DNA of 64,000 bases from Sipunculus nudus (Eukaryota > Annelida > Sipuncula > Golfingiida > Sipunculidae), in the NCBI GenBank assembly GCA_026874595.1, contig CM049308.1, positions 91,083,624 through 91,147,623 of the forward strand, given 5' to 3'. Below the pieces are notes generated by a model. That model searched no databases, had not been told where the DNA came from, and saw only the letters and a list, made by a program, of their open reading frames with translations. This document shows, one piece after another, positions 1-64,000 of the stretch. Both the position numbers and the translations under genes were made by a program. Each line of letters opens with the position of its first letter. The stretch's first letter is position 1.

Positions 1-273
1 GGGGTACACGTGAAAGCCGGTGATAAGATTCTGAAGGATCCAGAGAAGACATCTTGTGTAACTGACATCTTGGTCGATCCTCTCTACCTCGAAAATTTAT
101 CCATCCATATAGTTTGTGTGACACATGCATATTTAAGTCTAATGAAGGCCTCGCTCTGCGTTAGAGGTTTGCCAAAGCAAAGGATTTTCGTAAAATTGTG
201 TTGTAATCGTGCTGTTACATCCACAGCCACAACAAAACTCCTTGACCGAAACCTGGAAGATCTCTAAGGCCTT

Positions 274-1142
274 TCACCTGTCCCGACATAACCTATTTAT
301 GCTGGTCAAGGTTTTTCTAGGAATCGTCTCTGGATGCAACCTTTTGTGCAGTATGACGGTCCCCTGCACGACTGCACTTAGGTTTCCAGGAGCTAAAGCG
401 ATCCTGGAGTAGAACACTCGCCAGATAGTAGCGAGCCCCAGTTCCAAATGCGCATTCATCTTTGCGCCTTGCACTTGAGTGCCTGTAGTTATAGGCATCT
501 TGTGCAAGGCTACTCTGGTTACCAAGATAAGGTCTCATTAAATGTTCTTGAAGAGAAAGAGCCTCAACAGCCAGAACGATGTATGGCAGTGGCCCTATGT
601 GCTCTGCTCCATGTATAATTCCAGTTTGTGGTAGATTCAGGGACTATGAAGGTGCAAAACGCCTGACCAAGGCCAGAACTGGCAAACACGCCAGAATCAG
701 ACTGTCTGCCGTAAGCCCCAGTGTTCACACACAGGAACCTGCAATGGGCATCAGCTAGGGCCATAAGCATTACAGTAAAGTGCCCGTATAATTGTAAAAG
801 AGAGACCCAATATTATTGAGAGATTTGATAACATGTTTTCGAGGGTTGGCCAGATATTGCAAAACAAAATACCAATTTGAGAGCAAGTTTGGAGCCTTGT
901 CTGAAGCTATCTCTGAGCCTTAGGTTCCTTGCTACGTGAGACAAATACCCTACCCTCCAGTAACAGTTTAAGTGGCGCAAAGCACTAGCTCTATCTTTGT
1001 GCCAAAAGTTTGCAGAGCAATTCGATAAGAGTATTAGAATGAAGTTGCCAAATGTCAAAGAAAATCTCCTGAGTGGCAGACTATTGCAGATTACTTTGAT
1101 AACCGGTAAAATTACCTTATGCATGTGGTGCCCTTGATGCAA
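274..1142 (-). pseudogene. HARBI1-like Harbinger transposase, decayed
   Basis: Harbinger transposases cut and rejoin element ends with a DDE catalytic core. In gene order the minus strand shows a helical N-terminal part (about 1090-830), GSLFYNYTGT followed after a frameshift by LMALADAHCRFLCV and NTGAYGRQSDSGVFASSGLG (770-600), then GPLPYIVLAVEAFSLQEHLM (about 590-535, other frame), YNYRHSSARR, ECAFG, and IWRVFYSRIALAPG with TVILHKRLHPETIPRKTL (to 274). These match the order of HARBI1 blocks. About 50 residues that should carry the first catalytic Asp (the IDGKH block) are missing between the N-terminal part and GSLFYNY. The second motif has Asn where VDTGAYG is expected, and at least three frameshifts are needed. 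Family assignment is confident; activity is excluded. Confidence 0.75.
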
Positions 1143-1239
1143 AACATGTAGCAGTTCTATGTCATTTCAACATATGAAAATGTGTACATTTTTAGATAGA
1201 AAGGAAACCTGTGCTCATGAGAAAGAAATACTTGTACTC

Positions 1240-1855
1240 ACACTAACTAATGGCGTCTTGCGCACACGTTGAGTGTGAAATCCAGGTTGGTGCACACCCA
1301 ACGGAACCGGTCAATTGTTTTTATATGCAGCCTGCCCAGACTTTGTCTTCTTAAGCTTGCCTAGGTGTGTCCTGAGACTTTTATACCAGACTATAAGCTC
1401 TGTAACGTCTTTCCCCTATCGTCAGCCTTCTGTTGCCTCAGGGATTCCTTCCTCTGTATATTCCTATATTTGGTTATTCTTTTATATAATACATATCGGG
1501 GTGCTCTGAGCTATTCGACTATGGAGTCCTCTTCTTCGTTTGTGAGGTTTGGTGAAACCTGTTCCTTTCTTCTCCTCTTCTTTTGGGTTTCGGGCTCAGA
1601 CACCTCAGAGGCAGTAGTTGACTCATGCAGCATCTGATGGCGTCCAAGGCCACGACCAGCACTTCTGGAGGGGTTGTAGGGCATTTGTGGCCTGTTGCTT
1701 ACCATCACCTTGGCTAACGACATCTTCTCCTTCACCTTGGGCAGCATGCGCTCCACCATCAGGTCCACCACCACCACGAAAACAGGACCTTCTTCAGTAG
1801 TCCTGGCACCTTTGCTTTTCATTGCTCTTGGCCTTGCGCACTTTTTTGGAGGCAT
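1240..1855 (-). pseudogene. MADF/Myb-SANT-like DNA-binding protein of Harbinger element, decayed
   Basis: This partner protein binds element DNA and helps recruit the transposase. The start is placed at the ATG on 1855-1853 (MPPKKCARPRAMKSK, basic), although the frame stays open to 2068. A KKRRRKEQVS basic patch precedes the domain. The MADF-type domain begins LTNEEEDSIVE, where the expected Trp codon is TAG (1511-1513). It continues LRAPRYVLYKRITKYR and, after a one-base loss near 1404, VTELIVWYKSLRTHLGKLKK then TKSGQAAYK (about 1403-1318). A further frame change gives DRFRWVCTNLDF (to about 1280). Reading the domain therefore needs one nonsense and two frameshift corrections. The rest of the protein is not recognisable. 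The gene sits directly upstream of the transposase relic on the same strand. Confidence 0.65.
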
Positions 1856-1859
1856 GATG

Positions 1860-3720
1860 TCTTGTGCCTGTTGAGTAGTCTTTCTTAAATCGAATTGTTC
1901 ACCATTCTGCGTCTCTAACACAATGAGACACTGCAAGCCCAAAATATATAGGCAGGCTGAAGAGGCACTATAGGTAGCTGCAAGGAGGCAGAAGCATTGC
2001 CCATGGTGGCTCAATGGTTGCCCTCGTCGCCGAATGGAGGTACAGCTGTCGCCACAGTCATCGCTCAATGCACGCTATTGGTAGCTAAAAGGAGGCGCAA
2101 GGGAATCAGAATCATGACCAGATTGACTGGAAATTTTGCAGCAGAACGCATCTATTACCTAGCGACCATTAGGTGCCCACTATGTCTCCATTCTGCAACC
2201 ATGGCAATGCGTATGCCTCCCTTTGAGCATCCCACCTCCTTGGCGACATCTGTGCGATTGTTATGAACATGTTCAAAAATTCATGGCGTCCATGGCGAAG
2301 TCTTAAACTCGTGTGTACCACCTTTGAAAGACCTAAGCAACCATTCTGCCTTCTTTTAGCCTCAAACGACGACCTGGTAAATGTTGTGGTTGAGCACTGG
2401 AGGCACAAAGGTCGCCATCTTAAAGGTCAATATCTTAATTGTACAGACCAGCAAAGAAGATTTACAAAGAAAAAGTACAATATACTGTTTTGCTCATATT
2501 CAGAAACGTATTCGAATTAGAGGTTTGGAGGACCACAGGAGATATAGTCATTTCATAATGTACACAGCTGCATTTTAAGCTCGGGCACGTACTATGGCAT
2601 TAATCATAGAAATTATATTTGATATATCAGTCATACTGAACATTGCACATCAATGTGACCTTTATCTAGCGAAATTCAAAAGACAGAGCGATGAGACTGT
2701 GGGGGAAAGGGGTTACTCTGCTCTTAGAAGATAACTTTGCTGAGAAACTAAACTAATTTTAAAGTATGTGGAGATTTAATTTTTCTACATACCCTTGGCA
2801 AAAACTATTTCCAAACAGTGCCATTGTGGTCCATGTTTAGATTCAAGATCTTTGGAGAAGAGTCAAACATACAATAGCAAGGAGAAGAAAACACTCAGAA
2901 AAACTGCAAAGCTATCTTTCAAGCCACAGACTATGCCTGAAACCCTTAGTTAACCTAAAATAGGTTAATATCAGCAAGCTCCTTCAAAAAGACTGAAATA
3001 TCTGAATAATCTATCCTCTGCAAAAAAAAGTAAAAAAAAAAAAAAATATAGTTCCACTGCCAAATGTAAAGGCAACTTGTTGGCTTGGTTCCATCCTGCA
3101 AGTTGTTCGCCCATCTGAGGCATGCAATATGGTAAAGATTTTCAGATTTGACTGCAGTGAGGACAGTGTTCAGAAAATGCAACTGCAGAGCACAGCCAGT
3201 TGATTGTGAATGATTTTTTACTAAAAATGGAATAATATATGCTTAATATACGAAGACGGTCTGTACAAGAAGACAGACGACATATCATCTTTCCAGTAGT
3301 TTCCTGCTGAGGACTCCCGTCGGAGCTTCCAATGAACACATGTTAAAAACGCAAAAAGTTATCGCATATGATATGTATTTCTGCGTTTAATTAAATAGGG
3401 AATTGTCCTAGGAACTGGGAAAATATCAGAAATGTGCAGAAACAGGGTAGATACATATTTAAATGGATAGCGTTAAACATTACAAAGCGGGCTGCAGAAT
3501 AGGTCGGTCTAGCCGTAAGCCAAAATGATGTTTTCGTAATTTATGCGCGTTTTCACGCAAAGTTGGTCCACAAAAAGTGCTCCAAACGTAAACGGTGGAT
3601 ACAGCCTGTTTTCTCTGTCAAGGCTACTGTTAGTGATCCTTGTAGTGTTTGGTGAATTTATGATAATGTTCATTTTCGAGGTGGTAAAATGGCGCATTAT
3701 CTGGAAAGTGTCACAGGCAG
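1860..3720. other. No supported gene
   Basis: Moderately AT-rich sequence with an A-rich stretch (3023-3047). Short open frames exist on both strands but show no recognisable domain or splice structure. The part near 1980-2480 could be the 5' end of the Harbinger element, but no inverted repeat was found. Confidence 0.5.
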
Positions 3721-3738
3721 ACACGGTTGCCGCTTGTT

Positions 3739-3757
3739 TGGGGGGGGGGGGGGGGCA
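3739..3757. repeat. Poly-G run
   Basis: Uninterrupted G homopolymer of about 19 bases next to the tRNA-like segment. Similar G or C runs recur at 4429, 18761, 30448, 43591, 55892, 57590, 57617 and 57750. Confidence 0.9.
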
Positions 3758-3769
3758 AAACGAGGAGAG

Positions 3770-3850
3770 ATCGATATGGGAGAGTTCACACGGGATTCGA
3801 ACCGCTGACATGTGCTTTAAAGCATTAGCGCTGTTACCAACATAACCGTC
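3770..3850 (-). repeat. Possible tRNA-derived SINE fragment
   Basis: The minus strand contains GGTTCGAATCC (3803-3793), a perfect match to the RNA polymerase III B box of tRNA genes. About 30 bases upstream is a tRNA D-arm-like TTGGTAACAGC segment. The T stem does not pair fully and the A box is poor, so this is not a functional tRNA gene. A SINE head or old tRNA pseudogene fits best. It is followed on the minus strand by the C run at 3757-3739. Confidence 0.4.
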
Positions 3851-4269
3851 AGAACAAAAGACCTGTCATGTTGCGGTATGTTCATGGAAGCTGGAATCGT
3901 CGATGGTCCCTGTTTAGGTATTGATAAGCTGTTTAAAGCCCCCATCCCCTCCCCCTAATAAAAGGATACACTAGGATTAGCACATTTTTGCAAATAAGGC
4001 TCTTAAGAAAATGACAAAGATTGCGATTATCATACTAATAAACTTTTTTCAGGGCAAAGATGAAGAGGATGATTGGCCAGGCCCATGTTCAAAGAAATTC
4101 GGAATCACCAGAGATTTTATAAATTGTCTGTGATGGGGGAGGGGGGGTTCTTCTGTGTGTGTTTGTGTGTGTGCGAGTGAGAATGAATTGACGAATGAGT
4201 TGGTTTTGGAGGTGTATGAGTGTGTGAAAGAATGTAAGACTGTAAGAGTTGTATGTTGTGAAGTGCATT

Positions 4270-5760
4270 GGCAGGTAGATGGGATACGAGTCTATGGATG
4301 ACTGGGTGAGTGTGCGTGCATTTCATTACTGGTATGGGAAATGTAAGTCAGAGCTGACCAAGGCACGAAAGAAAATTATGAGGCATGTGTTTCTGAATTG
4401 CGCGTTTCATTTGCCGGGGAATGGAAGGGGGGGGGGGGGGCAGAGTCTGTTTGTGAAAGTAGTGTGGAGGTTATGTCTGAACGGGAGAAGAAGCTGGTTG
4501 AGATGATGACGAAGTAGGAGATGGATGAACATGTGAAAGTAAGGAGAGTGTGATGTGAGACATTTTAGAAGGAAGGTTGGCAGAAGAGAGAGTGTGACTG
4601 CAGAATTGACGGGTAAGCTGAATGAGAAGGATAGCCGATTTTTTTAACTTGAGGCCAAGTTGAGTGAATGTGAGGGTGAGTGTGCGAGAGTGAAGAGTGA
4701 GCTTGATGACTTGTATGTGGATGCATTGGTGGAAGTGAATGCGCAGTGTGAAAGGTACGCATGTCTGAGAAGTAAGTATGACGCTGCAAGAAACGCACTC
4801 TGGTATAGGAATAGTGCCTGTGAAAGTCTAGTGTGAACGACAAGCTGTTATATCTAAGTGAGAGTGCGTGATTTGGAGAATGACAAGTGTATGTTAGAAG
4901 AAAGGTTGGTAGATTTGGTGCGAAGTGACTGTGTGCGTCGTTCCTAGGGGGGTATGTATACGGGTGAGATCAGAGGAGTGGATATGGGGCTGATTGGTAG
5001 CGGAATGAATGCGAGCAAGTGTGAGTCTATTGTGTGATGCGGATTCGAGGGGGAGGTAGTGGAAGGTGATGTCCCCCTCCGACGGTGTGGAAAATTTTGA
5101 TAAACTATGTATAGTACTGCATTCTGGTGCATTTTTGGTGTCATTTATTGGTCAATGCTTATTTAGTAAAACAGTACCTCCTTGTAAAGAGATTGTTAAG
5201 CGTGTGCAGGACATGTTTATTAAATAAGCACATAAAGAGTACTATGAGTGCTAGGGCTGCTGCAGGTAAGAACATCTGTGAGTTGTTGTATGACAACAGG
5301 AGGGGTATTGCCGCAAGTGTTGAATAAATGGAATGGGATGAGTGACAGTGAGCGTTTGAGATGTTTTTATGACCCGCACTACATTGTTGGTTTACCGGGA
5401 AGACAGGTGTGACTCTGTGTAAGTGGTAGTATGATATTTGGTGAGAGTGCCGTGCGTGGTATTGCGAAACGGTGTAAGAGTCAGAAGGGTGAGAGTGGAA
5501 CTGAACGAATGGTCAGAACGGTATGCAAGGCTGTGAAAGATAGAGTGTGTGAAAAGAGTGGAAAGCCTGTGTGATTTCGCGAGTTTGTGCGTGTGAGAGA
5601 TGGGAAGGGACATTTACCCCTTGCACCATTCAGAGGGAACAGATTTAATATAGTTTAGAATATAGGTGCAGGGGTATATTCTCTTTACCCATTGTGGTGC
5701 GAGTTTTTTGAGAGCGTGAAAGATGAGAAGGGAACCGGTTATCGTTTACTGTTTATGTAA
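4270..5760 (+). pseudogene. Relic of an unidentified coiled-coil protein with conserved-looking C-terminal domain
   Basis: Successive plus-strand frames read like decayed protein. At 4279-4420: DDWVSVRAFHYWYGKCKSEL. From 4648 to 4836 there is an open 62-codon helical stretch (LEAKLSECEGECARVKSELD, then KYDAARNALWYRNSACESLV). At 4863-4945: VRDLENDKCMLEERLVDLVR. From 5314 to 5760 a single frame of 149 codons reads NKWNGMSDSERLRCFYDPHY, IVGLPGR, ERMVRTVCKAVKDRVCEKSG, FREFVRVRDGKGHLPLAPFR, GNRFNIV, GAGVYSLYPLWCEFFESVKD and ends at TAA 5758-5760. It is interrupted only by TGA at 5410, TGA at 5572 and TAG at 5656. The two TGA sites could be CGA or TGG originally. The segment resembles the C-terminal part of uncharacterised transposon-associated proteins, but I cannot name the family. 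AT-rich sequence follows immediately, as after a gene end. Confidence 0.45.
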
Positions 5761-5764
5761 TTAA

Positions 5765-7020
5765 ATTTTATAATCTTTTTTATTAAAATATTGTAGTGTG
5801 TGATCATGTGATATTTTGTTAAAAACCAAAATTTCTGTAAAATTAGAGCCAGATAAATAGTTTTTCCTTGCAATCATTTCCTACATTTAATCTTGAAATA
5901 ATCTACTATTGAATTATCTTTTATTCAAAATACAAGTATGAGTATGTATAGTCCTAGGACTTTGTTTAAAATACCATATTCAATACGTTTTATATATAGA
6001 ACACTTTGTATGGAACATAAAGCAATTTTTTTAAAGTTGCAACCTGTTTTTGTCATGTATATGAGTAATTTTGTACGTCAGTATAACCTCATTGTATATA
6101 TAAATAGTTTGCGTAAAACTTTTGTATGTGTGATATTTTGCTTATAATCTTTGCCACTCCTACTATATACATGAAGTGTGGAACACTTTTTTTGGAAAGC
6201 AATTACATCTGAATTTTTAAAGTTTGTATCATGTTTATGGTATATATGTACTAGTTTTTGTACTTTAAACATTTTTTTATTAAGTGATACCCTTCACCTT
6301 TCCTATATACAAGTTTTTTTTTTTTAATTTATTAGGTGTTCTTTTAATGCCAAAATAAAAAAAAAGTATGGTTCTCATGCACTTTTTTCAGAAATCAATA
6401 CGGGCGGGTGTTTTTTTTTTTTTTTTTTATTTATATTTATTATTATTTTTTTTTTTGTTGGTATGTTTCGATAAAAATGTCAAATGATAAGGGAAAAGCA
6501 TGAAAATAACATATTTATTTTGCTAAAAAAGTAAAAGCACTGCATAACAAAGGAAATTGTATGATTTTATCTTCTTGAAAGAAATGTCCGAGCGGCTCAA
6601 CATTGGTAAGTTTCTATTGAAAATCAAAATAAAAAAAATTGATGCGGGGGTTTAAAATTGATGCGGCGGGCGCACTGAGAACAATTTACCTTTTATTTTG
6701 TTTGGCCTAACATTGACAACCTTTTTTTTGGCAGGAAACGTTTCATTGTTTTGTATACTTCTATTTATATTTTCACTTCAACGTTCACCTTAACTTAATA
6801 AGGCAAGGTATATATATTAGACTTTGTTTAAAGAATTTTAAAATATTCTTTTAAATATATGACATCTGATTCTGAATTTTTCAATAAGCCTTATATTTTG
6901 TAACAATATAACAATATGTTGGTCCCGTTATATTATGAAAGGCTTTTGTGTTGTTACTCTGCTTGTTCTGCCATTATTTGTGATGTTTAATTATTTTATG
7001 CAGTGATGCTTATTTCTGAT
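5765..7020. other. AT-rich stretch without a gene
   Basis: Very AT-rich sequence with T runs around 6308, 6411-6430 and 6450. It may include the 3' untranslated part of the relic upstream. No domain-bearing frame is visible. Confidence 0.5.
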
Positions 7021-7023
7021 AAA

Positions 7024-7800
7024 TATGTAAAGTATAATTTGTTTTGTTTTATCTTTTGTTCTTCATGTTGACATTCGGGCGGTGCTAAGTACCAAATCAT
7101 TTAAGTAAATATGATTTTTTTTTTTTACATTTAGGAAAGACACCACAGAGGTGCCAAGTACCATGATACATTGCTTCAAAACTAGCGATGAAGAGAGGAT
7201 GGTGGTGGGATCGGACCCAGCACTTGGGGAGTGGGACGTGTACCGGGGGTTGGTTTAGGCCAACATGCCCAGAGGTTCCACCCGATGGGTGGTGACCCGC
7301 CGTTTTTCCCGAAACTGAGTTGAAACTAGTTCTGTTGTCAGCAAAGGGCCCCTGTTAGGAAAGTTTCCCTAACCGTCAGCTGACCCTCCCTGTCGAGACC
7401 CAACAAAGATTGCTGAAGCGTGACCAATACGATAGGCAGTTGGCACTTGGATTAACACAAGGTGTTTTGTGGAGGGGAAACCACTGTTAATGATTATGAT
7501 AGGTTGATTTTTAAATGGTTCCAATAAGTCTTTCTTTTCTGATGTTAACATATCCACTTCACTGTTTTGTTTTATCTTTTGTTCTTCATGTTGACATTTG
7601 GGCGGTGCTAAGTACCAAATCATTTAAGTAAATATGATTTTTCTTTTTACATTCAGGAAAGACACAACTGAGGTGCCAAGTACCAAATCATTCACGTCAA
7701 TATGCTTTATTTATGTTTTGTTATTTATATTTACATTTGGGAAAGACACCATGGCGGTACTAAGTACCAAATCATTGAATTAAATATGATTTTTTTTTTT
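7024..7800 (+). repeat. Interspersed units of about 75 bp ending in CTAAGTACCAAATCATT
   Basis: A unit containing TGACATTYGGGCGGTGCTAA and AGTACCAAATCATTTAAGT recurs near 7065-7120 and 7585-7640. More diverged copies (GGAAAGACACCANNGNGGT...) lie near 7133-7160, 7655-7695 and 7738-7785. The second of these in position order (7133-7160) is cut short exactly where the 400-bp block begins, suggesting that block was inserted into the series. Confidence 0.7.
7160..7561 (+). repeat. 400-bp dispersed block, copy 1
   Basis: Runs from ACCATGATACATTGCTTC to TATCCACTTCA and matches 8198-8603 almost base for base, including GGATGGTGGTGGGATCGGAC and AACACAAGGTGTTTTGTGGA. The few differences are mostly single substitutions plus one or two short indels. 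It has no coding content that I recognise. Confidence 0.9.
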
Positions 7801-8118
7801 GGGTATGTCTGATCTGTTTAGAGAGGAAAAATGTCACTTTGATTTGTGATGGAACGACGAAGCATGGCAGACATTCTGAAAGTTTGGGTGTGAGAACAGC
7901 TGCTGGTGAGAGTCTGACAATGAAAAATTGAACTATCTATTTATTTGTATGTGCCGATTCGGTCGTTCCTGTGCGCTAAGTAAACGATCAAACGGCCGAT
8001 TTTCATAGATAGTGTCGGTCTTTGTACGTGCCGCTACACGATTCTCTACCGTGATGGAAAATATGTAATTAAAATAACTAGCCCCACCATAGAATGTATT
8101 TACTCCTACGAATAGTTG

Positions 8119-8222
8119 ATAGAATTATTACACTGTGTTCATGAGAAGAAGATCCTAAGTGTATTTCTTGAATTATCAAAAGCGTTTGACACGATATACC
8201 ATGATATATTGCTTCAAAATTA
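8119..8222 (+). pseudogene. LINE reverse-transcriptase fragment (motif A region)
   Basis: One frame reads CVHEKKILSVFLELSKAFDT then IYHDILLQN and stops at TAG. This matches the block around the first catalytic Asp (LSKAFDT.DHDILL) of Jockey/CR1-group non-LTR reverse transcriptases. It is only about 35 codons long and is flanked by non-LINE sequence. The last codons overlap the start of the second 400-bp block, so that block joins the LINE at HDILLQ. Confidence 0.65.
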
Positions 8223-8603
8223 GGGATGAAGAGAGGATGGTGGTGGGATCGGACCCAGCACTTGGAGAGTGGGACGTGTCCCGGGGGTTTGTTTAGGCCA
8301 ACATGCCCAGAGGTTCCATCCGATGGGTGGTGACCCGCCGTTTCTCCGGAAACTGAGTTGAAACTAGTTCTGTACTCAGTAAAGGGCCCATGTTGGGAAA
8401 ATTTCCCTTACCGTCAGCTGACCCTCCCTGTCGAGACCCAACAAAGATTGCTGAGGCGTGACTAATACGATGGGCAGTTGGCACTTGGATTAACACAAGG
8501 TGTTTTGTGGAGGGGAAACCACTGTTAATGATTTGATAGGTGGATTTTTAGATGGTTCCAATAAGTCTTTCTGTTCATTTCTGATGTTAATATATCCACT
8601 TCA
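8198..8603 (+). repeat. 400-bp dispersed block, copy 2
   Basis: Second copy of the block at 7160-7561, same orientation, start-to-start distance 1038 bp. Copy 2 continues directly from a LINE reverse-transcriptase fragment, copy 1 from an unrelated short repeat. Confidence 0.9.
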
Positions 8604-8721
8604 TTTAAACTGTGTATGTTTTGTTAGCTGACTAGTCTATTTAATTAAACCATACTTGATAATAATAACTATATAAATGAAAAGAAATCTCACCCTTAAA
8701 AATCCAAATCTAATTCAAATT

Positions 8722-10706
8722 AAAACTAGACGACCATAGGTCGAACGCTTGCCGGAAATTGGAAGTGAAACACAGACGGACAAACAGAACATATTGTCGG
8801 TTTTCTATTAATGGAATGACTCTCAGGGACATTGCTGAGAATATGTGGCCCGTTGAATGACATATGAAACAAAAGAACAGGCAAGCAGACAAAGCTGACA
8901 ACAAAAGACGAACAGACAGACATAGTGACTTAGTGAGACAAGATTGACACCAGATGACATAACCTAGTGACTGAGAAGATTCAAAGGAAGAAAATGATTT
9001 ATGTAATTTAGATTTATAGTTTTGGAGGTCTGGCGAATTAATGATAAACTTGGGAGGCTCGACTGTAGCGCCCTCTAGCAGACATATTCCCAAGACGACA
9101 AATGCGTTTCGTATTATTAGTGTATGACATGAGATGTCCCAGTTTCAAAAGGATTCCTTCAAAGCTGTGGCCTGTAGAATGCTATATGTAAGGCGTAAGA
9201 ACCAGCAAGCAGGCGACTTTGAGGATAACGGACAAACAGATGGACACACTGACAAAGTGACAGAAGATTGAAACCAGATGCCTTAATCAGGTTATGGAGA
9301 AGACTCAAAGGAAGAAAATAAGCTATAGTTTATGTAACTGAGGCTTTGGGTGTAGAGATATGGCCAATACAATGGTATGTGTGTGAGGGTCGTGTGCAGC
9401 GCCCACTAGTGGCCATATCCGGAAAATGAAAAATTTATTTCTAGATATTAGTGTAAGACATAAGATGTAATAGTTTCAAAAGGATTCCGTCAAAGCTGTG
9501 GCCTATAGAATGCTATATGTGAGACGCAAGAGCCAACAAGCAGGCGAATTTGAGGACAACTGACAAACAGACGAAAACACTGACAAAGTGACTCAAGATT
9601 GAGTCCAGATGACTACTCCAGGTTATGGAGAAGACTCAAAGGAAGAAAAAAAGCTACAGTTTATGTAACTGAGGTTTATAGTTTTTGAGATATTGCCAAA
9701 GCATGATATGTTGGGAGAGGTTCGAGTTCAGCGCCCCCTAGCAGCCATATCCGGAAAATGAAAAATTGGTTTCGAGATATTAGTGTAAGACTTAAGATGT
9801 AATAGTTTCAAAAGGATTCCGTCAAAACTGTGGCCTGTAGAATGCTATATGTGAGACGCAAGAGCAAGCAGGCGAATTTGAGGACAACTGACAAACAGAC
9901 AGACACACTGACAAAGTGTCACAAAATTGTGACCAGATGACTACACTAGGTTATGGAGAAGACTCAGAGGAAGAAAATAAGCTATAGTTTATGTAATTGA
10001 GGCTTATAATTTTGGAGATATGGCCAAAATATGATATGTTCGGGAGGTTCGCATCCAGCGCCCCCTAGCGGCCCTATTCAAAAAATGAAAAAACTATTTC
10101 GAGATACTAGTGTAGGACTTATAATATGTCAGTTTCAAAAAGATTCCTGCAATAATGTGGCCTTTGGCGCAAGATGAATGAAATCTCGAAATATCTCTAT
10201 TCACGAGATATTTTACGAGATACTGCAAGACTTGTAATAAAATCTTGTAGTACTAGTTGAATGCTACCTGATGCAAAAAACTAGATCACTCTAGCTTTAA
10301 AACTGACAAAGCTAGAAAAATAAGACCCCTTATTTTCGAATATCATGACTTTTCCCCTAAAATGTGTAACCATGGTTACGGCAAATTTGAGTCAGCTACA
10401 CACCAGATGACAGGCCTTGGAATGACGATTAAAATAAGCTATTGTTGAAGTAGATACGACTAAAAGTCACAAAGATATGAAGAAAAAAACGTTTTGAGAA
10501 CTTTTGACGACCTTGACCTTGACCTTTGACCTATTTTAACCAAAAACAATAGGGCACCTAGAAATTATGTTTTTGATCATCCCTGTAAGTTTCAAGGTGA
10601 TTGTGGCAAAATTGTGGCCAGGAGAGTGCAGACAAACAAACAGACAGACAAACAGACATACGCAACTGACCAACATGCTTGCCGAAATCTTTGATTCCGG
10701 CAAGCA
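8722..10706 (-). mobile_element. Hairpin-ended tandem-repeat element, family D (HINE-like)
   Basis: Read on the minus strand, the element starts at about 10706 with a hairpin (arms 10705-10698 and 10684-10677, GCTTGCCG/CGGCAAGC). Next come a GTCT/GTTT-rich stretch (10661-10630), a TGACC-rich segment (10531-10500), and a tandem array of about 330-bp units. Then follow the matching inverted repeat CCGGCAAGC (8755-8747), a short hairpin (CGACC/GGTCG, 8743-8731) and the terminus TCTAGTTTTA (8730-8721). The 9-bp subterminal inverted repeats at 10697-10705 and 8747-8755 are perfect. This order matches what is described for non-autonomous Helentron-type elements. No protein is encoded. Confidence 0.65.
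8790..10180 (-). repeat. Central tandem array of family D, about four 330-bp units
   Basis: The phrase TTTCAAAAGGATTCC recurs near 9146, 9475 and 9806, with a variant near 10133, giving a period of 327-332 bp. A partial, more diverged unit starts near 8790. Each unit holds a GCGCCC(A/C)CTAG.GGCC block and a GACAAACAGA stretch. Confidence 0.85.
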
Positions 10707-10716
10707 ATAAACAATG
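10706..10716 (+). repeat. 5' target-site duplication of the LINE
   Basis: AATAAACAATG here is repeated exactly at 14363-14373, after the A-rich tail of the LINE. It directly abuts the 5' hairpin of the family D element. Confidence 0.8.
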
Positions 10717-13700
10717 TTAAATGTGTCTATTACAGAGAGGGTAGATTTGTCATTTTAAATGCCTATATTCAGGAATGTCCATTTTTATTAGTCAATGTTT
10801 ATGGCCCAAACAGTGAGAAAGAACAAGTGCAGTGTTGCCAAAAGATATGTAAAATAATTGAAAAAGGATTTGACATAGACTTTTAATACTCAAATTATCT
10901 GCGGAGAAGACCTGAATTTCTGTTTCTCCCCCTTGGATGCTCAAGGTGGTAATCCAACATTCAAATATAAAACAATTGACTCTGTAAAAACAATACTTCA
11001 AACATATGATCTGTGTGATATATGGCGACTACGTAATCCAAATATTAAAGGATTTACTTGGAGGAGATTAAACCCACTTACACAACGCAGGTTAGACTAT
11101 TTTCTTATATTAGTGACTTTACAACCCTGTGTCACAAACTGTGAAATTATACCTTGTGTGGGAACAGACCATTCAACGGTACTATTTAGACTTTGTTCTT
11201 TTGAAATGCCAAAAACATGGGCCATCTTACTGGAAATTTAATCATTCATTAGCTGAAGACACCTTATTTATAACCAAATTAAAAGATTATATACAATTAG
11301 TGAAACATAAGCTTTTCATACAAATATGAATGCTAAAACCAAGTGGGACTATTTAAAATATCATATAAGATAATTTGCAATAGCATACTCAAAAGAAAAA
11401 AGCAAAGCTAACAGAATAAAGAGGATGAACTTAGAAAAAGAATTGGAGCAGTTAGGAAGTAATATTGGAGAGTGCAATGAAAATAGTATTATTGAAAAAT
11501 ACAAAGATTTCAAGCAGAAACTTGAAGAATGTTATGATCTGATAACTGAGGGCATAATTGTTAGATCCAGAGCTCAGTGGTATGAGCAGGGTGAGCGCAA
11601 CACAAAATATTTCTTAAATCTTGAAAAGAGAAATCATGAAGTGACAGTTATAAAAAAATTAATAGTATACAGGGTCTGTAGAAACAATGGATCACAACAA
11701 AATAATGTCGCATATTCATGAAAATTATATGCAAAGGTTTTCAAGATCTTCAGATGTCACCTCTGAGGAATGTGATAAGTTCTTAGAAGGTATTTATGGG
11801 TTACCAGAACTAACTGAAGATGAGTCTTTGAAGTGTGAAGGTAACATCACTGTCACAGAGGTACTTGAATCCTTAAAAAATAATAAAACACCAGGGAATG
11901 ATGGAATAACAAAAGAATTATACTTGAGTATATTTAATGAAGTAGATTTTGAAATGACTGCTTGTTTAAATGAAGGGTATCATTCAGGAGAATTATCAGA
12001 GAGCCAAAAACAAATAGTTATTAAGCTTTTAGAAAAACCTGGTAAGGACAAAAGATGTATAGAATCCTGGAGAACAATAAGCTTAATTAATGTTGACTGT
12101 AAGGTGTTAAGTAAAATTTTAGTTTCAAGATTGCGAAAGGTTTTGCAAATATTGGTCCACTCAGATCAGAATGCTTTTGTTCCAGGCCGCTATATCGGAA
12201 ATTCAGTTCGCTTAATCAGTGATATGGTGGAATATTTTCATACAGAAAAGCATGAAGCAATTATTTTTGGAGCTGACTTTAAAGCTGCTTTTGACTCAGT
12301 AGATCAGGTCTTCATGTTAAGTGTTCTAAAAAACTAGGCATTGGCCAGTGTACATTATCTGGATAAAAACTTTGCATAATAACATGAAAAGCTGTGTTAT
12401 TAACAATAGTTTTACAACACCATACTTTTTGTCTAGGGGTACTAAACAAGGGGACCCAATATCCCCCTATTTGTTTATATTAGTTTTAGAAGTGTTAACA
12501 CATCAAGTTCGTATAAATAAAAATATCCAAGGAGTCAATGATTTTGCATATGAACTAAAACGGACATGTTTTGCAGATGACATAACTTTTTTTCATCAGG
12601 AACACAACTTCATTTTAACATTTAATTAGCACCATAAATGTGTTTTCACAAATTTCTTCCCTGCAATGCAATTATAATAAATCTGAAGCAGCCTGGATAG
12701 GTGCAAGTAAGCATAGTACACTAGAACCAGTTCCATGTAAATGGGTTAACTTGACAAAAGGAGCAATTAAAACTCTTGGCATCTGGCACTCATATGATAA
12801 AGATATCAGTAGGAAACTTATTTTTGATAATGTGAGAGAACAATTGAAAAAAATCTTTATTGTGTGGTCAAGCAGAAATTTAACATTTTTTGGAAGGACA
12901 GAAATTTGTAGAAGATTAGCTTTATCCAAAGTAATATACGTATGCAATATGCATGTACCACCTCAGTCATTCATAGATATAATTATTGTTATAATTGAAA
13001 AAAACCCAAGGTCAGATATAGTATACTGATAGGACCATACCATAAAGGTGGTATAAACTTTGTAGACTTAGCCAGCAGATTGTAAACTCAAAGAATTATT
13101 TGGATTAAAAGGTTGATTCTGTGTAATAGTGCTTATGCATGGAAAGCAGTACAAATGTTTTATCTTGAGAAAATAGGTGGAGTTGCCAATGTGTCATCAA
13201 ACTTTGAATACCATAGAATACCTTCTAAGATACCAGGCTTTTATAAACAGTGTTTGGAAGATTGGTCACAATTTGTTTCAAAAGATCCAACCATAAAAAA
13301 TGAGGTAAAACTGCAACCTCTGTGGAACAATAGGTGGATTAAAGTGGATAAAAAGTCAGTGTATTGCAAACATTTTGGACTCGTTTGGAATAAGGTTTGT
13401 AAAAGACTTTGTATCAAATGAAGGAAAAAAGCTTATATGGTATGACTTGATTAAAAAATATCCAGATATTAGAACAGGAGTCTATCTCAAATGGAGATCT
13501 GTATTAGCTGCAATACCATGTAATTGGCTAAAATTATTGCGAGACGAGGATATCAAATCTAATGAAGGTATATCAGAGGAGCATATAATAATTAAAACTA
13601 AGGGTATTACAAATATACAATCTTTATCTTCTAAATATGTTTATGATCTGCTGGTGGAAAAAAAATTAACTCAACCGTGATCATTGGTCAAGTTAAGACA

Positions 13701-14134
13701 TACAATACATGATGATAATTTCAACTTGGAGAGTTACTTTGGAGCCATCCAAAAAAATAAAATTGGATATGTACTCAAGGGAATTCTTATTTAAAATACT
13801 CCATAACTATCTACCAACCAATAGTTTACTTTACAAATGAAATTTAGTTGATAGTTACCGATGTTCTTATTGCTTAATAGAATTAGAGACCAAGGAACAC
13901 ATTTTTTATAAATGTTTTGTAACAAAAAATCTATATTTTAGAATTGTGGATTGGATGAAATCAATTGGAGTGATAATGCCACCATTAACCTTGAACAAAG
14001 TATTGTATCGAATGTTTCCAATTAAGAATAACCTTCTAATAAATCAGGTGCTCCTAACATTTAAAATGTGTGTATATCAAAGTAGAAAGGAAAATAATCG
14101 AAACACAAGCAATTTAATGTCAGATTGTTTTTAG
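10716..14134 (+). pseudogene. LINE ORF2: endonuclease C-terminus, reverse transcriptase, C-terminal zinc knuckle
   Basis: ORF2 protein nicks target DNA and copies the element RNA. Visible blocks, in order: endonuclease PFLLVNVYGPNSEKEQ (about 10778), DAQGGNPTF, LCDIWRLRNPNIKGFTWRR, the QRRLDYFL block, GTDHSTVLF (to 11190). The linker has RAQWYEQGERNTKYFLNLEK (11572-11631). Reverse transcriptase has NNKTPGNDGITKE, ESWRTISLINVDCKVLSKIL, QNAFVPGRYIGNSVR, GADFKAAFDSVD, GTKQGDPISPYLF and CFADDITFF (catalytic FADD, 12574-12600). The C-terminal part has LQPLWNNRWIKV, and CSYCLIELETKEHIFYKC (about 13860-13915), a CCHC-type knuckle. Stops at 12335 and 12627 and several frameshifts break it. The endonuclease N-terminus is absent through truncation. 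The C-terminal pattern points to the L1/Tx1 group. Confidence 0.85.
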
Positions 14135-14362
14135 GAGATTGAAATATTTAGAGAAAATTAGCAAAACAGAAAAATAAGATTACTGCACATTTAGAATAAT
14201 GGGGAAAAGTAAGGAAGCATTTTTAACATAGTTGGAATAATATCCAGGCAATGTGCTTTGTATATATTTGTATATATTGTATTTGATGTGATTTTGTACA
14301 ATTATGTGTGACGTGTACTGTATGATTTTTCAGTAATATAAAAAAAATAAAAATAATAAAAA

Positions 14363-14373
14363 AATAAACAATG
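14363..14373 (+). repeat. 3' target-site duplication of the LINE
   Basis: AATAAACAATG, identical to 10706-10716. Confidence 0.8.
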
Positions 14374-14379
14374 CGGTAT

Positions 14380-17300
14380 GACTGTCCCTTGGACTTTCAC
14401 TTCATTTTTTATCAAATATTTTAATGTTTGTCCGTTCATCAATTCGTGGTAGTCCTCAAGTGATGAGACAAGAGAGGCCCCTCTAAATAAATCGTGTTTA
14501 TAAATAAGCTAAAATGCGTTAGCAAAATATAATCGTGATATGTCTGCGATTATCCTGCCATGTTCTAAATGAGCTGGAAAATAAGCGGCTGCCCATGTTA
14601 TGATTACAATATATTCAATTATCTGCGTTCAAAATTTTCAAGACTTAATTACATATATTCCAGTTTTTCATTTTTTTAACCCCTTCCAGTTTCATCAAAA
14701 CGTTTTTAAACCGGTTTGCCCAAATCGATTTGGTGAGTTCCAGGGCCATTTAGTACCAAAGATTGTGTACATTTCACCTGTGGAACTAGGTAACAACTTG
14801 CTGACGCCGGAAGCGCTTGCGTTATGACCGAATTGCTGCTTGTAAACTGAATTTGGCATGTGCCACTGGCTACTAAATCAAAACAAGCTAACCGAGGGGA
14901 GGCCTCCGACATCGTAAACCAGAAATGATCCCGCTATGGTCACTGCTGAGAGCAATGCCAATCTCATTTTCCCCTATATTTGCCTGATGTATATTCAACG
15001 TGTCTGCTGAATTAGTCACTGATATTAATTTAATTTGATACTTTATATATGGTATATTTAATTTAGAATTTTATATAAATCATTTGTGAAAGGAAGCTTT
15101 TATGCATCTTAAATACATTGATTTATGGTTAGCATTACTCCGTAAGTTTTTCCGAATTATTTCATACTCTGAATTGTCTGCCTGTATTTCATGTACACCA
15201 CACTTAATTGATAATCATTTCATATAAACACAGCATGGTATGATGCCAAACATGGTATGAGACAATATATATAATAATATTATCATAAACTAGACATTAC
15301 TTCACCCGGTCCAGGGCCAAAGATCTCTCTTATTTTATGATAACAACAGGATGGTAACATCACACACATTTTCTTCCAAAGGGTTTTCTCAACACCTCGC
15401 CAGCTGACTGTAGGCAGTGTATCTATAATTCTTATAGAAATGTTTTCCCCATCATATTCGCATTCTGGTGAGAATTCTTAATATCATTTCAAAGTTATAA
15501 TAAAAATAATGACTGACAGACTACACATAATGATTTCCAAACGTTGACCATCTCCAGCCTTCTTTGAATTAAGAAGATCCTGCCTGGTGGTTCTACAAAT
15601 ATCTGATAAATAACTTGCTTACAAATATCTGATAAATAACTTGCCAACAAGTAATATTTCTACATGAAAATAAGTGAAATAAGGCGGTCACTATAGTTCA
15701 CCGTTTTTCAATCTGGAACCTTTTAAATTGATGCACAGTAGCTTAACTTATAACAATATTTATATTAAAATAAAGAATAACTAAATGAGAGTTGAATAAT
15801 ATCAAATGCCAGACAAAATAAAAGGCATTCAAGTTAGAGCACATGTACTTCCGCCAACATTCTCGATCAGCAGAGCCAGAATATAAGCAGGATCTTGATC
15901 ACATGTTGATGCAACAGCTTGATCATTGCAGTAAAGGTCAGCTCTGTCTGACAGACAAAAAGGGGCTTCAATTGGACATCACTGGCACTCCTACAAGCTC
16001 TTAGAAATTCACACTTAAAAGTTCCTTACACACAAGTGAAAGGTTCCTTTTGCCCAATCTAATTATTTTTAAAAATCCTTAGAACAAATCATAATATGGT
16101 GATTCAATTACATCCTAAATCTAAAGGGTCTTACTCTCACCCTCAACACTATTTAATCAAATGCCATTCACAGCTTTTTGGGGGAAATTTGCTCTAAGGA
16201 TTTTTGTTAAAGCCACCAATCGTGATCTTATTCTGGCGATTATGTAATGAAATAAAATAACCAGTAAATATATATTCACTTGTTCAGGTTGACTTGCAAA
16301 GGCCTATATACTGTTGTTTAAATTGGTAATAAGCCGTCTAAGGCACTAAGACTGTTTGGCAAAGTGGATCATAACATAGATGATAACAATACATCCAAAA
16401 TTGTCTTGCACGTGCCCTTCTTCTGTTCGATCTCTGTGAAACATACGGGTTCATATGTCCGTTTTCTATTGGCAGTCAATGCCCACATAAAATCATGTAA
16501 CACAAGAGGCATGCATGGTAAGAGAAATCGGATTTCATTCTTTTATCTATGGTAGGCTGGTGACATTTTATTCAATTATCAGTGGCAAAAGGGTTTTATT
16601 GGCTGAAACAAGTGATCTCATTGTCCTTATGCTCAACCGATTCCGACACACCAAAAGAGGTCACCACACAAATATAGGTCACAGTGACCTAATTTTGAGT
16701 ATACAAAGAGAGTTTACTCGATAACCTACAGGCTATTTTGCACATGCGTTGTGTATAATTCGAGACAAGGGGGCAGTTATTAGCTTTAAGTAAAATTACC
16801 TTATTTAATCGTTATGGCTGAATTTCCCCAACCTAGCTGAAAGACAACTCTTGAAACGTTTCACTATAGATGGAGATATGTCTTTATGCATGTTTTGTCT
16901 GTATGTTCTTGTCCATTTATAAGTATATATAGGAATGTTTGTATGGATACGTACATATATTAATGTTGTTTGCCTTGTGTATTTTGTTTGAATACATTCA
17001 ATGTATTAAAAAAAACTCTTGAATCGTTTTTCCTTCTTCACTGGATGGAATTCCCTCGTATTCACTGTTTCAATTAGCAAAACTGTCGCCATCTAGATCT
17101 CGTTTTTGAAACAATGAGGAGCAGCCATCTTGACAAGTGCCTGGTGTGTCGCTTTATTCCCGAAATACCCGAGTGCTCTCAAGATACAGCCAGACATTAT
17201 CTTATGTGTATTAACCTGGTATTAGATGCGATCGGCTCTGCGTACACTTTAATATACAGTGACTATAGGCCTACCACAAGCCACATTGCTCCCTCCAGGT

Positions 17301-18100
17301 GAGTTTGCTGGTCAGACAAAGGGTCACATGAAGACTTGCATATATGGTGGAAAATAATATGGAGTTTGTATTAACATTTACTTTTGCTGATTCGCAAATA
17401 TCTTTCTCAGAACACTAGTTTGATGAAAACTTCCATGTTGAAGCATACAAAAATGTTGCTTTCCATGACCCCAGCACACTTTGATAATGCACAACCAGTC
17501 CCCATTAATTGACTCCAACAAAGCTTTCGGTAGAAGCACTTGGACAAGGTATTTCACTTACACGACTACGTATTAAGATGAAATGTATAGATTTATAGAG
17601 GTATAATTTCCTGTTTTTATGACACGATTGCTTCCAAGAATTATATCAACTTTAGCGAAAGATATGAACTATGATTAGTCTGAAATAATGTTAGCAGTGA
17701 CTATGGGCAGATGAAATAAAATTTAGTTTTTAAAATTTTCTTTATGAAACGGTTGTCCCTCTAATTACGTCAACTGGAGAGAAAGAAAAGAACTGTGAAT
17801 GATTTAAAAATTCGTTCGACCATGGGACATATAACCGCTGCGCGGAATGATGCCCAAGGAAAATAATTCGATATGGTTACCTGAAATGTTGGGCGTTAAA
17901 CCGATATTGTTCCTGGGATTGTTTTGTTTTCAATGGAAATATGATATTAATGTCCCATATTTTATAGGCGTACAGAACGATCAACATTCATAAACATGAT
18001 GAACGTTCAGAACTGTAAGCTGCTTTATGCAAGCTTTCTAGGAAATGTTGCGTGGCGTCATTGTATATTGTGACGGCACGGTCCATAAATTGCCGAATGG
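14380..18100. other. Long stretch without supported gene
   Basis: Mostly unique-looking AT-rich sequence. It holds one 26-bp direct duplication (15594-15645). I see no domain, tRNA or transposon terminus. Short frames near 16364-16724 and 17114-17302 lack splice context and recognisable motifs. Confidence 0.5.
15594..15645 (+). repeat. 26-bp direct tandem duplication
   Basis: The unit TACAAATATCTGATAAATAA plus CTTGCT is repeated immediately, with one mismatch at the last base. Confidence 0.9.
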
Positions 18101-18110
18101 TCAGATGTTA

Positions 18111-18212
18111 CAGGTTAGAGGGACGTCTTTCAAGGCTATATATATTTATCATCTGAGATGCACATATTGACAGCTCCAGGAAAATATTTTCCATCGAGTG
18201 CTTGGTATTATG
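18111..18212 (+). repeat. Dispersed repeat, copy 1
   Basis: CAGGTTAGAGGGACGT, a TATATATT.ATCAT block, TGCACAT and CCATCGAGTGCTTGGTATTATG recur in the same order at 56172-56273. A GACA/GACG-rich stretch follows (18213-18290) that resembles the tetranucleotide stretch of the hairpin-ended elements. Confidence 0.7.
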
Positions 18213-18760
18213 GAGACAGACAAACGGACGGATAGACCGACTGAGTTACGGACGACGGACAAAAATAAAAAGACGGCCAGACTGACAGACAATCAAGAAC
18301 TTATACAGAAAGTTCCAAGTTATTCTTTAATAATGCACTTCAATTGCTACTGTGTCAGTTCAGTGACACAAAATTGAACGGCAGTGGAAGTCTGCACACA
18401 CACATCTAGCCAGCTGTCAGAATATATAAATATAGTCTAATGCTTTGTGCTCCTCAATAATTTTATGAACTGAACTGATTTGCTTTGCATTCAGATGAAA
18501 AAATGCACCAGTTATGTTTTTCCACCAATCACAAGCAATTGTTTTGACATACGAGCTCCCAGCCAGTGTTGATATACAATGTATCAACTGTGCATGTATC
18601 AATTTTGCAGGCTGAAGATACATTGTTACACATGCAATACTTATCTAACTGGCTTTTTCACAGCTCTAATAAAATATCAATGTATTCAGGAAAAGACAGC
18701 AATTGTGCACACTGTGCAGTAGAAAGTTTTCTCCAATTTTATGATGACCCTTGTTTAACA

Positions 18761-18775
18761 CCCCCCCCCCCCCCT
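18761..18775. repeat. Poly-C run
   Basis: C homopolymer of about 14-15 bases. Confidence 0.9.
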
Positions 18776-19131
18776 CCCAGTTTCATTATAATTTGGGCTA
18801 TACTTAGCCCATTAAAAAAAAAGAAACTTTAGCCAAAAATTACAGTATAAATTACGAGAATTCTTAACTAGAAAAATCAAAATTTTATTATAATTAAAAT
18901 ACACAAATTGGTGTGTATCCTCCTGGGATCTGCAGTGTGTCAGGACCATCTGCTGGCGAGAACTATATTCAGTTGCTTAATGGTCGACTATTTACTGGCG
19001 GTGCACGGCACATCTTTGATTGACAGGCGTGCGGAGGCCGCCGGTCAGTCAGCCGAGACTGTGCTTATCTTTATTACCAGCACCTGTTATCTAATTGACA
19101 CTAATTACTGCAAACACTTTCCCCTGTACAG

Positions 19132-19133
<2 letters not shown>

Positions 19134-19187
<54 letters not shown>
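19134..19187. repeat. (CT)n microsatellite
   Basis: Pure CT dinucleotide array of about 27 units. Confidence 0.95.
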
Positions 19188-19189
<2 letters not shown>

Positions 19190-19190
<1 letters not shown>

Positions 19191-20110
19191 GCCCTGAACT
19201 ATTATGCAGGTCGTAGAATTTTGTTTAGGTTTGTGTCACTGCCCAAAATTACGTCATTGTCATCCTATACGGGTAAAGTTTGAGGTATCAAGAATATGGC
19301 ATGAAATATGAAATAGCCGCTTGTTATTTCAAGCAATGGATGTAAACTTTACCTTGCTATGGCTTATATCTAGTTCATCCATGTTATTATCTTGTCTTAT
19401 TTTATGCTAAATATGTCTAAGTATTTTTAATATATTCAAAAGATGGTTTTAAAAATATTTTCGTTTCACCAGGCAACGCTACTGCTATAAACCTCGTGCT
19501 CAGGCTACAAAACCTGCCGCCAACGATTTTCCAGGTGGGCTATTCCAGGTGTACATTGAAAAACACCCATTTTCCAGGAGTTTGAAAAATTATTTGGAAT
19601 ATCCATGAGTATTTCAGGTTTGCATGTTTGCCTGGTTTAATAGTCGTAAAAACCTCACTTACTTCGAATCCATTGAAGTGTCCCTGCATTGCAATAACTG
19701 CAAAAAAATAAATGGTATAAAATCCAAACGGTACAAACGGAAGCCATGAAATTTAATTTTAAGTGAAATTTTGGCTTTTATACACGATGATTTGTTTGCT
19801 GTGCTTAAATCCTGTTAAAACTTTTCCGAATAATTTGGACAATATCAGCATGGTGTACAAACATAGATGGGTATTAAGATTCAAACACTTAAACTTTAGA
19901 GCCTTTTTTCCTGAATATTTCTCATCATCTTGATAATTTATCTACAGACAGTTTTCACAGCTTCTAACAAATTAAATCATCATGAAAACAATGATTTCAC
20001 TACCTGGTAGATTTATAGCAAGTCTTGAAGGTTGAAAATCATCAACTGCAGATGTGAAACCCATTGTGTACATCTTCATTAAACAGCCATCTTTTGTAGT
20101 AATCTAAAAA
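19190..20110. other. No supported gene
   Basis: No recognisable coding or RNA feature. Composition is AT-rich and apparently single-copy within the window. Confidence 0.5.
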
Positions 20111-20114
20111 ATGT

Positions 20115-21050
20115 ATTAAACAGGTCTCTTTCCTGTATAAATATTATTCAATTTCAAAATAATTTTTGATTAAAAACACCAACGACTCACCTTTCCTGTG
20201 TTTCTCTTTGATTAAACATATGAATTACCCCCGTAAGGTACTTTTATATCTTTACGTCTCTCCCTCTGTTTCTCTTTATCTCGCCCTTTAAAACATTTGT
20301 TTCCCCGGTTAGCTAAATGTCTGCTTTCCGTGGTTAGCTTTAAAAATCCCTGTCTCTCTCTCTCTCCCTCTCTCTGTATATATATATATATAGCATTTCT
20401 TTTATTCATTAAAATATTTCAAAATTAATTACTCATTATAAAATCTAACAACTCCGCTTTCCGTTTGCTTCTCTTTTATAAAACACCTAATTTGGCCCCT
20501 GAGGTACATTTTTATACTTTCATCCCTCTCTATCCGTGTATCTATCTGTGTACCCATGTATGTATGTATGTATCTATCTATCTCTCTCTTTAGTATTCCT
20601 GTTATTCATTTTATGTTCATGATTAATTGGGTATTCGAAACAATGACAACTCACTTTTTCCCTTTTTCTATTATACAACAAGAATTCAGCCCTGAGATAC
20701 ATTTTTTTGTTTGTTTCCTTTCTGCTTTTCTATATCGCTGACTTCAATAATATCTCTTACCGCGGTAGCCTGCGGTAGCCTAAGTCGACTTTCAACAGTC
20801 AGTTTTGGTTTCTTTCTTTGCTAATCTTTAACAGGTCTCTCTCCTATATGATTAAGTTTTTTAATTTCAAACAAATTTTTGATTAAAAGCACCTTCTGTG
20901 AGTTTCTCCTTTAATAAACATTAATTTTTCCATAAGGTACATTTTTATCTTTGCGTCTCTCCCTTTGTTTCTCTTTATCTCGCCCTTTAAAATATTTGTT
21001 TCCCCGATTAGCTTAAGTCTGCTTTCCGTTGTTGGCTTTAAAAAGTCTCT
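20115..21050 (+). repeat. Degenerate tandem array, units of about 200-240 bp
   Basis: The two clearest copies are 20115-20360 and 20828-21050. They share ACAGGTCTCT, TTTTTGATTAAAA, TAAGGTAC, GTCTCTCCCT, TTCTCTTTATCTCGCCCTTT, TTTGTTTCCCCG, TTAGCT and TCTGCTTTCCGT. Two weaker copies lie around 20450-20530 and 20660-20740 (GAGGTACATTTTTATAC, GAGATACATTTTTTTG). Short CT, TA and GTAT microsatellites sit inside. Confidence 0.75.
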
Positions 21051-21149
21051 GTAATTCGAATTTATCATGGGTTGGTCTATTTCATGCTAAGTTCAAGTTA
21101 CACAACCGGAAACTGTCTGCTATCCTATCATCTGCTATATCTCATACAA

Positions 21150-21490
21150 CCTTTATGTATATTCAATCAATCTTTCATTCAATCCAGCTTTCTTTCACTC
21201 GTTCTTTCATTATTTCACCCATCAATCCAAACACCGTTCCGTCTTTTTTGTTTATTTCTGTCTTTCATTCTCTCTTTCAATCGTTCTTCCATTCATTCAA
21301 TCTTTAATATGTCATTCAGTGTTTATTGCGATCTATCATTATTTCATTCAATCAATCTTTACTTTCATTCATTCAATCTTTCCTTTTTTTTTTCTTCCAT
21401 CCTTCCATCCATGCATCTATACATCAATCAATCCATCCTTCCCTCTTACTTCCTTCTTTCCACACTTCAATCCTTTCTTTCTTCCAAAAA
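21150..21490 (+). repeat. Degenerate (TTCATTCAATC)n pyrimidine-rich tract
   Basis: Imperfect ATTC/TTCA-based simple sequence for about 340 bp. The plus-strand open frames across it are a by-product of low complexity. Confidence 0.8.
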
Positions 21491-21539
21491 CTAGCATTTA
21501 CTGCCCCTTTCCAGACGGTCCGCTTTAGATTAAGTGGTT

Positions 21540-22560
21540 AAAAGAAAGAATCAATAGTATGACCTCTGCGGTGATTTCCCGGCGGTCGTCTCACACGGTA
21601 CAGTTTTCCTGGCCACTTTCTTTGGTGGTAAATGGAGAATATAAAATTGTGTATAAACATGCATGAGCGCAATTGTACATCAAATAGCTTGGTCCCTTCC
21701 GTGTAAGACTTTTTATTTATTTATTTATTTTTTTTTTTTTTTTGTCTTATATCTGTATCATTACAAACATGCCCGGCTATATAGCAGCAGGAAGCAGACA
21801 ACAGTAATACAGACATCTGCAAAGAACTGTATATTACAACGCTTTCTACAAGGGTGAAAATAAATTTTAAGGTGTTTTTATTTCTTTGCCATGCAAATAG
21901 TACTAATATTATTACATAACTCGCCCGCCGTCTCTTGATCGCCTGCAATCCTCTGCCATGTAAACAACACGAAACGTATACTACAACGACAGCTAGAACA
22001 TACGCTGATGCAGCTCTATGTGACCACTAAATCAACATATGATGTACGCCAGACCGAGCCTATATAGACCATATATACATGATTATAAACCCAGTCTTTG
22101 AATATATGTCGTATTTACTGTATGTGCTCTGTAAATCATTGAGGTGTGTTACTGGAGATTTGCTTGCCAAATATTTTTCCAATCTGTAAACCAGGCATGC
22201 ACTAAGTTGTTGTTTACTTGCACTTTTATTGTGTCACATGGCAGTGGCTTTGACCGCACCCTTCACGCGGGCCCTCGCGTCATAGTGCTAAGGTGATGCT
22301 ACATGTGACCGGCAAGCAGCGTTCTTTCCATCATGGTATATATATGGTCAACCTGTCTTCACTTGAGAAATAAATAGTATAAACGAATTGTGACGCGAAT
22401 GTACAACACAGAATGGTAGTTACATCATTTTATACTATCTATTCTACTCAAACTTAGCTCAGATCATGTGACACTGGCGCCTTCAAATGACTGAGAACTA
22501 TTCACTCCCAGTATAGGATATAGGTCATTGCAGTACACGATAGCACCATTTGGTGCAACG
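21540..22560. other. No supported gene
   Basis: Contains a TTTA/T-rich simple repeat (21711-21743). No domain-bearing frame was seen. Confidence 0.5.
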
Positions 22561-22573
22561 CACGTTAAGGCTT

Positions 22574-22976
22574 TTAGAGTATGTCTAATCTTGTAGCTGC
22601 TTTAACAAGCAGTTTGTTTGCATCAAGAACTACACGGGCTCCAACAAACTCATCAAACGTTTGCGGCATGGATCCCATACATTTAATAGGAGACGGCAGA
22701 TTATTCTTAAGCATGCCAACAATGAGGAGCTCGTAGTGCACATATAAATGTTTTAACAATATTTGGAATGGTTGCCCGGCTAGTGCCGAACCTTTCTACT
22801 AGATCTAAGCTTTCTAAGTTTTAACTTAAGTTTCATAAGAGTAATCAGGAGCTGGTCCTCCATAGGAATGGATTTCACAGTGAAGTCCAACGCTGATGGA
22901 TATTTACACTGAAGTTCCCCAGGCAGCTGGTCAGAATATTGCAGATGTCGTAAGAAAATGACGTATATAGATGCGT
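22574..22976 (-). pseudogene. IS5/Harbinger-type (HTH_Tnp_4/DDE_Tnp_4) transposase fragment
   Basis: After a good acceptor (TTTTTCAG, 22977-22984) the minus strand reads YVIFLRHLQYSDQLPGELQC, then KSIPMEDQLLITLMKLKLKL. After a frame shift it gives LVERFGTSRATIPNIVKTFI, and after another [48 protein letters not shown]. This is the order helix-turn-helix (MEDQLL.TLMKL...RFG.S..T...I) then the first strand and Asp of the DDE core (ARVVLDA) seen in IS5-like/Harbinger transposases, often fused to THAP domains. The frame ends at a stop on 22574 right after this Asp. The remaining DDE core is absent, so this is a truncated relic with two frameshifts. Confidence 0.65.
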
Positions 22977-23352
22977 CTGAAAAATAATAAAGATAATTTT
23001 TTTTTTTTTTTCAATACGCAGATTTATAATTTTGTTTATTATAAAAGATAAAAAGTGGCCAACAAGAAAATGAGACCTAGCCAGTCAAACTATGGGATGT
23101 CCATATATACGAATGCGAAACATGCATTCTTAATAAAACCACTTAAGTTTTCATGAGCTTTTAGATGTCATCATTTTGAGTAAGGAAATAAATATGTTTA
23201 CTGTGAATGTATAAATTATTAAGCTTCGATGCGAAGAATACCAATTTATTGACTTTATTCCTTCTTTATTGTAAATGATATGCTTACCATTTCCGGGTTT
23301 CCAATGATATCCTATATTTACATGGGCCTTCTTTTCTGCAGGTTCTCTGTTG

Positions 23353-24573
23353 TTACTCTGTCGGCCATTTTGACTTCCAGTGCTCTGCACGATGGCTCAG
23401 TCTGTTGAAGGGGCATCGGTGTGCATATTCTACAGCTGACCCTTCTCTCTGTTTGCGGAGCTTGCAGCATCTGTCTTGCTTCTGTAAATACATATGCCGC
23501 ATGTGCATTGTTGATAAATTACCATAAACCAAATATTGCTGCTGAATTGATTGCTGGTGTTTATATGATTTAAAATTTTGTATTGATATATTTAGTTTTA
23601 CTTTTATTAAAACACATAATAAAAAAATCAATGCCTTGCTAAAATTTCAGCCATAATTTCATTACAAAAGACTTTATGCACTAATGACCTGTAAAATACA
23701 GTATTTCTTATTATTTCATTTCACCATGGTTGGCACTTGTGCAACACAATAGGTAACCTTAACAAATACATATGCAAACCTTTTTTTCAGTAATAATATA
23801 AACACTTATAAAAAATGGAATTTCAAACAAATCTTTGTTATTTTTTAAATTTTTGTAATTTTACCAAACCTTTCCCACTCTTCACAGCTGGAGGATCTTG
23901 AACAAGGAACACTCTGTCCATTTTCCATTGGAATAAGCTTGGGGTATTATCCCTGCAACCATCAACAAAAAGACAGGAACAAATCTGGTCCATTAATGGA
24001 ACAAATTGCCGATTTTGTCTCCTGTTTCAGTTAAAAATTTGGAAAACAAATGGACAGTGAATATTTTAAGTAAAGACTTGTAATTTTGATACAATAGATA
24101 TTTATGATAAATACAGGTATACAAAAATAATATAATTTCTTTCAATTTATTATATATGTTAGTTGTTATGTAATAAACAGATTAAATGATAGTATATAAA
24201 GTATAACATATGTATATATGTATTTATATATATATATTCATAATTCACAAGTACATTGTCATATATATTTATATAAACGTGTTTGTAAATTATATATATA
24301 TTTTAATAATTTATTCATAATAAAACACTTATTTTAAATTTTATTAAACTTTTTTTTTAAATTATATAGAAGTGTATGTTGAAAAAAAAATTTTTCATAT
24401 TTTACCTTTATTTACAAAAAGGCAATACAGCATTAATACTAATTAATTACTAATATTTATTAATCTTTTAGTTATAATATATAGTCAAATTGAAACACTT
24501 ACCGACAGAGCCTTTCCCATTTCTTTAGTTTGGAAACCGATTGAGGGCACACTTGTCCCTTTTGGTTCGGTTC
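23353..24573 (-). other. Candidate exons upstream of the transposase fragment
   Basis: Three minus-strand segments have splice-like borders and at least one open frame: 24573-24503 (acceptor TGCAG, donor GTAAGTG), 23952-23865 (acceptor TGCAG, donor GTAAAA) and about 23480-23353 (acceptor TTTACAG). One frame of the second reads SLFQWKMDRVFLVQDPPAVK. They lie 0.4-1.6 kb upstream of the transposase fragment on the same strand and could be its N-terminal exons. Two frames are open in more than one exon and no zinc-binding pattern is evident, so this is tentative. Confidence 0.25.
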
Positions 24574-24579
24574 CTGCAT

Positions 24580-25140
24580 CGAAACATAAAGCAGAAGACC
24601 ATATTTAAAACTTAGCAAGGGTTTTCCCCGTTTAAAAAAAAGCACCAGACTGTCTGGGTCTCACCGGCGCCAGTGTGTCTCAAGAAGTAGTTTTTAGCAA
24701 GCTGTTTCTACCTCCTTTCGTTAGAGAGTAAACGAGACATACGCTCCCCCCTATCGATAAGTTTAAGCCAATAAGGGAATTGACCTGACGGCGAGTGCGT
24801 GATCGACATGTCTATAAGCCAATCAGCGAACGTGATTGCTGGACTGAAAACGAGGCCATGTAAACACACGTGGAGGTCGGACATCAGGTCGGACATTTCT
24901 GACACGCGTGTAAACTTCCAATGCCCGATGGACCTGCCATCATAAAGGTGTTTTAATAAGGTCGAGGCATATAATTTGTATAAAAGTTACTCCAGGTATC
25001 ATTCGAAGTAACTGAAATGTGTTTTCTTCCTTCTCTTCGTAATAAAATCACAAGACAAGGAGAAACGGAGGGATGGGACAAGGCTGGCCTGTTTTTTTCC
25101 TGTCATATATTGAGTCCATATTGACACATATGAAAGTCAA
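24580..25140. other. No supported gene
   Basis: Slightly GC-richer than its surroundings around 24650-24930. No domain or RNA signal recognised. Confidence 0.4.
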
Positions 25141-25144
25141 ATAA

Positions 25145-25321
25145 TATTGTCGGTGTTACGATATTTACGGTATTTCGGTCTCAAATATGGACCGTTAAAT
25201 TTTCCCCTGCCGACAAATTATACTTTAATATTTCAGGTATATAATATTTCAGGTATAATTGCTTAGCTATGTGCATTAGTAAATAAATGTGTAAAAGTTA
25301 CTTATCATAAGTTCAACAAAT
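25145..25321 (+). repeat. 160-180 bp dispersed repeat, copy 1
   Basis: Matches 32263-32422 from TATTGTCGGTGTTACGAT to AAGTTCAACAAAT, with a short internal duplication of TATAATATTTCAGG that accounts for the extra length. Its right end falls within a few bases of where LINE coding sequence resumes (about 25325). Confidence 0.85.
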
Positions 25322-25324
25322 ATT

Positions 25325-27798
25325 TTTCAAATATATTATAAAGATGAGAGCTCGTTAAGGGATTTAGACCCTTTGGCCGGACTACCACTCCTAGAAGTCC
25401 TAAAAATGAACCTCTACCACGCCTGCACGCTTCTTCAATTCGTCCATTAATTTTTAGACCTCCATGTAATAAAACGCCTAGATGTTTAACTTCGCGCTTC
25501 TCTTCAAGTTCGTGATAACCTAACCTAAAACTTCTAAGCTTAACATTTTTTATGTGTGTCCGGTCATTTTCACCAAAAACAACTACAACTGTTTTCAATG
25601 GGTTAAAATTAAATCTCCATGCACAGCTGAAGTCCCAACACCAATCATTTTTTGCAACCCTGATCGAGATGGTGATAATAAGCAAATGTCATCAGCTTGC
25701 ACAGGGCATCCAGTGTATATGGTTCCTAAGTAGGTCCCTAATTTAGAATTACGCAGATCTCTGAGCAAAGAATCAATGAATATTAGGAAAAATAAAGGAG
25801 ATAACACGTCACCTTGACGGACTGATTGTTTAACAGGAAGCCAGTGACTTATGTAACCTTCAAATAAAACAGCGCTGTACATGTCACAATACGCATCATA
25901 TAATAATCGCCAAAGAGCACCAGAAAGACCAAATTCACATAACCTTGTAAACAAACCAGCGTGCCACACCACGTCAAATGCTTTTTGAGTAAATCCGAGA
26001 ACCACCATTAACATAATGGGAAATTGTCTCCTGAACTATTAAGGATGCATGAATGGATGAACTATTTTTCTGGTAAGCACACTGTAACGGATCCGGAAAT
26101 AGCTTGCCAGTGACCGACAGTTTTTTTGTAATCATACCTAGAATAACTTTTTCGAGAAGTTTATAAAAACTGGAAAGGAGAGTGATCCCTCTATAGTTGT
26201 TTGGATCAGACCCTGAGCGGTTTCCACTTTTTGGTATGGTAATTACCATCCCCCTTTTCATCTGACCAGGAATCATTCCAGCAGAAAATGTTAAATTGAA
26301 CAAATTAGTAATATGCTGTGTCAGCAAGGGCCCGCCATAGATTAGATGCTCATTACTGATGTTATCTATTCCGGGTGCTTTTCCCTTGCCTAACTTCATG
26401 ATTTCTTTATAAATTTCTGAAAGTGTGATTGGTTTGTCCAATATAATGCAAAAGTTTTTATTAGAAATTTTAAAGTACTCGTAGAGCCTTTCCTCTGTGT
26501 TAGCTTTATGATTAGCATCAAAATGTGGACATTACAGAGGATCATACAGAGCTTCAAAATAACTTGCCCAGCCGTCGGCGATTGCTTGGGGATCTCTAAT
26601 TACAGCAGAATCAGAGAAACGCATTTCTGCCTGAATGCAGTTACGACGTTTACGTCGGCTTTTTACTTTGTGCCAGAATTTGTTAATATCAACATCTGAA
26701 TCAGAATCAAGTTGTTAAAAGAATAATCGTTCATTGTTTTCGTGATATTGTCTCATTTGACACCTGAAAGCACGCTTTGCCTTTTTATATTCTACATATG
26801 AATGGTGCGCATCACCCCTTGGACGACCATCTGCAATCCACAGTCTGCGTTTTATTTGCATGATATTATGCCAGGTTTAAGTTCTGAGTGCCAATTTGGC
26901 TTCAGGTGTTTATTAAACCTGCGCTGACGAATATTTATCATGGAGGTTTTCAGAATTGCTGTTACGAGATTATCATAATAGCCACTTACTGCAGCACTCG
27001 TAGCTGATCTACTGTCAGGCACTTGAATTCTGCTTAGCCTTTCCCCTAAGGGAGTACAGTACAAATGACTTAAACTTGCTTTATCAAATCTCTCCCAGTG
27101 GAAATTAACCCTTGTATAAATTGGTTTGCCATAATGAATAGTACATGATCAATTAATGACTTATTTGATCCAGACAAATAAGAACACCGTGGGCCGTGTA
27201 TTGGCAGTTCTGAAAAAATAGAACACAATGAACAATCTTCAACATAGGAGCCCAGTAACGCAGTCCGGATATCCTCGCGTGCATTGTAATATTTGCCCTT
27301 AACTTCAGCATTAAAGTCCCCCATCATTAAGACCATACCAGACGAACTTCAACTATATTCATAAAATAGATTAAACAATATATCGAGGTGTTCAGAAAAG
27401 CTGGAAACATCACTTGAAGAGCATGGTTAGTAGGCATTGAAGAGAGATAATGTAGTATTGCATTTCAAAGTTAGTTACAAACCTACAACACGATCACCGA
27501 GATCATCACGAACAATTGGCTTAACAGATGCCCTCACACTTTTGCACCACAGGAGGGCAACCCCTCCTTTACCTCTCCGGTGAGAGCAATACGGATCAAG
27601 ACTAGTATCAGATATACCGTGATACATATAATCATGGTGAAGAGACCCTAAAAAATACATATTATCCTCAAACAGCCAGTGTTCAGATATACCAAGTATA
27701 TCGATGTTGTTAACTTCAAGTAAATTACTGACATATAATGCAGAAGGCATTAAACCTCTAACGTTAAAACAAGAAATGTTGAGAATTTTCATATTCAT
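25325..27798 (-). pseudogene. LINE ORF2: APE endonuclease and reverse transcriptase, broken
   Basis: Endonuclease: LNISCFNVRGLMPSALYVSN, NNIDILGISEHWLFEDN, GKGGVALLWCKSV (27798-27475), then MMGDFNAEVKG, and SLIDHVLF (27336-27070). Linker 27064-26852. Reverse transcriptase: MKLGKGKAPGIDNISNEHLI, MKRGMVITIPKSGNRSGSDP, NNYRGITLLSSFYKLLEKVI (26441-26080), KAFDVVWHAGLF (motif A), SVRQGDVLSPLFFLIFIDSL, CPVQADDICLLSPS (catalytic ADD preceded by Gln), FNPLKTVVVVFG, KHLGVLLHGGLKI and PLTSSHLYN (to about 25330). Stops and frameshifts fall near 27475-27336, 26850-26441, 25990 and 25640. The region normally found after the thumb is absent. The order and spacing are otherwise near full length. Confidence 0.85.
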
Positions 27799-27870
27799 TT
27801 GAAAAGAATTAATTTAAATGGCTGTACACAGGAGAGAAAAAAAAAGAATATGAATTATTGGCTCAGTTCG

Positions 27871-29580
27871 TTAAGTAAAGGTACCATAGGAGCCAGTTCT
27901 TGTCCTTGAAACAAACACTCGAGTCTCGTGTAGCCCTGTATCATTCCTGGGCCACCATCTGCGAATATACACATCCCCAGGCCAAAACTGCGCTCTTGTT
28001 ACCACTGGAATGGACGACCAATGCACCTCAATAAATGCCCCGATTCTTCCACGATTTGTGTTGGTCAGCAATCGGAGTTGTTTTAACTGTACGCCTCGAC
28101 TGCACACATAGCCTTCAATGTCACGATACGATGTGTTTTGTCTAATATTACCCAGGTTAAATTTACCTGTACGAACGAAAGTGCTTTCCAGTGGATCAGC
28201 ATTGGACACATCACGATATTGACTAACATTGGCCCCAACAGATGGATTACCATTATTAAAGGAGGGCACATGAAATCCACGATTCACATTCCGACCTTGA
28301 CCCGTCGTTATCCTTACAGGAATTGTAGAGCTTGGTCGCTTCAGCTCTACAGATGTGACGTCTCGTCCAGGAGACTTGAGTTACTGTCGAATGTGAGGGA
28401 ATCTTACGGTTCTCAGGTGGAGAAGATATAGTGATCGGATCAGCAGCTGCAGAATCTGGTTGCTCCGGGGAACCATGTATTCTCGGGGATGTATGTTCAT
28501 CAGACAAAACAACATTTGCAAAAGACAGGTTATTTGTTTTTTGGGGGGGGACTTGATGGTATATCTGTCAATTTCCCTCGGATATATGTTAGCGAATTAG
28601 AAATGCAATCGACTTTAATATTGTACATGTTTTATCTCACTATCCCGATCTTTCTCTGAATTCTTGTGCCTTCTCCGATCGGCTTTAAGATTGCTAGTTT
28701 CATCTTCTAGGTCTTTCACTTTCCTCCTTAACCGTTCACATTCCGCATCAGCTGATAACAATTTAAATTCTAGATCTTTGACCTTCTCATGAACAATAGC
28801 CAGCTCATTCTCTAATCTATCAACTTTCTCTTTTGAGTGCTCTTCCACACCAGCTAATTCCGTCCGGAAAGACTTTAACTCTGATCTGCATCTGTTCTGT
28901 AAATTTGACAACTCTGTAGACTTTAACTCTATTTCCTGTTTGAAAAATGCAACACTACTTTCTAACCTCGCCTCACTGCTGACGACTGTACCTCTCAATT
29001 CTTCTATTAAAATCCGGAGTTCAGACAGCGTGTTTGTAAACAACAGCATTTGGTTTTTGTTTCCTATGCAAGCGAACTCACTATCATGAGCACAGTCAGT
29101 ACACCCAGTCGGAACTAAAGGTTGAGAAGTAGAATCAGTGTTAACCGTCGAACGACAGGAAACCGAACCCTGCCTGTAACCTGGTTTCTGATGAAAATCT
29201 CCTTTAAATCTTCAGTTTCTCCATTTTCGATGAAATTGCCCAAGATATAACATTCTTTGGCTAACTTTAAATGGTTGATGTCTTTTGATCAAGGTTCCTG
29301 ACGGAAAACCTTCAAATTCAATTGCGCTGCTAAACAAACTGTTTCTCAGCCATTCCAGCCATTTCATATTATTTATTGAATAATTGACAAGTTTTGCTAA
29401 AAAAAACTCCTTAGGAAGACTACATATATCCTGAAGGAGAATTTCGGCACTATCTTGTTGGTTACAGGCTTGATTTAAAGTAAAATCTTCAAAACCCAGA
29501 TTATCGTCATTATTGACCAGGTCTAATGAGCGAGCGATAATGTCTGCAGAACTGCCTAAATTGTCCGACAAATTATCCAT
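27871..29580 (-). pseudogene. LINE ORF1: coiled-coil protein with RNA-binding-like C-terminus, broken
   Basis: ORF1 proteins bind element RNA. The start is taken as the ATG at 29580 (MDNLSDNLGSSADIIARSLD). Residues continue to HRKWRN and a stop (29212). A Cys pair follows in another frame (CTDCAHDSEF, about 29095). A strong coiled coil occupies 29049-28640 (RLENELAIVHEKVKDLEFKL, ECERLRRKVKDLEDETSNL). A low-complexity Ser/Pro-rich part lies at 28507-28380. The C-terminal part (28287-27871) contains GYVCSRGVQLKQLRLL, GAFIEVHW and FWPGDVYIRRWWP, similar to the RRM-like folds of many LINE ORF1 proteins. At least two frame changes are required. It lies about 70 bp upstream of ORF2. Confidence 0.7.
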
Positions 29581-29599
29581 CGTCTTATGTGGAAACGCA

Positions 29600-31390
29600 C
29601 AGCAGTCTATTCAAATCAAGGCTATGAGCATGCAGCGTAAACAAACAGAACTGACCTTGAATTAGAACTTGCATGAATGAACTTGCGGTCACGTTAAGTC
29701 AAAGACCAATGAAGTCACATGACATAACATCTGTCACCCTCTAGGGCGCGGAATATGTGCGGAAGGTGAGCGATAATTCAATGAGTTTGCGGATGAGGAT
29801 TTTTCAACTTACGTTTTCCGAGAAACACAAAATATAAGATCACGTGCTCTCCAATAAGGTCCGTTAACGGTATACAAGGCTTTCACACAACGCGTCTCGT
29901 AAGTCCAAAAACTATTAGAACACATATAATTCCACGTAGTTTATACATTTTGTGGTCCAGGAAAATATTGAATGCTCACCTTCGCGCATGCGCACCCCCG
30001 TATATATATATGCATTTGTTCCACCACACCTTTAACACAATACAAGAGATTTGGGACTTTCATAAAAAATATCTATGTCATATATGCATTTAAATTTCTT
30101 CTTGTTTACACATCTTTCTTCCTGTGTAAAAACAGGGTACTTCCTAGTACAACATCAATATACATGCAATATTTGATAATAATTTTTACTTCAGTTTCAA
30201 ATCTGTATTATTCAATAATTTTCTCAGTTTATTAAATTTTATATAACATACTTGATATATAATTAATATAAATTAATAATTTATTGTTTGAATACTGTAG
30301 GGTATTGACACTAGTTTGATTATTATTATTAATTTCAATTGGAAAACTGATTTGACAAAACAAACTTTCAATATTTATAAAATCTCTGCTTGAGCAAAAC
30401 ATACTTAGCAAGACTTCCTTTAATGTTTATAAAAAAATGAGTTATCACCCCCCCCCCCCCACCCCCCACCATACAGCATGTCTTCTTTTACCTGTATGGA
30501 AGTAATACTTTTTACGTTGTCTTCCTTATTTTTTTGTTGAAACTGCACCCTAGGTGATAAACAAATATTTTAATAACTGTTACTTTGTTGTTTTTCAAAT
30601 TTGTTCTACTTGACTAGAACAAAGTGTTTATTTTAACCAACCGCTCGGGTGTCATGGCTGATGCGATTAGTTCAGCTGATTAGTTCTCTGACACCCGCCG
30701 TATCGATCAGAAACAGCCGCAAATTTATCAAACTTCTCAATTTTATTGTTAAAACATCTGTGTAGACTCCATATGTACACTTTCAACCTAAGGGTGCGTT
30801 CTTTGTAAAATTAATACTGTTTGAAGTCTGGTGCGATGTGCGGCTGAAGTGCCGGTTCCACGTGTACAAACAACACGCTTTCTTGGTTTAATGTCCTACC
30901 TAGCAACCGTTTCCAAGGTGGGCGAGCTAACTGGTCCGAAATATTATAATCTAACACATATTCCAGCAAAATTGCTTATCAAAGACTAGCTGATAAACCC
31001 GGTATACCGGGCTTATTACCGGGGTTGGGGAGATAAATTATTGAGATGTGGAATGTTGGCTCATTTTTTATTCTAAAATGTAACGAAAATATAGGTTTTC
31101 ATTGGGAAACTGTCTCAATAAGATATGTAATAATAATTTTACATTTATTTTGTTGCGCTGTGCTCGTGGCAAGAATTTCATATCCCGGTATGTTTACCTT
31201 GAAGACCTGGTCAGTGATAATGTTTACATTTCGAGACGGAATGAGACGCGGGGGCATTCCGGTTTTCGATGATATTTGACTGGATTCTATCGTTGGACGT
31301 ATAAAGATAAGGTTGATGTGAGGAACACATGAAAGATTTATTAAATGTACGTTGCAAGGTAACTGTTCCTGAAGAAAAAAAAAACAAAAC
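29600..31390. other. No supported gene
   Basis: Includes a C run (30448-30470) and an AT-rich stretch. The first few hundred bases may include the 5' untranslated region of the LINE. Nothing else recognised. Confidence 0.45.
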
Positions 31391-31413
31391 AAATATGCAT
31401 ACATCGTAAGTAG

Positions 31414-31590
31414 CAGAAGCGGACCCAACGGGACTTCATGCAGAGGGTCCGTATCCCATTTTCAGCCACCGCAACATTTTTCTTCATCGTATCAGACACA
31501 TTTTGAGGCCTTAAACCCCCGCCACCCCTACCCAACCCTGTTCCCGAAATTTGGACCTTGAATTAGGTCATTAATCCTCCTGGGTTGAAT
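31414..31590 (+). mobile_element. Probable degenerate copy of the CAGGGGC/CAGAAGCGG MITE
   Basis: Begins with CAGAAGCGGACCCA, close to one end of the element at 57573. Near its other side it carries CATTAATCCTCCTGGGTTGAA, nearly the same as CATTAGTCCTCCTGGGTTGGAA at 57726-57747. A clear second terminus is missing, so it is truncated or diverged. Confidence 0.45.
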
Positions 31591-31594
31591 AGCG

Positions 31595-32260
31595 AGAAAC
31601 GTGTGTTTTTCTCTTTTACTGACCACGCACGTGGGTGAGAGCCTCGTTCAAATTAAATGCCCGACATGCTCAAATCCCTCACTGAAAGCAAGCGTTATTC
31701 ATATGGACAATAGTCTGAGGTTGAGTGACCACGATGCAGGCTTTCCGGTCATTGCCGAAGGCAGTTCGGCTGTGCTCGGTCTAACCTTAGTGCAAGTCAG
31801 TATAAAAAGGAAAAATCACTCAAAATTATATGTACATTAAAAATTATTTATTCTCATATTGCCTATGTCACTGCGGGGATAATAACCTTTAAGATGATGT
31901 ATAGCACAGTTTTGTACACAGCGCGGTTTTAGAGAACATTGCGAACAAACGTGAACCGAATTCCTTTTATAAGTATTAGATAAACTTAGCTATGTGCATT
32001 AGTTTAGGAATGGTCACAGGTGACACATTTCAAGTGATATTTACCCAGAGAATACAGCAATTTCAAATCGATGTTCATCTCTCAAATTTTACATCGGAAA
32101 ACGAACATTTTCGTTCAAGAATATGTTTATTTAGCCAAATAACAGTGCGATGCCTTTGAAAGAATAGTCACTCCGGGAAATATGGACAAATTTCAGCCAA
32201 TAAGGGATTTTGTGAACACTTGAACATTGTCGGTATTACCGATAAGTTATTTCGGTAATT
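31595..32260. other. No supported gene
   Basis: A short phrase, CTTAGCTATGTGCATTAGT (31986-32004), is shared with the dispersed repeat at 32263 and 25145. Just before the repeat lies an inverted repeat, ATTACCGA/TTCGGTAAT (32234-32259). Otherwise featureless. Confidence 0.45.
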
Positions 32261-32262
32261 AG

Positions 32263-32422
32263 TATTGTCGGTGTTACGATTTTTACGGTATTTCGGTCTC
32301 AAATATGAACCGTTAAATTTTCCCCTGCCGACAAAGTATACTTTAATATTTCAGGTATAATTGCTTAGCTATGTGCATTAGTGAATAAATGGGTAAAAGT
32401 TACTTATCATAAGTTCAACAAA
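32263..32422 (+). repeat. 160-180 bp dispersed repeat, copy 2
   Basis: Same orientation as 25145-25321 and sharing both boundaries. Starts are 7118 bp apart. Confidence 0.85.
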
Positions 32423-32429
32423 TTTTGTC

Positions 32430-33450
32430 ACACGTGCACATTTTAGTTATATTTTCTCTCTCCAGAAAAGCATCAGTATCATTATCTTTTCATTAATCGT
32501 GATCAATGGTAAGTGCAACATGATTGGCAGGAGCAAATACTTGCATAGTTGCCATATGGCTTAACTGAAAAAGAAAAGTTTTTTTTTTAGCCTCATTAAA
32601 GGCAACAAATGAATTGTGTGCAATTTGCTTTCATAATTACTGTTAATTAAAAGAAAATCATCTAAACTTCATATAAAATGAACACAGGCCTGTGGCAGGT
32701 ATTTGACCCAAAGTGAGTCAAACATAGTGATTTAGAAGATTATAGTATCTTGTTTTGGGAAACAATTATTTTATCAAAAAAATTTTTCTCAGCTACATTA
32801 TAACCCTCCAGGACAAGGACTGTTGGAATGGTGAGTTAATAAAATCTCTGAATATTCAAACACAATATGAAAGTAATTTTACAGTGTTTCAGGAAAAAAA
32901 GTGTTTCCATATAAATGATGAATATTTAACAACTGACAGACCAATAGGCAGACAAACAAAGCTAATCACTTTATTTCCTGTTCTGCTGAGGCAGGAAAAT
33001 ATGATGCCTGTGATGCTGATCAAATCCCTGTAATATTAAGTGAGCTCAAGTGACAGGAGCGTTGATGTAAATTGAACAAGAACACACCAAAAAGGTGAAA
33101 TTTGAATAGTGAAAGTTTGAGATTTCGCACACTCATACTAAAAAAAAATATGTAGAGGCTTTACGAATACCTTGTAGTTCAAACGTAAATGTTGAAGCCT
33201 ATCTATCTTCCTATTTCTATTTCTGGAGTGTGGTTACAGTGGACTATAGTCAGTGGTACTTTGTCCTCTCAGAAGCAGCAGTTGCTCACACTGCACTGAG
33301 CTGCCATTCTAGTTAAAGTTTGTAGTTGCTAAACTGAATTCAAAACATTCTTAATTATACGAAAAATTAATCTGATCAACATTATACACATAACCATTAG
33401 AATATAAAACAAAATGCTATTAACTTTACAAACTTTAACTTGGACCACAC
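32430..33450. other. No supported gene
   Basis: AT-rich, with an open frame at 32755-33033 that shows no recognisable domain. Confidence 0.4.
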
Positions 33451-33852
33451 AATTTTTTTTTTCTGCTTCGTACTGTGGGGACAAAAAAATATGATGCGAG
33501 TGGGCAATTTTTTAGTATATTTTCCAGATCAGAGCACAGACAGAACTGGTAGACACTCCAAGGCCACCTGTTTGGGAAGAAGGCATTTTCATGAAGATGG
33601 AGGGTCGGGTTGATAATTGTGAGAGTATAAGTTCTAATAATATTTAACTAAAACATACCTGCTGTGTTATTTAGATTATGTAAGCTAACATTGTCCAATC
33701 CATATTATCCCCAGCATTAGAAATAAATTTATAGGTTTTCATTATTTAAAACAGCTAAAAAATACACCTGTAATATTCTGAGGCCAGTGCAGTCAGCATT
33801 ATATTTTTACTTTATAAAGTGTGAACAACTATTAATAAAATGCTGGTCTTAC

Positions 33853-35046
33853 CTGCGTGGATGTCAGCTCTGTCTTGATTTCATCCTGCTCTGTATTGTA
33901 ACAATCCATAAAGCACAGCTGCCACATGCTTGCAGTGGCACTGAGCGCCTGTCCAGCACCACATTCACTCTGCGTCTCATTGACCACTGCATCTAGTCAT
34001 GAAGACTGGCTTCTACTCTGTAAGCTGTGGTCTTTTACATCTTAGCCTATCCAAATGCTGTGAGAAAGCACGATCTCTCATCTCTGTTCAGCCGAACAAA
34101 TCGGATATCCCTGGAAGGGAAGAGAGAGCATGGTTGTAATTTAATTAAGCTAAATGGAGTATTAGATTCTAACTTGTCTGTAGAAGTAGATTGTGTTTAT
34201 ATGATAGACCTTTGGTCTGTTTAAAATAAAATCACTGTTCCTTAATTAATATCCTCTGAGTATCATTCATTAATAATGTAGTAACAAAAATGTATTACAA
34301 GTCAACTAATTCTCTATATTATCTAAAGGACATATCAGGGTTGGCATGTTTCTACCAGTGCCATTTTAATTCTCTATATTATCTAAAGGACATATCAGGG
34401 TTGGCATGTTTCTACCAGTGCCATTTATGCCATGGTTTCTCCCTTGTGATCACTGGGAAAGGTCAAGGCAACAGAAATAATTCTGTTCTGCGATAATACC
34501 AGAAATAATGGACACAATAGCGAGTACACCAAGTCAATATAAATTAAATCAAATGTCTGAATCGAATAATTGTTTAATAAACAGATTTTCATTTGAAATT
34601 ACTAATTAACTCCAAGAAGAGGTTGTGTTTTTCTGCCTAGTCCCTTGGTCCTTTTCTAGTACTGTCCTTAACAGTCTCAATGAGATATTCTTTATATATC
34701 ATGAGATAACAGTTTGAACAGTCGCAGTTCAAGCAGGTTCACCATGACAGTAAAGGGGCCCTGCATTATGAGGGTATTCAACCTCATATATTATTACTTG
34801 TTACAAACTGTAAATCAGTGGCTGATTGAGTAAACTTTTTAAAAATAAAACATACCATTCATTGTATAAATATGTGAATTTTTCTTCCCAGTCCTTGTAC
34901 AAATCCTTATATTCTTCAGTTCTTTGCTTTTATATAGTAGGAACATCATGCATCTTCCCACTGTGCCGATCCTTGAACCCTGAATAGACCGGTAGCTGCA
35001 TGGACCACTCCTTTTCTAGATCATTAGCTATTTTCTTATTTCTGCT
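33853..35046 (-). pseudogene. Exon-like segments of an unidentified multi-exon gene
   Basis: The segment 35046-34856 reads KKIANDLEKEWSMQLPVYSG, FKDRHSGKMHDVPTI, stop, then KQRTEEYKDLYKDWEEKFTY, LYNEW and ends at a donor (GTATGT). The segment beginning at 34110, after a pyrimidine-rich acceptor (CTTCCCTTCCAG), reads DIRFVRLNRDERSCFLTAFG then a stop. The segment 33986-33853 is open for 44 codons (VNETQSECGAGQALSATASM, YNTEQDEIKTELTSTQ) between acceptor GATGCAG and a strong donor GTAAGAC. Composition and splice borders look genic. The in-frame stops suggest a decayed copy or wrong exon limits. I do not recognise the family. Confidence 0.35.
34307..34426 (+). repeat. Perfect 60-bp tandem duplication
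   Basis: The 60-bp unit (contains ATTATCTAAAGGACATATCA) is repeated head to tail with no visible difference. Confidence 0.95.
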
Positions 35047-35241
35047 AAAGTATCCAAGGATTCAATGAGTATGTAATAGAGATAATTAATTAATTTTCAT
35101 CTTGCAGTTAATCATACACTGCAACATTACTTTTTATTAGTGCTGACATAATTTTATTATTCAAGGACACATTGACAATGACCATATGTGCACTAATACA
35201 AAATCTTTGACTTGCGTTCATACAAATTAGTATTTATTTTT

Positions 35242-38200
35242 AGCTCAGCTGACTGAAAGTCATCTGAGCTATAGCGATCACTCTTTGTCCGTCGTCCGTC
35301 TGTCTGTCTGTCCGTCTGTCTGTCCGTCTGTCTGTCCGTTAACCAGGCACAAATCGTAACCGCTAGAACTGGAATCTTCTTACTTGACATCCTGGGAGGT
35401 CCATGAAAAATCTCCTTGGAAACCAGAAATTAGGTCTCTGTTACCCATATCCTTCGAGAAGTACCCCCCAGAAAAGTCAAAAATTTCATACAAAAACTTC
35501 AATATCTCATTAACTACTTGACTGATGGTCATGATTTTTGGCTTACATATTGATCATGAGAGGTTCCATCAGTTCCTGAAGACTGGTGGCGCCACCTGTA
35601 TTTTTCGATTTTTTACGATTTTTTTTTCTCTATTTTTGAGACCTTTAAAAATGTGAACATCTGTTAACAAGGCACAAATCGTAATGACTGGACTTAGAAT
35701 CTTCATTCTCGACACACTGAGAGACCTATGAAAAGTCTCCATGGAAACCAGAAATTAGGTCTCTGTTACCCATATCCTTCCAGCTATGGGGCCCCAAACT
35801 ACCCCCCAGAAAAGTAAAAAAATTTCAAACAAAAACTTCAATATCTCATTAAATACTTGACTGATGGTCATGATTTTTGTCATACATATTGATCATGAGA
35901 TGTTCCATCAGTTCCTGCAGACTGGTGGCGCCACCTGTATCGTTCAATTTTTTACGAATTTTTTTCTCTATTTTTGAGACCTTTCAAAATGTAAACATCT
36001 GTTAACAAGGCACAAATCGTAAAGACTGGACCTAGAATCTTCATTCTTGACACACTGAGAGACCTATAAAAAGTCTCCATGGAAACCAGAAATTAGGTCT
36101 CTGTTACCCATATTCTTCGAGCTATGGAGCCCCAAAGTACCCCCAAGAAAAGTAAAAAATTTCATACAAAAACTTCAATATCTCATTAACTACTTGACTG
36201 ATGGTCATGATTTGTGGCATAACTATTGATTATGAGATGTTTCATCACTTCCTGCAGACTGGTGGTGCCACCTTTATTGTTCGATTTTTTACGATTTTTT
36301 CCTCTATTTTTGAGACCTTTAAGGATGCTGTCATCTGTTAGCATGGCACAAATCGTAACGACTGGACCTAGAATCTTCATTCTTGACACACTGAGAGGTC
36401 CATGAAAAATATCCTTGGCAACTAGAAATTAGGTCTCTGTTAACCATATTCTTCGAGCTATGGAGCCCTAAAGTACCCCCAAGAAAAGTTAAAAAATTTC
36501 ATACAAAAACTTCAATATCTCATTAACTACTTGAATGATGGTCATGATTTGTGGCATAACTATTGATCATGAGATGTGTCATCTGTTCCTGCAGACTGGT
36601 GGCGCCACCTGTATCGTTCGATTTTTTACGATTTTTTCCTCTATTTTTGAGACCTTTAAGGATGCTGTCATCTGTTAGCATGTCACAAATAGTAACGACT
36701 GGACCTAGAATCTTTATTCTCAACACATTAGAAGACCTATGAAAAGTCTCCATGGAAACCAGAAATTAGGTCTCTGTTACCCATATCCTTCGAGCTATGG
36801 GGCCCCAAAGTACCCCCCCAGAGTAGTAAAAAATTTCATACAAAAACTTCAATATCTCAATAACTACATCACTGATGGTCATGATTTTTGGCATAGATAT
36901 TGATTATGAGATGTTCCATCAGTTCTTGCAGACTGGTGGCGCCACCTATGTTATCTATCAAGAGGGTACAAATTGCAACAACTGGACCTAGAAACTTCAT
37001 TCTTGTCATGCAAGGAGGCCCATGAAGAGTGCCTGTGGAAACTTGAAATTAGGTCTCTGTTACCCATATCCTTCAAGCTATAGGACTCTGAAGTATCCCT
37101 CAGAATAATGGACAATTTGATACAAAAGCTGAAGTATCTGAACAACTAATACGGAGATCATCATGATTCTTTGCATGGATATTGACCATTAAGTGTTTTT
37201 AGCTCAGCTGACTGTAAGTCATCTGAAGTATCCCTCAGAATAATGGACAATTTGATACAAAAGCTCAAGTATCTAAACAACTATTGCAGTGATCACCATG
37301 ATTCTTTGCATGGATATTGATCATGGAATGTGTCATCAGTTTCTGCAGTATGGTGGCGCCACCTGTATTATTTTTATTTTTACGAATTTTTTTCTCTATT
37401 TTTGAGACCTCATAAGATGCGGTCATCTGTTAACATGGCACAAATCGTAACAACTGGACCTAGAATCTTCTCTCTTGACTTGCTGAGAGTCCCATGAAAA
37501 GTTTCCTTAAAAACTTGAAATAAGGTCTCTGTTACCCATAACCTCTGAGCTATGGGGCTCCGAAGTACCCCCCAGAATAATGGAAAATTTGATACAAAAG
37601 CTCAAGTATCTGAACAATTATTATATTGATCACCATGATTCTTTGCATGGATATTGATCATGAAATGTTTCATCAGTTTCTGCATTCTGGTGGCGCCACC
37701 TGTATTTTTTCAATTTTTAGCTCAGCTGACTGAAAGTCAACTGAGCTGTAGGGATCACCTTTTGTCCGTCGTCCGTCCGGCCATCCAGGCGTCTGTCTGT
37801 TAACAGGGCACAAATCGTAACCGCTAGACCGGGAATCTTCTTACTTGAAATCCTGGGAGGTCTATGGAAATTCTCCTTGTAAACCTGAAATTAGGGCACT
37901 GTGACCTATATTCTTCGAGCTATGGGGTTCTGAAGTACCCCCCAGAATAATGCAAAATTTAATACAAAAGCTCAAGTATCTGAACAACTAATGCATTAAT
38001 CACCATGATTCTTTGCATGGATATTGATCATGGAGTGTTTCATCAATTTCTGGAGATTGGTGGCGCCACCTATATTTTTTTTTTGTTTTTTACGATTTTT
38101 TTTCTCTACTTTTGTGATCTTTAAACATTTGGTCATCTGTAAACAGGGCACAAATCATAATGACTGGACCTAGAATCTTCTGTCCTCACCTCCAGGGAAG

Positions 38201-38920
38201 CCCATAAAAGGTCTACATGGAAACCCGAAATAAGGTCCCTGTTACCCATATTCTGTGAGCTATGGGGCTCTGAAGTACCCCGCAGAATAAAGATTTGGTC
38301 ATATATTAACAGGGCACAAATCATAATGACTGGACCTAGAATCTTCTTTATTCACCTCCAGGGAAGCCCATAAAAGGTCTACATGGAAACCCGAAATAAG
38401 GTCCCTGTTACCCATATCCTTCATGCTCTGGGGCTCCGAAGTACTCCCCAGAATAAAGATTTGGTCATCTGTTAACAGAGCACAAATTATAATGACTTGA
38501 CCTAGAATCTCCTTTCTTGATATGCTGGGAGGCCCCTGAAAAGTCTCCTTGTGCACCTGAAATTACATCTCTGTTACCCATATCCTTCATCCTATGCGGC
38601 TTTGAAATACCCCCCCAGAATAAACATTTGGATTTGTTAACAGGGCACAAATCATAATAACTGGACCTAGAATTTTATTTTTTGACATGCTGGGAGACCC
38701 CTGAAAAGTCATCTTGTAAACCTTGAAAATAGGTGTCTGTTACCCATATCCTTCATGCTACAGAGCTCCATAGTACCCCAATGAATATTGGATGATTTTA
38801 TACAAAAGGTCAAGTTTGGAAAAAGTATTTCATTCAAATTTGACATTCAGATGATAAAATTACTTTTGTCAATGTCTTCCTGGTCAGCTGAGCGTCATGA
38901 CCCCTGGGTCACTTGTTTTA
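35242..38920 (+). mobile_element. Hairpin-ended tandem-repeat element, family A (HINE-like), with nested heads
   Basis: The 5' hairpin pairs AGCTCAG (35242-35248) with CTGAGCT (35264-35270), with further pairing inside. A (GTCT/GTCC)n stretch at 35288-35339 follows, then about 12 tandem units. The 11-bp sequence GCTCAGCTGAC (35243-35253) has its exact inverted partner GTCAGCTGAGC at 38883-38893. This is followed by a hairpin (TGACCC/GGGTCA, 38898-38911) and the terminus CTTGTTTTA. Additional head sequences (TTAGCTCAGCTGACTG) at 37198 and 37718 show that two more copies were nested or fused inside. The second of these has its own GTCC stretch (37764-37800). No protein is encoded. Confidence 0.7.
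35348..38660 (+). repeat. Central tandem array of family A
   Basis: The anchor CACAAATCGTAA or close variants occur near 35348, 35673, 36011, 36347, 36684, 36967, 37438, 37809, 38149, 38314, 38480 and 38645. Spacing is mainly 325-340 bp in the first part and 165 bp in the last three steps. Each long unit also has TACCCCCCAGA, TCAATATCTCATTAACTA and GGTGGCGCCACCTG. The 165-bp units have lost the half that carries the GGTGGCGCCACC palindrome. Confidence 0.9.
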
Positions 38921-38929
38921 AATGAGATA

Positions 38930-39980
38930 TAACTGAGACAGTATCATTGTGGCACATGCACACCATTATTCTGTATATTACAAAATCAATTGAAGGTATA
39001 TTCCAGGAGACAGGAGTTAAAATCTACCCTAATCAAATAACATGAAATACAGAGAAAAAAAGCTTATTTACAGAGGGGTCGGAAAAGGGGGAATCGCATC
39101 TTTCCAGGTAATCGTGTAAATCAAGGTTTCTTTTCCTGAGTCTTTTTTCATTGCCATGTACCCCTTCAATAAACAAAATTACTCTGTATTGTACAGGTGT
39201 ACATACGTTTATAAAAATAAGGGTTTTATATTGAATGAATATAACTGTGATCGTCAGTGTGTGTGCTGGTATATCTTAATCAACATGATATTATAATTCT
39301 TGGCCATGATGATATTAATTATACGTCTCTGTGTAAATAATCCCCGAGACCCCTGTATACTAAAAAGTTGATGCTCTGTAACCTAAAAATTAAAACATCC
39401 CTTATTTTGTATATACACTCTTTGGTTATTTGACAATAATTTAAATATAATTTTTATAAATACGATTTTTATGAAAAAAATATAATAAAGATAAAATAAA
39501 TAAACATGAATACAATAAACTAGAAGCATATAATTTTTCTTTATATAAACATAAAGGGTATACAGTTACTCAGACTCCTCCTTTCAATTAGTTATCGTGT
39601 TTAATAAAGGAAGTGTTTCTTTAGCGCGAGTAGTGGCGCTCGGTAATATATTGTAGTGGGAAAAAATCGAAGGACATGGAGAAAACCACCGACATTTGGT
39701 CTTAAACATCCTAATTATTAGTGTTTACGGACATATCAAGTTTCTAATTTATTCCTGATTTTGACAGATCAGTCTTTGCACCCATTACCTATTCCAAGCT
39801 ATTTTATTTGTTAACATGCAAATTAAAGGAAATAAAAAGGAAGAAATGTGAATAATTCAAATATGACTAAAAACTTTTACAATTGAAGCATCATATACTT
39901 TCGATGTGCTAGTAAACAAAGGCAAATTTAGCACCAATTTCAATACCAGTAAAACCAAAATTAATTAACAGAGTTATTAT
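38930..39980. other. No supported gene
   Basis: AT-rich, no recognised coding or RNA feature. Confidence 0.45.
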
Positions 39981-39989
39981 ACAGACTTG

Positions 39990-40860
39990 AAACTCTCACA
40001 AATGAATTTCTGGACCCCCAAAACATCGAAACAGTGCTCTTGCAGTCTATTCTACGACAAATAAAACCGGCTGTATTGGTATTTATAATCCTGTGGCCAT
40101 CCTTGTCGAAATTTTGGATTTTTACCTAGATAGGGTGAATTCCGCTATAGGCCCTCCTGAAAAATATTGAGTATGTTCTGGACAATTGATAATTATGCCA
40201 AGGATTATATTCATTTTTCAGGTTTTGCACAATTCTTTAAATATGCAGCTTAAACATCGGGCAAAAAAAAACAAAATCTTGATAAAGAAAACAGTTAATA
40301 AGTACCTTGAGAGGTTTGGAACCTAAAAATGAATTTCTCAGCCTAAAAAAACATAGAAATAAAGTACTTGCAGTGCTCTCTAGGGACAGTTTAATTCAAG
40401 TTATTTACCGGATGTATTGGTATTTATAATCCGGCGGCCATCTTGGTCACCATCTTGGATTTTGACCAAGATACGTTGAATTCCGCTTGACCCAATATCT
40501 GAAAATATTGAGCATGGTCTGGACAATAATTATGCAAAGTTTAATTTATCTTGTGCACAAATCTATAAATTTGCAGCTTAACCAACTGACAAATAACCAA
40601 AATCTTGATGTACCCTGAGAGGTTTGGAACCTCAAAAGTTGAGAAATAAAACATAGAAATAGAGTACTTGCAATGCTTTCTAGGGACAGTATAATCCAAG
40701 TTTTTGACTTTGCGGACATCTTGGATTTTGGCCAAGATAATGTTTTCGCAGCTTGGCCCCATGTTTGAAATTTATCATTAAGCTCCAGAGAACACTTTTG
40801 TCAACATTCATGCTTCTTTCATTTTTTGCACGAATCTTCTAAATCTTACATTAATTATAT
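39990..40860 (+). repeat. Tandem array of about 310-340 bp units
   Basis: Three copies of a unit containing GCGGCCATCTTGG-like sequence, TTGGATTTTGACCAAGATA, GTTGAATTCCGC and GAGAGGTTTGGAACCT. Examples: the TTGGATTTT anchor near 40114, 40463 and 40713; the GAGAGGTTTGGAACC anchor near 40310 and 40617. No terminal hairpins were found, so it is not assigned to families A-D. Confidence 0.8.
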
Positions 40861-40864
40861 CTAA

Positions 40865-42420
40865 AATGACCAAATATTAAGTCTAGAATGGTGTATTTTT
40901 AGTAATATAATGCGGATCGTTCCCTGAATAGCGCAGCAAGCAGCCAATCAGGAAACAAATTACGATACTACAACGCGTGTACTGCACGATGTCACTATGC
41001 AGAAAGAAGTCCCGCTAGCTGACCCGACTGACAACAGCATATGGCGCTAACAAATGACGATCTACACCATGGTCCAGCTGTTCATAGACTGTTGAAATGC
41101 TCAATTTCCCATGGCCTTTTAATCAGCTCTGTCCGTACAGATAACAAGCTGTGAAGGTGAGGCATATCAACTCAATGTAATGTCGTGTTGTACACGTGTT
41201 GACATTCTACAATTGACACTGCCTGCCGTAATAAAAAAAATAATTTACTCCCTAGAGCAGCGGGTATAATCATCAATAATAGCTGTGCATATTACCCCTA
41301 CTAGCATAATAATTATAATATAGCTCCCAGTTGTTTACCCTTCTATTTCTGACGCTTACAATAAGGTCAAATGAGTCAACGTGTATTCTGAAGAATGCCT
41401 TTTTTTCGACAAAGAATTTTATAATAGCGTAATTTCTTTAATACAATTTGAATCTAATTTTTGACACAATATCTCGGTGTTTATTGTGTCAAACGCTCTA
41501 TGGGCGTCTTCCCATGATCTGTACGTATATTTATTTTATAAACCATTTATAAGATGACATGTTCTGTCATGAGCTTTCTTTTGATTACAGATAAGCTATG
41601 GTTGATCTAGTAATTTTGAATAACATATTTCAAAACCCCTATTAAGTGAAATCATGAATATTTCTGCCAGAAATTAGATATATATTTGTTTGACTAATAT
41701 ATTTATGTATTATTAATATTTTGTAGAACTATACCTAAAATATTGCAGTAAATTCAGTCAAACCTGTACATCACGCCGAAAGTTTAAGGTAATGGCCAGG
41801 TGGTTGACACTGATTTGTTGCAGAAGGTTAATTATATATAGCACAGGTTTTAATAGCGATCGCTGGTTTGTGCCCACTCTGTCTTATAATTTATTAACAT
41901 ATCCTTTTATGTGCATCCCTTAGCCGCCTAGCGCACGAGAGATTTGAAGGGTTTCCACAAGTACATTGGCAGAGCAGGAGTCTGTAGTGGGCCTGCTGTA
42001 AGTAATTTTTTATTTATAATGTCAATGTATCTCCATGTTTTATGTATTACTTAACTTTTCATAAGTAAGTGAAATCTATGTGTATTACTAAAAAACGCTT
42101 GTACCAATGAAACAAAAAATAAGGTTTTTTTTCTTCAAATGACAAATTTTCCTTTAAAAATAAGTCGTCTAATGATTTGTTTACTGTGTTTTAGCATCCC
42201 TTTAGGCGGTGCATTGTGGACACAAAAAAAGTATTGTTGATAATAACAACTGTTATTTTGAAGCTCTCCATTTTCAGTAATTTGGTATAAATGTAACTGA
42301 TGTTGCAGATGGCTTAGTCCCACTCTTATAATACTAGTATGATTTATGGCACTTGATCCCATGCCTGCGCTGGAATGCAACCTATTCTCGGAGTAAAATG
42401 AATGATTTAATGCATTTAAA
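40865..42420. other. No supported gene
   Basis: AT-rich, with short frames only. Confidence 0.4.
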
Positions 42421-42425
42421 GTGTC

Positions 42426-43210
42426 CTAAAAGGGTATTTCCATATGCGCGTATATACGTATATGCTTAAAAAAATGATTTTGTAACTGGGGTGTCCATGT
42501 GTCCGTCAGCGTATATATCATCCCAGCAGGCCACTTTACAGCATAGAAGAGATCAGAAGCTTTCACAGATTTGAACATATTTCTTAAGGAATCATAGCCT
42601 GGAAATTTAGATTTCAGTTGTTCACATGGTGAAAAAGTCCTGAAGACGTTATTGACATAGTTTTTCATACCTGAGTAGTTTTGAGAGGATGCAGCCCAAA
42701 GTTCGATGAGTTGATGACATAACGTTTAGCTTTGAAGCCGTCCTCACACCTACAATGGGTTGTATGCTCAACTTCCGTGGAGGTACCACAGTAAAAGTAT
42801 CGTCAGAGTCAGGCCTGTCATCAGTAGAACTCTTGTGGTCAAAAGATTCTGTACCATGCTGTACATTCTCAGAAACAAACCGGTTAGAGGAACAGAGCTG
42901 CCACAATTTAAGGTGCACCACTTAAGGTATCAGAGTTATCATGAGCAATTATAGAAGAGCTCTGAGACTAATGTAGAGAATCTCTCGATGGTCCAGAAAT
43001 GCTGGCAGTTTCAGATTGGGCCTTTCGAGACTGAGCAACAGTTTTAAGTTCACTTTTTGAAATTTTTATATTTGTTTGGGCAAGTCTTTCTTTTAGTAAT
43101 ACAGACGAATGATGATTGCATTTTTTATTTGTCATTTCTTGGCACATTGGCAGTGAGGCTATTTCAGCACGCATCTTGCCGAACTCAAGCACAAGGTAAG
43201 AGAAATCCAC
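42426..43210 (-). other. Weak coding-like segments, unidentified
   Basis: Minus-strand frames at 43210-42968 (KERLAQTNIKISKSELKTVA), 42921-42668 (DHKSSTDDRPDSDDTFTVVP, ending LSKLLR at a possible donor GTATGA) and 42668-42426 have protein-like composition. No domain is recognised and the linking splice sites are uncertain. They may be exons of one gene or chance. Confidence 0.2.
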
Positions 43211-43464
43211 TTTACATTATCTCTATTCATGTTAATGGAACATCACTTCGCACATTATGACATTTCCAGCAATTCTCCTTGCAAATACTGTATATAGTAC
43301 ACAGGAGCCAGCTATCAGGCATAGGAAATAAGCTTAAGGAAGACGAGTAAGTAAGACATAAGGTGAGCGATAATAAGTGGACAATTTTACCCACGGGGCG
43401 AGAATATAAGTATAAACCGGAGTTCACTTAGCGGGCGAGTTTCTCTAACTAAATTTGAAAAATG

Positions 43465-43617
43465 CAGGGGCAGATCCAGGATTCAGGAAAAAGGGGGGTC
43501 AAACCCCGGAAGATTAATAAAAAAACTAAATAAAAAGCCCCTATGTTCGGACCGAAAGGGGGGTCAAGGCCGTAAAAATTTGTCTGAAAAGGGGGGGGGG
43601 GGGGTCAACCGCTTCTG
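43465..43617 (+). mobile_element. Short TIR element (MITE), copy 1
   Basis: Starts CAGGGGCAGATCCAGG and ends CCGCTTCTG, the two end types also found (reversed) at 57573-57789. It contains GGGGGGTCAA blocks and a G run (43591-43604). The CAGGGGC-type end is typical of hAT-related MITEs, but no clear target duplication is visible. Confidence 0.6.
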
Positions 43618-43624
43618 AAAATAA

Positions 43625-44740
43625 TTGTCAAAAATGTAAGATTCAAGGTTAATCTTGCCTTATCTGATACAATTCCTCCATTTACTTGAAGATTTTCAAC
43701 TAAAATAATAGATACAACGTCTCTCTGAGTTTGACCAACAGCCTTAATCGAGGCACATAGTAAAACATTGTATTATCTTAATATATATGGCTGCTGAAAA
43801 CCTCTTCTTTCTGCGTCATACTTTAGTTTGAAGTTCCTTTTCCCAAAAGTTCACCGGTTGATTATGGGTTGGGAACAAGTATGGCCGAACTGCGGACCGT
43901 GGTCATATGTACAGTCGTGTAAAACTTTTTATTTTACCTCAGAGTCCACTAAAGTTCAATGATTCTTGTTCAAAGTAAATTCCACATACGTCAAGCTCTT
44001 CAACGTACAACGATATCATTCTGTCGAAAATGGCGGGTGAAACTGTGTACGCCTGTGGTATGTGAAACAGATACATGACACCAGCATGAAAAATTATGTT
44101 GTCACAGTTAATTTATTTGTGGTCAGATCTTCTGGTAAAAGAAATCTGATTGGCTCAGCATGTAAACAATATCGTGCTCGTGCGGCACTGCTAGAGAGGT
44201 AATATGCAAACAGTTGGGGGTAATTGACTTCAGGCCACACCAAATTAGTATAAAAACTGACTTGAAAGATAATGATTGCATCGTGTGTATTCAAACAAAG
44301 GTGGTCAATGCTACCAAGCACTTTCGACCGCAGTGCAAATCGACCGGCACCTCGAAGAATATCCGATTGTGCTGATGATACCTGCAATGTGATTGGTTAA
44401 ATATTACGCAGGGGGATTTCACCTAAGACAGCACCGTCTGGTGGCATTACCTGACCAGCAACCGCGGTTTTCCTGCAGCGGTTGGTGCAGCGAATAGTTG
44501 AGCATAACGTAACCGCTGCTTATGGAGCGTATAAGAGCAGCTAATTGAGCTGGTAAGGGGAGAGGATGACCTAGGTATACCAGGCTTGGATGGTTTGAAT
44601 ACTAATCTTTATATACACACACACCAGGCATTATATAACTTATAAGCACCACGGAAGACAATACTTAAAAACCTCAAGAAACATCACCTTTATTCACTAT
44701 ACAATTCCAAACCCACATAATATACTTGGCCCACTCTATA

Positions 44741-44771
<31 letters not shown>

Positions 44772-45314
44772 AAAGTATATATATGTATATACATACGTGT
44801 GTATATATATGTATGTGTGAATACATGTATATATGTATATGTGAACACTACTTTCACTACACAATTAAAATTAATTACACAAACCATCCCTTATATATGA
44901 TGTTATAAATAGAATATATATATATATTTATATGCGGAATGTGTTTGTGTGTAAAATACTAAAATGGTACCAACTTTTACTTTGTAACGGATTATTCTTT
45001 ATATTTCTGCTGCTATATATTGTTATACCCTTTATAAAATACACAAAATATACATATGCTTATGTGTAAATATATATATTTCTATATATGAATGTATGTT
45101 CACATGTATATATACTATTACTACAAAATTGTTACAATCCAAATTTGAACCTAATATTATTGTTACAAACCTCTGGCCTTTATATTATTGCCACATCCTT
45201 GAAAATATATACTGAATGTGTGTTTTTGTAAAAAATTTACTTTTAAAAAGAACTGCTTTTTTATTTCTACTAACGTAATATTCCTGTTAAACCATCATTT
45301 ATAGAATATACAGA

Positions 45315-45377
<63 letters not shown>

Positions 45378-45780
45378 CTCTTTTGTAAAAAAAAAATAAC
45401 CATGAAATATATATACTTTTCCAAGTGGCAAAATGTACATTATGATGAAGTGAAAAAACAATATGGATGATTACATGAGACGGAAGTGACAAATAGAAGC
45501 GAAGAGGAGTTGGGCAGCTTCTGAGGGATTGTACAAAGGGTCATTTTTAAGAGCAGGTGTCGTTCCTTTATTCCCACATTGTCGACGGGAGGTAGGAACC
45601 ATAACACTTGATTCTTAACACACCAGCCATCTCCTTACAGGCACAAGATTTTACAGCAGGCCATGCATTTGCCGCAAATATTTAAATTTTTCAACAGCAT
45701 ACATATATTTTGCAAAGGGCACTGTACATAGAGTCCATTAGTTAATGCCGGAATTTTCCGTTTGTTTAACCTCCCTTTAC
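43625..45780. other. No supported gene; AT microsatellites
   Basis: Holds TA-rich simple repeats around 44740-44770, 44770-44850, 44914-44935 and a long one at 45322. A minus-strand frame at 44094-44387 is open, without recognisable motifs. Confidence 0.45.
45322..45374. repeat. (AT)n microsatellite
   Basis: Uninterrupted AT dinucleotides for about 53 bp. Confidence 0.95.
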
Positions 45781-45963
45781 AGAAATGCAAGTAACATGGT
45801 CTGGGCTACATCAGATGCAGAGAACGTCAACGATCCATCAAATTAGGCCAAGGGATGTGAGGAGCAGATACGGTCGGATGATGAGTCAACTGAATTGGAA
45901 AATTCAGGCACAACAAAGTAGGTTTTTACACCTTACACAAAGTTTAATTATTTAATTCCCATC

Positions 45964-46567
45964 TCACATATTTGGTCTGACAGGGTATTGGATTCTGAGA
46001 AAAGTATGTCTTGAATTTATTTCTAATATCTGCTGATTCATTGGTTCCCAAACCAGACAAGCCCGGTTTGTGACATCACTAGGTGTATTCATCTTAAGCA
46101 TACTGTGTGTCACTGTGGTTGCCTGGATACTTTGAAAACTGTGTCCGGTAATATCGCCATCTTTGTGTGGTACACCCTCCACTTTGCCGCTACTAAACTA
46201 AAGGCGCACTCCTCAACTCGACGAGCTCTGGAGTTGCGATACTTGGTTCTGAACTTGACAAAGTTAAACTTGTGCACAGAGTCTACCAGTCCTATGAAGA
46301 CAGCAGAAAAGCTACCCGTGTCAATGAAGTATAAGGATCCGCTATTTGAAGGTACTATTTGACCCCCATGCAATGTGGATAGTTCCATGTCTGCTTGAAA
46401 AATTCGGCTGTCGTCAGCTAGTCTACTTCTTTATGTGATATGGCCATGGACTCTGGCTGCATACACATCCAGATTGCTTCACAGACCTCTTGTACAAGGG
46501 CTGCCACTGTTGTCAATCCAACTCTGTACTGTGTAGCCATTGAAGCATAAAACTGACCGGTGGCTAA
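45964..46567 (-). pseudogene. HARBI1-like Harbinger transposase, second relic
   Basis: Gene order on the minus strand: LATGQFYASMATQYRVGLTT, VQEVCEAIWMCMQPESM, stop, EFFKQTWNYPHCMGV (46567-46375), then after frame changes GSLYF, GSFSAVFIGLVDSVHKFNFV (to about 46260), directly followed by NSRARRVEECAFSLVAAKWR and VYHTKMAILPDT (46240-46150). Another frame gives IQATTVTHSMLKMNTPSDV (46130-46060). These blocks match HARBI1-type transposases. The first catalytic Asp block after HCMGV is destroyed. The whole middle segment with the second Asp (GAYGRQSD region) is deleted between HKFNFV and the RARRVEECAF block. The Glu block remains. Confidence 0.75.
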
Positions 46568-46739
46568 AAATTTTGAATAGATCAGGTAAACAGTAACTCG
46601 TAAATGCAGGTATATATAAACCTAAGTTCTGATAAATCTGATGTTCGTGTATAAGGGAGCCTACGTGATTGATGTATTTCGCCTTCTGTAGTGATTTTTT
46701 TCTGAATTGCTAAAAAATTATAAAATCTTTCTAGGCCCA

Positions 46740-47175
46740 TCATAAAAAAATACAGACTGAGGCATCAACAGGGACCACATCCTCCCGTTCAGTTGAAGCA
46801 CGTAAACGTCCAAAGAAGCTTAAGGACAGCGAATAGGACGACCTTTTGACAGAAATGTGCAACTCTCAAATATTCGACATGAATAGGTGGCAGAAACGAT
46901 GCTGCAGATGTTGCACAGTCATCTGATTCTGATGACTATTGATGTATGTTAGGCAGAAGAGTGAGCAGTATGTCCCCAGAAACACAGGCCTGGATGGAAG
47001 AAGAAACCTGGGCATTGTACACTAGAGCAAGAAAGATAGAGATATCTTCTCATAGGCCACACCAGCAAGCAGTGCATGAGTACCTGCAACCAACACATTC
47101 ATCTCCCCCTCCCCCAGACGTTTACAATTTTCCACCTACACCAGTATATCACGAACCACAACAACAGTCTGCTGT
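46740..47175 (+). pseudogene. Possible MADF-type partner gene remnant
   Basis: The plus strand reads SVEARKRPKKLKDSE, stop, DDLLTEMCNSQIFDM, then in another frame SMSPETQAWMEEETWALYTR and a Pro/Gln-rich tail (HSSPPPPDVYNFPPTPVYHE). Basic patch, acidic segment and Gln/Pro-rich C-terminus resemble the C-terminal halves of Harbinger-associated MADF proteins. It is divergent to the transposase relic. No MADF core was found, so the call is tentative. Confidence 0.3.
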
Positions 47176-47207
47176 TAGATATGTATTGTCACTGTCACCA
47201 GGGTTTG

Positions 47208-47315
47208 GTCCTATTACAGTGGTTCTATTATATACTCTTACTATTACATCTTAATCCATATATTACTATTACTATTACTTGGCTTCAATAACTATTACTA
47301 TTACTTTACTTCCAC
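47208..47315 (+). repeat. (ATTACT)n-like simple repeat
   Basis: Imperfect ACTATT/TTACTA hexamers. Confidence 0.8.
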
Positions 47316-47319
47316 TTTC

Positions 47320-49500
47320 AAATAGTGATATTAGCATATGCTGACCTTGCCCTCATTACCCCACCGGCATTCCCTGTAGGTGAAACTTCAGTGTGTTCGT
47401 CTATTTAAATTGAACTTCTTGTAATTTCTGTCCTGAATTAGAAAAGAAAGTAAAAAATTTAAATGTTTAACATAAATATTCTTTCTCTCGCAATTAATGC
47501 GCTCAATCCGTAACCTATTTTAGTCAAGGGTTGTAATAGCTATTTTGTATTACTATTAATATAACTAGGCTATTACAGATGAATAATAAAATACTATTTT
47601 TACTTTTAAAACGTGTAATTTTCTGTGTGAGCATACTGAAATACACTATGACAATAGCTATATAGGGTCTTTTTGTATCACAAATATTGTCGTGAGTAAA
47701 GTTTAATATTGTGTAGGGATGTTGTCTTTTCATATCCTGAAGTACATATGTACTCGTGCATGTATGAATGGTCAGATATGGAAGGCTTAAGAGGAGGGAT
47801 CTTTTTGATGGGTTGTTGGCATATACAAACCGGGCAAATGATTCAAACACATGCGTATATATATATGTATATAGTGTGTGAATATTCGTCTATAAAATTT
47901 GTGTGAGATAGTCGATAATGAAATCAAGATTCTACCTATAAACTTTTGATATTCTTGTAACATTTAAGATGACAGAAACAATTCACACAGCATAAATTAA
48001 AATGGAAAAAATGTTAAAAATGTAAAGCATTTTATTCATCCGCTGTTTCAGTTTGGGATGCATGTCCTGATCCTGACCTCCCATTGTATACGCAGTTTTC
48101 ATAATATGTCACTAAATACTTACCTGGGATGGATTTATATGTGTAAATCATTGCGTATTAAAGTGTTAAGTATTGAATCTTGACTGATATTTGAGAATTA
48201 TTTTCATACTATAATATTGGCAAGTTAAACCTCAATATTACGCTGCGGTTGGTTGGGATGCGGCACTGCGGGGGACGGGGCTGACGAAATATACAGTTTA
48301 TACTCTTTCATTCGCCCCTTGTTCATTCGCCAGCCTCGCCTATCGCCAACAAATGACAAAGTCCCGTTTTCCTTACTACTTATTTACCTCGTTCATTTGC
48401 CAGTCTCTACCATCCGTGTGCCACATTCCCTTGATCATACGCCAGCTTCCTCATTCTAGCTTAAGGCAAGTCGGAAATATTTCGACAAGCTGGGGTGTTA
48501 TCACTTGGGCTCAGCTGACTTGTCAGCGTCTGTGTTTACAACATGTCACGACTCACTGCTTATTGATCAAGTACCCGGTGCCACTGATTAATTAAAAGTG
48601 TCATTTAAATAGATCAGTAGTTTGGAGAAATTAACATAGGTACAAGGCCAAGTGGCATATACATATCGTGTACAGACAACAGCTAACCTAGGGGGATGTA
48701 GCGCTAGATGAAGCGTGCCTGGAATTCTGTCAGCAATTGTTGGAAACACACAGGATTTATATTCAGGGGTGACCAGCCAAAGGAAACAGATCGGCACGGC
48801 GGTCCAGAAGCAAACATTATCCCTCCTCTTCTACGAGTGACAAATAGCCTCGGGATTGACCACAGTGCACGTAATTCTCATCAGGAATGCGTCAATGTTG
48901 ATCAGAATAAATAAAGGAACAACACAACTATTGAGCGATCAAGATATCGTGGAAACAGTGTCAGACTACGATGATACAGCCCGTCCGACCTCTGAACCTG
49001 AGGCATAGTTCTGAACTTCCGCACAAAGTCCGTCAGGCCATGAAGACCGTCTTATGATATTTCGAGAGCTCCAACTACAGTGAACATTCCAATATTGACG
49101 CATTCTACAGAATGGGCCAAAGAATGCTTGATCGCTCAAGCTGGCAAGCAATGCTCCATTACGGAATTCTTTGGGGCATACTAGGATGAAAGTGAATCGG
49201 CACCAGGAGAATTTCATATTTTGACCGGATATATTATACATACATATCTTTGTAAATAAATCGTACACACTGTATTTTTTCTGTAATAATTTGTATTTTT
49301 TTCTTTCTGTGTGGATAAAGTTATATAAATGTATACAATATTGTTTTTTAATATGACTAGTTAAAGACGAGCCTAAGAAATGTATGGCCAGATTTAAGCT
49401 ACCATGCACATCTTGGACCCCTCGATCAACCGCCACCCTCGGTAACCGCCTAAAATCCCCCCGCCCCCGAGTCCCACGGCTGGCGAATGAAAGAGGCTAG
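47320..49500. other. No supported gene
   Basis: Several short frames on both strands, none with a domain. A pyrimidine-rich, GC-richer part lies at 48240-48560. The minus-strand frame at 48966-49436 is open but low in recognisable content. Confidence 0.4.
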
Positions 49501-49515
49501 ACTGTATTTGTTCAA

Positions 49516-49575
49516 TTATTATTATTTTTAATTTTATTATTATTATTATTATTATTATGATTATTATTATTAATG
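49516..49575. repeat. (ATT)n microsatellite
   Basis: ATT trinucleotide array with a few interruptions. Confidence 0.9.
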
Positions 49576-49579
49576 ATCA

Positions 49580-50050
49580 AATTGATCCCTTGCAATGTAA
49601 GCTTTCCTGATGCAATTTGTGATCGTAACAACTTTCTATTCGTGATTTGTGGGCTTACGACTGCAAAAATTCTCAGCGAATTTCGCACGTAAACGCGAGT
49701 AGTACCAGAGAATGGGAAGCCCATCCCAAGGTTAATTGATTAAAAAACTGCATTATCTTTGGAGAAATTCAGGCTCATGTTAGTTATACATCGATATATG
49801 TAATAAATATTACTTAGTTTCTTACTGTGAATATAGAAACATTCAAAAATACACCAATGACCATGGTTTACTGCATACATGATGAAAATGAACCATATAA
49901 CAGTATAATTCGCATATCACTTAAATGGGGGCCAATCACCTTATTGCGCAGGGGCGTAGCCTCCCGGAATATCACTTATTCTATTATAATGATTAATTTT
50001 GTTGTAACAGAAAAAAGCAGCCGCTAATTCAAACATAATATCGTTCGGTA
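49580..50050. other. No supported gene
   Basis: No domain-bearing frame or RNA signal seen. Confidence 0.4.
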
Positions 50051-50054
50051 ATCC

Positions 50055-50786
50055 TTTTTAGCCCTCAGCCCTTATGCTGATGGGCTATTGTCGTCACCCA
50101 AGCTGTCCGTCCGTCCGTCCGTCCGGCGTCCGTTAACTTTTACCTTGTGAGCGGGATATCTTGAAAAGGATTCACCGTCAGAATTTTATTTCCTTGGTAA
50201 AGATGTATATTGACAAAATCTCGGTCAAGTTGGAAGATGGATGACCTTGACCTATTTTTCTACGTTTTAGAGCTGATTATAGAAAAAAACTTTTAGAAGC
50301 TTATTTCTCAGGAACCATTGGGTGGATTTTCATAATACTTACTATGATCATAGGGACTGATGGTCTGTAACTGCTGCACAAGTTTGGGGGCGCCACCTGC
50401 AATTTCTTATTTTTAATGAATTTTTCTTCAATTTTTCAACTTTGGCTTTGTGAGCGGGATATCTCTAAAAGGATTCACAATAGGAATTTTATTTCTTTGG
50501 TGAAAAGGAATATCGACACAATCTCGGTCAAGTTCGAAGATGAGTGACTTGACCTACTTTTCAAGGTCACAGAGCTTATAATAGAATAAAACTTAGAAGC
50601 TTATTTTTCAGGAAGCAGTTGGTGGATTGTTATGAATCATGGTGCATACCTCTCCATTTAAATTTATAACTGAGACATGTACATCCATGTGAGAACAGAT
50701 ATTTATTACTTGTTACTGTTACCACCTCTAAACACTGTTCTTTTGGCTGAGGGCTTTTGTCAGCTTCTGCTGATATTCTAGTTTTT
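50055..50786 (+). mobile_element. Hairpin-ended tandem-repeat element, family C (HINE-like)
   Basis: The 5' hairpin pairs AGCCC and TCAGC (50060-50069) with GCTGA and GGGCT (50076-50086). A (GTCC)n stretch follows (50105-50124). The array holds about 1.6 units of about 304 bp (anchor GTGAGCGGGATATCT near 50147 and 50451). AGCCCTCAGCC (50060-50070) has its exact inverted partner GGCTGAGGGCT at 50745-50755. Then come a hairpin TCAGC/GCTGA (50760-50773) and the terminus TATTCTAGTTTTT. This is the shortest and cleanest example of the shared architecture. Confidence 0.7.
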
Positions 50787-50789
50787 CTC

Positions 50790-52740
50790 TGGTATTCGAC
50801 CAAACGCGCCAGGTTCACGAATATCCCGAACAATGTGTTAAGCTCCCGCAACTGGTTGAGGAAACGCAGTCTTTCAGCGGGGTCATCTGTAGGCCACTCG
50901 CACGCCTTTTTTCCTGTTATTATACTCCATGTAAGAAGCGAAAATGTGCCATCCGGCCCATTCTTACAGTTCGTAGCCTTCCAGAACGATGTATCCTTTC
51001 TTCCTGAGCCTTGACTCGTGGTTTGCACCATGATCCCGAAACCTCCCTCGTCTGGTTAGAGCCCACACTGGTTGAGGAGTTAGGCGCATGTCGCGCTCTA
51101 TGGAAGCCATGTGGTATATGTTCCTCATATCCCTCTTGAGTGTGACCCAAAGTAATAAATGGGAGACCAAGATCAAATATACCAGTATTCGATACAATCC
51201 TGTGATTATCATTGCAAGGTTAGGACACTACAATTAAGGCAAGTAAAACCCCCATGACATGGCCTGGAGGGTAATATTATCTCCATACGTCACTGACCGG
51301 GAGATGTTTAAGGTGTAGTTTTCTAAAAACAAAATGTTCGTTTTCACAGAAATTTAAGTAGAAACTTTTGAACATGTCTGATAGCAGACCGACGAAGCGT
51401 TCTCCTTTTCTTAATTGCCCAAAATACTGAGCTGGATGCAAAATATTTGCAATAGCTGTTATGCCTCTATATTATTTTTCTAACAAGATCCATCTTTCTC
51501 AGGAAACAAGTGGCGATGTGATTGGGTATTTCATCAGAATCTTCTCTACTGGTTCATATTCAGAACAGAATGCCTCAGTTCCTCTTTTCTTCTTCATTTT
51601 GTCACATCTATTTGAACATTCCGCAGCGCGTTTTCTTATTTCGTCAGAATATGGTACACCCTACCATGATACAAAGCAAAGGGTATAAGATAAACCAACA
51701 TCTCCTTTGGCTCTGTGTCTAAGCATATGGAATCTTCGGAAGGCACGTTACCAAACTAATAACCCAGGGATTTCTTAGGTAGCAGAACTTACGCTTTCTC
51801 TTGATACATACATTTTTCTTCCGATTTTGACTAGCGACTGTAGGTAATATGGACAACTATTTGGTAGACCTCCTTTGAACTTGGTGCCATAACCGAAATG
51901 AATGATTTTGGGATGTCCGTGTTAATATAATACATGTATACCTTCCAGTGCATTATGTTTTTAGGGGGCCTTGTTGTTTAGAGAGGAAGGTATATATTTA
52001 AACATTGTACATAACACTCATTATGTACTAGTATGTAGTAGCCTGACAAGATACTGATCTTTTCTCATGTGGACAGGGTCGATTTGAAGTCGTTCAAAGA
52101 CTTCTGATGTTTCTATCGATTTCATGGAAGTTTCTTAGTAAATTTTGCAAGGGAGTGCGCTTCATTTTATTCATATTATTATTCCGCTCACTGCTTGCAG
52201 GAATAATCCCTTTTAAGTTTGTAATACACGAACCTTTTGCCGGATTCAATATATCATTTTGCCTCTTTCAAAACTTTCCTTCCGAAAGTCTGACTCAATG
52301 ATGACATTTTTTCATGGTGGAACAGAACTTCTTTGTTTTCACCAACTTTTAATGTCATGTCTTTTTGAATAAGCCAAAAGTGTACCAGACCTTTTTCTGC
52401 TACTGTTCTTTTCTCAAAAGGCACTTGAAACTTTCCTTCCAGTAACCGAACGAATAGTTTATACCTACCATGGGAGAGAGTACGAAGTCCCTGTTTTCGT
52501 ACTCGTTTTTTCTTGTGTGAGGCCATCAGATCATGGCCAAAGTGCACAGGCCCTTCTCCCAAGAGGTCTTCTTACTGCTGTGAGTGGTACATCTTCAGGA
52601 AATTACGGATGAAGTGCTCGAGGTCATCTTCCGACTGTACTTTTGGTTGGAAGTCGGCGTCTGCAGGCGCGGGTGGTTCTCTTTGTACATCATTTTCATA
52701 ACCATCGTAATCATCGCTGAGATATACAGCATGTATGATA
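50790..52740 (-). pseudogene. Coding-like relic of unknown family
   Basis: Minus-strand segments with protein-like composition, in order: EPPAPADADFQPKVQSEDDL, EHFIRNFLKMYHSQQ, stop, EGPVHFGHDLMASHKKKRVR, KLFVRLLEGKFQVPFEKRTV, HFWLIQKDMTLKVGENKEVL (52690-52254); GVPYSDEIRKRAAECSNRCD and KKRGTEAFCSEYEPVEKILM (51665-51510); HMASIERDMRLTPQPVWALT, ESRLRKKGYIVLEGYEL (51130-50964); and, after a frameshift, GTFSLLTWSIITGKKACEWP, LRFLNQLRELNTLFGIFVNL (50960-50800). The last segment ends against the 3' end of the family C element. I cannot name the family. One stop and one frameshift argue for decay. Confidence 0.35.
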
Positions 52741-52744
52741 GATC

Positions 52745-54200
52745 CCAGGAAAAAAGAATATAAACCGTGGCTTTATGCGTTTATTATAAACTCAAAAGTT
52801 CAATATTGGGTTTTATACAAAGAGACAATGAAGTCAATATGTATACCTTAATGTCAGTAATAAAAACATATATCTAAACCTAAAAGAAGAGTTTATTCAT
52901 TGTTTGTAGATTTTTTTAAAAGCTTTTAAGAGCACTAAACACAACATTTCAAAACATTATCCCACTACTCCTCTTATTTTAATCACTTATTTTACATTGA
53001 GAATGTTAGTGATGTAAATATGTTCTTAAAATGTTTCAGCAGAGAGTCCATGACATAGGTGTGCAAGAATGTCATGAACAAATGGCCAACAGCAACAAAA
53101 TTCAAAGCTATATGCAATATTAATCCTTACTGAAAATAGAAAAGTATCTAACTTGTGAAGTTGTGTACCAAGTATGAGATATGGACAAAGTCTGTCAAGA
53201 CTGGGGTCTTCACAACATTATCTTGAGACTGAATTGGGCAGGAGACACAATATTTTAAGAACGAACCGGTTACGTACTTCCTGTTTCAACCGAGGGGTGA
53301 ATGTTATAGAGGATGCGATTTTATCATGGAATGTAATGTGTATGTGACATTAAGCAGAAAAAAAATTAATCAGCTGATGTCATGTAAAAATAGTTATACG
53401 ATAAATAATCTTGCTATGTATATATATCACTCCTTAATAAAAAGGGAGATGGATATTGATCAAAATGTGGGGTAGCAGCTGCACCAGTGTGGAAGATCTA
53501 TACATTTGGTTGAATTAATGTTTTATATTTATTTTTTATACTACAAATGTACTTTATATTGATGATAGTTATATTGTTTCAAAATTATAAATTTTTATTT
53601 TATGGTCAACATTTAAGATATGCAACGTGCATCAATGTACCAGTTTACACAACCACAGATCTGCAGCATTATTGTAAAATATAAGTGTTATGTTCTGCCT
53701 GCAGAGAGCAGCACAGTAATCAGGTTGTGGAGCATGTCTATGGCTTGGAAGAGTGCATATGCTCTACATTGGCTTTTGACGCGGAGCTATTCAGATAAAG
53801 ACATAACAGTGTACATATGTTATTTTTACAACCTTTAACATAACATGTTGTAATTTATTTTAACATGCATAATTCTTAGCATTAGTAATGTTTTAGTGTT
53901 TTTTATTATTTCTGCATTTGAATTACCTTGGATGAACACCACAGATTTGTGTATTATATTGCATTGGTTCTATGGGCCGGACGCCTTCATACCTGATTAA
54001 AGATATTCTTTCATTCATTTGGGGTTTTTAAAAAGATCAATGCAGTTTATGTGCAGAGTTTGAAAAAAAAACTCTCCTTAAGAGAATGAAAAGATAAAAA
54101 AAAGTATTAGTTAACATAACACTTGTGGTCCATGAGCCATGAAAGTTTTTTGTCCAACTGCTGAGTGCTAAAATCATTATCCTTTGATACGAGATCAGAT
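52745..54200. other. No supported gene
   Basis: AT-rich, short frames only. Confidence 0.4.
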
Positions 54201-54214
54201 GGGGAGATAGACTC

Positions 54215-55100
54215 ATAGATCTATGGACATGCACAATTTCAGGCCATTAAAGCAAATGCCTCCTGAGGAAAGGACATTAATTTATTCTACAAAAATGGGG
54301 AAGTAGGTCGCGCAACCCGCCTGTTTTACGAGAAAACTTTCAAAGATGGATGGACATGCTAGATTTCAGATCAATACCTTGAACCACCCCTGAGATGAGC
54401 ATTTTTTTTTACGCCACGCAAAAACGACTGCAGATGACGCCACCATTCTTGTTAACAAGATGGCGGTGTCAAGGATCTATGGACACGCACAATTTCAACC
54501 CAATGCATTGAAGAACCACTAAGAAGATAATATGGGAAATGCACAGATGGATGCTACGCAAAAATTATTGCAGGTGGCGCCGCCTGTCTTTGTTACGCAC
54601 AACTACATAGGTGAAGGAACAACTATGTCTGGTTTCGGAAAGATCGGTCCAAGGGTCTCAAAAGAGTTCCCCGGAAACGAACGAGGTGGCGGCGGTGGAA
54701 CCCGCGCAGAAACCTCTTAAAACCTTAAAAATGGACCTCTTTAGACGTCAAGTATGAAGATTCTAGGTCCAGCGGTTACGATTTGTGGCCTGTTAACACA
54801 TTTGAAGGTCTCAAAAATAGAGAAAAAAATGCATTAGGCATGCAAAGAATCATGGCAATCTATGCATTAGTTATTCACATAGTAGAGTTTTGTATCATAT
54901 TTTTAATTATTCTGTGGGAGCCCCATAGCTCAAAGGATATGGGTAACTAATTGTAGATTTCCAAGAAGATTTTCCATGGACCTCCCTGGATGTTAAGTTA
55001 GAAGATTCTAGGTCCAGTGGTTACGATTTGTGCCCTGTAAACGGACGACGGACAAAGAGTGATCGCTATAGCTCAAGTTGACTTTCAGTCAGCTTAGCTT
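54215..55100 (-). mobile_element. Reversed, degenerate copy of family A element
   Basis: The 5' hairpin lies at 55099-55070 in reverse (AGCTAAGCTGACTGAAAGTC start), followed by GTCCGTCGTCCG (55053-55040) and family A units with the anchor CACAAATCGTAAC or close variants near 55030 and 54790. Beyond 54600 the units change to about 120-140 bp ones sharing GAT.TATGGACA.GC and GCAGGTGGCGCC (near 54215, 54338, 54475). No 3' inverted repeat or terminal hairpin was found, so the far end is uncertain. Confidence 0.6.
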
Positions 55101-55104
55101 ATGA

Positions 55105-56165
55105 ATATGAGCATCAGTCAAAACATAAAAGAAGATGATGAAGAGAAGCCCAGGAAGATGAGTTTGATGTGTGCTGTGTTTTATCTGCAAAAGGATCTTC
55201 CCAGAGGAGAGATATCTTCATTTTACTGCAAGCGTAAAGTCAAATTCACAAATTTACAGTTAATGACATGGGTGAACCGTGGGGGGTTATTGCATGCATG
55301 AAGGTATTGACGGGGCCCGAATGAACTAGCCTCGTGCGTGTACAATTTCATCAAAAGCATGTAGATAACTTATTAAAATCTCACATATTCATCTTAAACT
55401 GCAGCGTTCAACAACCATGATAAGGTCTTTGCCATGGTGTACTTGTATGCAGTAAACACCTTCCAAACTTGGACACCATAATAAACAAGTACTTGGAACC
55501 TTAACGTAAAAAATGGAGGAGATTCTATGCATTTCTGGGCTGAGAAGGGCCTTTCCATTTACACTACAAAACAATTCTACAGGATAGCAAGAATGGCTTA
55601 AAAAAATAATAATAATACATACGATACGAAAGAGATGACAACAGGCGACTTCTTTCATTTCAAAGGGAAGGCCAGTGCTATGCTTGGTTTTTGGTCAACA
55701 ATGTAGACGAGGGGTCTGTATCATAGAAAGAAATCAGGAAACAGACCTTCATGACCCTGTTCATACTACTCTCGCAGACAAGCCCAGGCCAATCTGTGCT
55801 TTTACACATGCTACTGGCTTTTGTTTTTATTTATTCAAGTAAATATGATTTTATTTGAAAGGGGGTACTTTTTAAGTGAGGTAAAAATTAGGGGGGGGGG
55901 GGGTAAAAAAGTGGGAGGGAGCCAGCTCTGTGTGTGGGGAAGGGGCCTTGTTGAGCCAGGTGTGTAGTATTGGTGATAATAGGGGTGTCCGTGATAAAAA
56001 TTCTTTTAATTTTTAAAAGGTTTTGGGAAAAAAAACTATTTTAACATATTCTGTATATTTCATCATGACATAAAAGTCAAGTTTGTTCGGAAGTTTCTGT
56101 TTTACTTACTGTCTGTTGTAATATTTCTCCCGAGTTGTAAAGAAAATGTTGCCTTTCCCAAAATT
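55105..56165. other. No supported gene
   Basis: The frame at 55101-55301 (plus) has a charged, protein-like start but no domain. A G run lies at 55892-55903. Confidence 0.35.
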
Positions 56166-56171
56166 CAATCA

Positions 56172-56273
56172 CAGGTTAGAGGGACGTATTTCTAAACCCT
56201 ATATATTATCATATTAGGTGCACATGTTGGGTGTACTCGAAAAGTTTTTTTCTATCGAGTGTTTGGCATCATG
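56172..56273 (+). repeat. Dispersed repeat, copy 2
   Basis: Diverged copy of 18111-18212 with the same block order. Confidence 0.7.
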
Positions 56274-56779
56274 TTATACATCAAACTCAAGACCAACACC
56301 TGAAATTTTATTTTATTCCAGAAAAGCAGGGGGTTTAGTATGTCGTTTTTCCGCTATAGACCAGCTTCTGAAGTTTACAATAGTGTCCACAGATGTCGCC
56401 ACCTGCCGAGCCATGCCCACACCACCAGCACTGACACATTCAATCTCCTCAAACAGCACAAGAAATTATGACTACCTCTGAGAGAAAAAAAAATTATTAA
56501 AAGTCTCCTGTCTCCCCCATCCTGAACCATTATATTTCCCTCATACACTTAATGCCTAACAATTCTGCTCTACAGTATTTAATGCCTGTTCACTCTTGAC
56601 CCCACAAAACGGGCCGACCTCGACCGGACCCGGAAATAGGTCCTTCTAACCTGAATTCATGCAAAGTCGCCGTGCAGCCATATGAAGTGGGTGTCGTATG
56701 TTGTATGACGTCCGTGTTAAAATTGGTCAAGGATGTCTAAGTCTTTTTCTACACTCTTCGTGCGACAATTGTATTACGT

Positions 56780-58055
56780 CCCTAAGATGGTAGATAGGAT
56801 AATGGTCCTTGGGCATACCCATTGCGGTTCGCTGGAATGGGCCAACAATGGTAGAATATTCTAGAACTAACATTATCACCAGACACAAGTGACCAAGATA
56901 TGGCGGCATAAACAACACAACATCTCATCTTGCAGAAGGCAGCACAAACAATACAGCCAGCACACTGCTCTCGCCACATTAGTATTACACCTTTCACATA
57001 TGGCAGCAAAAGATCAAAAGCAGCAGAGCTCTATCCTCATCATCATAACACCAGTAACATAGAGGTGACAGGACAGGAAAAGATGAGCACAGAGATCTGG
57101 CTTCATTATCAGTTTCACAGTAGCCTAGAGGTGGCAGTACAAGCAACGCAACAAGCACAGAGCAACAGCTCCATTGCCATTGCACCAGTAAAGGAAATAA
57201 AAGAAAAGCTATGTATACACAAATTTGCCGTTAGTTTATTAATATATTCCAAATAATATGCCGTTCAGTGAACCCCAAAATCAAGAATATAATATATTAA
57301 CATTTTTTTAGAGAAAATATTTATTTAAAAATAACATTTTATATCACACAAATTATACTTAATGCCATAGTTGGACAAACTTTATAGAGAAGTTGTCTGC
57401 AGGTTGAGATGTTGCGCTGGTTGTGTGAAGCTCATATTGTGCTTTCCTTGTGAATAGTCTGATGCAGAGGGGAGGGGAGGGGGTTGTTATGCTGTGCAGC
57501 CATCTCTACGTCACTGGAATAATGATAATAGAACTAGAGTCCTGTGCTGGTTGTGCTGGGGGACGGCATGATCAGAAGCGGGTCCAGGGGGGGGGGGTCC
57601 AGGGGGTCCGGACCCCCCCCCCCCCTTTTTCATCAGAAACAACGTTTTTTTAAGGGCTTCAGACAAAATTTTGCCGCCTGGACCCCCCCTTTTTCAGACC
57701 TGAGGACCTCTTTTTTTAGGGTTTTCATTAGTCCTCCTGGGTTGGAACCCCCCCCCCCCCCCTTTTCCTAAATCCTGGATCCGCCCCTGATGATGGACAT
57801 ATTGTGGTAGCTGTATTCCTTCTGCAGCCATCCCTAGGTCACTTGTGTAATAATAATGCATTACTGTGTAGGATGCGTTGTTGTCCTCATCAGGGGAATA
57901 GTCCGATAGCGGGGAGGTTGTGCTCGTTATGTTATTGCCTGCCATCCTTAGGTCACATTTGCAGAAATAATGGAGCTAGAGTCCTGTGGATATTATTGTG
58001 TTGCTTGTGCTGCCATATCTAAGTCACTTATGATTTATGCTGATACACATGTCAA
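56780..58055. repeat. Short-unit repeat field with inverted halves
   Basis: A unit containing TGC(A/T)GCCAT(C/A)(T/C)CTA(G/C)GTCAC, then AATAATG.TA..ACTAGAGTCCTG and GTTGTGCT, occurs forward near 57497, 57824, 57938 and 58008. Reverse-complement versions occur near 56885-56965 (GTGACCAAGATATGGCGGCA) and 57040-57170. The two orientations face each other across a unit-free gap (57220-57400). A MITE interrupts the forward half. Confidence 0.6.
57573..57789 (-). mobile_element. Short TIR element (MITE), copy 2
   Basis: One end is CAGAAGCGGGTCCAGG (57573-57588). The other, read in reverse, is CAGGGGCGGATCCAGG (57789-57774); 13 of 16 positions match. Inside are GTCC/GGAC-rich blocks with several C and G runs. 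A 5-bp direct repeat ATGAT flanks it (57568-57572 and 57790-57794). It carries the same two end types as 43465-43617, in the opposite orientation. Confidence 0.7.
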
Positions 58056-58059
58056 CAAA

Positions 58060-58965
58060 CGCTAGTGCTTGTACTAAAGAATGATGCCTCTGATGCCTGT
58101 GCAATTAGGAGAGAGAGCTAAGTGAATCACTGTTTTGCTGTGATGCCTGTGTAAGTACAGATGTTGTCTATTAGTCTGTCGGAATTATCACAGGGTCTCA
58201 TATATATATATTTTTTTTATTTATCAGTTCGATCTGGAAGAGTTCCGTCGTTATTAATCGCTCTACCAGGCCAATATGAGCTCTTGATCATGGGAACAGG
58301 GTATAAGACATATTTAAAATCTCACTTTTTTTGCTGCTGGATTGATAAAAAGGCTATTTAAAATTAAATCCCTAAATCTTACCTGGCATATCGTTAAATA
58401 CATAAGAATATTTTTTCTGCAGGATATCCGTCACTAGATTTTGTACTGACAGCGATAAAATGTGAAACTTATGATTAGCAAAAAATAAATAAACGTTTTG
58501 TATCTTGGAAAAAAATCTCTGATTTGTAACTTGAATATATTTTAGTTTAATGCGGCAATCTGGTCGCAGGCAAGTAACTAAAAAAATACAAAGGTAACAT
58601 GCTTTCTCTAGGTGCTTAACCATCACCAAATGATGAACAGGCATAATATCCTGGCGAAGAAAAGACAAAATGTAAAAACCTGGTGTGCTTAAGAGACGGG
58701 GTATACATGATACTCCTGATAATTAAAAAAAACTCCTTTTCAAATTTTATAAACGTCGACCAAAATCAGGCATTTTACACACACACGCACAATAACATAT
58801 AAAGCTCTCTATATTTATATTAATACATTTACATATTGATACATAGAGATAAATTAATAATAACTAATATATAAAACTATGGAGATTATATTGCGTATAA
58901 TATATAACTACAGAGCAGATTACTCCATATTTCTTAAAAGTATACATATATGTAGATGTATGTGT
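58060..58965. other. No supported gene
   Basis: AT-rich, with a short TA/T simple repeat near 58200-58220. Confidence 0.4.
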
Positions 58966-58967
58966 AT

Positions 58968-61406
58968 TTTTATGCCCCCGCCACAAAGTGGCCGGGGCAT
59001 ATAGTTTTACCCATGTCCGTCATTCCGTCATTCCGTCCTTCCGTCATTCCGAAATCAAACAGTTGTACGGACTTTTTTTTCGCAATGCCTGCAGATATTG
59101 GCCTAATGTTTGGTGTGTGGGCAGATATAGACCAGTTACAGATCGAATTCGCGTTTCGTCCCGTTGACCTACTTTTGACCGTTTTACGGCTCCTAAACTC
59201 AGAAAATTTCATGAAAAATAGAAATATTCATGACAGATACACATGTACGGACTTTTTTTCGCAATGCCTGCAGATATTGGCCTAATTTTTGGTGTGTTAG
59301 CAGATATAGACCAGTTACAGATCAAGTTCGCGTTTCGTCCTGGTTGACCTACTTTTGACCGTTTTACGGCTCCTGAACATAGAAAATTTCATGAAAAATA
59401 TGAAATTTCATGACAAATACACATGTACGGACTTTTTGTCGCAATGCCTGCAGATATTGGCCTGATTTTTGGTGTGTGGACAGATATAGACCAGTTACAG
59501 ATCGACTTCGCGTTTCGTCCCGGTTGACTTACTTTTGACTGTTTTACGGCTCCTAAACTTAGAAAATTTAATGAAAAATAGAAATATTCATGACAGATAC
59601 ACATGTACGGACTTTTTTTCGCAATGCCTGCAGATATTGGCCTGATTTTTGGTGTGTAGGCAAATATAGACCAGTTACAGATCGAGTTCGCGTTTCGTCC
59701 TGGTTGACCTACTTTTGACCGTTGTACAAACATAGAAAGTTTCATGAAAAATAGAAATATTCATGAAAGATACACATGTACAGACTTTTTTCGCAATGCC
59801 TGCAGATTTTGGCCTTATTTTTGGTGTGTGGGCAGATATAGACCAGTTACAGATCGAGTTCGCGTTTCGTCCTGGTTGACCTACTTTTGACTGTTTTACG
59901 GCTCCTAAACTTAGAAAATTTCATGTAAAATAGAAATATTCATGACAGATACACATGTACGGACTTTTTTTCGCAATGCCTGCAGATATTGGCCTAATTT
60001 TTGGTGTGTTAGCAGATATAGACCAGTTACAGATCGAGTTCGCGTTTCGTCCTGGTTGACCTACTTTTGACCGTTTTACGGCTCCTGAACATAGAAAATT
60101 TCATGAAAAATATGAAATTTCATGACAAATACACATGTACGGACTTTTTTTCGCAATGCCTGCAGATATTGGCCTGATATTTGGTGTGTAGGCAAATATA
60201 GACCAGTTACAGATCGAGTTCGCGTTTCGTCCCGGTTGACCTACTGTTGACCGTTGTACAAACATAGAAATTTCATGAAAAATAGAAATATTCATGAAAG
60301 ATACACATGTACAGACTTTTTTTCGCAATGCCTGCAGATATTGGCCTTATTTTTGGTGTGTGGGCAGATATAGACCAGTTACAGATCGAGTTTGCGTTTC
60401 GTCCTGGTTGACCTACTTTTGACCGTTTTACGGCTCCTGCACATAGAAAATTTCATGAAAAATATGAAATATCATGACAAATACACATGTACGGGCTTTT
60501 TTGCGCAATGCCTGCAGATATTGGCCTGATTTTTGGTGTGTGGCCAGATATTGACCAGTTACAGATTGAGTTCGCATTTCGTCCTGGTTGACCTACTTTT
60601 GACTGTTTTACGGCTCCTGAACATAGAAAATTTCATGTAAAATATAAATTTTCATGACAAATACACTTGTACAGACTTTTCTTCACAATACCTGCAGATA
60701 TTGGCCTGATTTTTGGTGTGTGGGCAGATAATGACCAGTTACAGATCAAGTTCACGTTTTGTCCCAGTTGACCTATTTTTGACCGTTTGCGGGGCTCTAA
60801 CATAGAAAATTTCATAAAAAGATGCATATGTATGGACTTTTTTTCGCAGTGCCTGCAGATACCAACCTGATTTTTCGCAATGTATGGCAGATAATGACCA
60901 GTTACAGATCGAGTTCTTGTTTTCTCTCAGTTGACCTACTTTTGACCATTTGACTGCTCCTGAACATAGAAAGTTTCATGAAAAATATAAATATTCATAA
61001 CAAAGCATATGTACTGACTTTTTCTCCTCAATGCCTGCAGATACCACCCTGATTTTTTATGTGTGGGCAGATAATGACAGTTACAGATCGAGTTCGCGTT
61101 TCATCCCGGTTGACCTACTTTTGATTGTTTTACGGCTCCTTAACATAGAAAATTTCACGAAAGACAGAAATTTTTATGGAAAATGCACATGTATGGACTT
61201 TTTTTCACAATGCCTGCATATACTGGCATGATTTATTGTGTGTTGCTTGATAATGACCCGTTACAGATCGAGTTTGCATTTTGCCCTTGTTGACCTACTT
61301 TTGACCATACGACACCTCCTGAACTTAAAAAAATTTTCAAAATTTTACAAATGTTTCTAATTTGCCCAAGGCGGGGGCATTCGTGTCGTTCCGACACATC
61401 TAGTTT
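58968..61406 (+). mobile_element. Hairpin-ended tandem-repeat element, family B (HINE-like)
   Basis: The 5' hairpin has arms 58972-58984 and 58988-59000 (ATGCCCC.GCCAC, loop AAA, GTGGC.GGGGCAT). GTCCGTCATTCC-type short repeats follow (59015-59050), then about 13 units of about 180 bp. ATGCCCCCGCC (58972-58982) has its exact inverted partner GGCGGGGGCAT at 61370-61380. Then come a hairpin GTGTCG/CGACAC (61383-61397) and the terminus ATCTAGTTT (61398-61406). All hallmarks of the shared plan are intact here. Confidence 0.75.
59063..61370 (+). repeat. Central tandem array of family B, about 13 units of 180 bp
   Basis: Units start GTACGGACTTTTT (or variants) near 59063, 59245, 59425, 59606, 59777, 59957, 60137, 60308, 60488, 60668, 60828, 61008 and 61191. 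They contain GCAATGCCTGCAGATATTGG, ACCAGTTACAGATCGAGTTC and TTGACCTACTTTTGACC. Units starting at 59606 and 60137 share the same 12-bp deletion (ACCGTTGTACAAACATAG), showing a three-unit duplication of about 531 bp. Units after 60668 are more diverged. Open frames across the array are artefacts of repetition. Confidence 0.9.
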
Positions 61407-61409
61407 ACA

Positions 61410-61745
61410 CATGAGTCAATTTAATATGTTTGGTCAAAACACTTAAATAACTCAAAGCCATATGTAAATCTCGACCACCTCAGGATGGATACTGAGTGAA
61501 CTTGCCAATCTATACCAATATTGATGGGCCCTGGCATGATGTTGAACAAACACATTTTTTAACTGAATAAGGCAGGTGTATGCAACCGTGATGATTTTTG
61601 TACAATGTAAAGTCAGTGTGCCAGGATTAAAAGAAGTATTTATATTAACAAGGGAAACATATTTATCTTTTAGAAAAATCAAAACCAAGTGAACTTCAAG
61701 CATAGAGAGTAATCATTGATGTATTAATATATATACATATATATA

Positions 61746-61794
<49 letters not shown>

Positions 61795-63110
61795 AATAAC
61801 GTCGCAACTTGAGCCAACATAGTTAACTGTTGTCTTCTGTATGTGCGGAAGTTCCGGATTTGCCACCTCTAAAACTGCAAACGCCACAATGGAGCGTCCT
61901 TTATTTATTATAACAAGTTGTATAATCCATGTGAAATAAATAATTTTATATATTTATTTTTAAGCATAAATACCTTTTCTCTGACACCACACTTACAAGA
62001 ATTGGTCTGTTTACCGATGTACACTACTTTAGACCTACAGTCTCTCAGAGTTTATTTGTATGAATGTCACAATGAGATGATATTATTTAGGTCTAATGAT
62101 CTTCAAACTACCTCGGTTTAACTTAGCTTTAAAATTCATATTAAAATTGATTTTAGCCACAATGGTATATAAATATTTGGAATCTTTAGGGTTTTCTCGT
62201 GAAAATGGACTTGTTGGTCATTTTATCAGTAATGTTGGTTGTTTATTTGCCATTTAGTATGTGCTTTTTGGTAACACACTGGTGACATACACAGGAAACT
62301 TTACTTCGCCATGTAAAAGCTCAACATTAATTTACACTCATAATAGGGCAGGAAATGATTTATAAATAATAATGGTTTATAGGGCACAACTCAATTCGCA
62401 TTTACAAGAGCGGATATTCACAAGGACCCCTTCAAATGGTCTTTATACCTTTCAGAGCCGAGAAACACATTCACGGTAGTTAAAAAAGGGTTCCCATGGC
62501 CGATTGCACAATTCGGGCGTATCACATATGTAATCTATAATGTATATATAACTAATCATATATGGTTATCAACAGCCCTCACGGTAATCGTGCAAAGTAA
62601 CGGACCCATATTTCTCTCTCTCACAAATAAGTGTGACCACATTTCACTAAAATTTTTCTTGCATGATAAAGTTGACGATCCGGTGCATCTAATGCTATCA
62701 TATTTTGTATGTTATTTATATATTTATTTGGCTACAAACTGTCGAAAAAGGGTAGTTTGCTGAAAATACCCAAAATGACGTCGTGTCAAAGATGTTCTGA
62801 GCCGACGTCATGAATCAACAGTAATATACATATATACCATGTTAAACATTTAGATGATGTCTTATAAAAATTACAGTCAACATATAATATTATGCATATC
62901 ATTATATGTTTATACTTTTTTACCTCTATTTATCCCTATTTCACTTGATGTACGTTCAAGTTGACGACGCCCTGCCGCCAGAACGTAAACAAATGTCGAG
63001 TCTCGCGTGACAAGTCATGCACTTAAAATCAAGGGAGAAAAACGTTCGTCTGCATTATGTTACAACATATTTTGTTATACTAACATAATGATATCCTTAT
63101 TTTTAATAAA
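61410..63110. other. No supported gene; TA microsatellite
   Basis: A (TA)n tract lies at 61724-61790. A lone satellite-like phrase, AAGTGTGACCACATTTCACT, is at 62628-62647, about 500 bp before the satellite array. No coding feature recognised. Confidence 0.45.
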
Positions 63111-63114
63111 TTAA

Positions 63115-63831
63115 TTATAAAGTGTGACAACGTTTATTAGTTATAATTAATGATATTATTAAGGTGTGATCTCTTTTATTAATGGTGTGACCTTATATAG
63201 TAGTAAGAAATAGTAAAAAAATGTGGTGTGACCACATTTAAATATATTCTTACATCATCATATCCCTTATTTTTTCTATAATTAATCCTAAGGGACCATA
63301 TTTTTTTCCAATAAAGAATAAGGTGTGACCACCTTTTATTTGACCAGCCATATAAGTTTGTATTATATGAATAATATTATAAAATCTGGTACCATATGGC
63401 GTGACCAAATTTTTTTCAGATAAATATTGACAAAAATAAGGTGTGACCACATTTTATTTAACCAGCCATATATGTTCGTATTTCATATATAATATTATAA
63501 AATATGGTCACATAGGGTGTGACCACATTTTTTACCAATAAATATTAACAAAAATAAGGTGTGACCACATTTTATTTGACCAGCCTAATAAGCTTGAATT
63601 ATATATATAAAATATTATAAGATATGGTCACATAAGCTGTGACCACATTTTTACCAATAAATATTAAGAGTAATAAGGTGTTACTACATTTTATTTGACC
63701 AGCGATTCGAGTTTGTATTATATATATAATATCATAAAATGTGGTCACATATGGTGTGACCAAAAATTTTCACCAATGAATATTAACAAAAATAAGATGT
63801 GACCACATTTTATTTCACCAGCCATATAATT

Positions 63832-63902
<71 letters not shown>

Positions 63903-64000
63903 ATATTATAAAATGTGGTCACATATGGTGTGACCATATTTTTTTAATAAATATTTAAACAAAAATAAAGTGGGACCATATTTTATTTGACCAGCCATAT
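63115..64000 (+). repeat. AT-rich satellite of about 120 bp, continuing past the window
   Basis: Units contain AAGGTGTGACCACATTTTAT and TTGACCAGCCATATAAG, then a palindrome GTGGTCACATATGGTGTGACCA or close variants. Unit anchors fall near 63320, 63440, 63558, 63677, 63794 and 63966. Earlier partial units run from about 63120. The unit near 63794 is lengthened by a TA microsatellite (63830-63902). The array is open at the window edge. Confidence 0.85.

What the first reader, a model, noticed from the sequence alone, without database searches (positions are those of the whole stretch)
8721..61406. Four unrelated repeat families share one terminal plan: 5' hairpin, GTCC stretch, tandem array, inverted repeat, 3' hairpin, CTAGTTTT
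Seen directly: families A (35242-38920), B (58972-61406), C (50060-50786) and D (10706-8721, reversed) each have a 9-11 bp perfect subterminal inverted repeat whose left copy is also the left arm of a 5' hairpin. Each then has a GTCC/GTCT-rich stretch, a central array (180-340 bp units), the inverted partner, a separate 3' hairpin 2-6 bp further on, and an end of CTAGTTTT (B, C, D) or CTTGTTTT (A). The inverted-repeat sequences differ between families, so the plan is conserved while the sequence is not. Subterminal inverted repeats, a 3' hairpin near the end and central tandem repeats are features described for non-autonomous Helentrons (HINEs); bivalve 'Pearl' elements also combine a tetranucleotide stretch with tandem core repeats. 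That all four use one replication machinery is inference.
Basis: partly seen in the sequence, partly recalled or inferred. Interest (0 to 1): 0.9.

Follow-up and report, generated by a model that had tools for sequence, protein, structure and literature searches.

The report
HINE transposons with orientation domains
The four repeats are non-coding rolling-circle transposons of an already described kind (HINEs), but on the chromosome stretch examined three of the families point the same way as their neighbours over tens of kilobases, which, if it holds, says something new about how such elements choose a DNA strand.

Summary
The anatomy is real: all four window copies have an 11-of-11 subterminal inverted repeat, a 5' hairpin built on its left copy, a GTCY tract, an array and a 3' hairpin. 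Fetched copies confirm both ends for B and C and the 5' end for A; D's 5' end shows only in match coordinates. C enters T-runs with only 1-2 extra T at three empty sites. This is the published HINE plan (oyster Cg_HINE, PMC7492417; PMC4067079), so the elements are new members of a known kind. Corrections: trailing TTTT is mostly target, B reads CTAGTTTA, A is composite, and A and C arrays are homologous. The genome holds Helentron-type Rep genes, but I could not tie their ends to A-D.

New: on contig C1 (0-26.9 Mb) A, B and C insertions agree in strand with a neighbour of another family in 64 of 72 pairs within 50 kb, about half beyond 200 kb. T-runs (12 of 25), a chance 11-mer (16 of 33) and D (8 of 16, few places) do not follow. 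I read this as insertion polarity set by a local strand asymmetry (replication or transcription). It rests mainly on one chromosome stretch; recursive nesting is not excluded.

The parts
35242..38915 (+). Family A element, composite (second complete 5' terminus at 37719, degraded one near 37202); ends CTTG, then TTTT
35242..35270 (+). A 5' hairpin: 7 bp, C x T mismatch, 5 bp, 3-nt loop; holds left subterminal repeat 35243-35253
35286..35339 (+). A GTCY tract
35338..36947 (+). A array, 337-bp unit (a second array of 166-bp units at 38122-38760)
38883..38893 (+). A right subterminal inverted repeat, 11 of 11
38898..38911 (+). A 3' hairpin
58972..61403 (+). Family B element; ends CTAG, then TTTA
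58972..59000 (+). B 5' hairpin, same dot-bracket as A (7 bp, C x C mismatch, 5 bp, 3-nt loop); left repeat 58972-58982
59064..61306 (+). B array, about 180-bp unit
61370..61380 (+). B right subterminal inverted repeat, 11 of 11; 3' hairpin follows at 61383-61397
50060..50781 (+). Family C element; ends CTAG, then TTTTT
50060..50086 (+). C 5' hairpin (5 bp, one-base bulge, then 6 bp and a 4-nt loop in the common sequence; one pair lost in the window copy); left repeat 50060-50070
50745..50755 (+). C right subterminal inverted repeat, 11 of 11; 3' hairpin 50760-50773
8726..10708 (-). Family D element; ends CTAG, then TTTT
10675..10707 (-). D 5' hairpin: 14 bp with one G.T pair, AAA loop; left repeat 10695-10705
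8907..10163 (-). D array, 331-bp unit
8747..8757 (-). D right subterminal inverted repeat, 11 of 11; 3' hairpin 8731-8743

Best explanation
A, B, C and D are four families of non-autonomous rolling-circle elements of the Helentron-associated (HINE) kind. Shown: fixed ends in many copies (both ends for B and C, the 5' end for A), insertion of C into T-runs with 1-2 extra T and no other duplication, high copy number, and nested insertions of one family into another. Inferred: a Helentron Rep-helicase supplied in trans nicks next to the 5' hairpin, a single strand is peeled off, the 3' hairpin plus CTAG marks the end, and the strand is joined into a single-stranded T-run. The 11-nt left arm can pair either with its local right arm, which is imperfect in all four families, or with the perfect 3' partner; I suggest that this choice brings the ends together (inference). 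The local agreement in strand of A, B and C would follow most simply if the target strand is chosen by a local strand asymmetry (inference).
For: Ends: 8 of 8 A and 20 of 20 B loci, and 12 of the 17 C loci whose 5' end aligned (20 held), have TTTTT immediately before the element. 20 of 20 C and 11 of 11 B 3' ends are followed by T. Empty sites: of 28 joined flank pairs, three C insertions (L052, L053, L055) had uninterrupted paralogues in another held locus, differing by 1-2 extra T at the junction; for L055 the comparison is with other units of a B array. The other 25 had none. Genome counts: C 3' end 1092 exact; A 5' hairpin with a GTA loop 3440, and at least about 31,000 A sites at up to 1 mismatch (61,941 strand matches; the motif nearly equals its reverse complement, so exact sites count twice); B 5' hairpin 2824; D 1144, some in tandem. 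Helentron-type Rep: 143 PF14214 matches, seven of the listed frames over 2200 aa; the script read the motif in 26 of 30 held Rep loci, 24 of them with the Helentron GSPH signature, L010 GLPH, L035 GWPH, and none in L009, L018, L031, L037. Orientation.
Against: No Helentron with A-D termini was seen. A TT duplication cannot be told from insertion inside a T-run. The main texts of the two HINE papers name CTAG only for proto-Helentron-Pi; CTAG after a hairpin, next to T, is Helitron-like (PMC4778049, passages). No D locus was fetched, and A's 3' end was seen elsewhere only in diverged A-type copies such as L045 and L055.
Confidence: 0.88

Rival explanations
1. Orientation concordance comes from recursive nesting: HINE arrays carry T-runs mainly on one strand, new copies land in old arrays in the same direction, and clusters grow.
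For: Nested cases exist: C in a B array (L055), C inside an A-type element (L045), and 3 of 20 B loci (L062, L063, L064) start right after A's GGTGGCGCCACCTGTATTTTT or a variant of it. Within 1.5 kb, HINE-like sequence is 9976 bp same against 486 bp opposite, and covers 11% of flanks against 0.5% of Rep loci.
Against: At 11% coverage of the flanks, solid clusters of 20-50 kb are not seen, yet concordance is 27 of 29 at 5-20 kb and 27 of 32 at 20-50 kb. The 11% is a lower bound because BLAST misses old copies.
Confidence: 0.25
2. Orientation follows gene direction through selection in introns.
For: Domain size (tens of kb) is of the order of genes with long introns (recalled).
Against: Selection on intronic elements is usually modest (recalled), while 27 of 29 would need about 96% polarity. 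Gene direction was not tested: the splice-site word CAGGTAAGTAT was not enriched over its reverse (1085 against 1055).
Confidence: 0.25
3. A-D are canonical Helitrons.
For: 3' hairpin followed by CTAG and a flanking T (B, C, D), as in Helraiser (PMC4778049, passages).
Against: No 5' TC, insertion not between A and T, and subterminal inverted repeats present.
Confidence: 0.06
4. They are satellite fragments or ordinary MITEs with chance hairpins.
For: Arrays look satellite-like, and MITEs also carry inverted repeats (recalled).
Against: Fixed ends in independent insertions and empty sites without a clear target duplication.
Confidence: 0.02

Closest known systems
Cg_HINE elements of Crassostrea gigas (PMC7492417; abstract, Results and the first part of the Discussion read, further passages)
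   Same: 5' subTIR with adjacent complementary IR, GTCY microsatellite, satellite-like array in fixed orientation, 3' subTIR, palindrome, T-rich TT insertion, no TSD; several families with unrelated sequences.
   Different: Here A and C have related arrays with different subTIRs; subTIRs are perfect in the four window copies (1 mismatch prevails in most Cg_HINEs). Its passages on orientation say only that insertions occur in both orientations.
HINE-Mo and DINE-1 (PMC4067079; abstract, first of three parts of Results, section 9 and passages read)
   Same: subTIRs, 3' palindrome, T-rich target, no TSD. By its rule (11 bp identical subTIR defines a family) A-D are four families.
   Different: Helentrons with the same ends were found there; not here. 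Its main text names CTAG once, for proto-Helentron-Pi.
Pearl elements of bivalves (known here only through the discussion in PMC7492417 and recall)
   Same: Core repeats of about 160 bp in short arrays.
   Different: No Pearl sequence was compared here.
IS200/IS605 and Tn7 (PMC5371812; passages read)
   Same: Element orientation follows replication direction, through single-stranded lagging-strand targets for IS200/IS605.
   Different: Bacterial; a link to replication is not shown here.

Membership tests
HINE (non-autonomous Helentron) | subterminal inverted repeats of about 11-15 bp | tested here: met
   11 of 11 in 4 of 4 window copies
HINE (non-autonomous Helentron) | palindrome near the 3' end | tested here: met
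   5-6 bp stems, ending 0-4 nt before CTTG or CTAG (sequences)
HINE (non-autonomous Helentron) | T-rich target, no target-site duplication | tested here: met
   C: three empty sites, 1-2 extra T, so a TT duplication is not formally excluded. A and B: T-run flanks only. D: match coordinates only
HINE (non-autonomous Helentron) | no coding capacity | tested here: met
   three frames of 109-144 aa in B and D: no Pfam match over cut-off. No frame of 100 aa lies within A; one overlaps C's edge (50630-51055) and matches no Pfam family
HINE (non-autonomous Helentron) | autonomous Helentron with the same ends | tested here: inconclusive
   143 Rep matches; ends not reached in the elements followed; none of 30 held Rep loci, 1.5 kb on each side, carries A-D ends as its own
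Helitron (canonical) | 5' TC | tested here: not met
   A, B and C begin with A after a T-run; D also, in its window copy
Helitron (canonical) | 3' CTRR after a hairpin | tested here: met
   CTAG in B, C, D; A has CTTG, which is not CTRR
Helitron (canonical) | insertion between A and T | tested here: not met
   T on both sides for most copies

The most novel reading that the evidence does not exclude
HINEs in this animal insert with a strand polarity fixed over domains of about 50-150 kb and shared by three families. Eukaryotic rolling-circle elements would thus choose a single-stranded T-run on one strand, either the lagging-strand template (as IS200/IS605 do) or a transcription-exposed strand, and their frozen orientations would be a fossil map of germline fork or transcription direction.
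Probability: 0.4. Interest if true: 0.85.

Novelty: new member of a known kind. Interest (0 to 1): 0.55.

Why it matters
The four families add to a published kind, with thousands of copies each and tens of thousands for A. Open questions for bivalve HINEs are which Helentron drives them and how they choose a target; PMC7492417 says its authors could not relate ten autonomous oyster elements to their HINEs. The orientation domains, if they hold genome-wide, make target choice testable from annotation or replication data alone. A and B share one hairpin shape although 10 of 12 pairs differ on both sides, which fits a machinery that reads the fold more than the sequence; with two families this may be coincidence.

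Tried and rejected
Rejected: (a) a 92:8 strand bias on C1 in the listing. One search lists minus-strand exact sites at 0.35-1.1 Mb that one search leaves out, so that listing is strand-incomplete and was not used for strand. (b) T-run supply as the cause of orientation: unmasked flanks hold 265 T-runs and 262 A-runs of 5 or more in element orientation; T18 runs agree with A/B/C in 12 of 25 pairs within 50 kb, though 7 of 10 within 20 kb. (c) Splice-site word as a proxy for gene direction: not enriched; as a chance word it agrees in 16 of 33 pairs within 50 kb (7 of 15 within 20 kb, 34 of 49 at 100-200 kb). (d) A blind scan for further families with this plan in held sequence gave 22 hits, all of A-D; the reversed control gave 36, mostly B arrays read backwards, so the scan has no power on its own. 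(e) A common 5' template of A, B and C: one search suggested it (4, 2, 3 of 1000 shuffles), but A, B and C had been cut to end in TGTCC and D had not. Without that tail the shuffles reaching the score are A-B 168, A-C 53, A-D 188, B-C 8, B-D 21, C-D 1018 of 2000. Withdrawn except for B-C, whose 3' ends are also alike (1 of 1000). (f) A CTCF function for the arrays: units of A and D were picked by the motif, so its rank (1 of 317 in A, 10 of 319 in D) is biased; the resemblance is recalled and untested. (g) Hairpin imperfection as a selected feature: the base opposite is T in 96, A in 2, C in 1 and G (perfect) in 1 of 100 A sites listed, and C in 69, T in 3, G in 0 of the 72 B sites shown with letters out of 100 listed. 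Founder effect explains this equally well.
Full report
What is there. Each window copy has an 11-nt subterminal repeat whose right copy is its exact reverse complement. Each left copy is also the left arm of a 5' hairpin. A and B fold to the same dot-bracket (7 bp, one mismatch, 5 bp, 3-nt loop) although 10 of their 12 pairs differ on both sides. C and D have a bulge or a G.T pair instead of the mismatch. So in all four the local right arm is imperfect while the distant 3' partner is perfect. By computed energy the distant duplex is the more stable (A -14.3 against -9.6, D -15.3 against -13.5 kcal/mol), though it is treated as two separate strands in the calculation.

Copies. Full-genome DNA searches scored only 40 candidates per query, out of 3153 (A), 2597 (C), 1685 (B) and 3656 (D). 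I hold 8 A, 20 C and 20 B loci, the window copies among them, and no D locus. These are the best-scoring copies, not a random sample. Their ends align at the hairpins. Most of the T-run before the element and the T after CTAG belong to the target. Joined flanks of three C copies find uninterrupted paralogues in other loci, with 1-2 extra T; the other 25 of 28 do not. In L055 the target is a B array.

Relatedness. A and C arrays are homologous: alignment score 313, shuffle mean 134, maximum 201, 0 of 200 reaching it. The A-D score is reached by 1 of 200 shuffles; the other same-strand pairs by 8 to 161 of 200; of the opposite-strand pairs A-B and A-D by 3 of 200 each, the rest by 14 to 61. The ends give less. 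After removal of the shared TGTCC, 5' ends exceed shuffles clearly only for B-C (8 of 2000) and weakly for B-D (21), A-C (53), A-B (168) and A-D (188 of 2000). At the 3' end B-C stands out (1 of 1000); A-D is 28 of 1000. So 'unrelated' is wrong for the A and C arrays, doubtful for B and C, and otherwise stands.

Autonomous partner. The genome has 143 matches to the Helitron-like Rep domain, from 195 candidates of which 150 were scored. Of 30 held Rep loci, 24 show the Helentron GSPH motif, two another form, four none. Five were extended 3 kb upstream. The Rep frame opens 0.9-1.5 kb upstream of the held locus in four (L011, L012, L015, L020) and is interrupted in L019. In the two extended further, L011 and L020, noncoding leader is still alike at the limit fetched. 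Downstream stretches of L012 and L020 do not align with each other and show no convincing A-D end. L036 has a B copy inserted upstream of Rep where L038 has none, one junction seen; this shows B moving into a Helentron, not belonging to it. The link stays open, as it did in oyster.

Orientation. From place lists on contig C1, restricted to 0-26.9 Mb where the A list ends (later B and C rows dropped), pairs of different families among A, B and C agree in strand in 10 of 11 (under 5 kb), 27 of 29 (5-20 kb), 27 of 32 (20-50 kb), 48 of 70 (50-100 kb), 89 of 148 (100-200 kb) and 126 of 255 (200-400 kb); farther bins lie at 0.47-0.52. When each family's list is rotated along the stretch, 0 of 1000 rotations reach the 5-100 kb value of 102 of 131; the single bins are reached by 1 of 998, 1 of 1000 and 10 of 1000. 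With rows to 30.3 Mb (B) and 95.3 Mb (C), A-B gives 25 of 29, A-C 10 of 13 and B-C 20 of 20 at 5-50 kb; at 50-100 kb 25 of 32, 13 of 23 and 10 of 15. Against a simple picture, 10 of 31 mixed clusters hold both strands (21 do not; shuffle mean 9.7, maximum 19). D agrees in 8 of 16 pairs within 50 kb, but six of the eight come from one place at 1.08 Mb; counted by place, D disagrees more often than it agrees, and the sample is small. In the window D is opposite to A, B and C. In the 64 outer flanks of held loci across the genome, HINE-like sequence is in the same direction only in 18 and in the opposite direction only in 5, none in 41; by family 870 against 465 bp for A, 3906 against 0 for B, 5200 against 21 for C. 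Those lie within 1.5 kb, so nesting may explain them. Genome totals are near balance for A (1656, 1784), B (1400, 1424) and C (549, 543), and less so for D (453, 691), whose hairpins are often in tandem. Controls within 50 kb: T18 runs 12 of 25 (7 of 10 within 20 kb); CAGGTAAGTAT, a chance word here, 16 of 33. No non-HINE transposon control could be run.

How it works, and how sure. The strand choice is the new part. Replication direction has a precedent in bacteria (PMC5371812, passages). Transcription and nesting are live rivals. I give the polarity reading 0.4. That A, B and C share one machinery now rests on the orientation agreement alone, since the supposed 5' template did not survive; the odds above were set on the orientation data and are unchanged.

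Literature. Nine of ten searches used. Searches looked for Helitron orientation or strand bias; in the rows listed (8 of 235, 10 of 517, 8 of 8, 6 of 6 papers) no title or abstract start reports orientation domains for Helitrons or Helentrons. I read listings there, not the papers, apart from the passages named. Most subscription journals are not in that library. The organism was not identified.

Noticed in passing
window 35585-38071 (A), 50398 (C), 9076-10066 (D): An AGRKGGCGC core occurs 7 times in A, once in C and 3 times in D, and once outside them at 54572. The likeness to the CTCF core is recalled, not tested.
   Followed up: partly
L075, first 950 bases (reverse strand): About ten copies of an A-type 3' end, mostly at a 50-bp period, as if 3' ends had been repeated by rolling-circle read-through.
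   Followed up: no
G000 C1:64-67 Mb: D 5' hairpins cluster here and often lie about 60-150 bp apart in tandem; the A, B and C lists show no such spacing.
   Followed up: no
L079-L083 with L012, L019, L020: The N-terminal part of the Helentron frame holds tandem units offset by 69 bp, whose number seems to differ between copies.
   Followed up: no
window 10879-13680 (+) and 25305-29610 (-): Remains of non-LTR retrotransposons: RVT_1 (E 2.7e-12) in the first, Exo_endo_phos (E 4.5e-6) in the second.
   Followed up: no
window 54731-55099 (-): HINE-like array fragments on the strand opposite to A, B and C, about 4 kb from both C and B: a local exception to the concordance.
   Followed up: no
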